The notes beneath the pieces are model-generated. The model had not been told where the DNA came from. It worked only from the letters and a program-made list of their open reading frames with translations, and ran no database searches. Below, in pieces: positions 1 to 64,000 of a stretch of 64,000 nucleotides of DNA (the first letter of the stretch is position 1; each line of letters starts with the position of its first letter). A program made the position numbers and the translations under genes. The stretch is taken from contig NC_045146.1 of assembly GCF_008831285.2 (NCBI RefSeq), positions 21,095,289-21,159,288 of the forward strand, given 5' to 3'. The stretch comes from Nymphaea colorata. Taxonomy: Eukaryota > Streptophyta > Magnoliopsida > Nymphaeales > Nymphaeaceae.

Positions 1-1290
1 TCAAATGGAGTCAAAATCTAAGTTCGACCGATCCAATTATCATACGATAAAAGTTGGTGTAAATGGGGAATCGTAAATTCACTTCAACAAAACAACGGCG
101 GCCATATCTCTCACGCTGCTGGTGAAGAGAATTCTTGTAGCGTACGTTAGATGGATCATGAATTTGGTTAAATGAGATGGAATCCAGATTCGACATAAAC
201 CAAATAATTACTAGCTCTTGAAAATGTGCCAGTTACAACTTTCGAGAAGGTTACGAATAGCGAACTTTTATTAACCCCAAAATGAAAATGTTAGCTACAC
301 TGATGAGAATGTAATCTAGTGACAGAGCGGGCGTAATATTGAAGAAAAAATCGTAGCTGATGTTTTCTATATTTCCAAATTATCAAAAACTCACCTCAAG
401 CTTTTGTTTGACGTTCTTTGTAAAATTGTGGCCCTTTATGAAATAATGGGTGAACGATTGGCCTTAAAATGTAAATTCCCCTTTTCTTTTTTATCAGATA
501 CGAGTTTAAGGCCGACTTCAGAGTGTTGCAATATGAACCCTATGTTTATCTTATATTCTCATACACTGCCCGGCCTTTCAAAAAGGTTTCTGAATAGGTA
601 GGTTCCTATTGAGCACATCATGGTGTTTATAATCTACAATCCTTTTACAAGTTGAAAATACGCATTGTATTTTTTCCTGTAAATTTTCTTCTGGGGCGCC
701 CCCTCTATTTGTAGGTTTAGATTGTTCATTCATTTATTCTTTTTAATATATTAAAGGAAGACGGCCATCTCTTAGGGCTGAATAGAGTTTGAGCCGAGTT
801 TAGCCAGCTTGAACTCAGCTTGGCTCAGGTTCGACTGATCAGCTCGAACTTAAAAAAGCTCTAATCCGGTTCGGTTAAGCTCCTCCTTTTTGGATTTGTA
901 TTTGGATCTTCCACATGGAATGGAGCCTTTAATTCTTATAGACTATCATTTCCATGCTTTTGAAAGCTGGGTTTCAGATTTGGGACCAGCAAATGAAGAT
1001 ACGTTGTAAAGATATCTTGTTTCTAGCAATACAATCCTGCAAGCACGATAGAGTTGTTTTCTACACAAGGCCCACCACATTCCCTTAACATCGTTTCTTC
1101 TTTGGCCTAGGGACGAGTTCAAGGGAAACCTGGAAGTCTTGCACAAGGAATTTGGTCATTTTTTTATAACCTTAGCACAACCCTTTTTCCAAAGAATAAT
1201 CTATATGAATAGTTTCATATTAGTGTTGACATCAGACCTTCTTATAGAATTTTAGAACCGGACACTCGACTTGTTTGTTTACATCTTTTC
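1..1290. repeat. Duplicated 5' flank of an array unit whose gene lies off the left edge
   Basis: Several blocks match, in the same order and orientation, the DNA upstream of copy 2: about 1-250 matches 5630-5800, 385-440 matches 5960-6060, 1045-1200 matches 6120-6260, and the motif ACCGGACACTCGA near 1258 recurs near 6349. Around copy 2 this DNA lies about 600 to 1250 bases upstream of a minus-strand gene. By analogy the matching gene would start some 600 bases left of base 1. No open frame here resembles a known protein. The homology was judged by eye, so the block edges are approximate. Confidence 0.7.
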
Positions 1291-2000
1291 AGAAAATAAA
1301 CGCCTAATTGACTCTCTTCTATCAGTTCCAGTAAATTAACTTGGATTGAAAAAAGGGGTCACTAAAAGTGATAAACCTATACCGGTGAAAATTTCACCGA
1401 TATACGTCTCTTGATTATTAAAAAAACAAAAAAAGAAACCTCGCGTAAGATTGTTCCCAGTAGAGGAGGTCATGGATTTTCGGCTACTTGGTAATAGGAT
1501 AAGCAAAATGAACAATAAAATTAATAACAAAGAGGAACAAGAAAACATTTAAAATATAATATAAAGGGAACGGACGGGATTTGTCATCTGATCAGAAGTA
1601 TTTGAAGAGGCTGGAGTTGTGAATCCTAAAATTAAAATTTTCATTTTTGATGAAATAGGAATTTCACTATTAGACAAAGAATCTTGATTCCAGAATTATA
1701 AGCTCATATTTTAATCAAAATTCTGAAATTGTGGGTGGAATTATGCTTTAGAATTTTACAATTTTTTCATCTCTCATTAGAATACATGTCATGATGGTTT
1801 TAATATATGCAACAATTCAAGAATTTTAATTCATGTTTTATCAAAAAAGTTATTTTTTATTATGGGATCAAAATTCGTGACTTGTAAACACAAACAGGAA
1901 TTTTCACTTCAATTGCAACTTGAGGCGGAATTTTGTTGCAAAAAAATTCAATTCTACAATCAAAATTCAAAACCATCACAGACTATTACTCTAAAATCAA
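1291..2000. other. AT-rich stretch, no gene seen
   Basis: This roughly 700-bp stretch has no counterpart at the equivalent place in the copy 2 to copy 3 spacer (about 6350-6420), so it is probably an insertion or an old deletion in the other unit. It is AT-rich with many short inverted AATTTT/AAAATT runs. No terminal repeats or coding signal could be fixed. The short hydrophobic minus-strand frame at 1336-1548 has no recognisable homology. Confidence 0.4.
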
Positions 2001-2152
2001 ATTAATTTCACGTCACGATTAATCATGTCATATTCTACCAAGTGAATCTCACATATTAATAGATACCCGACCTGAAATATGAACTTTAACAACGAAACAA
2101 CTAAAAAAGCATTGTGAAACAGTTCATAAGATACAAGTTAAGGCAACCCATC

Positions 2153-2158
2153 TTTATT
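2153..2158 (-). terminator. Poly(A) signal AATAAA, copy 1
   Basis: AATAAA on the minus strand lies about 190 bases past the stop of copy 1, just before the motif GATGGGTTGCCTTAA. The same AATAAA plus GATG(G/C)GTTGCC pairing recurs downstream of copies 2 (4405-4410), 3 (6564-6569), 5 (14040-14045) and 6 (17802-17807), and on the plus strand after copy 4. It looks like the common 3' end of subfamily A transcripts. A nearer AT-rich AATAAA at about 2270-2285 could also be used. Confidence 0.5.
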
Positions 2159-2347
2159 CATACGATAACTAATTAAAGGTAGAACAGTTATTTCTGTCGC
2201 GGACAAGATGTACACTTATCCCCAACAAAAAAGGGATCCATAAATGTAAGGCATCCCACATGATCACCTTGTTTATTAATTTATTAAGCCATATCAGCGT
2301 CAAGATATGGCAATACTTAAATGGGCGCCTTGCTGATCACCAGAAAA

Positions 2348-2671
2348 TCAGCACTTGATGTAGACACTCTTGAACTGGAATGGCCAGCAGCGATTCCTAT
2401 CGGCCTGAGGCAACGCACGCCCATATCCCTCGCAGTTATAGCCATTGTACACTATCATCACCGAGTCCGCGTCATGCTTCTCGTTATAATCATACTTGTA
2501 TCCACCATTGAATTCCAGGTTGTGACAACCACAAGCATCATACTTCTCAGAACGGCCGCGACACCCTGGCTCCTCATACACCCTCAGGTAGCTGTGGTAT
2601 TTTGCTTCGGCAATGCTCGCGAACATAACCATCGCCACCAGAGCGGCCACCAAAGCTAGAGATCTGGCCAT
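2348..2671 (-). CDS. MiAMP1-like secreted antimicrobial protein, copy 1 (subfamily A)
   Basis: Intronless, 107 residues. A hydrophobic signal peptide (1-23, ending AEA) precedes an 84-residue mature chain with cysteines at 37, 47, 49, 80, 95 and 107. The spacing 10-2-31-15-12 matches MiAMP1 of Macadamia (10-2-26-15-12) apart from one longer loop. MiAMP1 folds as a Greek-key beta barrel with three disulfides and inhibits fungi; the same apoplastic role is inferred here. The start is the ATG in a GCCATGGCC context. An in-frame ATG at 2779 lies right beside the TATA box, ahead of any likely transcription start, so it was not used. Unlike the other eight copies, its signal peptide lacks three residues (AVE or equivalent) before FAS. 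The mature chain is close to neutral, with about 12 K/R against 11 D/E. Confidence 0.93.
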   Translation of the reverse strand: MARSLALVAALVAMVMFASIAEAKYHSYLRVYEEPGCRGRSEKYDACGCHNLEFNGGYKYDYNEKHDADSVMIVYNGYNCEGYGRALPQADRNRCWPFQFKSVYIKC

Positions 2672-2780
2672 GGCGATTACGAAAGCTGAAGAGTGAAGAG
2701 GTATTGAGATCCCTCTGTAACAGGTTTCACAAAGGAATGGAGAACTAAGGCAGCGATGGTAATGTTGCTTCTTGTTCATC

Positions 2781-2788
2781 TATTTATA
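2781..2788 (-). promoter_or_regulatory. TATA box of copy 1
   Basis: The minus strand reads TCTATAAATAGATGAACAAG, with TATAAATA 110 bases before the ATG. The same box and the following GATGAACAAGAAGCA recur before copies 4 and 6 and, less exactly, before the other copies. Confidence 0.75.
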
Positions 2789-2973
2789 GATCAGCGAAAG
2801 CGTGTTAAAGAGATTTTGGATTTTTTTTTTGTTTTTCCCTTTGCCCAATATTGATACCGAGTGCCAAGAAGAGTAGTACGTGTGAATTATTTGCGTTGAA
2901 CATAGAAAAAATGTAATGCAATAAGATATATATTAATGTTAATTCATTATTTTCAGCATGGTTCTCATTTCAA

Positions 2974-2979
2974 GGTCAA
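2974..2979 (-). promoter_or_regulatory. Candidate W-box in the shared upstream block
   Basis: TTGACC lies about 300 bases upstream of copy 1. TTGACT sits at the aligned place before copy 4 (8963-8968, plus strand) and copy 2 (5182-5187, minus strand); copy 5 has lost the core. WRKY factors bind TTGAC(C/T) in many defence promoters. Six bases are weak evidence on their own; conservation within a duplicated block may be simple inheritance. Confidence 0.3.
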
Positions 2980-3600
2980 CAAGTATTTCTTTAGTACATT
3001 TGATCAAGCCTTTCTCTAAGATGGGGAGGCGCATATTGTGTGCATCCTTGAATTTTAGCTCTAGTCAAATATGGTGTGTGGCTTAGGCAGGCGCAGATTG
3101 TGTCCAACCTTGAATTTTAGGTCTAGTCAAATAAGAGGCGTGGCCGTGGGAAGGATGGGGGATCCTTATCCGCTTCATCGTTTCGTACAAGCAAACTGAG
3201 AAGTATGGAATGACGTCAGTTTCCGGCGATCAGTAGGAAATTTTGCCTAGCGTGAGTAGGGACAGTTTGTGTTTTCACCCATTTTTTCCGACTTTTTACC
3301 TAATTTGGCACATTGCCTGTCGACGATGATTATCGGTCAATATGTTTCATTTTCAATGCGTTTTAGTTAGAAAATTTGGTATGGGGAGAAACAAGTCTGA
3401 AAACTTAATCAGATTCAGATTTGGCATGCGCAGTTCTGCCATTGAATCAAAATCCAAGTGTTATCGAATTACGATGCGAAATGAGTTAATTTTCAGCATG
3501 TTCTGATGGAACTGTGAGCCTTTGAATACGATCGATTTAGAAATTAGGAAGAAAGACATAATATGAGGATATCTAGCACGCAATCCCCAGTAATTTCCAA

Positions 3601-4400
3601 CGAAGGATTGGTGAGAGACATGCTCTTTGCTTTTGTACTAAGAAAGAGTAGAAGGCACAACGCAACCATTTTTTTCAACACCAACCCACCACAACAATTT
3701 CTCTTTTGGCAAATTTTTATTCTCAGTGACCATAATTTTAGTTTAAGAAAAAAGACTTACATTTATGAGGACGGGGCAGGACATCTTCCACATTTATGAC
3801 AACCAAGGGAGGTATATATATTTTAGTTGACCCTACGTGTTTATGTATTTTAGATGCTACTGCCCCTTAATCATTTATCTTTTATATATGGCGCCCCTTG
3901 AAATTTTTTGGATGATTGCACCTGCGCCAAAACTTTCTGCCTCCAACCATGGACAAAACCTGTGTCCCATGTCACAGAAAGTTGCAGGCGAAGATTAGAG
4001 GTACGAAAAGAAATGGAAGCAGCGGGCTGCTGGGCACCAACAGTGAAAAATCGGCTCCGGGAGTGCAGTATATATTATCTGTTCAGATATATAACTATTC
4101 ATGGATTGATTGTACCAGTTAGATTTTTTTTTTTTTTTGTACAGAGTAATTATTCTGAACCACAACATTGATTAAAGAGGTGTTCGTCCGGTAGAGTTGT
4201 AAACTTGACAACTGGGGTTAGACTAGTCAGCAATATAGAAAATTACGTTTAACCGCATGGTTAATTAAGTCCAATTCTGCCAAGTAATTAAATCTGATAG
4301 ATGGACAGATACCCTAAAACTCAATTGTCAGGAACGAAACAACTTGGAGGATAAGATGAAACAATTCCACCCAAAATAGGTGTGTTAAAGGCAACGCATC
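3601..4400. other. Spacer, no gene seen
   Basis: Mixed AT-rich spacer with a short poly(T) near 4121. The small overlapping plus-strand frames at 3563-4171 show no family resemblance. From about 4190 onward it merges into the 3' flank of copy 2. Confidence 0.4.
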
Positions 4401-4680
4401 TTGATTTATTCGAACAATATATAAGTAGCACATGCATTTATTTCCGTGGCTGACAAGAAGTACAGATTCTTCTCCCCCACGCATAACATGAACACTTGAT
4501 AACTAAAGAAAACAGGAGCTAAAGAGTCCAGTAGGCCAAGTGACTAAGGGACCCATATCGAAATCCACATGACATGAAGGAGACCCACTTGATATTCCCC
4601 TTCTTTATTGATAAGCCATAGCAGCATCGAGATCATGGCATCAACTTATTTCTAGGGTGGCTCGCTCGCCGGAAAATTAA

Positions 4681-5013
4681 TCAACAGTGGATGTAGACAC
4701 TGTTGTATCGGATTGTCCAGCAACGTTCCCGATCAGCTTGAAGCAACGTACGTCCATAGCCCTGGCAGTTATAGTCCTTGTACAGTGTGACGCTGGACTC
4801 CGGATCATGCTTCTCGTTGTAATCGTATTTGTATCCGCCATCGTACTTGAGGTTGTGACAACCGCAAGCCTCATACTTCTCGGATCGGCCGCGGCACAGT
4901 GGCTGCTCGTACACCCTCAGGTAGCTGTTGTATTTTGCATCGGCAATGCTTGCGAACTGAAAGGCCATAACCATGGCCACCAGGACGGCCACAAGAGCCA
5001 AAGATCTGGCCAT
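4681..5013 (-). CDS. MiAMP1-like secreted antimicrobial protein, copy 2 (subfamily A, divergent)
   Basis: Intronless, 110 residues: signal peptide 1-26 (ends ADA), then a mature chain with all six cysteines at 40, 50, 52, 83, 98 and 110. It keeps the family core CRGRSEKYEACGCHNL and KYDYNEKHD. It is the most altered A copy after copy 5: the Gly before Cys40 is Leu, the usual ALPQ is TLLQ, the segment after Cys98 reads WTIRYNSVYIHC instead of WPFQFKSVYIKC, and the stretch after KHD is PESSVTLYKDYNCQ. A TATA box sits 92 bases upstream and the poly(A) signal about 270 bases downstream. The frame is intact, so a working secreted protein with a changed surface is likely. Confidence 0.93.
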   Translation of the reverse strand: MARSLALVAVLVAMVMAFQFASIADAKYNSYLRVYEQPLCRGRSEKYEACGCHNLKYDGGYKYDYNEKHDPESSVTLYKDYNCQGYGRTLLQADRERCWTIRYNSVYIHC

Positions 5014-5104
5014 GGCGGGGACGTTCGAAAGGTTGAAGAGCGAAGAGATGTTAAGTAGGCGACAAGAACTGAGTTGGTGGTTGTAATGCTACTTCTTGGT
5101 CATG

Positions 5105-5112
5105 TATTTATA
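5105..5112 (-). promoter_or_regulatory. TATA box of copy 2
   Basis: TATAAATA on the minus strand, 92 bases before the ATG. The surroundings (CTATAAATACATGACCAAG) are a variant of the family promoter. Confidence 0.7.
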
Positions 5113-5139
5113 GATGGGTGAGATCATCTGGTTAAAGGG

Positions 5140-6420
5140 ATTGTGGATCATGTGATCCTTCAGGATTTCCCTCTCATTTCAAAGTCAAGAAGAATTACTT
5201 TAATACATTTGGCTAACGCTCGCTATAAGTTTGTTGAGCGCACATTGTGTCCCTCCTTGGGTTTTAGCTCTAGTCAAATACGGGTTGTGTGGCCGTGGGA
5301 ATCATACGGTCTCCTTATCACCTTGCCGGTCGTTTCCTACTGGCACATGTGGGCAACTGCCCACACAAGCCCATGAAAAATGTTTGTTTATCTTTTTTTT
5401 TTTTTTTTTTTTTACTCCGTCCCCACTTGAAAGTAGTGACAATTGTTAGTTTCCTGTGGTCTAATTTTCTTAAAGCGCATCTAGAATTGGAGCTGTTTTT
5501 CGCCATTTTTTCCGACCTTAGTTTCCCCCCAGACTGGATGTCGATGATGATCGTATGAATAAATTTGAATGTCAACGCAAATTTTTGGTCAGAATATTTG
5601 GTTTGGAGTTTTGCCACCGACGAATTGAATCAAACTCTAAGAAGGATCGATCCGATTATGACACGATAAAAGTTGGACCGATCGAGATACGTGGAAATGG
5701 TGGACCGTAGGTTAGATGGATCATGAATTTGGTTAAATGAGATCTAACCCAGATTCGACATGGACCAAATAATTACTAGCTACGTGCCAGTTGCATCAGG
5801 ATTCGCTGCCAACTTGAGGAAGCTAAAGATATATATGTTAAATACACATAAGTCATGAGTGATTTCTCAAATTGTAGGCAGTTTCCTCATGTTTTGAGGA
5901 AAATGAAAGGAACTGGGAGCTTTTGAATTCTCAAACAAGGACATGTTGCTTGCAAGCACAATAACTCACCTCAAGCTTTTATTTGACAGTCTGCATAAAA
6001 AATTGTGGCCTTCCAGAAAATCACGAAACTAATTAGTCCCTTTATGAAATTGTGGCCAAATTTGTGTACTGGCAAAGGAGGATACGTTGGGAAGACATCG
6101 CGTTCCCAATAATACACATCGATATTTTCTACACAAGGCCCACCATTCCCGCAGCAATGTCTCTTCCATTAGATAGGGACGAGTTCAAGGGAAACTTGGA
6201 AGCCTTGCAACAGGAATTTGAGCCCTTTTTTATAACCCTTGCACAACCCTTTCGGCAAGAGTTAAGTCTATGAATAGATAAGTTTATATTCGCCAGCGAC
6301 TGACATCAGGCCACGTACCGACGTAGAAATTTTTGGCAGATTAAAACCGGACACTCGATTTTGCTGACCTATAAATATTATATGCACTCATTTGAGCGGA
6401 CTAATCATACGATTTATTTT
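5140..6420 (-). repeat. 5' flank of copy 2, shared with the left window edge
   Basis: The first part (5160-5420) aligns with the upstream block of copies 1 and 4, including GCGCACATTGTGTCC and TTTTAGCTCTAGTCAAATA. The distal part (5630-6270) aligns with 1-1290. It carries a poly(T) run near 5393-5413. A plus-strand frame at 6052-6273 contains a segment, DEFKGNLEALQQEF, whose counterpart near 1110 stays open in the same frame; no known protein fits. Confidence 0.65.
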
Positions 6421-6822
6421 GTTAGATTTTGCCAAGTAAATTAATAATATTCTGATAAGAGTGAACGACATCCGACCTGAAATATTGTGAACCTCAGCAA
6501 CGAAACAAACACGTACGAAAAGGTAAACAATATTCCATGCTATATACGTTAAGGCAACCCATCTTTATTCAACTTAACCAAAACTATAGGTAGTACAACT
6601 ATTTCCATGGCTGACAAGAAGTACATGTACTTCTCCCCAACACATAAAAGTAAACTTAACTAAATTAAACACGATCTCGTGAGTCCAGTAGCCAGTAGGA
6701 GGGGACAAATAGTGAAATGCACATGAAAGAGACCACTTGATCTCCTTCTTTATTAATTAAGCCACATAAACGTCAAGATATGTGGCAATATTTAAATGGG
6801 CGCCTCGCTTATCACCAGAAAA

Positions 6823-7155
6823 TCAGCACTTGATGTAGACACTCTTGAATTGGAATGGCCAGCAGCGATTCCGATCGACTTGAGGCAACGCACGCCCATA
6901 CCCCTCGCAGTTATATCCCATGTACACTACCATCCTCGAGTCTGCGTCATGCTTCTCGTTATAATCATACTTGTATCCACCATTGAATTCCAGGTTGTGA
7001 CAACCACAAGCCTCATACTTCTCAGAACGTCCGCGGCACCCTGGCTTCTCATACACCCTCAGATAGCTGTTGTATTTTGCATCCGCAATGCTCGCGAACT
7101 CGAGGGCCATCACCATTGCCACCAGAGCGGCGATTAAAGCAACAGATCTGGCCAT
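6823..7155 (-). CDS. MiAMP1-like secreted antimicrobial protein, copy 3 (subfamily A)
   Basis: Intronless, 110 residues: signal peptide 1-26 ending ADA, mature chain 27-110, cysteines at 40, 50, 52, 83, 98 and 110. The mature protein differs from copy 4 at only about five positions (for example K/E at 37, R/G at 41 and M/K at 79). The ATG in GCCATGGCC is chosen; the four codons before it begin with TTG, not ATG. A TATA box lies 110 bases upstream and an AATAAA signal (6564-6569) about 255 bases past the stop. The Cys framework, signal peptide and Greek-key-type sequence support a secreted antifungal role like MiAMP1, by family inference only. Confidence 0.93.
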   Translation of the reverse strand: MARSVALIAALVAMVMALEFASIADAKYNSYLRVYEKPGCRGRSEKYEACGCHNLEFNGGYKYDYNEKHDADSRMVVYMGYNCEGYGRALPQVDRNRCWPFQFKSVYIKC

Positions 7156-7264
7156 GGCGGTTCCCAAGGTTGAAGAGTGAAGAAGTATTAAGATCGATCC
7201 GTAACAGGCTTAACAAAGGAATTGAGGACTAAGACAACGATGGCAATGCTGCTTCTTGTTGAAC

Positions 7265-7272
7265 TATTTATA
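7265..7272 (-). promoter_or_regulatory. TATA box of copy 3
   Basis: TATAAATA on the minus strand in the context GATCTATAAATAGTTCAACAAG, 110 bases before the ATG, matching the spacing in copy 1. Confidence 0.75.
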
Positions 7273-7289
7273 GATCAGCGATCAAGAGC

Positions 7290-8180
7290 TAGTGGAAGAT
7301 TTGCTTAAACAAGGCGTGTGTATTTGGCAGTCGTTTCCTACTTGTAAACCAGGAAGCACCGAACAACATTTCCTACGAATGGAAAATTTGGCCTACCAGA
7401 TTTTGCTTAAAGCGCACATAGATTTGGGACTTTGTTTTTCTTCACCCACTTTTTCCTACTTTGGCTTTGCCGTAGGGATATCGACCATAAGTTAAACATG
7501 TCCGGTTTCGTCTATGCGTGCAGCCTTATGTTTTGATGAAAATGCATGTGGAGCTGTGAGCTTTTGATTCCGATGGATTTAGGAAGGACGATACAATGCG
7601 AAGACATCTCGTTTGGAAGCACAAGAATTTTTTAGAGCTCAGCTGAATAACTAGTACTGCACATCGGACTGTTAAAGGCTCCTCTTGAAATTTTGCATGA
7701 ATGAGAGGGAATGTAAAACCAACGCAGCCAGATCTTTTCGAAAAGAAAAGCCGTTTTTCTTGACTTTTTCTACTTTTTCTTGACCAAATCATACTAGTTT
7801 TTTTTTTTTCAAATTAAAAAAGCAGCGCCAAGTCAATCCTTTCGAAGGATTGACTTTGTCCCTGAACTCTTAACTGATAAAAAAAGAAAAGAGACATTTC
7901 AATTTCAACGCCTACATTTCACCCATAGTTCAATATAAGAAACTTTGTTATGTGATTTTTTTCAACCGGGGCCACGCATTTATAAAAGCAATCAAATATT
8001 AAAAGTTGGAAGCCAGTTGTTGTTAATTTTAAAAAAGAGAAAACATTAGCTGCATCATTTTTTCCCAACATACTCTCTCATGATCACTAGACTACATTCT
8101 CATCATATAGTAATATTTTCATTTTAGGGTTAATAAGAAATTCACTTCTCCTGCAATGACAGTCTTTGTAATTTCTGGAA
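7290..8180. other. 5' flank of copy 3 and spacer, no gene
   Basis: Pieces match the A-family upstream block, for example the stretch near 7550 (GAGCTGTGAGCTTTTGATTC) against that near 3515, but the GCGCACATTGTGTCC segment seen before other A copies is not evident. The rest is AT-rich spacer with a palindrome, TCCTTTCGAAGGA, near 7839. No coding frame can be supported. Confidence 0.45.
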
Positions 8181-9178
8181 ATTATTGGGCTTGCGTGTGA
8201 GATATCCTCATATTATAGCTATCTTCCCTTTTAAATCGATCGTATTCAAAGGCTCACAGTTCCATCACAACATGAATCTGCTGGTATACGTGAAGACAGC
8301 AGTGCCGATTGTCAAATCAATCACGAGTTATCTGCGTTTGACATATACATATGTCTTTAGCTTTCTCAAGTTGGGAGTAATTAGTAGTGATTTTAGTGGC
8401 ACACAGTAGTTATTTGGTTTATGCAGAATCTGGATTAATTCAGATCCAGAATTAATTTTTTAAATTCAAATCCATATAACTTACGATCCTACATTTACAA
8501 GTAATTCGGTGGAACTCTTTCATGATATCATAATCGGATGACACTTGGAATTTGACTCAATGGCAGAACTGCGTGCCAAGTCTGAGTCGGATTAATCATC
8601 CATATCCTTTCTCTCCTTACCAAATATTCTAACAAAAAATTGGCATTGAAAGTCGAACATATTCACCGATCGTCATCGATAGCCAATGTCGGCTAAAGGG
8701 GTGAAGAAAAACTGCTCCAATTCGGTGTGCGCTTGGCGAAAATATTAAATCACGCTAGGCAAAATTCCCACTGTTCGCAGGAAACTAACGTCGTCCCAGT
8801 ACTTCCTAGTTTGCTTGTAAGTAATGACTGTTGAAGCTGATAAGGAGCCCCCTATCCTTCCAACGGCCACATGTACACCTTATTTGACGAGAGCTAAAAT
8901 ACATGAATGGCGCCTCCCCAATTTAGAATAAGGCCTGATCAAATGTATTAAAGAAATTCTTGTTGACTTTGAAATGAGAACCATGCTGAAAATAATGAAG
9001 TATTAAAATACATACCTTATTGCATTACAAGTTTTATTCAAACAGAACTTCATGGTCAATGCAAATAATTCACACGTACTACATTCGCACTCTGCTTGGT
9101 GCTTGGTATCAATATTGGACAAAAGGGAAAAAAAAAAAAGACAAAAAAAGAATCGACGTTAACACGCTTTTGCTGATC

Positions 9179-9186
9179 TATATATA
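9179..9186 (+). promoter_or_regulatory. TATA box of copy 4
   Basis: TATATATA within GATCTATATATAGATGAACA, 105 bases before the ATG. It is a one-base variant of the family TATAAATA and is followed by the same GATGAACAAGAAGCAGCATT as copy 1. Confidence 0.7.
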
Positions 9187-9290
9187 GATGAACAAGAAGC
9201 AGCATTACCATCGCTGCGTTTGTCCTCCATTCCTTTGTTAAACCTGTTACCTATCGATCTTAATACTTCTGCACTGCCTTCGGAGACGCC

Positions 9291-9623
9291 ATGGCCAAAT
9301 CTGTTGCTTTAGTCGCCGCTTTGGTGGCAATGGTTATGGCCGTCGAGTTTGCAAGCATTGCCGATGCAAAATATAACAGTTATCTGAGAGTGTATGAGGA
9401 GCCAGGGTGCGGCGGCCGTTCTGAGAAGTATGAGGCTTGTGGTTGTCACAATCTGGAGTACAATGGTGGGTACAAATACGATTATAATGAGAAGCATGAT
9501 GCGGACTCGAGGATGATAGTGTACAAGGGCTATAACTGCGAAGGATATGGGCGTGCATTGCCTCAAGTCGATAGGAATCGCTGCTGGCCATTCCAATTCA
9601 AGAGTGTTTACATCAAGTGCTGA
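9291..9623 (+). CDS. MiAMP1-like secreted antimicrobial protein, copy 4 (subfamily A, inverted)
   Basis: Intronless, 110 residues, the only array member on the plus strand. Signal peptide 1-26 (MAKS start, ends ADA); mature chain with cysteines 40, 50, 52, 83, 98 and 110 and the ending FQFKSVYIKC. Copy 4 carries Gly at 41, where most A copies have Arg. The ATG lies in GCCATGGCC. AATAAA signals follow at 9833-9838 and 9857-9862. The inversion brought its promoter and 3' flank along (see the inverted-duplication arms), so it should be controlled like its neighbours. Family membership is firm; antimicrobial activity is inferred. Confidence 0.94.
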   Translation: MAKSVALVAALVAMVMAVEFASIADAKYNSYLRVYEEPGCGGRSEKYEACGCHNLEYNGGYKYDYNEKHDADSRMIVYKGYNCEGYGRALPQVDRNRCWPFQFKSVYIKC

Positions 9624-9832
9624 TTTTCTGATGAACAGCGAGGCGCCCATTTAAGTATTACCATATCATCTTCATGATGATATTGCTTAATTAATAAACA
9701 AGGAGATCAAGTGGATGTCTTTCAATATGAGTCCCTTTGGCACTCCTACCGGACGCATGAGCTTGTGTTTAATTTGGTTAAGTGTATTTTATGTGTTGGG
9801 GAGAAGTATACGTACTTCTTGTCAACCATTGA

Positions 9833-9862
9833 AATAAATGTACTACTTATGATATGAATAAA
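9833..9862 (+). terminator. Two AATAAA poly(A) signals, copy 4
   Basis: AATAAA at 9833-9838 and again at 9857-9862, the second just before AATGGGTTGCCTTAA. This is the conserved 3' end seen on the other strand after copies 1, 2, 3, 5 and 6. Confidence 0.5.
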
Positions 9863-10129
9863 TTAAAATGGGTTGCCTTAACATATATATTATGGATTGT
9901 TTGATCATATTGTGTTCCTGATTGTTTCGTTGCTAGCCTTCACCGATTCAGGTCGGGAGTCTGTTTAATCTCAGATTAATTTGCATGGCACAAGATGACG
10001 TAATTAGTCATGCACTTAAATATGATTGGTCCCAATGAGATCATATATAATTTTCAGCAGTAATAGAGATCCAAACACTGTCGATCATATATCTAAGCTA
10101 TAACTCATTTCTTAGCGATCTCTAGTACT

Positions 10130-10345
10130 GTGCTCAACTTTTAAGGAAAAAGTATCTACACAGGTAGACCAAATTCCAGAGGCAACGTTCCCAACTTGGG
10201 TAATTCCTCACATCATGTAAATGTGCATTCCTAGCCATCCACAAACTCCATATGATAATATGGAAGCTAATTCTCCAACAATGTATCAACCATCCCCGCT
10301 TGAAGCTCGTAGAGAACCACCACTTATACTCATCTACAAACGATC
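10130..10345 (-). mobile_element. LINE 3'-terminal ORF2 fragment
   Basis: The minus strand keeps an open segment reading FKRGWLIHCWRISFHIIIWS, then LWMARNAHLHDV and a Trp-rich tail. This is the pattern of the extreme C-terminus of plant L1-type ORF2 (W...P..I.W.IW..RN...F). Only this piece is seen. It abuts the Copia fossil on its right, so one of the two probably truncated or inserted beside the other. Confidence 0.5.
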
Positions 10346-10404
10346 GATGGGGAGGTCTCTTATTACCGAACTTACTCGTCTATTTAAAGAAAAGAATACA
10401 TGCT

Positions 10405-12215
10405 AGATTTAAAGTTTGCAAGCATATTCTTATTATTTGTCATATGATCAGTGGCTCCACTATCTAAAATCCCTCTTACCGCATCAGCATGAACAGCCAG
10501 AGACTGAGAAAGGAGTGTGGCGAATTACCTTTATTGTTTGGTTTTGGCTTAGCGTTAACTACTAGATTTGACTTCACCTCGTTCAAAAGTTTAGCCAGCT
10601 CTGCAATAACATTGCCCCTGCTCTCCTTATTTTCCTGGATGGTCCTCATGAAGTTTGATCTGTTTTTGTCCTTGCTGGTCTTCCATATATAGAGATTAGA
10701 ACATCTTTCTTGTAACCTGACTCCTTACAATACGAGCAAATCACCTATGATTTACCTCTATAAGATGTGCTTCTGCTTTCTATGTGAAGAACTGTCTTCT
10801 CGACGGGATTATTTGATTTTGTGTGAAAAGCAAATTTGTTGGTTAGTGCTTGATCTTTAACTTTGAATTATGTGTCGTCTTTCATATATTTTCTACGAGT
10901 TTCTTCTCCGTGAATAATGGAGCACATGTCGTTAAGCGGGGAAGAGATACGTCATAAGGATCTGGCTGCGCACATTGTCGAACTCCTGTTTGAGTCTTGC
11001 TAGCAACTTGAATAGTATATCATCGTCAGCTCGTTACTTCAACATGTCCAGATCAGGAGTTAGAGGGATGTGTTGTGCCTGCTCGTCCCACATAGCCTTC
11101 AACTTGTTGAGATATAGATGAAAGGTTCTATATCTCTTACTCAGTTTGGATATATCGTGTTAAAGCTTATACACCCTTGCTAGGTTCTGACGCTCGCCGT
11201 AGACATTAGCCTGCGATTCCAGAACTCCTTAGCTGAGTCTAAGAACAGGAAGCCCTCGGCGATATTAGGATCCATGGAGTTTAGGAGCCAGGACATGACT
11301 ATTCTGTCATTTGATTCCCAGTCATCGTATTTTGGATCTTCTTTTGCCAAAGCTTTGACTTTGTCGTTGATGTTGCGGAGCTTCGAGTTTATACAAAGGT
11401 ATAGACTTGCAGATTTTTTCCGTACCACATAGTTCGCTCCGTTAAGTGGAGATATCGTGATTTTGACCACCGGATTAGACTCCTTCTATCACAGTCCTGA
11501 TTTTTGGGCTGAGACTTATAACTGCTGAATGAGCGTACATACTTTCTATCATTCTTGCCGTCCTATTAATGTTGACAAGGATCCTTTACGCCGATCAAGT
11601 TATTTGTTGTTTTCTGTCTCAAGGTTCTGATACCATGTTAGGTTTCAGAGAAGCTTGCAAGTTGTAACTGACCACAGAGATGCCGGCTCATGACGACGAG
11701 CGATAGATGAGGGAAAGAGTGAGGTTGAGTAAGGCGCAAGATACATGCCAAGACACTAATGATAGCCTTGTATTTTGTATTCAATTGATATGACCCATAT
11801 ACATTTCTGTTGCATCATATTTGAGTACAGCTCGCACACAGCTATATCACACATGACGCAACAACAGAACTCTCTAGAAACTTTTGTATTGTCAACATTG
11901 ACATGGACCTTTTATGTCGATTTGGTTATCGTTTTCTTCCCTCAAGGCTCTGATACTGTTTTAGGTTTCAACGAAGCTTGTAGTTGAAGCGCAATGATGC
12001 CTGCGCAAGACGACGAGAGATAGACGAGGGAAAGAGTGAGGTTGAGTAATGTGCAAGATACAAAGGAAGGCAATAATATTTGCCTCGTATTTTCTATTCA
12101 ATTGGTATAAACCATATACATTCCTGTTATATTGCACTTGAGTACAACTCTCGCACAGCTATATCACACAATAATAGAACTCCTTAGATACTCTTGTATT
12201 TACTATTGCATCCTT
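10405..12215 (-). mobile_element. Copia-type LTR retrotransposon fossil, 5' part only
   Basis: Read on the minus strand from right to left: LTR-type sequence, a primer-binding site TGGTATCAGAACC (initiator-Met tRNA type, about 11622-11635), then gag. The gag shows the PLNGANY start, the W-S-N-D-R-I-V-M-S-W-L block and the tA.efW block (frame 11180-11470), continuing through a zinc-knuckle region into a protease-type GATDHMTNN motif near 10420-10450. Integrase, reverse transcriptase and the far LTR are not seen. The element is broken, with several interruptions, and looks old. Confidence 0.75.
11571..12215 (-). repeat. Tandem LTR-plus-leader units of the Copia fossil
   Basis: Two direct units with a period of about 323 bp (the CTCAAGG(T/C)TCTGATAC anchor is at 11618 and 11941). 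Each contains a primer-binding-site-like motif and an LTR-like stretch of about 250 bp holding CTATATCACACA and the GGGAAAGAGTGAGGTTGAGTA block. Doubled LTR/leader units of this kind are a known product of LTR recombination. Confidence 0.6.
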
Positions 12216-12439
12216 TGCTGGTACAAATTGGTGCGTTTGCATATCGGCACAACAAGGTTCTCACATATGACAATTGCAAACATTGATAAAGTTGGCTGAT
12301 CTCATTATCGCTAGGTGAAGGTCGAACTTTGCCAAAGACGATGGGGGCTAGAGGTGGGGAGCAATTGAAGATATGAAGCACATCTTAATCTTGCCCCAGC
12401 TGGCTTGAGGGGTTTGTCAATTGATAATGATTTATCTCA

Positions 12440-12640
12440 ATACCGCAAGTCACAGACACATAAGTCAAAACACATATAAGTTCTGGGGTTGATTTTGAGA
12501 ATGGTTGGCAGTTTCTTTTGTTGTACATATTACTATAGACTCATTTGAGTTGAATCCGAAGTTTGAATGCGCGTTTATGGTTTGATCTTAATTATGTTTC
12601 TTGTGATTATGATCCATTGTAATGCAAGAGGATGTTGTAT
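12440..12640. repeat. Segment shared with 15690-15895
   Basis: GGTTGATTTTGAGAATGG, the TTGTACATA block, GTTGAATCCGAAGTTTGAAT and TATGATCCATTGTAATG recur in diverged form and the same order at 15725-15890. At 15.7 kb the segment lies about 1.15 kb upstream of copy 5. Here the equivalent gene position (about 11.3 kb) is occupied by the Copia fossil. Confidence 0.5.
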
Positions 12641-13850
12641 GCCTCTATCTAAGAAACGCTATATATTGATCTCTTTAGTGAATATAAAGCGATTGAGTAA
12701 GTTAGTCCGTACCGAATTGTGCAGGCAAATTTTAAGCCTGATTTAAGGCTTGATCCTTGGTCCTGGTTTGGAGAGGCAGATTTTATTGTATAGTCCATCT
12801 AGAAATCGTAAAAGGTTGTACTGAAATTGGGCTTCATAGTTAAGCTCCAAGTGTGGAGGGCTTCAGTTCGTGAAGCACTATTGGATGGACATGGCAGATG
12901 CTTTCCTTGGGGATGTTTGTAGGTTGAGTAATAGTAGTTCAATCTTGTTGTATATCAGTCCCTCAGAAATGGCGAAGGATTCTGAAACGGCGTCATAACA
13001 TTCTCAAGTGTAATAGTTTTGGATTATCTCCATTACGTCATAATAGGCGTTGTTTCAAGTTCAGGAACAGCAACCCGATAGTGAAACATTGAGCTTTTCC
13101 CTGGTCGATCGTCTTTCAATAAACACTAGTCTTTTTTGGGATAATCTTCATATGTAAGTCCTCTGTTATCTACGTGAAAGGGGAGTTTCTTTGTGACTTT
13201 ACTTTGTTATTCTTATTCTTTGGTTCTTCCTGAAACCAACTCCCAGCAGTGGTGCATCGGAATAATGTAACGTCTTCTCCTACTCAGAAAATTACCCATG
13301 TCAGTGCATGCAAGGACAACCATGTTGATGCTTCCTTTTGTTGATGAGATCATATGAAAACTTTTTGACGCTAATGCTGTTGGCAGTGAGTAGTAAAGAA
13401 TTTGTGAATCGTTTTTTGTGCGGAAATTAAGTACGTAGTAGAAGAAGGGGAATCTTTTTGTAATTTAAAAAAAGAAGTGTTTTCTTTTGTAGTCAATTCG
13501 CTTTTTTTATTTTCATTTTAATCTTATCAAAAAACTTGTTTTTTTACGTGAACGAGGGGTATTTTTGTCATTAACTATATTGACACACAAAATTTAATGC
13601 ACCAGTGTAACCCATATAACCAATTTTTAAAAGTGAGTTGTCCGTGCCATTAGGTATAGACAACCCATGTATGCCATAAGAAAGGCAAAAACATTTTGAT
13701 AATTATTCTAAAAAAGAATGTCCTATTTAATATCTTCGTTTGCTTCGACTATTGTCCTCACAAAAAGATTTGTTTTTTTCATTAACCAGACATATTTTGG
13801 TTATTAGCCACAAAAAAATTCTTACACCACTATGACATAACCAGGTTCGA
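12641..13850. other. Spacer, no gene seen
   Basis: No coding frame can be supported. Near 13440-13640 is a dispersed repeat-like tail (GAGGGGTATTTTTGTCATTAA, ACACAAAATTTAATGCACC) whose relatives appear near 24660-24740 and 25930-25990, always next to AMP copies. Confidence 0.4.
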
Positions 13851-14229
13851 GTGGGGTTAAAGGTGTGTACGCCACGGCTGAGACGAGCATCTCTGCCTGT
13901 TATTGAGCGTCAGTGATGTCATTGTTTTCCTCCCTAATGGAGCGGCGGCCGACCAACTTGAATTGTGTGCATAAGCAATAAAACTAACCGTAAAACTCAA
14001 AAAATGGTGGCATCCATAAATATATAAAGGCAACCCATCTTTATTGATTCCAGAACTAGTAGTAGACACACATTCTAAATCATATATATTAAACACGAGT
14101 TCGTGAGTACAGTAGAAAATGCGTGAACACAAGAACAAACGAAAGAGATCCACCTGATCTCCTTCTTTATTGAGCCATATCAACATCAAGATATAGCGGT
14201 GATTAAAGGGCGCCTCGCTCACCAGAACA

Positions 14230-14562
14230 TCAACACTTGATGTAGGCACTCTCATATGTGAAGGCGCTGCAGTTTTTCGTATCAGCTTGAGGCAACACAT
14301 GCCCATGCCCCGTGCAGTTACGGGCCTTGTACACTGTTATGTTCGAGTCCGGATCATGCTTCTCGTTATAATCGTACTTGTATCCGGCATTATACTTGAG
14401 GTTGTGACAGCCACAAGACTCATACTTCTCGGAACGGTTGCGGCACCCTGACGTCTCGTACACCCTCAGATTGCTTTTATGTTTTGCATCGGCAATGCTT
14501 GCGAACTCGACGGCCATAACCATTGCCACCAGAGCGGCGACTAAAGCAACAGATCTGGCCAT
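14230..14562 (-). CDS. MiAMP1-like secreted antimicrobial protein, copy 5 (sequon-rich subfamily A member)
   Basis: Intronless, 110 residues: signal peptide 1-26, six cysteines at the standard positions (40, 50, 52, 83, 98, 110). It is the most divergent A copy: Tyr28 is His, the segment after Cys83 reads TGHGHVLPQADTKNC, and the end is SAFTYESAYIKC. Four N-glycosylation sequons are present (N42-R-S, N74-I-T, N82-C-T, N97-C-S); no other copy has a standard N-X-S/T sequon in its mature chain. Net charge is about +4. The ATG in GCCATGGCC is used; the in-frame codon four positions upstream is TTG. A TATA box lies 92 bases upstream. The frame and disulfide set are intact, so a changed secreted protein is more likely than a pseudogene. 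Confidence 0.92.
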   Translation of the reverse strand: MARSVALVAALVAMVMAVEFASIADAKHKSNLRVYETSGCRNRSEKYESCGCHNLKYNAGYKYDYNEKHDPDSNITVYKARNCTGHGHVLPQADTKNCSAFTYESAYIKC

Positions 14563-14653
14563 GGCGATTCCCAAGGTTGAAGAACGAAGAAGTATTAAGA
14601 TCGATCACGAGTGGAGGAGCAAGGCAACGATGGCGATACTGCTTTTGTTTACA

Positions 14654-14661
14654 TATTTATA
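14654..14661 (-). promoter_or_regulatory. TATA box of copy 5
   Basis: TATAAATA on the minus strand within GATCTATAAATATGTAAAC, 92 bases before the ATG. Upstream DNA at 14750-15180 still aligns with the A-family block, including GTAAGTTAGGTAAGCGCGCC near 14909. Confidence 0.7.
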
Positions 14662-15249
14662 GATCTTAGGGATCAGCTACTACTTAATGGGGACTGTGGA
14701 TTTTTATTTTTGGCTTTTGTCCGGTGGTGCCGAAACGCCAAAGCAGAGTTAGAGTGTTGTTCTTTCGAATCATTATTTTGCATTGACCACAACGTCCCTC
14801 TTACGTATGAAACTGTCGTGCATTATGATATATATTATGTCGTCATTTTCACTATGGTTCTCGTCTCGAAGTCATCAATTGCTTTAATACATTTCAAGAA
14901 GATATACTGTAAGTTAGGTAAGCGCGCCTTGTGTCCATCGATCCATTGATTTCAGCTACAGTAGACAAGGGTGTGTGTGGCCGTAGGGAGAAGGCCAGGG
15001 CCCGTTATTTCACCTTCGACGCTCCTTTCCCACAATAAAAAACAAGCAAGTACTGAACGACATTTCCTATGAGTGGGAAATTTTGCCAACCGGCCATATT
15101 TTGTTTAGTGTGCACTCATATCGGGGTTTGTTTTTCTTGCCCGACTTTTCCTACTGGGGCTTTGCCATAGGGCTGTTAATGACCAGACATTGAAAATATT
15201 TGATTATAAATCCAATTAATTTTTAGTTAGTATATTTTGTACAGAGAAA

Positions 15250-17560
15250 AATTCCCGTTATGAATCAGACTCAAGCTTGGTACCCAGCTTTGCTGAGGAG
15301 TCCAAACCGAATTAAGTATATTACTTTATATCTAACCAGTAACAAAAAATAATGCGACCAAATTACATGGCTGGATATAAATATATATATATATATGTGT
15401 GTGTGTTCGGTGCATGGCTGTAAAGTATTCAATTTTAAAATTTGAAGTCTTAGCTGAATTTGAATTTGGGATACATGGGATCTAACCAAATAACTGGTAT
15501 ATATGCTCCACTTATATCCCAATTTCAAAGATTCCAACTTCATGACCACGCGTTTGCCATATCTTTAAAGTCCAGGTGCTTCCTAATTGAAGCAAAATAT
15601 TGCACCGACAATATATCCCTCACGCACCCGCAAAAAAAAAAATATTTTGCCTCCTAAACTGCAAATGGGTTTTCCAGTAAAAAAAAAAGGCATGGATGCG
15701 TATGTCAAACACGTGTAAGTGGAGGTTGATTTTGAAAATTGGCAGTTGCTGACGTCGAGTTCCTTTTGGCGTTGTACATAACATTGACTAATTAGATCGC
15801 GCCTTGAGTTTAATCTGAAGTCCGAACGCATGCTCATGGTTGGTCTTGATTCATTAATATTATACTTCATGTGGCTATGACCCATTCAAATGTTATATAT
15901 GTCCATCTAACGTACCAGTTATGATTATATACCTTCCCTTTGATGTTGAACAGGAAGTAATTGACTGAATCTTGCAGCGGCCACGAGATTATATATGCAA
16001 GCGATACACATTGGGTATTGAACTTCTGATCTCCAATTTGAATTTCCACAACAGTCAATTTTTGTGGTGAGACAACATAAAGATAACAAGATAAGCTCGA
16101 GGTCTGTTCCTATGGGTGACTCTTCCTTTCTTTATATACTTTCTCATGTGGTTGACTTGGATGCATGTGAGGATCTGTCCTGCCCAAAAACATTTTATAT
16201 ATATATATATATCGACGCAGACATATCCATCATGATGAAGTACGTGGAATATTGGGAATTAGGGTCGTGCGGTTTACAAGGTTCAAGTTGAATGTGGTGC
16301 ACCGATCCTCATAAGACATACTTCAGATCGTAAACTTTGCTGTAGCTTTGCATAAATTTCTTTCCTAGATTTTCTTAATTTGATCACAGCGACTTGAAGA
16401 AAAGCTGAGGACGGGTCATGAGGAGGAGATGTATATGTTAATTGAAGATAAAAAAAAAAGTATAGAAGATGCATAGATTTTATGAAATAAAAAAAATATT
16501 TTCAAATTGAACCTCATATAATTAGGAAACCGGATGAATCAGTCGATTCATGCCATTTGACTTAGTCTGAAAAATCCAAATGTCAGTTTAACTGACGAAA
16601 GAGGGATAATTTACTGGATATGATCCTTTTTATTTTCATTTATATATAATATAATACATTAAGTTAAAATATTGGTCTTAAAATCTTAAAATATGGATTT
16701 GATATATTTGATGAATACGTACTTGTTAGTGACGTTAATAATATGAAAATAAAAGAATTAAGTGGAATTTCATACGTGTTAAAAAAATGTTTTGATGGAC
16801 TGGTAAAATCACGTCATGACATGATTGTTCCATCGGTCCACCTGCCCCGTGGTGTGTAGGATATGGTATTTCCATCAGCATCAGCTAGTGGAAAATGTGA
16901 TTTAGCTAAATGTTTTGGTCAAAGGAACGAAACAACTGTTATATTATAAAAGAAAAAGGGATTCCTGTGTTCCTCCCTCCACCATCACTCATTCCTCAAC
17001 TTATTTGTTTCGTTTCAAGATGCTTCAATTAGTGCGTGTAAAAAATAAGCCAATTTGGCAGCTTTAAGGGTGGCTCCTCGCAAAGGGGTCGGAATGACAA
17101 ATCAAGTTCAACTATTTATCAAAACACAAGTTTTCGCAAAGTCATAATTAGACCATATATGGGGGATTTTTTAAGGCTAAGTTGATCTGAAGCGCAAAAG
17201 GAACGTCTTTGTATTGTGCGTGCTGCTGGAAAGTAATTTGAAATATGAATGGATCAGCATCAATATTCACCCACTTCTCTCTTTCTGTTTCTAGTAATTC
17301 ACGTGTCATGCATGGCCCTAGCAGTATTTGTTAGGGCCGCGAAATAATATATGACGCTGAGAAAGCCTCTTCAGCTCTTCCGCTCAAAGTTTTACTCACA
17401 TCCAAATAGCATCAGAGAAAGTTTTTAGCCGCTGATAAGTTCGGTGTCTTCTTCCTTAATGCAGAGTCAAATAACCAAAGGAATTGTACACATAAGCTAT
17501 GCATGTAATATCCCTAAAGTGTTGGTGTAACGGCCAAGTTGGGGGTTGGTAGGCAGCTAG
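15250..17560. other. Spacer between copies 5 and 6, no gene seen
   Basis: AT-rich with a short (AT)n/(GT)n run at 15379-15406, the duplicated segment at 15690-15895, and a (TA)n run near 16196. The small frames are unrelated to known families and lack codon structure. The minus-strand frame at 17574-18014 overlaps the 3' UTR of copy 6 and was not accepted. Confidence 0.45.
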
Positions 17561-18056
17561 TCTTTGTTTTGATCTATAGTAACGTATACCTTCTGTGCTG
17601 CAAAAAAAAATGTACCAAATACAAATAGTGCGTCGTGGAACACTTACAACGAGACATCAAAAAGGAGCGTAAATCCGCATGGGATGATGGGAAGGAGGCA
17701 CTTGGAAGATGGGAATAGCTTCTCTCAAACCTGAAAGCTACGCTTGGAACAATGAGAAACCCAAAATGGTATAACGCGCTAGTATTTAGAGGCAACCCAT
17801 CTTTATTCATTCCATCGTAAGTAGGAGTAGATACATTCGTCCCTTGCAGACAAGAGCTATAGTAACTTCTTGACAAACAAAAGACACTACGTGAACTAAA
17901 CAGGAACTCATGAGTCCAGTACCACAAGTGTCCAGGGGACCCATGAAATGCACACAAGAACAAATGAAAGAGACCCACTTGATCTCTTTCCTTATTGATC
18001 CATATCAACATCAAAGATATGGCATTAATTTAAAGGGCGCCTCGCTCACCAGAGAA

Positions 18057-18389
18057 TCAACACTTGATGTAGACACTCTTGAATGGGAATGGCTTGCATT
18101 TGTTGCTATCAACTTGAGGCAGCGGGCGCCCGTATCCCTCGCAGTTATAGTTAAAGTACACTACCATCCTCGATTCCGGATCATGCTTCTCGTTGTAATC
18201 GTACTTGTATCCGCCATTGTACTTAAGGTTGTGGCAGCCACAAGCCTCATACTTCTCGGAACGATGGTGGCACCCCGGTGCCTCATACACCCTCAGGTAG
18301 CTGTTATATTTTGCATCGGCAAGGCCTGCAAACTCGACGGCCATAACCATTGCCACCAGAGCAGCGACTAGAGCTAATGATCTGGCCAT
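18057..18389 (-). CDS. MiAMP1-like secreted antimicrobial protein, copy 6 (subfamily A, B-like at its ends)
   Basis: Intronless, 110 residues: signal peptide 1-26 (ends ADA), cysteines 40, 50, 52, 83, 98 and 110. The signal peptide and the region up to Cys83 follow subfamily A (VVYFNYNCEGYGRPLPQVD), but CHHRSE after Cys40 and KPFPFKSVYIKC at the end resemble subfamily B (CRHRSE, RPFPFKSVYIKC). It also lies nearest to the B copies. A TATA box lies 105 bases upstream and an AATAAA signal (17802-17807) about 250 bases past the stop. Family membership is firm; whether the mixture reflects an ancestral state or gene conversion cannot be told here. Confidence 0.93.
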   Translation of the reverse strand: MARSLALVAALVAMVMAVEFAGLADAKYNSYLRVYEAPGCHHRSEKYEACGCHNLKYNGGYKYDYNEKHDPESRMVVYFNYNCEGYGRPLPQVDSNKCKPFPFKSVYIKC

Positions 18390-18493
18390 GGCGGTAGCAA
18401 AGATTGAAGAACGAAGAAGTAATATGATTGGGTAAGTACGGAGAAGATCGAGAAGGGCTGAGGTGGTGATGCTAACGCTGCTGCTTGTTCATC

Positions 18494-18501
18494 TATTTAT
18501 A
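18494..18501 (-). promoter_or_regulatory. TATA box of copy 6
   Basis: TATAAATA on the minus strand within CTCTATAAATAGATGAACAAG, 105 bases before the ATG; the downstream GATGAACAAG is identical to copies 1 and 4. Confidence 0.75.
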
Positions 18502-18509
18502 GAGAGCGA

Positions 18510-21500
18510 TCACCTAGTTGGTCAACGAGATTGAAGATGACTCTGTTTTATGCTTTGCCCAATTAAACTCGATGCGTAAAAAATACTTTACTTATAAATA
18601 TATTGAGTGACAAGACAGTTTTGTATGACTATTTCATGCAACATATAAAATATTTTTTCGATGTGATCACACTCAAAATTTTAGTGGTAATAGAAATCAC
18701 ACCTAACCTAACCTCACCTAACCTTTTTGATATTGGCACCACACGCGTGAGTTTCCATCTTTAATTAATTAAAAAAGGCCTTCTCACAATTCAACCCAAG
18801 GTTTTCACTATGTATATAAGTAATTGGGGTATGTTCATGCAAGAGACAAAATTGGTTAGAGTACCCTCCACGTGAACAATTCTGTTTTGTTGATTAGTTT
18901 TTACTAGCCTTTTTTTAACTATTACACTCATATTTGACTGTATATATATCCAGGTTAGTAATTCTTTAGAAAAAACCTGGAAGTAACTTAACTGAATATG
19001 CTTTTCAATACTGCACAAAGAAATAACAACTTGGTGGTATTTGCAGAAATAGATATATCAATTTCTCTTGTTCTTCTTTATAGTGTAAATTTGCCATATT
19101 TCATTAGCTTAACGTGGCCTTGACAGAACTAAATTTATATGTGAACGTTTTTAGTGAAAAAAAAAAATGTTGCAGGCAGTCGTCAATTACTGCCTATTTC
19201 CTTATAATCAAAACTTACAATAAGTTAGGCAGGCGCACATAGTCTCTATTCCTCCCTTTCCACATACTTATGAACGTTATAAATTGTTTATCTCGGGTTG
19301 GATCCAGTACTGTTGACCAGATTGGACATATATGAATTTTTCTTAGTCTTATCCAGACTCAGACTGAAGTTTAGGTTTCAATTTCTAAAGTCGAATCCTG
19401 ATCCAGCATGGTAAAATTCGAACCTTACAAAACCAGGTAAAAATCTGCAATTGGATCTCATATTCAAATTCAGCTAGAATTTTTTCATCCAAGCCTTGTG
19501 TCAATTAGTTTGAGTCCGATCAGGGCTTAGACCCGTTTTCTTTTACTCGTTCCAGCTAAATGTATGTGGTTTTCTATTGGTAACTGATCTTTCGGACCTG
19601 CTGACAAGCCAACTTCTACCTACAGTTGTCTCATATTCACAGGCTTATTCCGGACCTCTGAATGATATTGACACCATAGTTGAAGAAATTAAAATGCAAC
19701 GTTAATAATCCATGAGACACATGCAAAGGACAACAAATAATGAACGTCGATGGATCGCGAAAGAATGTGAAAGGACTTTCATGTGACACCAAAGCAAAAA
19801 ATAAATCATGTTGCTTTTCCGATCTTAGAGTACTCTTTTTTCCTACTTCTTTAGTAAAGATTTGGAGATTTTATTTCTCGAACAAAGGAGCATGGATCCA
19901 AGTCTCGAGATTGAATATTACTGTGTGGAAATACTTAAAGTCAGTCCGACGGCTCTCATCACCAAATACCTCACATCCAAAGCACAACGTGTCAACGTTT
20001 TTACCAAACCACTCAACAAAAACTGATCAATATCTCCATTTCCCAGGTAGACTTGGGCCTCATCCTTTCCTCGATCTGAAGGGAGTGCTAGAATTCAAAG
20101 CAAAGATAAGAAAGAAAAATACTGCAGCAAATACCAAAGCGTGATACTTTCAAAAACAGGCAGCTGATTCAAGACAAAGAATGATTTTAAATCTAGATAT
20201 GTCCTAAAATTAACTAGAAAACAACTATGTTATTATATACTTGCCAATGGTATAAGTTTCTGTTTTCCTAGAAAACATTGGGAGGATATAAAGCCACCAG
20301 TTGGACACCTTCTGACAAAGTCATTGTATAATAGTTTGTGTGCGCAGCGAAGCGGTAGTTCACCAAACCACATCTGCCAGTAAATTAATGAAAAACTCAA
20401 TCAAGTTATTTGCTTACCATACAATATTTAATTGTGATATATAACATTAAAAAAAAGATGGTTTCACTTTCACGAACGTGTGAAAAATATAACATATGTG
20501 AAAGTTGACTTTTATCAATGTTTGCAGATAAATGTTAGTAAGAATGAATTTTTATCGACGTCCATAAAAAGGTGTCAGTTAAAAGAATATTTGGTCAACG
20601 TGTAGAGCTATCGTATTTTGAAGTTACACCTTTACTGACTCTAAAGCCGACATCGGTAAAAAAAAAAAAAGGTTCAACCTTTATGGACGCATTACAGTTT
20701 TCGGGTTTAGGGTTCACCAAACCAAATTAAAAAAAAAAAAAGCCAAAAAAAACTTTTCTCAGCTTTTACTTGCCTTTTTCTCGCCTAAATATATTCTTAC
20801 CTTCAAACTAAGATATTAGATATTAATGAGGATGAAAAAGGTAAGGATGTAATTTTTTGTAGCTAATGAAGATTCATTTGTTTTTCCAGTAAATAGATGT
20901 TTACTGCAAGTCTACATTTACAGTTTTTATAAAAAAAAATGAAGAAAAAATATATAAAATATAATATCTTTTCTATAATTACAGGTAGGACGATCTGGTA
21001 ATTTATGCACATGTTTGCTCTTGACATGTTTTACTTAACATAACGTGCAACAAAAGGGACGACCCTTGTGTTGCAACATGCATGATAAAGCTTGGTGCTT
21101 CTTTCCATTGACAGCAGCGCCACGCGGTGGACGTATTTACACTCAAATCAGTCATACAAAAATGTTCGGTGCTATTATTAATTTATTATTATTTTGTTTC
21201 TTAAAATTCATTCTTGGCACATTCATCCATGATTTAATAATTCATTTACAAATCCACGACTGAAATTTGCCATTTCTTATTCATTCTAGGCTCTGACTTC
21301 TTATGCCTCAGGGTGTCGACTAAAATATATAATTCTTCGCGGACCATTTCAATGAAGCCCAAAGTCCTTGCGTAAGGGTTTACGTTATAGCATACTCAAC
21401 TAGCATGGGAAACATTTTTTAATGTTTTTTCTTTATTTATTTTGAATATTTTTTATTAATAAATTATTTTTCATAAATAAGCTTGATGACTTTTATACTG

Positions 21501-22430
21501 GAATTTAAAGAAGTATTTATCTTATCCCAGTTTTTGTCTTCTCGAGTCTTTAGATCTCCGTGTATATGGTAGACATGTCTGTGTATAATTATGATGCAAA
21601 ATTATGGGTTTTATTTTGCCCCGTCTCGAGTAGTTTGATATCTGCATGGGGCTATAAACTGTTCACCGGATCTTCGACGCTTGCGATATCCGCGGGTCTA
21701 TTTTAGATACCTTTGAAGGATGACAATGGCAGAGAGACCCAAGTTTAGTTTTAATTGACTGAATCAAAGTCTGCCTTACGACAATAAAATCAGATCGGGC
21801 CTGACTCGGTCGTATTCCTGCTTTTCTTCTTAGAAGAAACGCGAGACCACTTCTAACGCATTATAAGCTGTAGATGGCCTTTAGCTTCTTTTCTTGTAGA
21901 TTTAATATAAATGTGTCCATAAACTCGAGATTCAAATCGGATGCACTCATACCAAAAGTTAAGCGCGCAATATTTTTTCTTTTTTTCTTTTTTTTTACTT
22001 TCAAAAGTTGAGGCGATTTTGTCATAAATTTGCCTATACGCTAAGCCTTATTATCTTTTTTAAAGGCAAACTTTAGCGCTTATAAGCGTACGTCCATCGT
22101 AGAAGTGGTTGATGGATGTCGCAAATCACTTTTCAGAGTGTGTGTGCACTGTGCAGTACATATTATCCTGCCCACCGCTCACCCATATATATATTTATGA
22201 TCCCAAGAGCAATGGATTATCGTTAATTATCATTCTTGGCTTGGAATGACTGCAAACTGAAAACCAAGATGGACTCATTCCAAAACATGGAGCGGCTTAG
22301 AAAACCATGCTTTTCCCCGATGAATTAATTATTTAATTGTGAAGACCAAGTATGACGAATATTGTCTTCAACCCCCCAAGCAACATTCTGACGAAGAGAG
22401 AGGGAGGTTCGCATTGTGGGTTTGGTTTTA
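18510..22430. other. Spacer, no gene seen
   Basis: The upstream motif AAGTTAGGCAGGCGCACATAG appears at about 19221, some 830 bases from copy 6, so the A-family flank has been stretched by inserted DNA. The rest is AT-rich with degenerate repeats. The 134-residue plus-strand frame at 19740-20144 has no recognisable motif and unconvincing composition. Nothing else can be supported. Confidence 0.4.
20500..20720. repeat. Possible CACTA-type subterminal repeat fragment
   Basis: ATTTTTATCGACGTCCATAA, AAAGCCGACATCGGTAAAA and ACCTTTATGGACGC alternate in direct and inverted orientation, which resembles the short subterminal repeats of plant CACTA transposons. No CACTA end and no transposase were found, so the assignment is weak. 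Confidence 0.25.
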
Positions 22431-22439
22431 TCTGTTAGT

Positions 22440-23720
22440 CTCTTGAAATCTCAAGGGCCCCTTAACGTAAAGGAATTTCATCCCATTGCACCTTGTCATT
22501 GCATTTATTTATAAGGCCATCACCAAAACCATGGCAGAAAAGATTAAGGGAATCCTAACAAACAAAGTTGATTGGTCGAGATCAGGGGACTTTCTTGCCC
22601 GGGAGATGGATTCAAGATCAATTCCTCGTTGAGACATATGAAACTAACATTAGATGAATTTGAGATGATGCCGGGGCTAGCTGTTTATCCTTTGAAGCGG
22701 GTCGTTTTTCCTTTTAAATTCAAAGTGGGAGAATTGTTTTGAAATTGTAAAAATTTACTGCGATGGAACCTGGATTCTTCGATCGCAATATTTGGGTTTG
22801 CCAATTTTCAGAGGTAAAATGTTACCTGTTTACTGCAGCAATTTGGTAGATAAGCTGGATGCTACACTAGCACAAGGAAAAGTAAAATGTTTTCACTTGT
22901 AGGGGAATTATATTTGATTAAACTTGTAATCCCACCAGTTGATCAGATATTGGGTGATGATGGCCTTTACAATCCCTTCGGCTACCCTCAAGAAAATCAA
23001 TAGAATATGCAATATTTTTTTATGGGAAGACGATGAAAATCATAGACATTATATCATGTTGTGGCATGGTCAAAGTTGTGCTTGCCAGTTAATGAGGGGT
23101 GTAGGTCTGAAGGACCTTTTCTGGCTCGACAAAGCCTGCACAGTTTTAGAGTCACACTCTCGTCATGTACTTGGGCAGCTTTGTGCAGAAGCAAATCTCA
23201 CTTCTCCTGTAGGTGGAAGTGGATTTAGTGGGCATGGCAGGAGATCAGTCATGAAGTCAGGTGGCATACGGGTGATGGTAAATTGATTAAATTCTTTGTT
23301 GAAAACTGGGGCTGGGGTTCATTAATTTGGAGGGCCACCGTAAATTTATTGGTAAACCAACAATCAAAGGTTGCTATCAAATGCCCGGGGAGTCAAATCA
23401 GTGTGGACCAAGCACGTTGTCAACAGACTGATTTTGGATCAGTCGGTGGAGTGGCCGACTGATAACTTCTTAAATGCAGAGTGGCTGAATCTCTGAAGAT
23501 ATTTCTGGAACCCAATTCAATATTAAGATGTTGGCTCCCTCTGCTTTACCGGAGTAAACCCTGAAATAGTGATGGAAGAGGAAATTTTAGGTTGTCAACT
23601 TCTTTGCTTTCCTTTGATGATTTCGTCTCTTTGGAGACATAGGAATGTTGATTTCCATGGGAAGAAACGTTGTGCTGTGACTGGTTTACAGATGGTTTTT
23701 TTGGGGAGCAAATCCGGAAT
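22440..23720 (+). mobile_element. Degenerate LINE (L1-type) reverse transcriptase
   Basis: From 22450 the plus strand reads CIYKAITKTMAEKIKGILTN-like sequence, matching the start of the L1 reverse transcriptase domain (Y-K-I-I-T-K-x-x-A-x-R-L-K), followed by a shifted GFLPGRE-type block. Near 22790-22930 come LPIFRGKM and an L-I-K-x-V-I-P block. The frame at 22939-23286 holds TLKKINRICNIFLWEDDENH and MRGVGLKDLFWLDKA, the conserved C-terminal module after the RT core. Near 23610 a final SLWRHRNVDFHGKK block matches the ORF2 end. Frames change several times and parts of the RT core are missing. No clear poly(A) tail or target-site duplication was found. Confidence 0.7.
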
Positions 23721-24840
23721 TATGTTGTGACTGCGTCCTAGATCTAGCTCTAAGTTCAGAGTTGAGATTTCTTCGTGGCTCAATCTTGGGTTCAGGGCGG
23801 ACCTGTGACCTTCGTTCCAACCATGCGTGGGAGATTTTGATACAATATAATTGTGTCTGACGAAAGAATGTGCAGAAGGTGGCTGTATGGCGTGCAGGAA
23901 AGGCTTGCCTTTTACTTCGACATTTGTTGGTGTTCAACTGAACCATGCTCCTTGAGCAAGAGTTCCCCAACTCATTATATGACAATATTAATATTAGTAA
24001 AAGGATTTCAGGAGGAGGATGAGAAGGCAGGACTTATACAAAAGGCTATACGATTTTCCTCTTCTATGACCAATTAAAAGGTAAGTATATATCCGGGTAT
24101 GATTTTCCCTTTTTTTTAACAAGCATCGTGAACTACTAGACTGATGTTTCAATTGTCATTAACTCAACATATTTAGATCTGAGTTGTCTTTTGAATTTTG
24201 ACAATATACATAAAATAAAAGTATGTTCATAATTTAAATAAACTTTCTTACCAATTATATCACCTTTGTTAAAGGTATATGTTTGACAGTGTCTAGAAAA
24301 AATTATACATAATTAAGTATGTTTGCTTTCAAATTATAAGATTATCTAAAATTAAATATTCAAATATTTTCGATAAAGATCTAACCAAACAAAATTAAAA
24401 CTTATTAAATTAGGATAGTCTAAACATCCTAAAATAGGTCAAGATAATCTACTCAGCTAGAAGAAATGCTCAAAATAATTAACACATATATTACATGCCA
24501 TAATATAAGTAGATGTACACCCTAAGGAAGGGGGAATTTTTTGGAAGAATAACAGCGCACGCAAACCATATATATGTGAAAAGGAGGATATTTTGGTAAT
24601 TATTTAAAAATGTCTCTTTTAATTTTTTCTTATTTTTTGATTTTCTTTTTGTTTAAAAAAAATTGTTTTATTAATGAAGGTATTTTTATCACTAACCATA
24701 CCAAGTCACAAGAATTTCGTGCACTAATACAACACACATAACAAGCTTCGAAGCTAACAGGAACCATTAAAAAACAAAGAAAAGCTATTTAATATTACGA
24801 AATCATCTCAATTATACCAGAAGTAGGCTTATCACCCGAC
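23721..24840. other. AT-rich spacer, no gene seen
   Basis: No coding signal. At 24590-24740 lies a relative of the dispersed tail described near 13440-13640. Confidence 0.4.
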
Positions 24841-25087
24841 GATTTACCACGTCTTTTTTCATTTTTTTCGCTGCAAGCAAGCAGGGGAAGGCCCCATTAT
24901 TTATTGATTCACTTAGCTCGTTGAATTCACAATAGACGCACGAAAAAGCACCATATGCAACCGACAAATGTAATACACGAGAAACAGAAGAAGGAGACGC
25001 ACTTCTCCTTCTTTATTTAGCCATGACCATATCAAGGCCTTTATTCGCACTGTGCCCAGTAAGGCACCCGAAGGATTGACCAGGCGA

Positions 25088-25420
25088 TCAACATTTGATG
25101 TGGACGCTCTTGAAGGGGAACGGCCTGCAGTGATTCTTGTCCTCATGAGGCAACACAAACCCAACTCCATGGCAGTTGGGATGCTTGTACACTGTCATCT
25201 TTGAGTGCTCGTCATGCTTCTCGTTGTAATCATACTTGAACCCGCCACTGTACTTGAGGTTGTGGCAGCCGCAGCTGTTGTACAACTCGGAGCGATGGCG
25301 GCACCCTGCCTCCTCATACACCCTCAGGTAGCTCTTGTACTTTGCATCCGCAATGCTCGCAAATTCAACTACCATAAGCATTCCCACCAGGACTGCGATC
25401 AGACCCAAAGATCTCGCCAT
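25088..25420 (-). CDS. MiAMP1-like secreted antimicrobial protein, copy 7 (subfamily B, His-rich)
   Basis: Intronless, 110 residues. The signal peptide (1-26) is of the B type (MARSLGLIAVLVGML start, ends ADA). Cysteines at 40, 50, 52, 83, 98 and 110 keep the MiAMP1 spacing. Subfamily B marks are CRHRSELYNSCGCHNL, KHDEHSKMTVYKHPNCHG and LPHEDKNHCRPFPFKS. The mature chain has nine histidines (42, 53, 69, 72, 80, 84, 92, 97, 107), against two in most A copies. The CDS differs from copy 9 at only about six bases. The ATG context is GGCATGGCG. Its 5' flank is shared with copy 8, while its 3' flank (25020-25087) is its own. Confidence 0.93.
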   Translation of the reverse strand: MARSLGLIAVLVGMLMVVEFASIADAKYKSYLRVYEEAGCRHRSELYNSCGCHNLKYSGGFKYDYNEKHDEHSKMTVYKHPNCHGVGFVLPHEDKNHCRPFPFKSVHIKC

Positions 25421-25534
25421 GCCTGGTTGATGGTGGAAGATCGAAGAAACTAGCTAAATTGCTTGAGATAAAGGAGTATCTCTCTAGCTGGGTGTTGATG
25501 GCAATCGATGGTACCTACGACCTTCTTCTTCATC

Positions 25535-25542
25535 TATTTATA
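25535..25542 (-). promoter_or_regulatory. TATA box of copy 7
   Basis: TATAAATA on the minus strand within GCTGTATAAATAGATGAAGA, 115 bases before the ATG; the same context is found before copy 8. Confidence 0.75.
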
Positions 25543-26307
25543 CAGCGAGTTCATTACTTAGTCAAATGATACCAGATAGTGGTTGGAACGTCTAAAGCTT
25601 ATACAGCAACGGTGCTAGTGGCGTGAATCGTCATGCAATAAAACAACATTTCATTTATTATTATTTTTATTTTCGACGAGTAGGCCAGTTCACAACATGT
25701 TCAAACTTCAAAGATAGCTGGTTACGGCGTGCTCCCCTGCACAGTCTTAAAAAAATAAAAGGCCAAGTATACTCCTAACCCACTTATATTAAGTTTTGAC
25801 CCATTAAGGCACACAATAACTCGCCATTCTTGGATTTCAGCACTGCTCGTCAATAAGTTGTGACGTGTAGGAAGAATGTCCTTTCTTTGACTTTCAAAAT
25901 GTTTACTACCTGTTTTACCCTTGTAGAAAAAAAATTCTTCTTTATGGACATGGGTATTTTGGTCATTCCATAAAGTGTGCAATTTTTTGATGCACCTCAC
26001 GGTGGATATAACCAGCCAGCTTTAGTAAGAAGTTGGGAGATCGGTACCTCGTTCGCCTTCCTTCATTTTTCCTACAAGATTCTGTCAATCAGAGTCTTAG
26101 GTAACAAGAAAAGATAAAACACAAACCCGATCATAATGTGCCATGCGGAAACAACCACTAAACGAGCTAGAGAGATCGCCTTTTCTCAAGATTCACAAAT
26201 TCATGGCTCAGATCTTTTCCAATTAGACCGTCCAAAAGAAACTTATAATCACGCATAACTCGATGGAATCTTATAGACAGCAATCAGAAGAACTTGATAG
26301 AAAGATC

Positions 26308-26452
26308 ACCTTAGAAAGCAAGAATAAAGGGACGGTGAAAAAGAAGACTCGAGAATGCAAGGATCGAGGGAGAGCGATCACCCTAGAATGCAAGAATCGA
26401 AGGAAGGACGGTGAAAAAGAAGACTGAGAATGCAAGAATCGAGGGAGAGCGA
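26308..26452. repeat. 72-bp tandem doubling inside the copy 7 upstream block
   Basis: Two units starting at ACCTTAG (26308) and ACCCTAG (26380), each holding GGACGGTGAAAAAGAAGACT and a GAATGCAAGAATCGAGGGAG-like stretch. The matching place near copy 8 (about 30940-31015) has a single unit, so this doubling came after the block duplication. Confidence 0.6.
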
Positions 26453-27499
26453 AAGAGGAGAGCACCTGCTGAAGAAAAAAGAACTGAAAGCTACCTGTGG
26501 CCGCCATCCTCCCCATTTCTGGCGAAAAGCAAAAATCTGTTCAAAGATAGAACTAAAAAGACGAGAAGTTAGCTCGGTTTTCAGAATTTTGATTCGTGGG
26601 AAACAAAGACAGGGAATAGTTTAAAAATCTATCAAAAAATCACTCAAAGATCAAAAATTATGAAATTTGTGGGGTAATTTTCACAAAAGAAACTTGAGAC
26701 CAAGAACCAAACCCAAATTTAATTTTATCCTACAAACAAAAAGTCATAAACGACTTTTATAGTTTTGACAAGTTTGATTAAAAGGACCTGTTTTTGTAAA
26801 GAGTTAATACCAAAAGAAATTGTCGTTTGAATCTACAAAAATAAAGGATTTCAAAAAACTAAAAATCAGAAAATTTTTGAATTTTTTTTGGTACTAGAGA
26901 ATAGTGGTTCTCGAATACAACTTTTCCGTAAGAAACTAAGATCCTAAAAAACAGTAAAAATCATGAAAACATCAGAAAGCAATAATAATATGCAAGTTGG
27001 TAAGATCACAAATATTTATACTCTATTATGCTTGCAATCAAGGTCAAGTCCTCAAGTACACATGGTCATAGTTAGCCAACCTGTGACTCAGACTCGGATC
27101 TGCAGATGATCGAGTCACTAGGTCAGTGAGTTGGCTCGACAACTCGGTCGACTTTTAAAATAATCATATTGTACACCATTGCAGCTGAATTGAATCAAGA
27201 CCAAGTTAGGACCGAATCAGGTGCAAGTCAGGCCAACTTTGACTCGTGGCTGGATTTTTTAACGATATGAACTGACTCGGGTGATTTCCCAGCCAACCAA
27301 CAAGTTTGCCAACTATGCACATGACAAAAATGATTAGAAATACAAATGTAAAGTAGTGAAGAAATCAAACTATGTTCTTCCAAGACATATACCTGTCTCT
27401 TCATTGCCCATCAATGAGAAGATCAAGGCAGGAGGAGGTTCTCTCGCTAATCAATGAGAAGATCAAGGCAGCAACCAACTCAGCACAAATATAATTGAT

Positions 27500-27745
27500 T
27501 CCCTTTATCCAAGAGAGAATCATGGAAACAAACGTTGTAATCCTAATGACTCTCTATGTATAAATACTGCAGCTAGAGAAAGGAATAAAAGTATGAAAAA
27601 CAAAACAAGCTCTTTGTTCGTGGATGTAAGTCATCATTAGACCTGAACCACGTTAAAATTGTGTCTTCTTCCTCTTTATTTTCCTTTTTAGCACTTCTCC
27701 CAAGAATCTCCTCACGGTCTGCATGTCCTCAATGTCTAACAGTTG
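27500..27745 (+). mobile_element. Copia-type LTR remnant
   Basis: A TATA-like GTATAAATACTGC near 27558, then GTGGATGTAAGTCATCATTA, GAACCACGTTAAAATTGTGT and CTTCTTCCTCT follow the order seen in the 3' part of many plant Copia LTRs. It ends near GTCTAACAG with a poor primer-binding-site-like follow-on. Only this LTR fragment is recognised, so it is a broken, old copy. Confidence 0.4.
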
Positions 27746-28390
27746 TGAAATCAGATAAATATTTTCCTTTTGTCTCTGATTTCACAAATGTTTTACTTAG
27801 AGTTGTGAAATCAGATAAAATAGTAGATCTTTGTTTTAGCAAGTGAAAAAAAATTAAGTTGTCAAATCTTTATCATTCAAATCTTTATGTTAACGATTAA
27901 CAATGAAAGGGACTTTACTCTAATGGTTTTTCTTCACTAAAGCAAAAAGAATATAATATAAATATCAAACTGATTATCACGGTCTACTATTTTATCATCG
28001 TCCACAAAATATACAGTACTTGAAGTGATTGCGATCACATCACTATGCAAAACAAATGTACAATTAAGAATATTTTCTAGTTCATTAATGCTTATTTAAT
28101 TACTTTACAAATAAAACAGGGATCTTTAAATTCAAATATCAATTTTACAATTTATATTTATAGAACATAAATATTTAAGTTTTTTGTGCGCCGAAAGAAG
28201 AGATGTTCGTTTCATAAAAGTTTGTTATTTGTTAAAAAGATTCACCAGAACACAGCCTCCTTATTAAGCCCAACAGTAACTGGGACCAAAGCCAAGAACA
28301 CGGAAAGGGCTATAGGTTCATCTTTGTCGTTCTAAAAGAGGATTCATTCTTTTAGAATCTAATTAGCTTTACAAAAAAATAAAGCAAAGG
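27746..28390. other. AT-rich spacer, no gene seen
   Basis: It contains a short direct repeat, AGTTGTGAAATCAGATAAA, at about 27741 and 27801. No coding frame is supported. Confidence 0.35.
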
Positions 28391-28995
28391 AACGCTCTTC
28401 TCCACACCCGTGAGACCAGACATGACACATGCAACTGCTCTATATATATATGTGTGTGTGGAAGTTACACCTAATTGGCTATTTATAGATGTATAGCAGC
28501 AGGTTGCCTTGCTCCGTCTTCCGTCTGGTGCACACAGTTTGACCCGAGATTTCTTACAATGGATCGAATGATCATCTACCTTTCTGGGAAGAGGATTCCG
28601 ATTAAACTCAATGGTATTCTAGCCTCCAGTGTTCAATCACCCGATTCGAATTTAGGCTCAATCACATATCAAACTTCGATCGCTAGTTAAATTATCAATG
28701 AAAAAACATAGAAAATATGGTACAACCCACAATATATACAAGAAATCAGTTTTTATTAATACCATAACTGTAGGTAATAGATTTATTTCCATGAAACGTA
28801 GTAGACATGCAGATAGTATGCATCTGCGCAACACATACAAAGACACTTAAAGCTCGAAATGTAATTTGCGAGTTCCACGAGTCCCGTAGAGGGCTCAAGG
28901 GACTCATGAACTGCGCACACGCGACCAAGCAACAAACGAAGGAGACCCACTTGGTCTCTTTCTTTATTTAATTAGCCATATACATGACCAGGCGA
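28390..28995 (-). repeat. 3' flank of copy 8, duplicated after copy 9
   Basis: About 95% identical by eye to 34105-34834, from near GAACGATCATCTCC / GAACGCTCTTCTCC through TTTCTGGGAAGAGGATTCCG, TGGTACAACCCACAATATAT and CACTTAAAGCTCGAAATGTA to the stop codon. A (TA)n(GT)n run at 28441-28458 is much longer at the copy 9 counterpart. Copy 7 lacks this close match. Confidence 0.8.
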
Positions 28996-29328
28996 TCAAC
29001 ATTTGATGTAGACGCTCTTGAAGGGGAACGGCCTGCAGTGATCTTTGTCCTCATGAGGCAACACAAACCCATTTCCATGGCAGTTGGGATTCTTGTAGAC
29101 TATCATCGTTGAGTCTTCGTCATGCTTCTCGTTGAAATCATACTTGAATCCGCCATTGTACTTGAGGTTGTGGCAGCCGCAGCTGTTGTACTTCTCGGAG
29201 CGATGGCGGCACCCTGGCTCCTCATACACCCTCAGGTAGCTCTTGTACTTTGCATCCGCAATGCTCGCAAATTCAACTACCATAAGCATTGTCACCAGGG
29301 CTGCGATCAAACCAAAAGATCTCGCCAT
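28996..29328 (-). CDS. MiAMP1-like secreted antimicrobial protein, copy 8 (subfamily B)
   Basis: Intronless, 110 residues: signal peptide 1-26 (MARSFGLIAALVTML start), cysteines 40, 50, 52, 83, 98 and 110. It shares CRHRSE, NSCGCHNLKYNGGFKYD and LPHEDKDHCRPFPFKS with copies 7 and 9, but has KYN for LYN at 46-48, Phe for Tyr at 65, and Asp72 and Asn80 where 7 and 9 have His. That leaves six histidines. The CDS differs from copy 9 at about 20 of 333 bases even though the 3' flanks of 8 and 9 are close. A TATA box lies 119 bases upstream. Confidence 0.93.
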   Translation of the reverse strand: MARSFGLIAALVTMLMVVEFASIADAKYKSYLRVYEEPGCRHRSEKYNSCGCHNLKYNGGFKYDFNEKHDEDSTMIVYKNPNCHGNGFVLPHEDKDHCRPFPFKSVYIKC

Positions 29329-29446
29329 GCCTGGTTGATGGTGGAAGATCGAAGAAACCAGCTAGCTAGCTAGCTTGAGATGAAGGTGTAGCTCGCTAGC
29401 TGGGTGTTGATGGCAATCGATGGTATCTATGAGCTTCTTCTTCATC

Positions 29447-29454
29447 TATTTATA
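29447..29454 (-). promoter_or_regulatory. TATA box of copy 8
   Basis: TATAAATA on the minus strand within GCTGTATAAATAGATGAAGA, 119 bases before the ATG, in the same context as copy 7. Confidence 0.75.
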
Positions 29455-30165
29455 CAGCGAGAGGGTTGATCATGTTTCATCACTTAGTCAATCGATACCA
29501 GATAGTGGTTGGAATGTCTAAAGCATATGCGGCAACGATGCTAGCGGCGTGAATAGTCATGCAATAAAACAACACTTCATTTATGGCCAGTTCACAACAT
29601 GTTCAACGAGAGCTGGTTACGTGCGCACCCTGCACAGTCTTAAAGAAAAGGCCAACTGTAGCTTACTTATATTAGATTGTAGTCTTCTTTTAAGGGTATA
29701 AGGCTATGTCATGTGAATGTAACCTCGTTCCAATGAAAAGGCCAACTGTACTCTTAGAGCCTACTTTTGAGGGTACTTGGCATGCATAAGAGGCTATGCC
29801 ATGTGCATATAGCCACGTTCCATGTTCAAAACTTGTGGCAATTTATGCAAGTGCGCATAATAATTTGTCATTCTTGGCTTTCAGCACTGCTGGTCAATAA
29901 GTTGTGATGTGTCGGAAGGAATGTCCTTTCTTTACTTCCTGTTTTACCTTGGTAGAAAGAGATGTCCTTTTTTATGAACATGGGTATTTTGATCGGGAGT
30001 GTAATTTTTTTTGTCTACCACACGGTGCATATAACTAACTTTACTACCTGTAGGAGATTGGTACCTCATTAGCCATCTTCATCCGCTTTGTTCATCTTTC
30101 CTACATGATTCTCTCAATCAGCCTCCTAGGTAACAAGAAAAAATAAAACACAAGCTCGATCATAA

Positions 30166-30787
30166 AGGAGAGAGAGTTATGTACATTGCTTCATATATAT
30201 ATATATGTAACGAGTGTACGCTAAATGTAGACCCTATTTTCAATATGTAATTTACTTTCATGCTCAAATATCGTATATGCATATGCGTGAGATAACAAAT
30301 AGTTATAAAATAACAAATAAGTATGAGATAATGTTTATGAGATAACAAAAAATTTATGAGATAATGATATAACAAATGGACAGATGTATGAGATAACACC
30401 AAACATGAATATGAAATAATGTTTATGAAATAATAAAATATTTATGAGATAATAAGATAATGGATTAATATATTAGATAACACTAAACATAAATATGAGA
30501 TAATGTTTATGAAATAATAAAATATTTATGAGATGATAAGATCACACTATAAACAAGACAAAAAAACAAAAAAAGTTTTTTTAGCACTTAAAAGGGCATA
30601 TTGGTCATAATAATATGCATATATGGACCGACAAATTTTACCTTTATCGAATCTTCAAATCTTCTGTTTTTTGTTTTCTTTTATCTCTACCAAAAGTTTT
30701 TTTTTTTGTATTAATTATGAGTTTCATTTATCATATTTAAAATAATGCATAAATTACATACACAGAGAAGCAGCATATATAACCAAC
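30166..30787. mobile_element. Unclassified 622-bp insertion with 11-bp target-site duplication
   Basis: CTCGATCATAA stands on both sides (30155-30165 and 30788-30798), and the copy 7 block has a single CCGATCATAA at the matching site, so the empty site is visible in the same window. The insert is AT-rich, has a poly(T)-type run near 30696, and is partly built of 84-bp tandem units. No open frame is present. Weak subterminal inverted similarity (TTATGTACATTGCTTC at 30177-30192 against the reverse of 30767-30782, about 12 of 16) hints at a non-autonomous DNA element; an 11-bp duplication would also suit a retroposon. The class is undecided. Confidence 0.65.
30319..30542. repeat. 84-bp minisatellite inside the insertion
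   Basis: Units start at about 30319, 30407 and 30491. Each holds ATGAGATAATGTTTATGA or close variants, AAAATATTTATGAGATAAT and ATAACAC(C/T)AAACAT. The first is about 88 bp, the second exactly 84 bp, and the third is partial, about 52 bp. Confidence 0.65.
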
Positions 30788-32229
30788 CTCGATCATAAGG
30801 TGCCATGCACAAATAACAAACTAGAGAGAGAGAGAGTCATGGCTCAGATCTTTTCCAATTAGACCATCCAAAAGAAACATATATTAACATATAACTCGAT
30901 GAAAACTATAGACATTGATCGAAACAACCTGACAGAAAGATCACCATAAAATGCAAGAATGGGGAGGGGGATGATGAAAAGGAAGGCTCAGCAATGCAAG
31001 AATCGAGGGGAGAACACCTGCTGAAGAGAACTGAAAGCTTTCCTCCCCATTTCTGGCGGAATGCAAAAATCTGTTTAAAGATAGAACTAGAAAGACGAGA
31101 ACTGAGCTCGGTTTTCAGAATTTTGGTTCGTGATAAACAAAAACAGGGAATAGTTTAAAAATCTATAAAACAACCACTAAAAGATAAAAAATTTTGAAAT
31201 TTTCTGGGCTAATTTTCACAAAAGAAACTTTAGACCAAGAACCAATAAGAACCAAACCCAAATTCAATTTTATCCTTGGAACAAAAAGTCATAAACTACT
31301 TTTTATAGTTTTGACAAGTTTGATTAAAAGGACCTGTTTTTGGAAAGAGCTAATACCAAAAGAAAGTGTTGTTTGAATCTACAAAAAATAAAGGATTTCA
31401 AATAACTAAAAATCAGAAAATTTTGAATAATTTTGGTACTAGAGAATAGTAGTTCTCCAATACAACTTTTACTTATGAAATTAGGATCCTAAAAATCAAT
31501 AAAAATAGTGAAAACATCAGAAAAATATATTAATATGGAAGTTGATAAGAACACAAATATTTTTTACTCTATTATGCTGGCAAGGTGAAGCCCTCAAGCA
31601 CACATGGTCATAGTTGGCAAACCCATGACTCGGACTCGAATCGGCATATGACCAAGTCACTCGATCAACAAATAGACTCGACAATTCGATCGATTTCTAA
31701 AATAACCATATTGTGAATCATTGCAGCTGAATTGAGCGAGTCATGACCGAGTTAGGACTGAAAGAGGGGCATGTCATGCCAACTTTGACTGGTGTCTGAA
31801 TGTTTTAACGATTCAAAGCCAACCAGCGAGTTTGCCAACTACACACATGATAGAAATAACAAAAATGACAAGACAAATGTAAAGTACTTTAGTGAAGAAA
31901 TCAAACTATGTTCTTCTAAGACATACCTGTCTCTTCATTACTCACTCCTCACCAATGCAAATGCAAGAAACGATAGACAAAGGAGTTTTGAACAATATAC
32001 AAGTGACTCTTATGTACACTAACTACTAACTATCTTCTACTCTATTATGATGAAACCTGGCTCTTACTACAAAAAAAAGACCTTCCGGCGAAGTGTGCCT
32101 GGTGAACACAAATATATACCGGTGATTTTAGTAACTGCTGTAGTTTATTCCAGTGTCTCGTGGTATGGATTGTTGATGAAATTAAAAACCCAATTTTCCC
32201 CCCTTTTCCATTCTAATCTTACGATGCGC

Positions 32230-33100
32230 TGAAATCCTCTCGAGTCTTTTTCCCGCGCCCCTTGCTCTCGAAACACTATCGCCACCTGCCGCCGTCTCCT
32301 GTTTCAGGCGTCGGTCCAACACCAGCGAGAGAGAGAGAAGGGCTGCCCTTCTTTTGGTGGCCGATGATCCACGGGCAAGCCCATTCCCCCTCTCTCTCTC
32401 TCTCTCCCCCTTCCATTGTGCGGGTTCACCCTTCCATTGTCATTTTCAGGCTCAACGCTCCAACTCTGGAACTCCTGCAATCGATCGTCGTTTCTGGAGA
32501 CGTCGTCTTCATGGTCGCCACTCGATCTACCCTGAGAACGATGCTTAGGGACGAGATTTCGGTCGCCCTCGAAAACAGCCTCGTCAAAGCCTGCCAAGGA
32601 GAAGCTGTTCGTCCCTAGTTTCTTTATCTGCGCCTTTCCTCTTACTGACGATGCCGATTGCCGAGGTCATCGATTTTTCCTTCTCCTCCTTTTCGCAATC
32701 TTCCTCTCGATCTTTGCCTCTTCCCCTAAGAATGTTGCTAGTTCCTCTTTTTATTTCTTTTGTCTCTATTCTACGTATCTTCGCCGGGGTGCACTGTAAT
32801 CTCTTTCTTGTCTTGCAAGCCACTCTTCAGATATTGTTTCAGAACTGTACTAGTGCCTGCGCCAACAGATGTAAGATTTTAGTGGCTCTCCCCTCAAAAA
32901 TTCATCCCCAGTCTTTCTAGCCGGCCCCTTGAATATATGTGCATGTCTCGGCATCAATTTTGTGTTCATCAAAATACCACCGTCGGTAAGCAAATTGATG
33001 AAGAAAAGTAATATGCAAGGGCAGGGAACGAGGGCTGAATGAGCCTGATCCCCTTTTTTATGTATCAAAATGCCCCATAAACGACATTCACACCCAAAAA
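32230..33100. other. GC-richer island with CT-rich leader-like sequence; no gene assigned
   Basis: The base composition rises sharply here, with CT repeats at 32390-32412 and a plus-strand frame at 32262-32618 that matches no family I know. It could be a first exon or promoter of an unrecognised transcript, or a captured gene fragment. A plus-strand CTACTACAAAAAAAAGACC near 32066 vaguely resembles a CACTA end, but no partner end was found. Confidence 0.25.
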
Positions 33101-34104
33101 GGAAAATTAAAAACGGTGCAGAGTCTCGCCTCTCATGGCGTGCACTTAATTCTGCATTAATTAGCTTCTTTGGAAGAATGAAAGAAAGAAAGAACAGCAG
33201 AAGATAGTGCCCTGGTCTTGCTCCGTCGTTGTTTCTTCTGATTATTATTCCTGTTTAATTTCAGCCTTGACCTGTTTGCACCTTATGAAGACGGGGACGC
33301 GTGAACTTGGCAAATCCCCGAGTAAATCATTGGAGGATTGCAGTGTAAATATTCCACTTATTTGTGAGTTGTGACCCTTCAAATCATACCAATTCAGATG
33401 CCTTACATGTTACAACAAAATTTATTGTTTACTAATGATTCATGACTAAATGCAGGAGATGGATGCGATGAAATAATTCTCGGATTTCATTCTTTTTGAA
33501 AGTTTATATCCTAAATTGCGATTCCAGTTTTATGACAGCGCATTCCTTGCATTCCTCCTACCATTGTTATTGGTCCTAAAGGCAAATTTTGCCAACTGCA
33601 AGAATTTGTTATGTGAATTTGTTTACTGTATATGTCTCCATGTTCTGAATTTGTTCCAGTATGATATATTGATATGTGAATAATAAAGTATATTCTAGTT
33701 TTTTTTTCCTGCTTTTTTTGCGGAAGTATTGGTAGAAAATCGATAACAAGAACTTTGTTTTGGGTAGTTTGTGGAAACTGTTTGTGGTTACGGGTTACTC
33801 TTATTTTCTGTTTTCTTTATTTTAGAAATTTAGTGAACTTTTTTTGTGGTTGTTCCTGAATTTCATCACCGACATACATGAAATTGATACTCATTTTTAC
33901 CTTAATTGCTATTGAAATTTCAAGGCTCATCTGTTGTTTCGATGTTCCAAATTCATGTTTGGCGTGAAATTTTGTTTTAATTGAGCGTCTTCTTATTAGG
34001 CAACCTGTGGTTAGGCAGATCTCTGTCATTTATGCCAGGAACTACATTTAGGTATACTAGAAGATTGAACTCTTGGCCTGCTTGACTTCAATGTTATATT
34101 CAAA
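33101..34104. other. AT-rich spacer, no gene seen
   Basis: T-rich on the plus strand, intron-like in texture, with no supportable coding frame. Confidence 0.35.
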
Positions 34105-34207
34105 GGAACGATCATCTCCGCACATGTGACTTATACCTAATTGGCTAATTATATATGTATATGTGAGACCAGGCATGATACATTGCAACTGCTCCACCAT
34201 TTTCACC

Positions 34208-34257
<50 letters not shown>

Positions 34258-34834
34258 GGATAGGTAAAAATATTTGGAGGAGAGGCAAGGAAGTCATACC
34301 TAATTGGCTGATTATATATGTATAGCATCAGGTTGCTTTGCTGCGTCTTCCGTCTGGTGTACACAGTTTGACCCGAGATTTCTTACGATGGATCTGATGA
34401 TCATCTACCTTTCTGGGAAGAGGATTCCGAATAAACTCAGTAGCACTCTAGCCTCCAGTGTTCAATCACCCGATTTGAATTTAGGCTCAATCACATATCA
34501 AACTTCGATCGCTAATTAAATTATCAATGAAAAAACACAGAAAAATATGGTACAACCCACAATATATAAAAGAAATCAGTTTTTATTAATACCATAACTG
34601 TAGGTAATATATTTATTTCCATGAAACGTAGTAGACATGCAGATAGCATGCATCTGCGCAACACATACAAAGACACTTAAAGCTCGAAATGTAATTTGCG
34701 AGTTCCACGAGTCCCGTAGAGGGTCAAGAGACTCATGAACTGCACACACACGACAAAGCAACAAACGAAGGAGACCAACTTGGTCTCTTTCTTTATTTAA
34801 TTAGCCATATACGACCATATACATGACCAGGCGA
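34105..34834 (-). repeat. 3' flank of copy 9, duplicate of the copy 8 3' flank
   Basis: Counterpart of 28390-28995. The copy 9 version contains the (TA)n(TG)n run at 34208-34254 and a short extra duplication, ACGACCATATACATGACC, just past the stop codon. Confidence 0.8.
34208..34254. repeat. (TA)n(TG)n microsatellite
   Basis: An uninterrupted TA run passes into about fifteen TG dinucleotides. The homologous site near copy 8 (28441-28458) is far shorter. Confidence 0.9.
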
Positions 34835-35167
34835 TCAACATTTGATGTAGACGCTCTTGAAGGGGAACGGCCTGCAGTGATTCTTGTCCTCATGAGGCAA
34901 CACAAACCCAACTCCATGGCAGTTGGGATGCTTGTACACTGTCATCTTTGAGTGCTCGTCATGCTTCTCGTTGTAATCATACTTGAACCCGCCATTGTAC
35001 TTGAGGTTGTGGCAGCCGCAGCTGTTGTACAACTCGGAGCGATGGCGGCACCCTGCCTCCTCATACACCCTCAGGTAGCTCTTGGCCTTTGCATCCGCAA
35101 TGCTCGCAAATTCAACTACCATAAGCATTCCCACCAGGGCTGCGATCAAACCCAAAGATCTCGCCAT
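34835..35167 (-). CDS. MiAMP1-like secreted antimicrobial protein, copy 9 (subfamily B, His-rich, mosaic)
   Basis: Intronless, 110 residues: signal peptide 1-26 (ends ADA), mature chain starting KAKSYLRVYEE, cysteines 40, 50, 52, 83, 98 and 110. Eight histidines are spread over the chain (42, 53, 69, 72, 80, 84, 92, 97); net charge is about +5 without counting them. The CDS is nearly that of copy 7 (about six differences), the 3' flank is that of copy 8, and the 5' flank diverges from both within about ten bases of the ATG. This points to gene conversion or unequal exchange. A TATA box lies 89 bases upstream. Confidence 0.93.
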   Translation of the reverse strand: MARSLGLIAALVGMLMVVEFASIADAKAKSYLRVYEEAGCRHRSELYNSCGCHNLKYNGGFKYDYNEKHDEHSKMTVYKHPNCHGVGFVLPHEDKNHCRPFPFKSVYIKC

Positions 35168-35255
35168 CGCTGGTTGAATTAAGGCAAGGGACCGGTTATT
35201 GAAGCTAGGTTGAGTATAAAGGGACTAAGGTGTGGTGTCACGAGCTGCTTTCATC

Positions 35256-35263
35256 TATTTATA
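35256..35263 (-). promoter_or_regulatory. TATA box of copy 9
   Basis: TATAAATA on the minus strand within ATCTATAAATAGATGAAAG, 89 bases before the ATG. Upstream near 35417, GAAGTTATGCAGGCGCACAT recalls the A-family upstream block more than the B block. Confidence 0.7.
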
Positions 35264-35689
35264 GATAGATAGGAGAGTTGAAGTGGTTGCAGATTAAGGC
35301 TCAAACGATATATACTACTAATTGGTGGCCAGAACGTTTAAGCATAATGAGAATATTTTCCGAATCATCCTTATTACCTCTCTGCTTTTCCTTTTTCAAT
35401 TTTCAAGGATCAAGAAGTTATGCAGGCGCACATCCTGTCCTTGCTTTAATTAATAATATGTGTGGTGATGGATCAAAGATGAAGACACCCTCAAATCAAA
35501 GAGAAAATAACTTGAATCCAAAGAAAAAATGCTCTATCCTTGACACATCAGACCGACCGAAAACTTAAGCTTGTTGTTGTGCTTAATTAGATCGGAATCC
35601 GAGGCTCATTCAGTCTTGCCACTACTTTTCCTTGTAGGAATGTCATCTATATTGTCAACATGACATTTCTATAGCTGGAGTGACGAAGC

Positions 35690-36400
35690 TTCATCTGGCC
35701 AACAATGGCATTCTTACTGCAAGTTGGGTTATAGGTGCGTTCACTTTTATAATCTTTAATACTGCTACTTCCTGCGGCTGCTCAAGGAGTAGTCGATTGA
35801 GCCGATCACATTCCAATCGAACGTGCTACCAAAAAATAGGAGAGACAAGATTATTGCCCAAAGGAAACAGCAACACAGGAAGAAAAGCAGAGAAACAAAA
35901 CTGCAGGGGATACACAGCATCAGACCAATCTCCTAAAGAAATGTCAAGCAACACCTCACGCGGTAGCAATACCTGTCGAAAAAAGACGAGAGACTAATGA
36001 GACTCTGAACCAATCAACCTAATTCACGTCGACAATCTTCGTCCCTGCAAGACAAAATTTTCCTGCCAAAATCTGCTGAAATCCTTTCTTCCAAGATCTT
36101 CAATCTTGTGCCGAACCTCTTTAATCTTCTCCATCCGGCCGGCCAATCTTGTCTCCCTTTTAGAATGCTTTCTTCACTTTCTTATCCAGCAGTTATTAGT
36201 TTTAATTTCGTGTGCATCGCCTTGTTGTCGGCATAAATGTTATTCAATCCCCATCCCCAACCCTTGCCATTCCATATAATTGCTTCCCCTCTCCAATTCC
36301 ATGTTGATCCAGCCGCTTGATTCATTTTCATTATCTCTAACTTCCACCCAGACCATACCTTTTTCGGTTTGGGAGATTTAGTTTCCACAATATGGATCAG
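35690..36400 (-). repeat. Dispersed repeat, possibly LINE 3' end (member 1)
   Basis: Read on the minus strand, the part near 35910 (TCTGATGCTGTGTATCCCCT, then TTTGTTTCTCTG) matches the part near 46400 (GTCAGATGCTATGTATCCCC, then TTGTATTTCTCTG). The texture resembles the 3' UTR of plant LINEs. The minus frame at 36182-36388 is Trp-rich, with no certain domain. Confidence 0.3.
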
Positions 36401-39400
36401 GGGATTTGATATCTAGGCTATCCTATGCAATCTACCGCTGTATTCTCCAGCTTTTGATCTGAAATTCTGTTTTATGTGGCTGGCTTTTGATCTGGAATCC
36501 AAGCTTAATTTATCATAAGCATAAGATTTCAGAATGGAGTTCAAGAAATGCAAGATCCACAGTATGCAGAGGCTCTGTTCTTCTTTGCAGAGGCTTTACG
36601 ATGTTATTCAGGGAGTTGCTTGATCGTCAGGATTGACCGGAAACATGGGTGTCATGATCCCAAGAACCCTTTTTTTTTTTTTTTTGAATATTAAAGTCCT
36701 ATCATTGAAACAGTAAGGCAAGGTAACCTACGCAGCTAGACTGCTATGAGTGCTCAAGTCAATCACCTGACCATCGCTTATCACATACATACATGGGCAC
36801 AATGAAGATGCGGATGTCATGTCCATATATTTGATTTACATGAGATATGTGATCAAATCGTTCAATTAATAAGAAATCAGATGGAATTTAGATTTAAGAA
36901 ATGACATCCAATCAAATTGGGATTGGGATATACATAAATATCAAATTGACTTTGAATTTAGATTGGATTTAATTTTAATCAAATATCCTATATCCAATGC
37001 CTTTGTATTTTGAAAATTGGCCAGATTTGGTTCAAAATCTAGATCCAGATCCAGTTGAGAATGTAAAATCCGTTTTAAATTGAATTATGATTGTGAAATC
37101 GGCGTTCAGATTCGAATTAGGTATGATTTTTTTTTGTTTCGTTTGTATTTGAATCTAAATTTGAATCCGAACATGTGAATGTAAAAAAAAAACAAATATA
37201 ATTATGAATATATCCAATACTAATACGATCCATTGATACAGAGTGCAACACCCACCCACCGAGGGTGATTGAGAAGTCTTGACTGGAAATTTTTGCCCAC
37301 TTTCTTGTATGAGCCAGCCAGCCAGTGGCATACTTGAGAAGCCTCGGAGGTTTTACCCATTTCCAACGGATTGGACTACAAAGCCGCACACGTCTCCTTG
37401 AAGCTTTTTCTAGCACGACTAACAGAAGTTTGTTTTTTCCGTTTTCTTTTTTCCAAGTTGGCTAAAAGGGATTAGCCGCGCCATGGAAGTTACCGCTGCT
37501 TCGGTTTTAGCGATAGGAAACCCTCCTTCCCCCATGAAACACCACGAGACTGTTTGATTCACACACTTTCCTGTCAAAACAGGCCATTTTCCCAGGAAAA
37601 TAACAAACACTCTTACGTTAAAGAGTGTAACAATTAGGAGCATCACGCATTAGTGAAAACACATTCCCATACGCTACGCCATCTAATTTTGATGGGAAAA
37701 TCCATTGCTACTTCTCTCTATGTGATTGCTTTTTGATAAGGACGACGCCTTCTTGTTTGAATACGCGCTTAGAGAAATAGAACACGGTACGCCTCTGTTT
37801 ATGCTGCTTATATTTTGAATCTGGGTGAGTTTCTGTATATCTGCGGGCAGCTTCTCGTCCGGCCGGGCCGTCTTCAGCATTGAACTTTGCAAGCTCTTCC
37901 TTTTTCTGAATCCCCCCTTTTTAGAGGCAAATTAAGCTGAGGAGGGCAGGCTCTTGTCCGCCATCATCTGGTTCTGAATGAGACGGATGTTTGGTGCGGA
38001 TGAGGATTGAATGCGACAATCCTCATTAACTACAGAAAACGGACACTTTCAGATATTGCTGGCTACTCTGGAAAACAATGGTAACATATCTGGAGAAAAT
38101 CTGCTGAAAGAGATGATTTTCATAATTAAGCAAGCAACAAGTTTATCTAACAACAATATGAAATTTCATCAGAGTAACGTTTAAAAGCAACTTGTGGTGG
38201 TGAGGTGAGGATCCTTCCAACTGGTACTGATGATCTTGCAGTACAATACAGTGTGGGTGGGCCAAGGGAGTCGGAACTGCTTGTCTTCTTGCTTACATAA
38301 ATGCCAAAACGACAATCAAGTTGCATTTCTTGACTCCCGCAAATCGTCGCCTTCTGGTCTCTGTCATAATAATAATAATAATAATAAAGTAAAGCACAAA
38401 ACCATCACAGAGAATCCCACGCATGCACTGTCGTCAATGGATGCATGACTTTTATAATTAAGTTTTGCTTATTAGTTCCTACGTCCTAATAGTTATAATA
38501 TCAACCGGGAATTTGGCCGGCAAGGCCACTGTCTCACCAGCAGACTACCCCTTATATTATATTATAATTATAAGGTTAATTAAATTAAGATCGAGGTTCA
38601 AGGAGTCGTTAGACCCAAAACTGAGTCGGTCCTAGGCTCAGTATTAGGACTGTAAAGCCATAGCCTAAAGAAGAAGAGCATAGCTGTTTAAGTCTGCAAA
38701 GGCATGCCTATGCTTTAAGCTCTACTCATCATCAGAACATTTATTCAAATAGCTTGGCATCTGCGCACCCTAACCGTATGTGTTCCTCTACTGAAAGACA
38801 CTCTACGTAGAAAGGTTTCTTCTTCTTCTTCTTCTTCGGAATTCCTCTACTAGACTAGACTGTATCCGCTCTGATCGCAACCGAAATATCATTACCGCAA
38901 CATAAGTGATCATCACATGGTGGATAATTGTGTTTCACTTTCTTCCCTTCTCGCTTTTGGTGTGTGACACACTGCAAAAAGGAAGGAAGTGTGCCGGCGT
39001 CTCCAAGAATGACAGATCTTGTTGGTCTTATCCAATTCCAGGCAGCAAACCCAGTGTCTTCAAGTTCGCCCTTAATCGTTTTATTGGTCTGGTAAAATGG
39101 GATAAATTAATTTTAAATATAAAATTTCTTAAAATATATTTAAATTATTGAGCAAGATATGGTACTCTTGAATCGGCCACTATATAGAATCAGTTTGTCA
39201 CCAAATTGGTTTTGAACGAACCAATTTCATAGCACTGTAACAGGGTGTTCGATTACTTGGCTTTTTTGATCCATGGGTTTGATGTGACATATCTTTTATG
39301 TTGTGGCCAAAGGTTCATGGTAAAATTCATAATTCATCAAATGCACTTCAAAATCTCTACTTGGAATCTAAAATATAAAAAGGAGGGGATCTTGTCTGAA

Positions 39401-39980
39401 ATATATGAATCTCAAATCCTAGAAATCTTACATCGGGAACAACCCAATGTCCTTTAAAAGTTGGAATAAAAATAAACATAATAAGAAATTTGATTTTCTT
39501 TTTCAAAAAGTTATTCGATGAAAAATTGGGCTTAACAGAGGTTTGGTTTCAAGTATTTTGATTTCGTAATTGTACTCATGCAAACCCGAGACATCTCCCT
39601 GCCGAAGCGACTGCTCGTAGACCTGATGAAATCTTCAGCATTGTCAAAACAACAAGAGTTCTAAAAAAGCCCAAAATAAGGAAAGAAAAAAGAAGATAGA
39701 TGGAAGGGTTGTGTGCACAACTAAACAAAGAAGCGAGAATTGAAGATTTTTGGTACTCCTTTTCGTCTTTATAAAGACTCCCCTTGAAACTTTTAAGTCT
39801 GGTTATGTGCACCCTCCAACACACAAGAAATTACACAATGACCAGACTATACCAATCATAAAAAAAAAAAAAAAAGTAACTTTTTCCTTCCAAAAAAATG
39901 AACAAATTAAAAGTTCAAAAAAAATATTTCTTCTTAAAAAATTTCTAAAATAGTCCAACCACCACCTTCTTTTTCGAGGG
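36401..39980. other. Intergenic region, no gene seen
   Basis: It contains a poly(T) run near 36671, degenerate GGATTTGAATCTAAATTTGA-type repeats at 36840-37170, an (AAT)n run at 38366-38388 and a CTT run near 38818. No coding frame can be supported. From about 39800 the sequence becomes the promoter side of the MTP1 gene. Confidence 0.4.
37551..37609. repeat. Small palindromic MITE-like element
   Basis: Starts TGTTTG and ends CAAACA, with inner inverted arms TTTCCTG and CAGGAAA separated by AAAACAGGCCATTTTC. This resembles short plant inverted-repeat elements. No target-site duplication is clear. Confidence 0.3.
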
Positions 39981-39982
39981 TG

Positions 39983-39990
39983 TGTATAAT
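39983..39990 (+). promoter_or_regulatory. Possible TATA element of the MTP1 gene
   Basis: TGTATAAT lies 30-40 bases before a pyrimidine patch (TTTCTCTTTCTCTCCCCC, 40019-40036) of the kind found at plant transcription starts. There is no direct proof of the start site. Confidence 0.3.
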
Positions 39991-40009
39991 CCTCCCCCGA
40001 AAATAACAT

Positions 40010-40460
40010 TTATGGTGTCTTTCTCTTTCTCTCCCCCTATCGCTCTCTCCTACGGTTTTTTTTTCCAAAACAAAAAAAAAAAAAAGATTCCATTTCATTG
40101 TCTGTCTCTTGCCAATTAATATAACGGAGGTTTGGAGAAGTGGCCGTGAAAATCTTTCTTGTGGTCGTGAAAAAATAAAGACAGCGGCAAGTGAAGCGAG
40201 AAGTTCTGCTTCCACCATCGGCACCACAAGTTGTAGCGCTAACGGAGAAACAATAAGGTTCCTCGCTCTCTTTCCCTCTCTCTGTCTCTCTTACTCTGGA
40301 TGACGAGTCAAGGACGAACCGAGACCTCTCTTTCTTCCTTCGTTGTCGTGATCTGAAAATGGTTGGAAGAATGAACCTGTTTGCTAGTGTTGTGGTAGTT
40401 GAGTGTGAATCAAAAGGGTGTTTTGGCGGAGTAGCCGTTTGAGGGGCTCTGATTTCACAC
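40010..40460 (+). other. MTP1: Probable 5' UTR exon of the MTP1 gene
   Basis: A pyrimidine-rich leader passes into mixed sequence and ends at CACAC|GTAAGT, a strong splice donor at 40461. The coding exon begins right after a TGTTGCAG acceptor at 43749-43756, so an intron in the 5' UTR is needed. Plant MTP1 genes commonly have one. The exact exon is inferred; a nearer leader exon inside 40.5-43.7 kb is possible. Confidence 0.4.
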
Positions 40461-40617
40461 GTAAGTGTAATCACATTGGTAGTGACATTCGCCCTGATGA
40501 TCTTGGCCTGGTATCGCAGAATTCCTCCCTTGCTGATTCTATGTTTTCTCGTGATTCACTCTTCTGTCACGTAACTCAGCCGCATATTGTGTGATTTTGC
40601 ACCTGTTTCGGCCATTT

Positions 40618-40673
<56 letters not shown>

Positions 40674-43600
40674 CTCTCTGTATGTTTAAGGCCCAGAAGT
40701 TTGTAGAATATGTTTCTTGGAAACCTTGTTCGCATAATGGTTGTCCCTTAAGTAGAATGTTGTCTGGTGCGGCTTGGTTTAGTCTAGGAATGAGGGTTAA
40801 TGCATTTTGCAATTATAGCTTGCAGGATTGACATTATTTCAGAAGATTTCTGTCTTCATGGCCTTGTTTACGAATTCCTGGTGTCATTAAAACACAGAGT
40901 GAAGCCATGAGCAGGCATATCACCTAACTTGGTTTCAGACTTCACTGGATTTTTGTACGCAGTGTTCTCTTAAGCAACCTCGTCCAGCAAAGTTGGGAAC
41001 TCTGATAATAAGTTTGTCTTTCTGTTGGGAATGGTATAAGTCATGTTCGCCTTGCTAGTTGAGGTCAAAATTGTTTTGTCTTTGTGAGTGGCTTTCGCGG
41101 TAGAAGTTCGGATCAATTGATCGTTTGTGATCATTTCAAATTCTCCTTATTCTTAGACCTTTTCTCTCACTGAAAATTCACATCCGTTTCTCCATAACAA
41201 TTTGTTATGGTTGCATGTTTAGAAGAAACAGCTATCTCCAATCTGTTGCATTTATTCCCTGGATTAGAGCAATGCTTTTATGAAGTTTACTGTGAAATGT
41301 CCATTAAAATTCCTTTCTAGTAGTTAGTGGTGTTACTTTATTTTTCACCTCCCTAACATTGGTTTCATACTGATCCTATGGTCTTTCATGCATCATTGAG
41401 CACCCAATGAAAATTCTTCAGAGTTTGAACTTTTGTGGTGAGCATTCAGTTGTTGTCATGAAGTTATTTGGAGAAATGAATTTAGACTTTAGAGGGTCCC
41501 GGATAAATGTTTACCATACCATAACTGATAACGCTGCACTATATGAGAGAAAGATATCGTGCGCAAAGTGCATGTGCACATACCACACAAACTAAGGTTC
41601 AAATGATGAATAAACAGCAATTCTAATATGTTTAAGCGTGCTGATACTTGATTGTGCACTATTTGAGGTTGACAGCATCAATGATGCATCAGTTTTTGTC
41701 AAGTGTGTTCTCTTGGTATTTCGTCATGTTAATCTAAGACATGCAAGCCATGTTTATTTCATATGGAATAGTTCCACTGAACAGTTGCAGTGCTTTTGTC
41801 ATCCCAGTGTAGCAGATAAGATCATCAAGTGTACTAAATTGCAGCCTCTTATTCCATCTCACATGGTTCTATTGTGTACTAAATTGCTAATAAATTAATA
41901 TTTAAGAGCTGCTGCTGGTTGGAGATTTGCTTTAGAGCCTCAAGTGAATAGTGATAAAATTTATCCTCTGGCATTCATTTATCCTTTTTTTTTAATTATC
42001 ACAAAGTCAGACTCGCTTTTAAGATCATTCTCCGTTTTGTATGACTTGGCGGTGTGCCTAGTATTTTACCTTTTATATATTGTTTCTTGAAAAGATTGGT
42101 TTGGACTTACCTTTTTTATATTGGACTGATAAAAGAGTCTCTGGTCTCCAAGACCCTTAAATTGGTAAACTTTGTGGATCTTACAAGTGGTGGGATCTGT
42201 TGGCCTTACAGGAGACCAAGTTTGAAGAATTAGCATGAATTTTAAAAATTTGAAGTCTGGATCCTTACGTGAAAGTAAAATTTGAACAGTGTAACCAAAT
42301 TTGTTTTCTTCCCTCATTAGGTGTCCTCTTGGAATATCAAGAAAAATTGTTGAATGTTTTATTTGCTTTATGTTATTTTTACATCTTCCATAATGTTTAG
42401 GTTTTCTTTGCTTTGCACTAGCTACTGTGATATTCTGTCAGGATAATGGAGCAGGAGTAATGCTGGTTTCTGCAAAGATCAGGGCCATACCGTTTTTTCG
42501 TTGGGAAGTTCCAGCGCCCTCTGTTCTTTGTAATTTTTTATGTCCTCTTGGAGAAAAAAGCTGTGATGCTTGGTTTCCATTACTTTTGTAGGATTAGTTT
42601 TGCCTTCTGTTGTTAAACAACCATTATAGACTTTATAAAATGGTAAAAGTGGCACAGAGGACTTCATAAAACAAGCATTATAGTTTTGCCTGCAAAACAC
42701 CATGTTGACAAATTCTGCCAAGGATCCCTGTCTCGAATGTCAAATCTGAATGTACCTCTACCTTGTAAATGTAATGTAGTTGAAATTTAATCTGACAAAA
42801 TTGACCTCCATTCATGAGTCTTATGAGCTGTCACATGGGTATGGTATGTGAGTGGAGCCATTTTGAAAAACTTGGGTATGGGGACACGGCCTATAATAGT
42901 AATAATAATAATAATATGATTATTAAGATTTTAGCTAAATGACCTAATTGTTTATATTCATAAAAAAAATATACTTAAAAAATACAAAAATTAAGGCTGC
43001 TGTATCCAAGCCATGTCCCATACCCATATTGGGTCATGTAGACATGGGTATTTTGGCTTCTGCCTACTATGAAGTATATGTATTACCTACCTTATGTGTA
43101 ACATATAACAGAAATGCTACGAGGACAACATTCCGGTTGAATTTTTTTTTGTCTTACTAAGTGAATGTGATATGGAAAAAATTGCATAGGGTTTTTCCTT
43201 GACACGTAGTTTGCAGCCATATTGGGACATTTATCTGCAGCAAGTAGATTCTGATTTACATGAACAAATCCAGAATCTGCAGATGTACTGCAAGAATTGC
43301 AGTAGATACCAATTGCCCTAGTGTCTTAGCAAATTTCCTGATGAATGTTGATCCTCTCTCTACCAAACTATTAGTACCACTATCATGTTTCTATTGTTCT
43401 GCAGTATAACCAAGAGTAATTTAAATTCTAAACATCTGGGAATTTCAATCTGAAGTTCAGACTTCAGATTGTTACTAAGCAAACATGCTGATGCCAAACT
43501 TAGACTCCTTCCTCCTGAGATCCTATAACACTATCGCCTGATGCAATACTGTTGATATTTTTCCTTAGCTGCAAATCGGATGAATTTACTTGTCCAAGAT

Positions 43601-43756
43601 CTATTCTACTTTTGTTTCATGATCTATGTCTTCTCTGGTTATTGAGTCTGTAATTTTTGTGAAAGCATGTGTATATAGGACACATGTTGCTCAAATATTG
43701 TGAATGCACAAAAAGAGTTTTTGCTCAATGTTATGTGTTTTAATTATGTGTTGCAG
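40461..43756 (+). other. MTP1: Probable 3.3-kb intron in the MTP1 5' UTR
   Basis: The stretch is T-rich on the plus strand, as plant introns are, starts GTAAGT and ends GTTGCAG directly before the ATG. It contains a (CT)n microsatellite at 40621-40679. No independent coding frame is credible inside it. Confidence 0.4.
40621..40679. repeat. (CT)n microsatellite
   Basis: Almost perfect TC dinucleotide run with a single G interruption near its end. Confidence 0.9.
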
Positions 43757-45151
43757 ATGGAAACTCCAGAACCTCAAAATTCTCACATAGTTGAAATTGC
43801 CAGAGAGATCCTTGCAGAAAAGTCAAGTCCAAGGGGTAATAAGTTCTGTGGAGGTCCCACTTGCGGCCTTTCTGATGGTGCCAAAGGCACTGATGCTGCA
43901 AATGAGCGATCTGCCTCCATGAAGAAACTCTGGATGGCCGTGATTCTCTGTCTCCTATTCATGACTGCCGAAGTGGTTGGTGGAATTCAGGCCAACAGTC
44001 TTGCCATATTGACTGACGCAGCACACCTACTTTCAGATGTTGCAGCGTTTGGTATTTCATTATTTTCCATGTGGATTTCAGGTTGGGAAGCTACGCCTCG
44101 CCAGAGTTATGGTTTTTTCCGAGTTGAAATTCTGGGAACACTTGTTTCTATACAGATGATTTGGCTTCTTGTTGGCATACTCGTTTATGAAGCCATAGAT
44201 AGAATCATACATGATCATGGTGAGGTTAAAGGTTTCTGGATGTTTGTGGTTGCTGCCTTTGGATTTCTAGTGAACGTTATCATGGCATTTTTGTTGGGTC
44301 ATGACCATGGTCATGGACTTGGGGCTCATGATCACGGTGGTGACCATGACAATGAACATAGCCATGGACCCACCATAAGTATGCACCATCATTTGAGTCA
44401 CACCAAACATGTGAAGCAACACAATCACTCGGAGCATGTTGAAGTCCACGCTGCGTATGGAGAAAACATGAATGAAGGGGAGCATTGCCACTCTGAAGAG
44501 AGAGAGCATTTTGCTTCAGAGCATAAGGTTTTCAGCTCTGAGCCTCAGTCGGACATGCCTGAAGGAGAACTTTGGGATAGACATAAAGCAACAAAAAGTT
44601 TTGTCTTTTATGATAATGAACTGGAAAAGCCTTTGCTTAGTCAGGCAGAAGATAGTTGTTGCCGGGATCAGCCCGGGGAAGCTGCTTGTAGGGGTAAACA
44701 GAGGACACAGAAGAGGTGGAATATTAATGTGCACGCTGCATTTCTACATGTATTAGGCGACTGTATCCAAAGTGTCGGAGTAATGATTGGTGGAGCTGTC
44801 ATCTGGTGGAAACCACAGTGGCGGATCATTGATTTGATCTGCACTCTTTTCTTCTCTGTGATTGTGTTAGGAACGACTATTAGGTTGCTGAGGAACATTT
44901 TAGAGGTGTTAATGGAGAGCACACCTAGGGAGATTGACGCAAGGAGGCTGGAGCAGGGGCTTTGCGAAATGGAGGAGGTAGAGGCTGTCCATGAGTTGCA
45001 CATATGGGCCATCACTGTGGGAAAAATTTTGTTGGCATGCCATGTGAAGATAAAACCAGAGGCTGATGCCGATATGGTTCTAGATAACGTTATTGGATAC
45101 ATTAAAAAAGAACACAATATCAGCCATGTGACCATTCAGATTGAGCGATGA
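43757..45151 (+). CDS. MTP1: MTP1-type vacuolar Zn2+/H+ antiporter (CDF family)
   Basis: 464 residues in one exon. Cation diffusion facilitator of the Zn-CDF group; plant MTP1 moves zinc from cytosol into the vacuole in exchange for protons. The N-terminus [14 protein letters not shown] and the cysteines in FCGGPTCG (30-37) match plant MTP1. TM2 holds the metal site in [14 protein letters not shown] (D87, H90, D94), and TM5 holds HVLGD (H331, D335). A cytosolic histidine loop starts at GHDHGHG (181) and runs to about 257, followed by an acidic, Cys-containing stretch up to about 325. That makes the protein longer than Arabidopsis MTP1 (398). The C-terminal domain ([33 protein letters not shown]) is highly conserved. 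The ATG follows a TGTTGCAG acceptor; the 19 in-frame codons before it are intron. Confidence 0.95.
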
Positions 45152-45258
45152 GTAGCATAGTTGGTCGTGATATAATTGGCCATGGTAGGTCTGCAATGCT
45201 TGTTTCCGAAGATGACGCTAAGTTCAAATGTTTTTTTCCTTCAATTTTATTTTTCTGA

Positions 45259-45260
<2 letters not shown>

Positions 45261-45288
<28 letters not shown>
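45261..45288. repeat. (AT)n microsatellite downstream of MTP1
   Basis: About fourteen AT units, roughly 110 bases past the MTP1 stop and probably within its 3' UTR. Confidence 0.85.
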
Positions 45289-45293
<5 letters not shown>

Positions 45294-45456
45294 TAATAGA
45301 AGTTCAACTCTCAAAATGTTAGATGTTGTCAAATGATTAAAAATTTAAAATCTATTATCAAAAGTACAATATACCATTGCTACAAGCATTTTGAACTATT
45401 GGATAGATTTTAATTTTTATTCATGAGGCAACATTTGGCATTTAACTAATTTGATG

Positions 45457-45457
<1 letters not shown>

Positions 45458-45505
<48 letters not shown>
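45458..45505. repeat. (TA)n microsatellite
   Basis: About 24 TA units, followed by a poly(T) run at about 45527-45548. Confidence 0.9.
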
Positions 45506-45509
<4 letters not shown>

Positions 45510-45548
45510 AGTCTAGTGGTGTGCCTTTTTTTTTTTTTTTTTTTTTTT

Positions 45549-46319
45549 GAGTTCTTTTCCTTCTATCGTGCAAAGGTAGCACTGACCCTAGCCCATGTAG
45601 AAAAGTGAATGTTTCCCTTTTTTTCACAAGGAACGGTACAATGATAAGAAGTGTCCAACGACTGTTGTCTGTTGGTGTTGACAAGTGTTAAGACACGAAT
45701 ACTTCACGCTTACAGAAGTGTCCGTATAACGTAATAAATAAAAGAGAATTCTGAACATCAGAAGTGAAAGATTTGGGCGATTGATTGTCGTCGATGCTTT
45801 TACAACAAGTAGAATCGAGTGTTAGTCCAAGCATGCACCATTGATTGTTTGAACAGTGTGATGGCGTAGGTTTTTCACCTAAATGATGCTTGACGACAAA
45901 GTGCATGCTGACTCTGTTAATCATTTGAACATAATGCGTTGACATAGCTTTAGTTGGTTGGATTCCACATGGAATTCTGGTGCTTTTCATGCTGGTCTTT
46001 GAGGCTGCAAAATCCCTTCTTTTCGGTTGATCTGGGCCTTTCAAATCTTGGTTCCGCTTCCAACTTGTCTGAATCAAGGCTGTCCATGAGCTGCACAACC
46101 AAATTGGAAACAGTCTATGAACTTGCAATTTGTTTGTGTTGTTCAATGTTGATGAAATCAGCCACTGTGCTCCCTATTTCACTGATGCACCAGATAATTG
46201 AATCTTGCTGACCTGGCCACCCAGCCCCTATTTTTGTAAGGGGCAGATCGTTGGTCTGTCAAAATTTGCTGCAGCCATGTGGCTTCTAGTACCGCACCTA
46301 CTCCATGTCAATGAAAGCT
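45549..46319. other. Intergenic, no gene accepted
   Basis: It contains TTGACAAGTGTTAAGACACG near 45677, a phrase common at the edges of plant repeats. The 152-residue minus-strand frame at 45688-46146 has no recognisable domain. Confidence 0.3.
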
Positions 46320-47200
46320 TGCTTAGGAGGTTTAGTCCCTACTTTTATTTAAAACAGTGGTATGCGCAGAGAAATACAATCCTAAAAAGGGGGATACATA
46401 GCATCTGACAGGACAAACAAACCAGAGACTCACACGGTCACTCCAAGCAGCTTACATAAGCAAGACAAAACTATAAAATCAGAAGCTCTTTCAAGAACCA
46501 AATTCGATATCTGCTATGACATTCTCTGTGATTCATCATCACTTTACCCATTTTCGTCCTAACTGTATCATCCTTTAAGAGTTATATGTACAGCATTTGG
46601 ATTAAAATCCTAACAGAGATCTGGCCATTTCCTTCGGCCGTCAAGCATTGTTTTCAATCGTCTGGTCCAGCCTGTATTAGGGGAGTAGACCTGTCTTTCC
46701 AGCTGCACTAGCTCCCATTTTAGGAGAGCAAATTCAGCTGTATTGATCATGACCCATCTCCATATATGCAATCCTGCTATTAACATTCACCTCTCTCTTT
46801 TGTGCATCCAGTAACAGTGCTACTGCTAGCATTTGTTTCTGTTTATTGAAGCTCACAATGTAAAAGGTCACAGCATATCACACCTGTACGCAGCCAAATT
46901 TGCAGCATCTCTCTATCATGTTTAATCCACTGAATCGCCAGGAAGGAGTCCTTCCAAGTTTGCCATACGTTGTGCTTTAAGCTTTGTAATTTCTCCTTCG
47001 GACCGATTCCCATAATATAGTTGGCTTCTGGCCCACCAGACTTTCCAGCACATACATGAAGGACAACATTCCGGCACCTCTTCTACTCCATGTGAACGTT
47101 ACAAAGAAGGAAAACAGCAAAGCGTCATGCCATTGGCTCTTCTGTTCGATCTGATGGCAACGGTCCCTGAGCACCAGGTGTTCATCTTTTCAATCACTGG
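46320..47200 (-). repeat. Dispersed repeat, possibly LINE 3' end (member 2)
   Basis: Same family as 35690-36400 and in the same orientation. On the minus strand an open stretch near 46755-46620 reads TAEFALLKWELVQLERQ, loosely like the helix of a plant LINE RNase H domain. It ends toward 46340 with TTTTAAATAAAAGTAGGGAC. The assignment is tentative. Confidence 0.3.
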
Positions 47201-50200
47201 CTATCAAGATTCAATATGGTCACCTGCTCAATTAGGATAAGGAATTTAACTAAAGTTGCTCATAACATGAACCAGTGTCAACTTGGAAAGGTCAGCTTGC
47301 TCGTTAGAGTGATTTGAGCATGAATAAGTTGTGCCCGTTCAAACTTACAAATAAGTTGTTTACTTGTTGCTCTCTCTCTCTCTCTCTTTATATATATATG
47401 TGTGTGTATGTGTGTGTGTGCGTGTGCGCATGAAAATTAAGTAGATATGTAAATTAAATCGTGAGAAAAGAGATGGTTGTCGAAATTAGTGGTAGTCAAA
47501 ATTTATTATTCTTGTATATACGGTTTGTAAGATGCATGGGCAAATTAATTATAAGATTTACTATGATCCGTCTAATCAACTTAATCGACCGTTGCAGTCA
47601 AAAGTTTAAAATTATCCTTCTAAAGGCAAATTATCTCTAACCTATTTTCGAGAGAAATAACATTGCCCTTGTCATTTTCAAATAATTAATCAAAATGATT
47701 ATCTAACTCATTGTCATTGCATATAGTCCTCATATTTATTCAGGTCACATACTTTATGAGCAATGATATGATACAAAATGATCAACATTAACTTCTTTCG
47801 CCTTTTGCTTAGTCGTGTTTTCTACCTAATAGTGACAAGTATGCATGTGTTTTCTACCTAATAGTGACAAGTATTCATGGATTTTCTATATATTAATCCA
47901 TGTGTTTTCTTTGCATCAAATTAGCCTGTCAACAATTACTCCCAACACGTCATATCATGTCCTGACGTCATGCATGGCGAAGTTTCAGGTTCACGACCCC
48001 AGAGGGCATTTTGTAGGAGACATTCTTCTTTTGGTGGAGAGGACGAATGTCTTTCGATCAAACGCGGTAAAAGGGGTGAACCTGTTTTCCCCGGCTTCTT
48101 TTGCATTTAGCTTTGTAGATAGTGCAGATGACAACTAACAAGTTGGACTCGTAAGGGTCTCACTTCGTACGCACTCGTTTGCAGTAAAAGGCACCACAGA
48201 CAAGATCCTTAAACCGAGCATTAAAAGAGTGAATAAATTGCTTGTCTAAGTCCCATTTGTAGGAAGTCTTTTTGGATCATTCCTTCAGCACTATTGATCT
48301 AACAAAAGATATTCTTCAAACTGCTTTTCTTTACTAAGAGATTGCTGGTGTTTGGCAAACCCTACCAGCTTATTGGTTGCAGACCGAGGTTACTCAAAAG
48401 GCATCTGAACCTTAATGGGAGCTATCAACGAAGCAATTAGCTAATAATTACACAAAAATTCTTGGACGGCCTCTCAATCTGGGAGTTTATAATCCTTCCA
48501 AGTATGATCAGATTTATATGCTAATACTAAGGCCAACAGTTGTGCGCCACTTTGCAATTCTTCCTCACCTCCATCTATTGCTAGAAGAATGGAAATTCTG
48601 TATGGAATAAATTACGCAGGTAACTTTGGCAAGATTCTCTTGAAATCCCTTCCTTCCAGTGCCTTCTTTACCGCTCATTCTGAGTCCGACAATTCAATAA
48701 GAATTGTTCCGGGTTCCTCAAATTCTAGGCAAGTTGGACCCTTCATTATCTATCACTTGAGTCCATCCGCGTGTTCATGTTGCTTCCACAATATTCCCAC
48801 TACACACGCTGTAACCTAGAGGCTTTCATGAAGCTTCATACCATGGAGATGAGCGGACAGTTCCGAGGAGGTCAGAAGGGGAATCCAAGTCCCAACAGCA
48901 CTTTCATCTGCTCCTGAGTGCAGCGGCTCTCGTTGCAGTTTGATAATCTTGATCAAAACAGAATCGCTCAAATTCCTTGTTCATCAAATTTGTTATTTGC
49001 AATGAAAATAAGTTTGTAAAAACCAGAAATAGGTTCAAATATTAAACATGCATGCACCTATACAACAGCACAATCTCCTCGATCATTGCCTAAGAAAAGG
49101 GAGAATAAACCAAAAAGGTGCATTCTACAGGTCAATGTTCTTAAATCCGCAAACCTTTGTTCTGATGGCATAATTCCGTCGATGTGGTAAGGAATCATTC
49201 AAGACCAAATATACATCCGTACGTTTACCAGACGAATAAGACTTAAGATCCCCACTTTGATCCTCATTCATCTTTCTGTTGTCTATTTGTTAAAATGATT
49301 GATAGGTGGAGTGTCTTGTCTTGAATGCATGCACCCCAAGATATGACCATCTTGAGAACAGATCATCGCTGAGGCAATAGGACACCATCCAGGGATTTGA
49401 AGAAGTGGCTGTCGATGGTCATGAGCCCCACTGAATTCACGCTTAAGAAGCAAAATGAAAGGCTTTCCTGTGCTTCTTGTACCCAGAGGAAAGACGGTCA
49501 AGGTCGTACGCAACAGATGAGCTGCTCAATTTGGCTCAATTGCAGGCCACCTTCGTCATCAGACATGGACGGATGTCTTCATTCATTGTTCAGAATCTTC
49601 AGATACAAACTTTTAATAGCAGTTTCATGGACCGTACCCATTCCCTTCATCTTGCGTTCATGTATTTATCTTGAGGTGAAGACCGAAGGGCAATAAATTG
49701 ATTTCACAGCAAGCTGAAGTTGGCTAACTTGGTAGAGGGAGGGAGAGAAGAGTTTGGAAATCGGAACTGTTAGCCGACCGCCATAAAACTGCTGCCACTA
49801 CAGCTCAAAAAAAGACTGTCTTCTTGCTACAGGCTGCAATTATAAAGGCCCTTGTTTCCATTCGACGACCTATCTCGTGCATATTCCCACCCTACCAACA
49901 ATTATGATGTTTTAGCAACTGTTGCCCTGAGAATTTCTTTTCGGGCGCCCACCAGAACCACCATTAAATGCTATTCTGAGAGCCCGACAAGGAAAGAAGG
50001 AGATGCAAAGAAAAGCCCACCATCATGTCCTTCTTATTAACCTTTTTGCAGGCCTCATTAATTCTGGTGGTAGACTTCTGCTCTCTGTTAAAAGAAAAGA
50101 AAAAAAAAATGAAAAGCTACGTAACTTTTGAAGAAGAGAAGACTTCTGCCCTAGTCATCGAGCTTCCTCTCCCTGCTCAGTCAACTCCTAGAAACTGCCC

Positions 50201-52102
50201 TCTTCCCCCTGCAACGTCACATCTCCTTTTTTTCTTTTCTTTTTTTGTTTTTCTTTCTAATACTGCACTCCAAAAAAGGAAAGCTCTTTGATTCAGTTCT
50301 TACTCCCTTTTTATAATAAAATAACTGTTAGAAGCGCGCATCAGAATACTGGTACGCCACCATGATTGGGTTTGACAACCTACAGCTTGAACAACTGTTT
50401 TTGTTGATGAGGCCATCTAATCCATGGGTTCTTGAAACCCACTGGTTTTTAAGATCATTTAAGAACGTCTTGTGGAGATTGATTGCTTGCCGTCTTCAAT
50501 TTGGTTTTCGTTTTTCTTTCTGAGGGTTCATTGATTTTGGAATTAGAGTTCTTTAGAGGAACTCTTCTCTGCTAGGGATTAGGCCCCCGATGCACAAACT
50601 TACTCAGTAAAAGGAAAAAATAAGCTTACATCGAAACAAAATAAAAACCAACAAAAATTAACCGTCTGGATATGTGCTGTATAATTATTGGTTGTCAAAT
50701 TAAGATCCAAGTTAACGAGCCGGCGTCCCCATTCCCTCGATTCAGTCTGCTGTAGATTCGTTGGCAACGACAACGCCGACTCTTTGCTCCATTCCTGCTT
50801 TCAGCAGCTTAATTCACACTGTACAGACCGTCGGCGACTTCTTTGAATCTGCAGCCATAGACAAAACACCAGTCTGACACCTCCCTCGGCCAGACCATCC
50901 TCAGAACAATTATGTTTACATTTTCCATCCACAAAAAATTTAGAACTTTTCAAAGAATTAGAGGCATGCAGACGTGCTGCCAGGAAAAGGAGGTTTGTGC
51001 TTTGGATTAAGAAAAAAGGAAACTATTAAAGCGAATGAGGGCCATTTGATTGTCACCCGAAATTGTAATCCTTGTATCTTAAAATCCATGGACATCAAGT
51101 CAGACCGGCCTCCTCTATGATTTGAGATTCATGAATGTGGCGCATAACCACGACCTTGAGTTCATAAGTCTCAAAGCAGCAGTACAATAGAATCATGAAT
51201 TTAATGCGAAGTGTGCATGACTTGCTCTAAAGTCAAAGCTGAGCGTATTTTCTCTAAGCCGCCAAGTAGCTGAGATGCATTTGCCATAGGACAAGGCAGG
51301 GGTCAATTCTTTGTAAGAGATCAGTTATTTCCAGAAAAACTCTATCAGTATTTTCCATTAAATAATAAAGAAATAGTTGCTTTCATAACATTCATTCCGT
51401 CATCAATAAAGATTCCAAATCTTTTGTCTTTCTATCATGCAATTTTCCAAAGTTATCGTCTCCGTTTTCCTTAGTCAATGGATAGATCCGAATTCATGTT
51501 GCATTTGTCTCCAAAGGGGTCGACAAAAACCAAACCAAGTGCTTTCCACCTAACTAAAGAGTATAGGTCTAAAATTTATATGCAGAGTGCTTGGTTCGGT
51601 CCTGTTATCATGCCCAACCAGTCTGTCTTCAGAGGAAGAACAATAACCAGTCTGTCTTCAGAGGATGAACAATAATTAATTCTTATAGGGAAAAAGGATG
51701 ACGTTCAAACTTTGGCTCAAGGAAACAGAACTATTACTGGAAGTCTGAAATTTGAGAAAACAATTTAGATCAGACTCATGAAAGACAAGCTTTCTTAGAT
51801 CAGACTCATGCAAGACAAGCTTTCTTTTGATTAGGAACAGACTAATATTCGAGTTCAAATCTGGTTGACATATTTGACTGGGTGTTCAATCATGTTGAAA
51901 TTAAATAAGAGACAATTAATTCAAATTCCATATTAATCCAAACAATAATGTTATCATAAATCTGTACCTATTCCCAACTTGCGATCCCGTACGTTTTGGA
52001 CGGTGTAATTAAGTTAAAAGCCATACTGACGGTTTCTAAATAATAGAATTTAGATTGGAGAACCAACCGGACACGATCCGTCTCCTCAACAATCAAGGCA
52101 GG

Positions 52103-52134
<32 letters not shown>

Positions 52135-52690
52135 TGGAGGAGTCGTATCGGTCAATATAAATCGTATCAAACTCTTCGAAGAATGAGAAAAAGATATGGG
52201 ATGATTCATGGCCGTCCAAGAATTGTTGGATATGGGGTTAATTCAACCCATATCGGCCTGTATCAACTAATATTTTAATATAATATTAATAATAGAAGGA
52301 AAAGACTCGAAGAAGAGTAATATAGCGAATTGAAGTTTTTGGCGTTTTTGAAGGAGGCGAATATAACCCATTGTCTCGGTGACTGTGATGGAGCTCATGC
52401 TGGCATCAAATAAAATAGCCCGCAATTATTCTGAAAGAGTTGGACGCACCCTGAAGAGGCTGATCGGCGTCAACTTGAATGAACTCATGACCTGGTGCGT
52501 AGTGTGAGAGAACAACAGACAGGTGCACATATTTTGACCTTGTTAAGATGAAAGCATGGCCTGGTTCGCAAGAGAGACATAATATTTACACACCATTTTT
52601 GGGAAACCCAATTCAAGATGATTTGATGGGCATTGGGAAATTCAATAGATGATTAAAAACCATTGAAAACTATGAAGATTGAACTTCCTT
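47201..52690. other. Long intergenic region, no gene seen
   Basis: It contains a (CT)n(TA)n(TG)n run at 47369-47427 and (GT)n(AT)n at 52103-52134. A 24-base stretch beginning GTTTTCTACCTAATAGTGAC is doubled near 47817 and 47848. CT- and poly(T)-rich stretches lie near 50220-50260. Short frames at 47845-48138, 48589-48819, 49283-49513 and 49397-49696 were examined and match no family known to me. Confidence 0.4.
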
Positions 52691-53299
52691 GCTTAAGATA
52701 TGATTAATCGAATTTCGTATGAAGTCCTATACGTATGTGCGAGAGAGAGAAGCGTGTTTGATGACGCCAAAAAAGGCGAAAACCTTTTAAGTGTGGCAGA
52801 GGTTGACCCAATGATGACTCTCAACATGCACGCGGCCGTGTCAATAGGAGTCAACGTCGATAAAGAAGCTTCACGCGAGTAGGCTCCGAAGTCGGCAGCA
52901 GCAGTCCAGTACTCCATGATAGAACCGACCCATTAAAAGAAAAGGCGCCAGCAGGGCTCGACCTCCAAACGTGACTCTACCCGCATAGGGATTAGGGAAT
53001 GACCCAGCACGAACCCTTGTAAAGAAAGAAAAGGAGCAAAAACTAGAGGAAGAAAAGAAAATAGTACCGCAGGTAAATGCTTGCTTGAAACCTTTCCACC
53101 ACTTACTTCCAGAAACTACAAATGGAGGGATGAATGAAGATGAGGGAGGACCACACTGAACTCCAAAACTGAAATGTACTGTTGCTGCAACTAGAAGCTA
53201 AAATATTTGATTACCATGTTCAAGAAATCTTGTCTTTTCTTATGGCAGGGAATAATGATCGTCCAAACATTCACTCTCACCCCTCCCACACTTTTCACT

Positions 53300-54640
53300 T
53301 TGGAACTCAGAGTAAATAATGCCAAAATGGTCAATCGGCATAAAAGGGGCTGCGAAGCGGGGAGCCCGAGGGAGGGAGCTCAGGGTCAGGTGGTAGGCTC
53401 GACCGTACCGGGTGCGGTCGGTCGGTGTTTGGTGGTGCTGGGTGGGATGGGACGGTAGGAGAAGGAAATGACTTTGGGTACGGTAGGGTGGTGGAGGGAG
53501 GGAGGGTACAGAATCGATGCCGTGCCGTGTGGTACGGGTGTATTTGAGTGTGGGGGATTGATTCGGAGGGCCCACACGAAAGCCGGGTCCCCTTCTTTTC
53601 CATAATAAACGAAAACTATGTCAGGTCAAACCGGGATTCTCCCCTCTCTTTTTTTTTTTTTTTTTTTCTTCTTCCTTTTTACACATCTTTTCCCGGATTA
53701 AGGGCTTGGCGCGAACCGGGTCCGTTTTCCCATGAGAGATGAGTCGGTTTTTTATTTTAAAAAATACAGTCCTAAGTATGGATTGAGTTCGGTTTACACC
53801 TCTATTTTTTGCCGCAATTTAGAAACGAGAAACAGATCTGGACGCAGCTCCAGCAGATCCAATTCAGGGGACGGTGGGGTAACCCAACACCACCAACCGA
53901 CCCGGCGACATCCCTTGCGAGCACGGAAGCCAAGGTCGCGGACCCAAAGGCAAAGGCAGCCAGACGCCAAGCAGACGATCCAAGGGTTTTGTCCAGTCAA
54001 TGATTGGCCTTGACTGTTTGCGGAATGCACCGGACAGAGCCCACTATCGTCCCTACGCACGAATCGGGGTGGAAGTGGAACGGCCCTGCCCTGCCCCTGC
54101 CCCACTTTACAAAAACAAGAACCAAATCCGGGTCGTACAGCGACCCAGAAAATATATTTCCGAGACGTGGAAGACCGTGGGACCGGGTTGGGGGGGGGGG
54201 TGGATTACGAGAACAATGACGTTCACGAACCACGAGGGACGCAGAGCGATCGGTCCTTGTTGACGGTCTGACCGGCCACATGCACGTCAGACTCCGAGCG
54301 AGGAGAGCCTCTGGACGCCGGAAAAGGAAAAGGCGAACTTTTACGGCTTGGTCAACGGCGCTCGGTCCGGACCCAGTCAAAAAACCTAGCGCATTTTACG
54401 CGCACGTCACGAATTCGAGAAGTGAAATTGTGGATTTTTATTTAATTTCTTAAAAAATTTAAAGATCAAGGTAACTGTTGCCCCGATTGGGTCCGGCATC
54501 TCTGTCTTGTGGCACTGACCCACGTAAAGCATATAAGTTGGGGGGACCCCCTCCCTCACGTAGGACAGTGGTGACGTGGCTCTGGTCTGAGCAACTTGAC
54601 CCATCGATTTTGTTCCTAATCCTCTTCGCCTTCAACCTTC
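53300..54640. other. GC-rich island, possible promoter or leader; no gene assigned
   Basis: The GC content is well above the surroundings, with runs of CGACC/GGTCG and several overlapping frames on both strands (for example 53997-54380 minus and 53809-54003 plus) that have no recognisable motif. Simple G-rich and T-rich runs sit at 54191-54200 and 53648-53667. It may be the 5' region of a transcript whose coding exons I cannot identify. Confidence 0.25.
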
Positions 54641-56860
54641 GATTTTGTTTTCTTTTTTTTTTCTTTACTTTTCCGCGAGAACCAAAAAAAAAAAAAAAAA
54701 AAAGGTTGCTCTTGTGGCTCTCGTTGCTTTCAAGTTGTTCGATTTGCGTTCTTTATTGTTGATGCAATTCGTCGTTTAACACTCGCCGGACCAGCTGCAT
54801 GTTTTTTCAAGTTGGGAAAACGAAGTTTTTCGTTTTCCAAAGTTGTAGTTGGAGATTACTTGATGAGATGAAATTGGAGGAGCTAGGAACGATGCATCTA
54901 AGCAAATCCCAGTACCACGACGGTATCATGATATGATCGTAAGGAAAAGAAAAACTACCGAACGTAAAAGTTATTACCTGTTTCACGGAATGGAAAGGGA
55001 AAGGGAATCGCCAATCAGAATCAGGTCACGGCCATGGGATGGGCCCATTTCTCCGGCAAGATAAGCCCCGATTGCCATAAACTTTTGGGGGGGCGCTTGT
55101 TCCAAAGCTCTACAATATTTGATTCTCCTATAATTGGAATCCAAGAGAAAAAAATATTTTAAAGCTCCAAAAGGGCGGAGGTCCATAGTTCAATCGTCAA
55201 AACTATGCTGCATTTCCGATCGTCGGTGTAAACAGAGAGATTGGCATTCAATTAAGAATTCTGTATAATAGGAACATACATGGTCATGAACAAGCACTTT
55301 CCAGATCGGCAATTCGACGCGTCCAAAAGAAACTCGATTATATTTTGTCTTTGGATGTTGGAAGTAACACGAATTGCAAGGACAAAGGCAAAGCCTTCGG
55401 TGGGTCTCCCCATCTTTCATTAATGCGAAAAGTAAGGCAATCGAAGGGAACATACAAACATCACAACATCCAAACCCATCTGACCCATCTTTCAAAAAAC
55501 AAAAGAAAGAAAGCAAGAAATGAAAAAGGGAGGAAACTCCAACGTAAGCCCTGCTTTTGTAGCTCATGCTTTGCTATTATCCAACCGAGCCACACGTACG
55601 AAGAACACTCGAGTTTGAGTATGAAATGCCCACATGTGCCTGCTTCACTAAAAATTACTCCCATTTGGACTTCCGTCTGCAACATCCAAAGTGCCAGAAT
55701 AAAACACAGCGACGAAGAAGGGACCGCTTCCATTAAAATATATCTCCAACCACCAATCCGGCCAAACCAATCCTTCTAAGAGAATGATCAGAGTACACAA
55801 GGAATCAAAATACCATCCTGGCATATTTCCACCAAGATTAAAAAAAAAAAAAAAACTCATCAACTGTCTCCTCTTTCTCTCTCTCTCTGTCTCCCCCTAC
55901 ATATATATATATATAATATATATAGTACAAAATAAAGTAAGAGTGACAATTCCACCGCTACCGTTAACTCTACTCGTGATCTTTTAGGAAAAAACTGCAT
56001 AGTGAAATATATAGAGGCATTTTGATGGCCACCTCTCAATTTCCCTTTCTCCCTCTGCATATGCGTGTGTTTGGAGAGGGAAGGAAATGTTTTCTTTTGG
56101 GACATCTTAGCACCCACTCTATGCCTCTCAGAAAACTGCACCCAGTTTAATTTGGACGTTTCATTGCGAGATTCGGTGCTACTCCAATTGAAGAATGCTG
56201 TTTGAGTTTTCGCTGATTTTAAGATGCACAAGTTTTCAATGCTGTCGACCGTAACTACGGGCCAAGAGTTTAAAGTTTCTAAAAACTACGTACCGGTGTT
56301 TCGTGAAAAGAGAACTACACATAATTATAAATGACACATTCTGAACAAAGACGGATCGCAACTCACTTTTCATAAGATTCGGCCTCCGTATGGATTAAGA
56401 ATGATGTATTTCCAGCTAATCGACTATGAAAAGCAAAAAACGAGTAATATTACACAATAAATGAAATATATTTCATTTTAAACGTCAGGTTTCGGAAATC
56501 ATATATATATATATATATATGAAGAGAGAGAGAGAGAGAGAGCGAACATGGTGTAGTAGCATTAATATGTGCAGGTGCAAAGTCGAACATGGCCAATCAT
56601 GATCAGTAAATGTTGAATATTAATCAACGGCATGAGCATACAAATTAGTGAAAAGGAGAAGGAAAGAATAATGATACAGATCACGAACGTCTGCATGGGC
56701 TGCAGCAACAGCCTCTCTTCCTATATTCTCTTCCTTCTCTCTCCCAAAAGAACAGTTAGTTCATGCTTCTTCCTGAGATCAATTTCACTAGCTCCGACCC
56801 TTTCACAGATAACGGGAAACGAAGAAGGAAAAAATTACAACCACTGCACGAGTTAAGTAG
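54641..56860. other. Intergenic 3' side of the bHLH gene, no other gene seen
   Basis: It contains a poly(A) run at 54685-54703, a (CT)n(TA)n stretch near 55871-55923, and an (AT)n(GA)n microsatellite at 56501-56542. The region just left of 56861 should carry the bHLH 3' UTR. Confidence 0.4.
56501..56542. repeat. (AT)n(GA)n microsatellite
   Basis: Ten AT units pass directly into about eleven GA units. Confidence 0.9.
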
Positions 56861-59489
56861 CTAGTTTCCGTTTATGTAGCTAAAGATCTGGTGAACCGCC
56901 GTTGCGATCTCATCCGCTGACCCGAGTTTACATTCTTCTTCAATCTGCAGGAGCAAATCCCAAGCACGAATGAGTCAAACCACATGATCACATGGTCTGT
57001 CTCCACAAAAAGAAGAAAATTACGAAAAGAAGGCACGGGCATATCGGTCAGGGAGCTGTATCTCACGCTAGGAAAAATGCTAAGAACAAGAAACAGATGA
57101 AAAGAAGACAAAAAAAGAAGGTTGGTGTTTCTGGTTAGTGCAAAGAAACAATCTATGCTGAAAAATGTCATGCCCATAGAAAGAAAGGGGCTCTTTTTGG
57201 CTGCATAATATTAGAAAAGAAGAAATGGCATGTCATGACTATAGATAGAAAGAGATAAGCCTCCATTCGCTCTCCATAATGAGCAGAAAAAAGTAGAACC
57301 TGAACATGGAAAATGAAAAAGAAAAGAAAGAAGTATTCGAGAGAAAAGTGCACCTTGAGGTTGAAACAGTAGAGGACGGAGCCATCAACAGTGGTGACGT
57401 TGAGGTGAAGGATGGCGAGGTCGAGTTCTTCAAGTGCAGCAATGGCTTTGAGGAGCTGGCCGGGCCGCCTGCGAGAGAGGACCTTGAGGTTGGCGTGAGT
57501 TTGGATCAGCGTGACCTCAATGTCAGCGACGGCCGACTTGTTCTCTGCTGTGAACTCGTTGCCCCCGCGATCGGCAAAGCTATCCATGAGGTACTTGTAG
57601 CTGTTGCATTGAGAGGAGTACGTCGTATACTGAGGTGACATGAAGAAGCCATTGAAAGGAACTGCCGAGTCGGGGCTGTATCCCTCCTCAGTCTGTCTTC
57701 TCCTCTTCTGTGCTTGAAGTGACTGCAAGAGCTGCTCCAACTCCTTCACGAAATCGATGGCACCACCTATGATCGAGGCCTGGTCTCCCTGCAACAAGGA
57801 TACAAAAGCACAATGTAGAGACTGGATACCAAGCCATTAAAAAAAACAAAAAACGAAGAAAAAAGATGACAAAAAGCAGAAAAATACAAACTAAAAAGAT
57901 GAAAAGGAAAAAAGAAGGAAAATAAAAGTTCGACATATCTTCACTTCCATCCAACGCTTGTTTGAGTAAACCAAGATAACAGTTTTAGCTAAGGTCACAA
58001 GTCTTACCTTCAGCTAGCACCATAGAAAGTAAAAGTCTTGGTTATTTTTACAAGTTAAAACGAGCATTTCATTTCAGAGAAGAAAAAAACGACAAGGAAG
58101 CTTTTGGTTCGGCAACATGGTTGAGTTTTAGAGGCTGGGTATCCCCTTTTCAACAGTGTTTGTGAAATTATAATGGTCTAGAAAAAAAGTGCAGAACTAT
58201 TAAAGTTCAAGCTGTTGCTGATAAATCTGAAACAAAATGTTTTGCACCAACGAACTTCAAACGAAAGATGCAAAGGTTCAAGCTAAAGGTATGGCTTTAA
58301 GGAACTGTTGACAGTCCATTGGTTAAAGGCATATCTGTAGCTTCGTTCATCTTCAAATTAGAAGGCTTTGCTGAAAACAATAGATACTTGTTCATGGGAA
58401 CTAAAAACCACATGCTTAATTCAACACCCGACCTCTATTTTTGTTGGTTTTTCAAATAACAGAATTAAGATGCAAAAAATTGAAAGAAAAAAAAAAAAAA
58501 AAAACACCAGAGTCAGTCCGTGCGTACTCTCTGTATGTATGAAGGCGGCATGAGGGCCCGGAGAGCATTGAGGTGTTCGTTCATCTGCTTCCTCCTGTTC
58601 CTCTCCACAGCAATATGCGTCATTCTCTGGCTCTCCACCTCCTCACTGTTCTTGCTCGGCTTCGACCTCTTCCTCTTCTTCCTTTCCCTAACCACGGGCG
58701 GCTTTGCCGTGGCCTCCTGCATAGGGCCACCGGCCTTCCAAGACGAAGAGCCGGATGTCCCGTCCTTGCCGGTCATCGGCGACCCCGGGTCCTCGTTGGA
58801 CGACTGTGGGGGTAGCTGCTCCCTCGTCTCCGATTTCACCGGCGAATGAGTCTCAGAGACGTGAGTGATGCAGCTCTCGAGCTCCATGACCTGAACTCTT
58901 GCGTCCATCTCCTGCTGCTTCTGCAGAGCGAGCAAGAAGGAGAAGTTGGGTTCTGTGGGAACCAATGTGGCCAGTGGCGGTGGCCTTCCTCCTTCTAGCA
59001 TCTGTAGAAACGCCATGTTCGGCATCCTATCTCCAACTCTCAGCGAGTCTGTGCTCAAGATGGGTCCCCATCCTCCCCCATAGCTCAAGTCTAGAGCATG
59101 GCCGCCTTCGTAGCACTCCACATTCTGATGATTATCTCCGAATATCTGCAGAACCAACATGAGGAAACAGAAGAGTCAGCACTCACTTCGTTCATTATTT
59201 TGACACAAGAATGGATCAGCTCAGAGAATTAGAGAGTTAATGCTCTAAGCTGATACGTCTAGGGATTCGGTGAAACTCGGTCAAGGATAGAATGTTGAAC
59301 AGTGTGTGCAGAAAGAAATCATAGTTCCAGAGATGCATACATACACAGATATTCAATGCTTAGAGGAAGTGAGGAACAAGAAGTAAATGAGGGTTCCCAT
59401 TATGGGGAGTCTGAGGATGGGGAGGAGGAAAAGGTGGTCAATGAGGAACTCACACAAGGATTGATGATGGGTCCTTGGAGTCTCTCCAT
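56861..59489 (-). CDS. bHLH transcription factor, subgroup Ia, bHLH57/67/70-like (4 exons)
   Basis: Exons on the minus strand: 59489-59454, 59145-58528, 57788-57354 and 56944-56861, all joined in phase 0 at GT/AG sites (donors GTGAGT, GTACGC and GTGCAC; all three acceptors end TGCAG). They give 390 residues. The tiny first exon encodes [12 protein letters not shown], continuing into IFGDNHQN as in the bHLH57/67 group (MER.QG.INPCFF). A FLQMLEG motif follows, then a basic nuclear-localisation stretch at 165-177 ([13 protein letters not shown]). The bHLH carries the E-box residues H189, E193 and R197, helix 1 to 218 and helix 2 from [20 protein letters not shown]. The C-terminal ACT-like domain (about 305-388) ends [16 protein letters not shown]. 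It acts in the nucleus as a dimer; SPCH, MUTE and FAMA are subgroup relatives, but the exact role here is unknown. Confidence 0.88.
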
Positions 59490-62280
59490 GGGGCTCAAAT
59501 TCCTGCTTCTTCAAGTGACAGGTCTCCTGAGTAAGGCCTTCAATTCCCTGCCTAACATTCGGGTATTGGTGGAGCTCCCCTTTCAATTAATAATGGTGGC
59601 AGAGGACAAACAGCAAGCCGCTCTCCCTACCCTCCCTTTTTCCCCCTTCCCTGTTGAGAATTTTGTACTCTGTGGTTGCCTTTTGCGCAGACAAGCTTCT
59701 CAAGCTAGAGGTACCGAAGAAGGCACCACATTTAATGCCCTGATGCCATTGGAAGGAGATGCGGATATCATCGCAATAAATTGGAGGCTCAAGGGATGAG
59801 GGGAAGCTGCAAGGAGACGTTTAAAAAAGCTGAGAAAATCCAAAAAGAGGAGGGATCGGGGAGCGTAAACAAGCGAGAAAGGAAAGGCATATGGCTTTCT
59901 AGGAGAGAAGGGAAAAAAGAGAGAGGGGGTGGGGGGAAAGGAAGAGAAATACAGTGGGGAGAGGAATGAGGGAGTTGAAAAATAAATAGAAATTGGGGCT
60001 ATACGCTTAACAAGGGATTGTCTGGTTTACTAGCTCCCATGCATTATTGGCGTGGCAGATTTGTCCAGAAGCGGCGACAGACAGTTGTGGGGACTCCCCC
60101 AAGTGTACAGCACAAAGCCTTGGGCTTTCTGCCATGGATTTGCCATCGTCTGATGATGAGTCAGGCCATGCAGCAAAAACCCTCTTCAAGGCACAGGCCA
60201 GGCCTCCTCCTCACCTCCTCTTGGCAGAGAAGAAAGAGCCTTAGAGTAGACCGCATCTTGTTGTGCCACTATATTGGAATATCATTGCCGCCATAAAAAG
60301 ATAAGCTAAAGGTCATGACTTTTGTGTAAAGCGCAGAAATTGCGTTTAGCCGATCAAAGAGTAGATCACACCAACTACAATGGTAACAAATAGATTTTGT
60401 GTGTTGAGAGGAACTTCTAACTGGCCGTGTTTGTTTGTCAGGGAGAGAGGGAGAGGTCAAGATGAAGGGAGGGAGGGAGGGCGAAGGTTTCTAGGCTATG
60501 GTCTGACTGTAGGGCCGTGTCTGAGTGGTGCATTTTCCGTGGTCGTCATACTGGAATGATTAGGCTCCTTTTTACTTAAGCTGGGCTGGGGTTGATGGTG
60601 GCCGATGCTCGGCTGTCCCCTTCTCTTCTTCTGCCCTCCTCGTGGACCGTGTCGTTTCCTTTTTCCTTTTGACGCAGAAGCTTCTTCCCGAGGCCAGACC
60701 ACCTCCCACCCACTGCCTTGACACTCCAACTCACACACACACATCGAGAGAACATTAGATGCATGGTCAAACTTCCGAAAGATCGTCTCCTTTCTCCCCC
60801 TTAAAACCACAAAGAAAAGAACAACAAATCTTTTCCTTCACTTCAAAATTACATACCCACATTATAACTTTGCACCTGTCTCTCTCGCTGGTCAAAATTA
60901 GTAAAAAGCAGTCCTTCCGTGTGGACCTCCATGGCCTGTAATGGACATTGATAAGCAACCTTGCTCGGGTCGCAGTCAATATGCCCTTGGACCGTCGGCT
61001 TGGCTCGATGGGGGGACTCACACGCCCAGACACACGCCTAATATGACCCCCTCTCAGTCACCTGACCCATGGCCCAGCGGCCCTCGTCAGGTCGTCATCA
61101 ACACACCCACCGCCCCCTTCCTCCTCCTCCGTCGTCGTCATCACAAAGCCTTGTCTCCTCTGTAAAGCTCCAAGTGGTCGCCAATCATGGACTCCCTCTG
61201 TCTCACTGGTGAAACTTATGGACCATATTTGGAGCTGCCCATCAAACACGGTGCGTGGTAACCATTTTCCCATCCCCAGGAGAAGAATAATATTCGAAAG
61301 ATCACGAAGGTCCCAATCTGGTTGTATGTATAAGGCGCTTGCTTTTTGTGCCTACTAGGCGCGTCTCCGCCATTAGAGACAAGACCCTTCGTGCTTTCCG
61401 ATTTCTCTCTCCTCCTCCTTTTCCTTTTTCTCATTTTCTCACTGAGATTGATTCTTTCATGAGAAACTCCGATCGATGAACAGTGCGAGGCAGTAGGAGT
61501 TTAGGACCTCATACCTAAAAAAGCATATATGTGAGTATGAGGGCCGGACATGGACCCATTCCGGTGAGTACCAGCCCAAACTATTCTGTGATTCGTGTCT
61601 CTTTTCCCTGCGTTCGGTAATGAGCCGTCGCGTTCCCGTGTTTCCCTTTTCTTTCTCCGTTTCCAATCTAGATTTCGAAGATCAGGAACTATCGTATGCT
61701 CGCATGCGCTGAGCTTGTCATGTTTTTGTCCATTCCTTTAAGATTGCAATCCATTATTACATGCAAAAGTGAACGCGTTCTTTGTATCTTGCTATAAACT
61801 ATCTTCTCCCCACGTAGCAATTCATATCACTATCTATATGCATATATGTTCCTATTTCTTTTGAATAAAACGTATACTTGTGGATAGGATTTGCTCCTAA
61901 TTCAAAACACAAATTTCTGGACCTTGTAACTGCGCGTGCATGGAGGTCTTCACTCTTCAGGAGCTAAAAAACGAGGGAAAGGCAAGTTGTCAAAAGCTCT
62001 AATGAATTTATTTGATCTCCATGATCGGACACGTACTACCACTTATAAATTGAAAAGACCACGATTTTATTTTCTAGTTGGTAAACAAATTCTTGCAAAT
62101 GTGTTGAGCATAACCTGCTTATGAAATGGCCATGCAAAACATAGTAAATCCTTTTATCGAGAAAGGTAATTCTCTTGTATATACTTTGCGTGCTCACAGA
62201 AACATCTACTCAGAGACCTCAAAATCATTAGAAAGCAAACATGTAATATCACATCAGAAAGTTATTTTTTATAAAGATGG
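59490..62280. other. 5' side of the bHLH gene and intergenic DNA
   Basis: The first part must hold the leader and promoter of the bHLH gene, with pyrimidine/purine-rich stretches such as 59900-59950. No clear TATA box could be fixed on the minus strand. The 165-residue plus frame at 59302-59799 overlaps bHLH exon 1 in antisense and was not accepted. 60.3-61.7 kb is GC-richer with CCTCC/GGAGG runs; no gene is supported. Confidence 0.4.
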
Positions 62281-62283
62281 GGA

Positions 62284-62287
<4 letters not shown>

Positions 62288-62328
<41 letters not shown>
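62288..62328. repeat. (CT)n microsatellite
   Basis: Perfect CT run of about twenty units. Confidence 0.9.
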
Positions 62329-62331
<3 letters not shown>

Positions 62332-64000
62332 AGCTCAAATGCTACAAAAATTTTGTCGTAGCTCTCATGTCCACACGCAAGAATGCAGTAGATGGGAGGT
62401 TCGTTGCTCTGCACAGTGGGGGCATTCTGTGGCTTGCACGTTCGACGTAGCGGGTGGCAACCATGAGGGCTTCACATGGGCCAACCTGGTGCCTCTGTGT
62501 GTGCGTGTCCATGTTGCCTGCACGCACGCACGCGCGTGTGTGAAGCTTCGTTCGAAGAAGACAAACACAACGACACAGGCATGCACTTTTTTAGCTAATT
62601 AGGGGAAACCCCTCTTGGCATCTGCAGGAAAAATGACGAAGGGAATTGCGGCAACTCCGTAGGTTGATACCAACTTTCTATCGACAGCCATGGGGACAAG
62701 AGGAGGAAGACGAGGAAGAAGAAGCAGCAGCAGCAGATGGCCGGCTTCTTGCCCCTTGCTGATTTCTAGCTCCCAGCCTCCCAAGTTCCTCATCAACCAA
62801 CAGAGGATAAAGGGCAAGCGGCCCGAAAACTCAGGCCAAAGCTTGGGCAAGAAAGCACTAGACTTCAAAGAGACAAGTGAGGAGGAATTCCTCGAGCTTT
62901 GTGTGGTCGTCACAGTGATATATATTCTATAATATTGTTTGACAGGAAGTTTGTGGAGTCTTTCTAAAAGTGTTCGGGAACATAGGCATAAGATAAAGAT
63001 AACACCACCTTCCTCATCAAAAGAAATTTTCATTTTAAGGGCCATGTACATGTATAAGTTTAGACTTGATGACACAACACATAACTCTAGATTTTCGAAT
63101 TTCTTCACGTTAACGGTTGGTACAACACTCCTCTGGTTTACATCTCTGTAAATTAACGAAAACGCAAATAATGTCGAGCAATCGTATGCTGTGGCTTTTG
63201 CTATTGTCTTCATTTTGATTTATGATACTGCATTCACCGTACAACCGGATCAGGGACTCGGCAGATGTAGCGATCTTCGGTTATGATTATTTCCTTTTTC
63301 TGGTAGGTTGGAGTATGGCTGGGCATTGGGCCCGCCTGGCCTGGCTCCTAGTCCTGGCTGCATCTGCAACCTGTGACGGCAACTTGGTCTTTTCACATTG
63401 TTTGATTAAAATAAAATACTTTTTTGATGAATTATAAATATCTTTAATTATAATAAAATATATCTAATACATACATATATATATATATATTAAATAATAT
63501 TCAAAATAAGTTATTGAGTCGAGTCTAGCTGATCCAACCCAGCCCAGCACCCAAGTTTAAGGTCCCCGCTGATTCGAACTGAATACTAGATACCATCGGA
63601 TACCTGACCTGATGCCTGCCCACCCCGAGACTGAAGCTGAAGCCGATCAGGAGAACCACCATATCCGTTATATTATTATGTTTGAGAAAAAATTAGTGAC
63701 GTAAGATCTTATGCAAGTTCTGATGTGGGAAATTGTTGACATATATATCACGCGTTGAGTATATAGAGGGATGCTCTTTTTCACATTTTAGTGCGATTTA
63801 TAAACGTTCTAAGTGAACTTAATTTGTCGCTAATCATCAGCCAGCCTTCGATTGAAGTGACTATTTTCTACTTTTTCCATGAAAGTACTGAACTCTTTGG
63901 CATACGCTGGAGTATATTAAAGTATAACCTCTCCCCTCTTATACACAATTTCTTTTCTGCCTCTAATTGGATGTTAGTATATTCATGTTTGCTTGCCATA
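62329..64000. other. Right-edge region, no gene accepted
   Basis: It has overlapping frames on both strands at 62599-63213 (minus, 204 residues) and 62690-62932 (plus, 80 residues, containing KKALDFKETSEEEFLELC). Neither has a domain I recognise; the plus frame has the more protein-like tail. At 63520-63640 lies a CCAACCCAGCCCAGCACCC-type degenerate repeat common in plant intergenic DNA. Confidence 0.3.

Follow-up and report, generated by a model that had tools for sequence, protein, structure and literature searches.

Organization of the array

The window, i.e. the whole 64-kb stretch of DNA that was analysed, carries nine intact open reading frames (ORFs) for MiAMP1-type proteins, all of them within the 33 kb between positions 2348 and 35167. 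Eight of the nine genes are on the minus strand and g4 alone is on the plus strand:

2348–2671, minus strand: g1, MiAMP1 gene, subfamily A, 107 aa (ORF; Pfam score 62.7 bits)
4681–5013, minus strand: g2, MiAMP1 gene, subfamily A, 110 aa (ORF; 63.2 bits)
6823–7155, minus strand: g3, MiAMP1 gene, subfamily A, 110 aa (ORF; 58.9 bits)
9291–9623, plus strand: g4, MiAMP1 gene, subfamily A, 110 aa, the sole inverted copy (ORF; 57.9 bits)
14230–14562, minus strand: g5, MiAMP1 gene, fast-evolving copy (ORF; 58.2 bits)
18057–18389, minus strand: g6, MiAMP1 gene, subfamily A, 110 aa (ORF; 58.6 bits)
25088–25420, minus strand: g7, MiAMP1 gene, subfamily B, 110 aa (ORF; 62.2 bits)
28996–29328, minus strand: g8, MiAMP1 gene, subfamily B, 110 aa (ORF; 61.9 bits)
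34835–35167, minus strand: g9, MiAMP1 gene, subfamily B, 110 aa (ORF; 61.2 bits)

An earlier reading of this DNA, made from the sequence only, had described nine intact genes with unbroken frames, as the nine ORFs bear out, and had called them intronless, which holds for the coding part only. The probable start of g1 is the conserved MARS at 2671 rather than an in-frame ATG at 2779, and a 3-residue deletion in its signal peptide accounts for the length of 107 aa. The g2 protein has 18 residues found in none of the other copies.

A tblastn search of the 64 kb with the nine proteins (E values up to 1) gave 85 hits, 81 of them inside the nine genes. The other four hits mark two weak places, 37889–37927 (13 residues, E = 0.84) and 7563–7625 (22 residues near the C-terminus, matched by g7, g8 and g9 with E values of 0.32–0.49). 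Judging by these alignments, both most likely are chance matches, and the latter could be a gene relic; as these were the only candidates, we make no claim of pseudogene copies in the window.

Self-comparison of the window also detected array-like sequence to the left of position 2348:

141–1212, no strand assigned: array-spacer-like sequence left of g1 (self-comparison)

In this region, positions 141–216 match 5706–5781 and positions 975–1212 match 6057–6277. Since the spacer-like sequence reaches down to about base 141, nine copies may be a minimum, and the array may extend, or may once have extended, past the left edge of the window. The same comparison found no array sequence in the window to the right of 35.2 kb. 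The window has no N bases, no Rfam matches at the gathering threshold and no tRNA genes, and the plasmid and viral-contig collections contained no relatives of g4, as expected for a plant gene.

Family assignment and predicted fold

All nine proteins match the Pfam profile PF09117 (MiAMP1) over its entire length (positions 1–76 of 76) with scores of 57.9–63.2 bits, exceeding the cut-off of 26 bits by more than 30 bits in every case. The only other Pfam match, SRCR on g2, is below its own cut-off. Among PDB sequences, the sole match of g4 was 1c01 (MiAMP1), with an E value of 1.7e-9. The proposed MiAMP1-like identity is thus supported by the very kind of profile and structure search that was meant to expose membership in some other family. 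Each protein has six cysteines with the spacing 9-1-30-14-11; the 1c01 chain, as aligned, has five residues fewer in the third gap (Cys3–Cys4), so that four of the five gaps equal those of MiAMP1. The assertion of six cysteines with MiAMP1 spacing accordingly stands for the cysteines and these four gaps and fails for Cys3–Cys4.

A structure model was built for g4 only, from nine close sequences. It has eight strands and is of moderate confidence (mean pLDDT 71.6 for the best of five models, 36–42 for the other four). In a Foldseek search, the best PDB hit of this model was again 1c01 (E = 3.1e-4, TM-score 0.82 by target length, rmsd 2.1), followed by betagamma-crystallins, and g4 is therefore predicted to adopt a Greek-key beta-barrel fold. 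Calcium-binding members of the betagamma-crystallin superfamily carry two N/D-N/D-x-x-S/T-S motifs; the likeness of the g4 model to this superfamily is one of predicted fold only. The predicted mature proteins are mildly basic (net charge +1 to +5, pI 7.7–8.9), which weakens the case for purely charge-driven membrane action.

The closest known counterpart is thus MiAMP1 of Macadamia integrifolia, which has the Pfam profile, the model fold (of g4), the six cysteines and four of the gaps in common with the array proteins; unlike it, these have five extra residues between Cys3 and Cys4 and are mildly basic, and their genes are clustered in at least nine copies. Sp-AMP of Scots pine, a conifer, is placed with MiAMP1 in PR-19 (PMC6108113, as excerpted) and is likened here by description only; its title, in the reference list of the same paper, names beta-glucan binding. 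PMC8671617 concerns MiAMP-2, which is a different family, and was set aside. The idea that the array encodes other cysteine-rich proteins, e.g. RALF-like peptides, draws on the pothos peptide EaF82, which first matched MiAMP1 (E = 0.094) and was later classed as RALF-like (excerpt of PMC10252199), but EaF82 has four cysteines and not six, and the PF09117 margin, the sub-threshold SRCR match and the exclusive PDB match to 1c01 make this idea hardly credible.

Leaders and upstream regions

In all nine copies the frame is open and starts with a hydrophobic leader of 23–26 residues that ends in A-x-A. As called by hydropathy and inspection, every copy has a predicted N-terminal secretion signal, in agreement with the earlier statement that the signal peptide is kept. 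A TATAWA motif begins 96–126 bases before the ATG in each of the nine genes, which leaves 90–120 bases between box and ATG; the box itself had been correctly recognized, and the distance of 89–119 bases given for it is corrected here. The g4 box is TATATA, not TATAAA, and g9 has a second TATA box farther upstream, at −147.

The nine 1-kb upstream regions contain 22 W-boxes. Mononucleotide shuffles gave 9.9 ± 3.0, the density at 36–64 kb would predict 11.9, and the 1-kb regions downstream of the nine genes contain 10. We do not claim an enrichment, because g1, g3 and g4 share ancestry and there are no W-boxes in the 1 kb of g9 or in the nearest 500 bases of g3.

Duplication history

The g7–g9 clade has an ultrafast-bootstrap value of 100, which upholds the proposed division into two subfamilies; the order within g1–g6 is weaker (46–92). 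The inverted copy g4 and its neighbour g3 form a 390-nt inverted repeat (90% identity). At the protein level g1 and g3 are 91% and 93% identical to g4, and g4 differs from the three B proteins at 27–32% of positions.

Within subfamily B, different parts of the copies have different closest relatives. The coding sequences of g7 and g9 are 98.2% identical and their flanks are not aligned by blastn, while g8 and g9 share a 3' flank (94–97% over 500 bases) and g7 and g8 share a 5' flank (86–91% over 500 bases); global-alignment identities of flanks were not read below ∼ 85%, as shuffles gave means of 71–72% and maxima of up to 79%. Thus, g8 has a g7-like 5' flank and a g9-like 3' flank, and g9 combines a g7-like coding sequence, a g8-like 3' flank and, except for a core-promoter patch, a 5' flank of its own. 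Among the shared coding sites, 18 join g7 with g9, four join g8 with g9 and two join g7 with g8. The segments involved are:

25077–25430, minus strand: stretch 97.7% identical to 34824–35177, flanks unaligned by blastn; putative gene-conversion tract within
34824–35177, minus strand: partner of 25077–25430
25431–28995, no strand assigned: spacer g7–g8, both ends matching the ends of spacer g8–g9
29339–34834, no strand assigned: spacer g8–g9, second copy of the duplicated spacer, ∼ 1.9 kb longer (self-comparison)

Positions 25431–27405 match 29339–31939 in patches of 72–85%, and positions 28460–28995 match 34289–34834 at 93%, the match continuing through the gene. The sites do not mark out the putative conversion tract cleanly: of the four that join g8 with g9, three (19, 29 and 173) lie among the g7/g9 sites. 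Subfamily B is a recombination mosaic, and its pattern is best explained by unequal crossing-over together with gene conversion. Self-comparison therefore supports the earlier description of a tandem array with a duplication history. A literature search joining MiAMP1 with gene conversion found nothing.

The array is known from assembled sequence, and the near-identity of the g7 and g9 coding sequences is what would be seen had allelic copies or chimeric joins inflated it. Such an artefact is very improbable given that the spacings differ, as do the flanks of g7, g8 and g9, that dS is 0.23–1.41 in 33 of 36 gene pairs (the three exceptions being B pairs) and that the window is free of N.

Selection on the array

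The comparison of dN/dS across the array, which the sequence-only reading had recommended, gave an overall ω of 0.296 for the nine genes, and ω = 1 was rejected (p = 2e-16). In our own implementation of the site models, M2a showed no gain over M1a, with 2ΔlnL of −0.02 for the nine genes, 0.07 for six A genes and 0.23 for four A genes. Taken together, the low overall ω and the lack of positive selection in the site models leave the suggested selection for variety unsupported; the alternative suggestion, selection for dose, is compatible with the data, as purifying selection and conversion both agree with it.

Branch tests, also of our own implementation, gave an ω of 0.985 for branches of the B clade versus 0.261 (p = 0.007) and of 0.154, i.e. 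strong constraint, for the branch leading to B. No branch, including those of g5 and B, was significantly above ω = 1 in a scan of 15 branches with uncorrected p values, on a tree that includes two weakly supported nodes (46 and 62) and with genes that recombine. Since ω is near 1 on the g5 branch and in the B clade, clear constraint does not extend to all copies.

The fast-evolving copy g5

The g5 protein has 21 residues unique to it among the nine copies. In the scan of 15 branches, that of g5 had an ω of 1.45, compared with 0.24 for the rest of the tree (p = 1.4e-4); the value of 1.45 is indistinguishable from 1 (p = 0.46), so that g5 evolves at about the neutral rate. It nevertheless keeps the frame, the six cysteines, the TATA box and a leader without any unique residue. 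No other copy has four N-glycosylation sequons, as g5 does:

14431–14439, minus strand: sequon N42-R-S (sequon scan)
14335–14343, minus strand: sequon N74-I-T (sequon scan)
14311–14319, minus strand: sequon N82-C-T (sequon scan)
14266–14274, minus strand: sequon N97-C-S (sequon scan)

When placed on the g4 model, two of these fall in loops, one in a three-residue turn and one on the first residue of a strand. In a post hoc test, simulated mutation from three starting copies, with 4000 runs each, never produced four or more sequons; with invariant columns protected, this number arose in 0.05% of 30000 runs from g6 and in 0.02% from g4. When the new residues of g5 were permuted among the positions at which it has changed, the frequency was 0.7% to 2.5% with four references. 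The permutation is the fairer control, and by it the sequon excess is only suggestive.

Proposed role of the array

From its sequence, the locus quite probably is a tandem array, in what looks like the nuclear DNA of a flowering plant, in which nine or more functional genes encode secreted antimicrobial proteins of the MiAMP1 type (beta-barrelin, PR-19-like). We propose the following account of the growth and upkeep of the array. Each gene would use its own TATA promoter to produce a precursor of 107–110 residues, from which the signal peptide would be cut after A-x-A to leave an 84-residue, mildly basic, six-cysteine Greek-key beta-barrel, presumably in the apoplast. To judge from the family, microbial walls or membranes are what the protein most likely binds there, binding of this kind having been reported or proposed for MiAMP1 and for pine Sp-AMP. 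The array would have grown by unequal crossing-over and one inversion, with the copies held intact by purifying selection and subfamily B partly homogenised by gene conversion, as its mosaic structure suggests. Because of the purifying selection and the partial homogenisation, the main effect of the array is probably dose, and g5 may be drifting or specialising.

A stricter version, in which the copies are redundant, conversion and purifying selection keep a single high-output product and g5 is heading to loss, is possible, with somewhat less than an even chance. It fits the near-identical g7 and g9, the close similarity of g1 and g3 to g4 and the neutral-like ω of g5, but not the constraint on the branch to B, the divergence of g4 from the B proteins or the integrity of g5. 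A more speculative scheme, which we regard as unlikely, has g5 as a MiAMP1 that is glycosylated and newly specialised: with constraint lifted inside the array, it would have gained four sequons while keeping leader and all cysteines. The outcome would be a form shielded by glycans whose target or stability differs, and subfamily B would meanwhile be held together by gene conversion. Slightly less likely still is an arms race in which diversifying selection favours variants against different microbes. The unique residues and elevated ω of g5 and the higher ω of the B-clade branches could be taken in its favour, as could the remark in excerpts of PMC9828482 that selection may favour diversification of duckweed copies; the site models, the branch scan and the overall ω all argue against it.

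For the proposed array of working genes there are parallels in other plants. In its excerpted text, PMC9828482 describes MiAMP1 proteins as expanded in Lemnaceae, with lineage-specific birth and death, and as encoded by several genes in taro, and MiAMP1-domain genes as consistently upregulated after Pseudomonas in two duckweeds. These families are likewise multi-copy; the excerpts deal with neither genomic arrangement nor conversion nor sequons, the word 'tandem' is absent from the text, and the families are likened to the array by description, not sequence. Antimicrobial-peptide genes are tandemly duplicated in Spirodela polyrhiza (An et al. 2019, cited in PMC13087006), their membership in MiAMP1 not being stated in that excerpt. 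The premise that MiAMP1 genes are few in copy therefore has to be qualified: it agrees with 'in low numbers in monocots' in the excerpted PMC6108113 and is weakened by the duckweed expansions, the several taro genes and the tandem duplication in Spirodela. The array is a well-preserved example of a phenomenon already known in plants.

What it adds, for an antimicrobial family that has been little studied, is a duplication history in compact form, with two groups, one inversion, unequal crossover, a probable conversion tract in the coding region and one fast copy, all in 33 kb. Should g5 prove to be glycosylated and specialised, the array would be a natural test of dose versus diversification in one antimicrobial family, and if the copies are expressed separately, it would offer a direct view of whether the multiplication of antimicrobial genes in plants serves amount or range.

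Nine intact MiAMP1-like genes

The array at 2348–35167 consists of nine intact ORFs of 107–110 codons each (g1 to g9 from left to right, of which g1–g6 form subfamily A and g7–g9 subfamily B), all on the minus strand except for g4, which is on the plus strand. All nine matched the Pfam MiAMP1 profile (PF09117) over its entire 76 positions with scores of 57.9–63.2 bits (cut-off, 26 bits), so the nine-gene array proposed in the sequence-only reading stands, nine being the count within the window. Searches with the nine proteins (tblastn) gave 85 matches in the 64 kb, 81 of them inside the nine genes; the other four, at 7563–7625 and 37889–37927, are most likely due to chance. The latter match covers 13 residues (E 0.84). 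The former, on the minus strand between g3 and g4, covers 22 residues (50%, E 0.32–0.49) resembling g7, g8 and g9 towards their C termini; chance is its most likely source, the alternative being a worn relic. In a blastn self-comparison, spacer-like sequence was found to the left of g1 (141–216 resembles 5706–5781 and 975–1212 resembles 6057–6277), and the array may therefore extend past the left edge of the window.

Other features in the window
43679–45148, plus strand: cation-efflux family zinc transporter (PF01545, PF16916), encoded in one open frame of 490 codons, counted from stop to stop
57171–59175, minus strand: exons encoding a plant bHLH transcription factor, with HLH (PF00010) and ACT-like (PF22754) domains
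2321–2659 (plus), 6796–7137 (plus) and 9309–9650 (minus): mutually similar open frames of 112–113 codons, antisense to g1, g3 and g4

No intron was seen in the coding part of the zinc transporter gene. In the bHLH gene, the HLH domain is cut at 30 of its 53 positions in one frame and the ACT-like domain lies in another, slightly below its cut-off. Together with the MiAMP1 family itself, these two neighbouring genes suggest that the window is nuclear DNA from a flowering plant. The antisense frames are most likely a by-product of conserved sense codons.

Assignment to the MiAMP1 family, indicated by the profile in all nine copies, was also supported by g4, the only copy compared with PDB sequences, whose single match was 1c01, the MiAMP1 of Macadamia integrifolia (E 1.7e-9). 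The structure model, made for g4 only and built from the nine proteins, has eight predicted strands, with a mean pLDDT of 71.6 in the best model and 36–42 in the remaining four. Its top match in PDB was again 1c01 (E 3.1e-4; rmsd 2.1; TM 0.82, normalised by target length); betagamma-crystallin domains came next (E 0.006 and weaker). Within the limits of this moderate-confidence model, the family assignment is right.

Each of the proteins has six cysteines with a spacing of 9-1-30-14-11; MiAMP1, as aligned in 1c01, has five residues fewer in the third gap, so that the MiAMP1 spacing attributed to the array is near, not identical. The sequence agrees with the signal peptides and TATA boxes reported for every copy: all nine proteins carry a hydrophobic leader ending in A-x-A, and TATAWA starts 96–126 bases upstream of the ATG in 9/9 genes (the chance of TATAWA in one 31-base band is 8.5% at the window's density, with counts in homologous copies being non-independent). 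The g4 box is TATATA, and g9 has an additional TATATA at −147. The g1 leader has lost three residues and its frame continues upstream to a further ATG, the conserved start being at 2671. W-boxes occur at about twice the expected frequency in the 1 kb upstream of g1–g8 and are absent from that of g9; the nine regions, which are not independent, contain 22 in total (9.9 or 11.9 expected).

Duplication and probable gene conversion

In subfamily A, g1, g3 and g4 share both coding sequence and flanks (for example, in the blastn self-comparison 2230–3077 matches 8875–9738 inverted, 81%) and dS values of 0.23–0.43, a pattern that fits a history of plain duplication plus one inversion. The g4–g5 spacer contains a tandem duplication of about 300 bases (11572–11890 and 11898–12200, 76%) without a match to the genes.

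Subfamily B is a mosaic. The 5' sequence common to g7 and g8 is 91% identical over the nearest 150 bases and 86% over the next 350, weaker patches extending 5' to 27405/31939; the 3' sequence common to g8 and g9 is 97% identical over the first 200 bases and 95% over the next 300. Thus g8, the middle gene between duplicated spacers, is g7-like on its 5' side and g9-like on its 3' side, the product that would be expected of unequal crossing-over. The spacer ends differ in age (72–91% on one side, 93–97% on the other), so a single such event would be insufficient. The coding sequences of g7 and g9 are 98.2% identical, and their blastn match ends 10–11 bases outside the coding sequence on both sides. 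Eighteen coding sites, at positions 15–286, join g7 with g9, four (19, 29, 173 and 319) join g8 with g9, and two (82 and 83) join g7 with g8. Given this pattern and the 3' flank of g8/g9 type, the data are best read as a later g7–g9 conversion over most of the coding sequence, probably ending between 286 and 319; sites 19, 29 and 173 are at odds with one clean conversion tract. Assuming a flank divergence of 0.17, about 13 synonymous differences are expected; g7 and g9 show one (Poisson p 4e-5), and g7 and g8 show five (p 0.013). No link between MiAMP1 and gene conversion was found in the literature collection searched.

Upstream, what g9 shares with the other copies is limited to a core-promoter patch. 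In 300-base local alignments the patch scored above the best of 60 shuffles for g1, g4, g6, g7 and g8 (5/8 copies; g6 was the best partner, 80% over 55 columns, z 10); no score did so for g2, g3 or g5. The g8–g9 spacer contains AT-rich tandem repeats (30288–30542, main unit 84 bases).

Selection on the array

One-ratio omega, at 0.296, differs significantly from 1 (LRT 67.6, p 2e-16); under M1a about two-thirds of sites have an omega of 0.09 and about one-third an omega of 1. When 15 branches were tested singly (p values uncorrected for 15 tests), omega was raised for g5 (1.45, p 1.4e-4) and for the branch of g7+g9 (3.2, p 0.012) and lowered for g4 (0.04, p 0.002) and for the stem of B (0.15, p 0.024); it was significantly above 1 in none. 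For the pooled B branches, omega was 0.985 versus 0.261 (p 0.007). Overall, then, the array is under constraint, which is relaxed or shifting in g5 and inside B, and diversifying selection is unproven. The suggested selection for variety found no support, as M2a added nothing to M1a for the nine genes, the six A genes or four A genes and no branch was significantly above 1.

In g5, 21 residues are unique among the copies, every one in the mature part, and there are four N-glycosylation sequons (N42, N74, N82 and N97), compared with none in the other eight copies. Four sequons arose in 0/4000 random-mutation runs for each of three starts, in 0.02–0.05% of 30000 runs of a second simulation, and in 0.7–2.5% of permutations of g5's own new residues. 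Since the sequons were noticed after the fact, their excess is a lead only. N42 and N97 map to loops of the g4 model and N82 to a turn of three residues; N74 maps to the first residue of a strand.

Possible role of the array

By analogy with the family, the array products would be secreted to the apoplast, each would have three disulfides, and they may act on the walls or membranes of microbes. According to a review, MiAMP1 inhibits several plant pathogens; its barrel is likened there to a yeast killer toxin, an inhibitor of beta-glucan synthesis (PMC4695807). Beta-glucan binding is named for pine Sp-AMP in a reference list (PMC6108113), and membrane permeabilisation is ascribed to MiAMP1 proteins in another paper (PMC7886984). 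In two duckweeds, MiAMP1-domain genes are described as upregulated after Pseudomonas treatment, but their orthogroups fell short of the criteria used there to define conserved upregulation (PMC9828482).

The family is listed in a lycophyte, conifers and Amborella, with low numbers in monocots (PMC6108113). It is described as expanded in Lemnaceae, with lineage-specific birth and death, and as having several genes in taro (PMC9828482), and antimicrobial-peptide genes are tandemly duplicated in Spirodela (An et al., 2019, as cited in PMC13087006); it is thus no great surprise to find MiAMP1 genes clustered in multiple copies at one locus. Because the copies are alike and partly homogenised, the simplest use of the array would be a larger dose.
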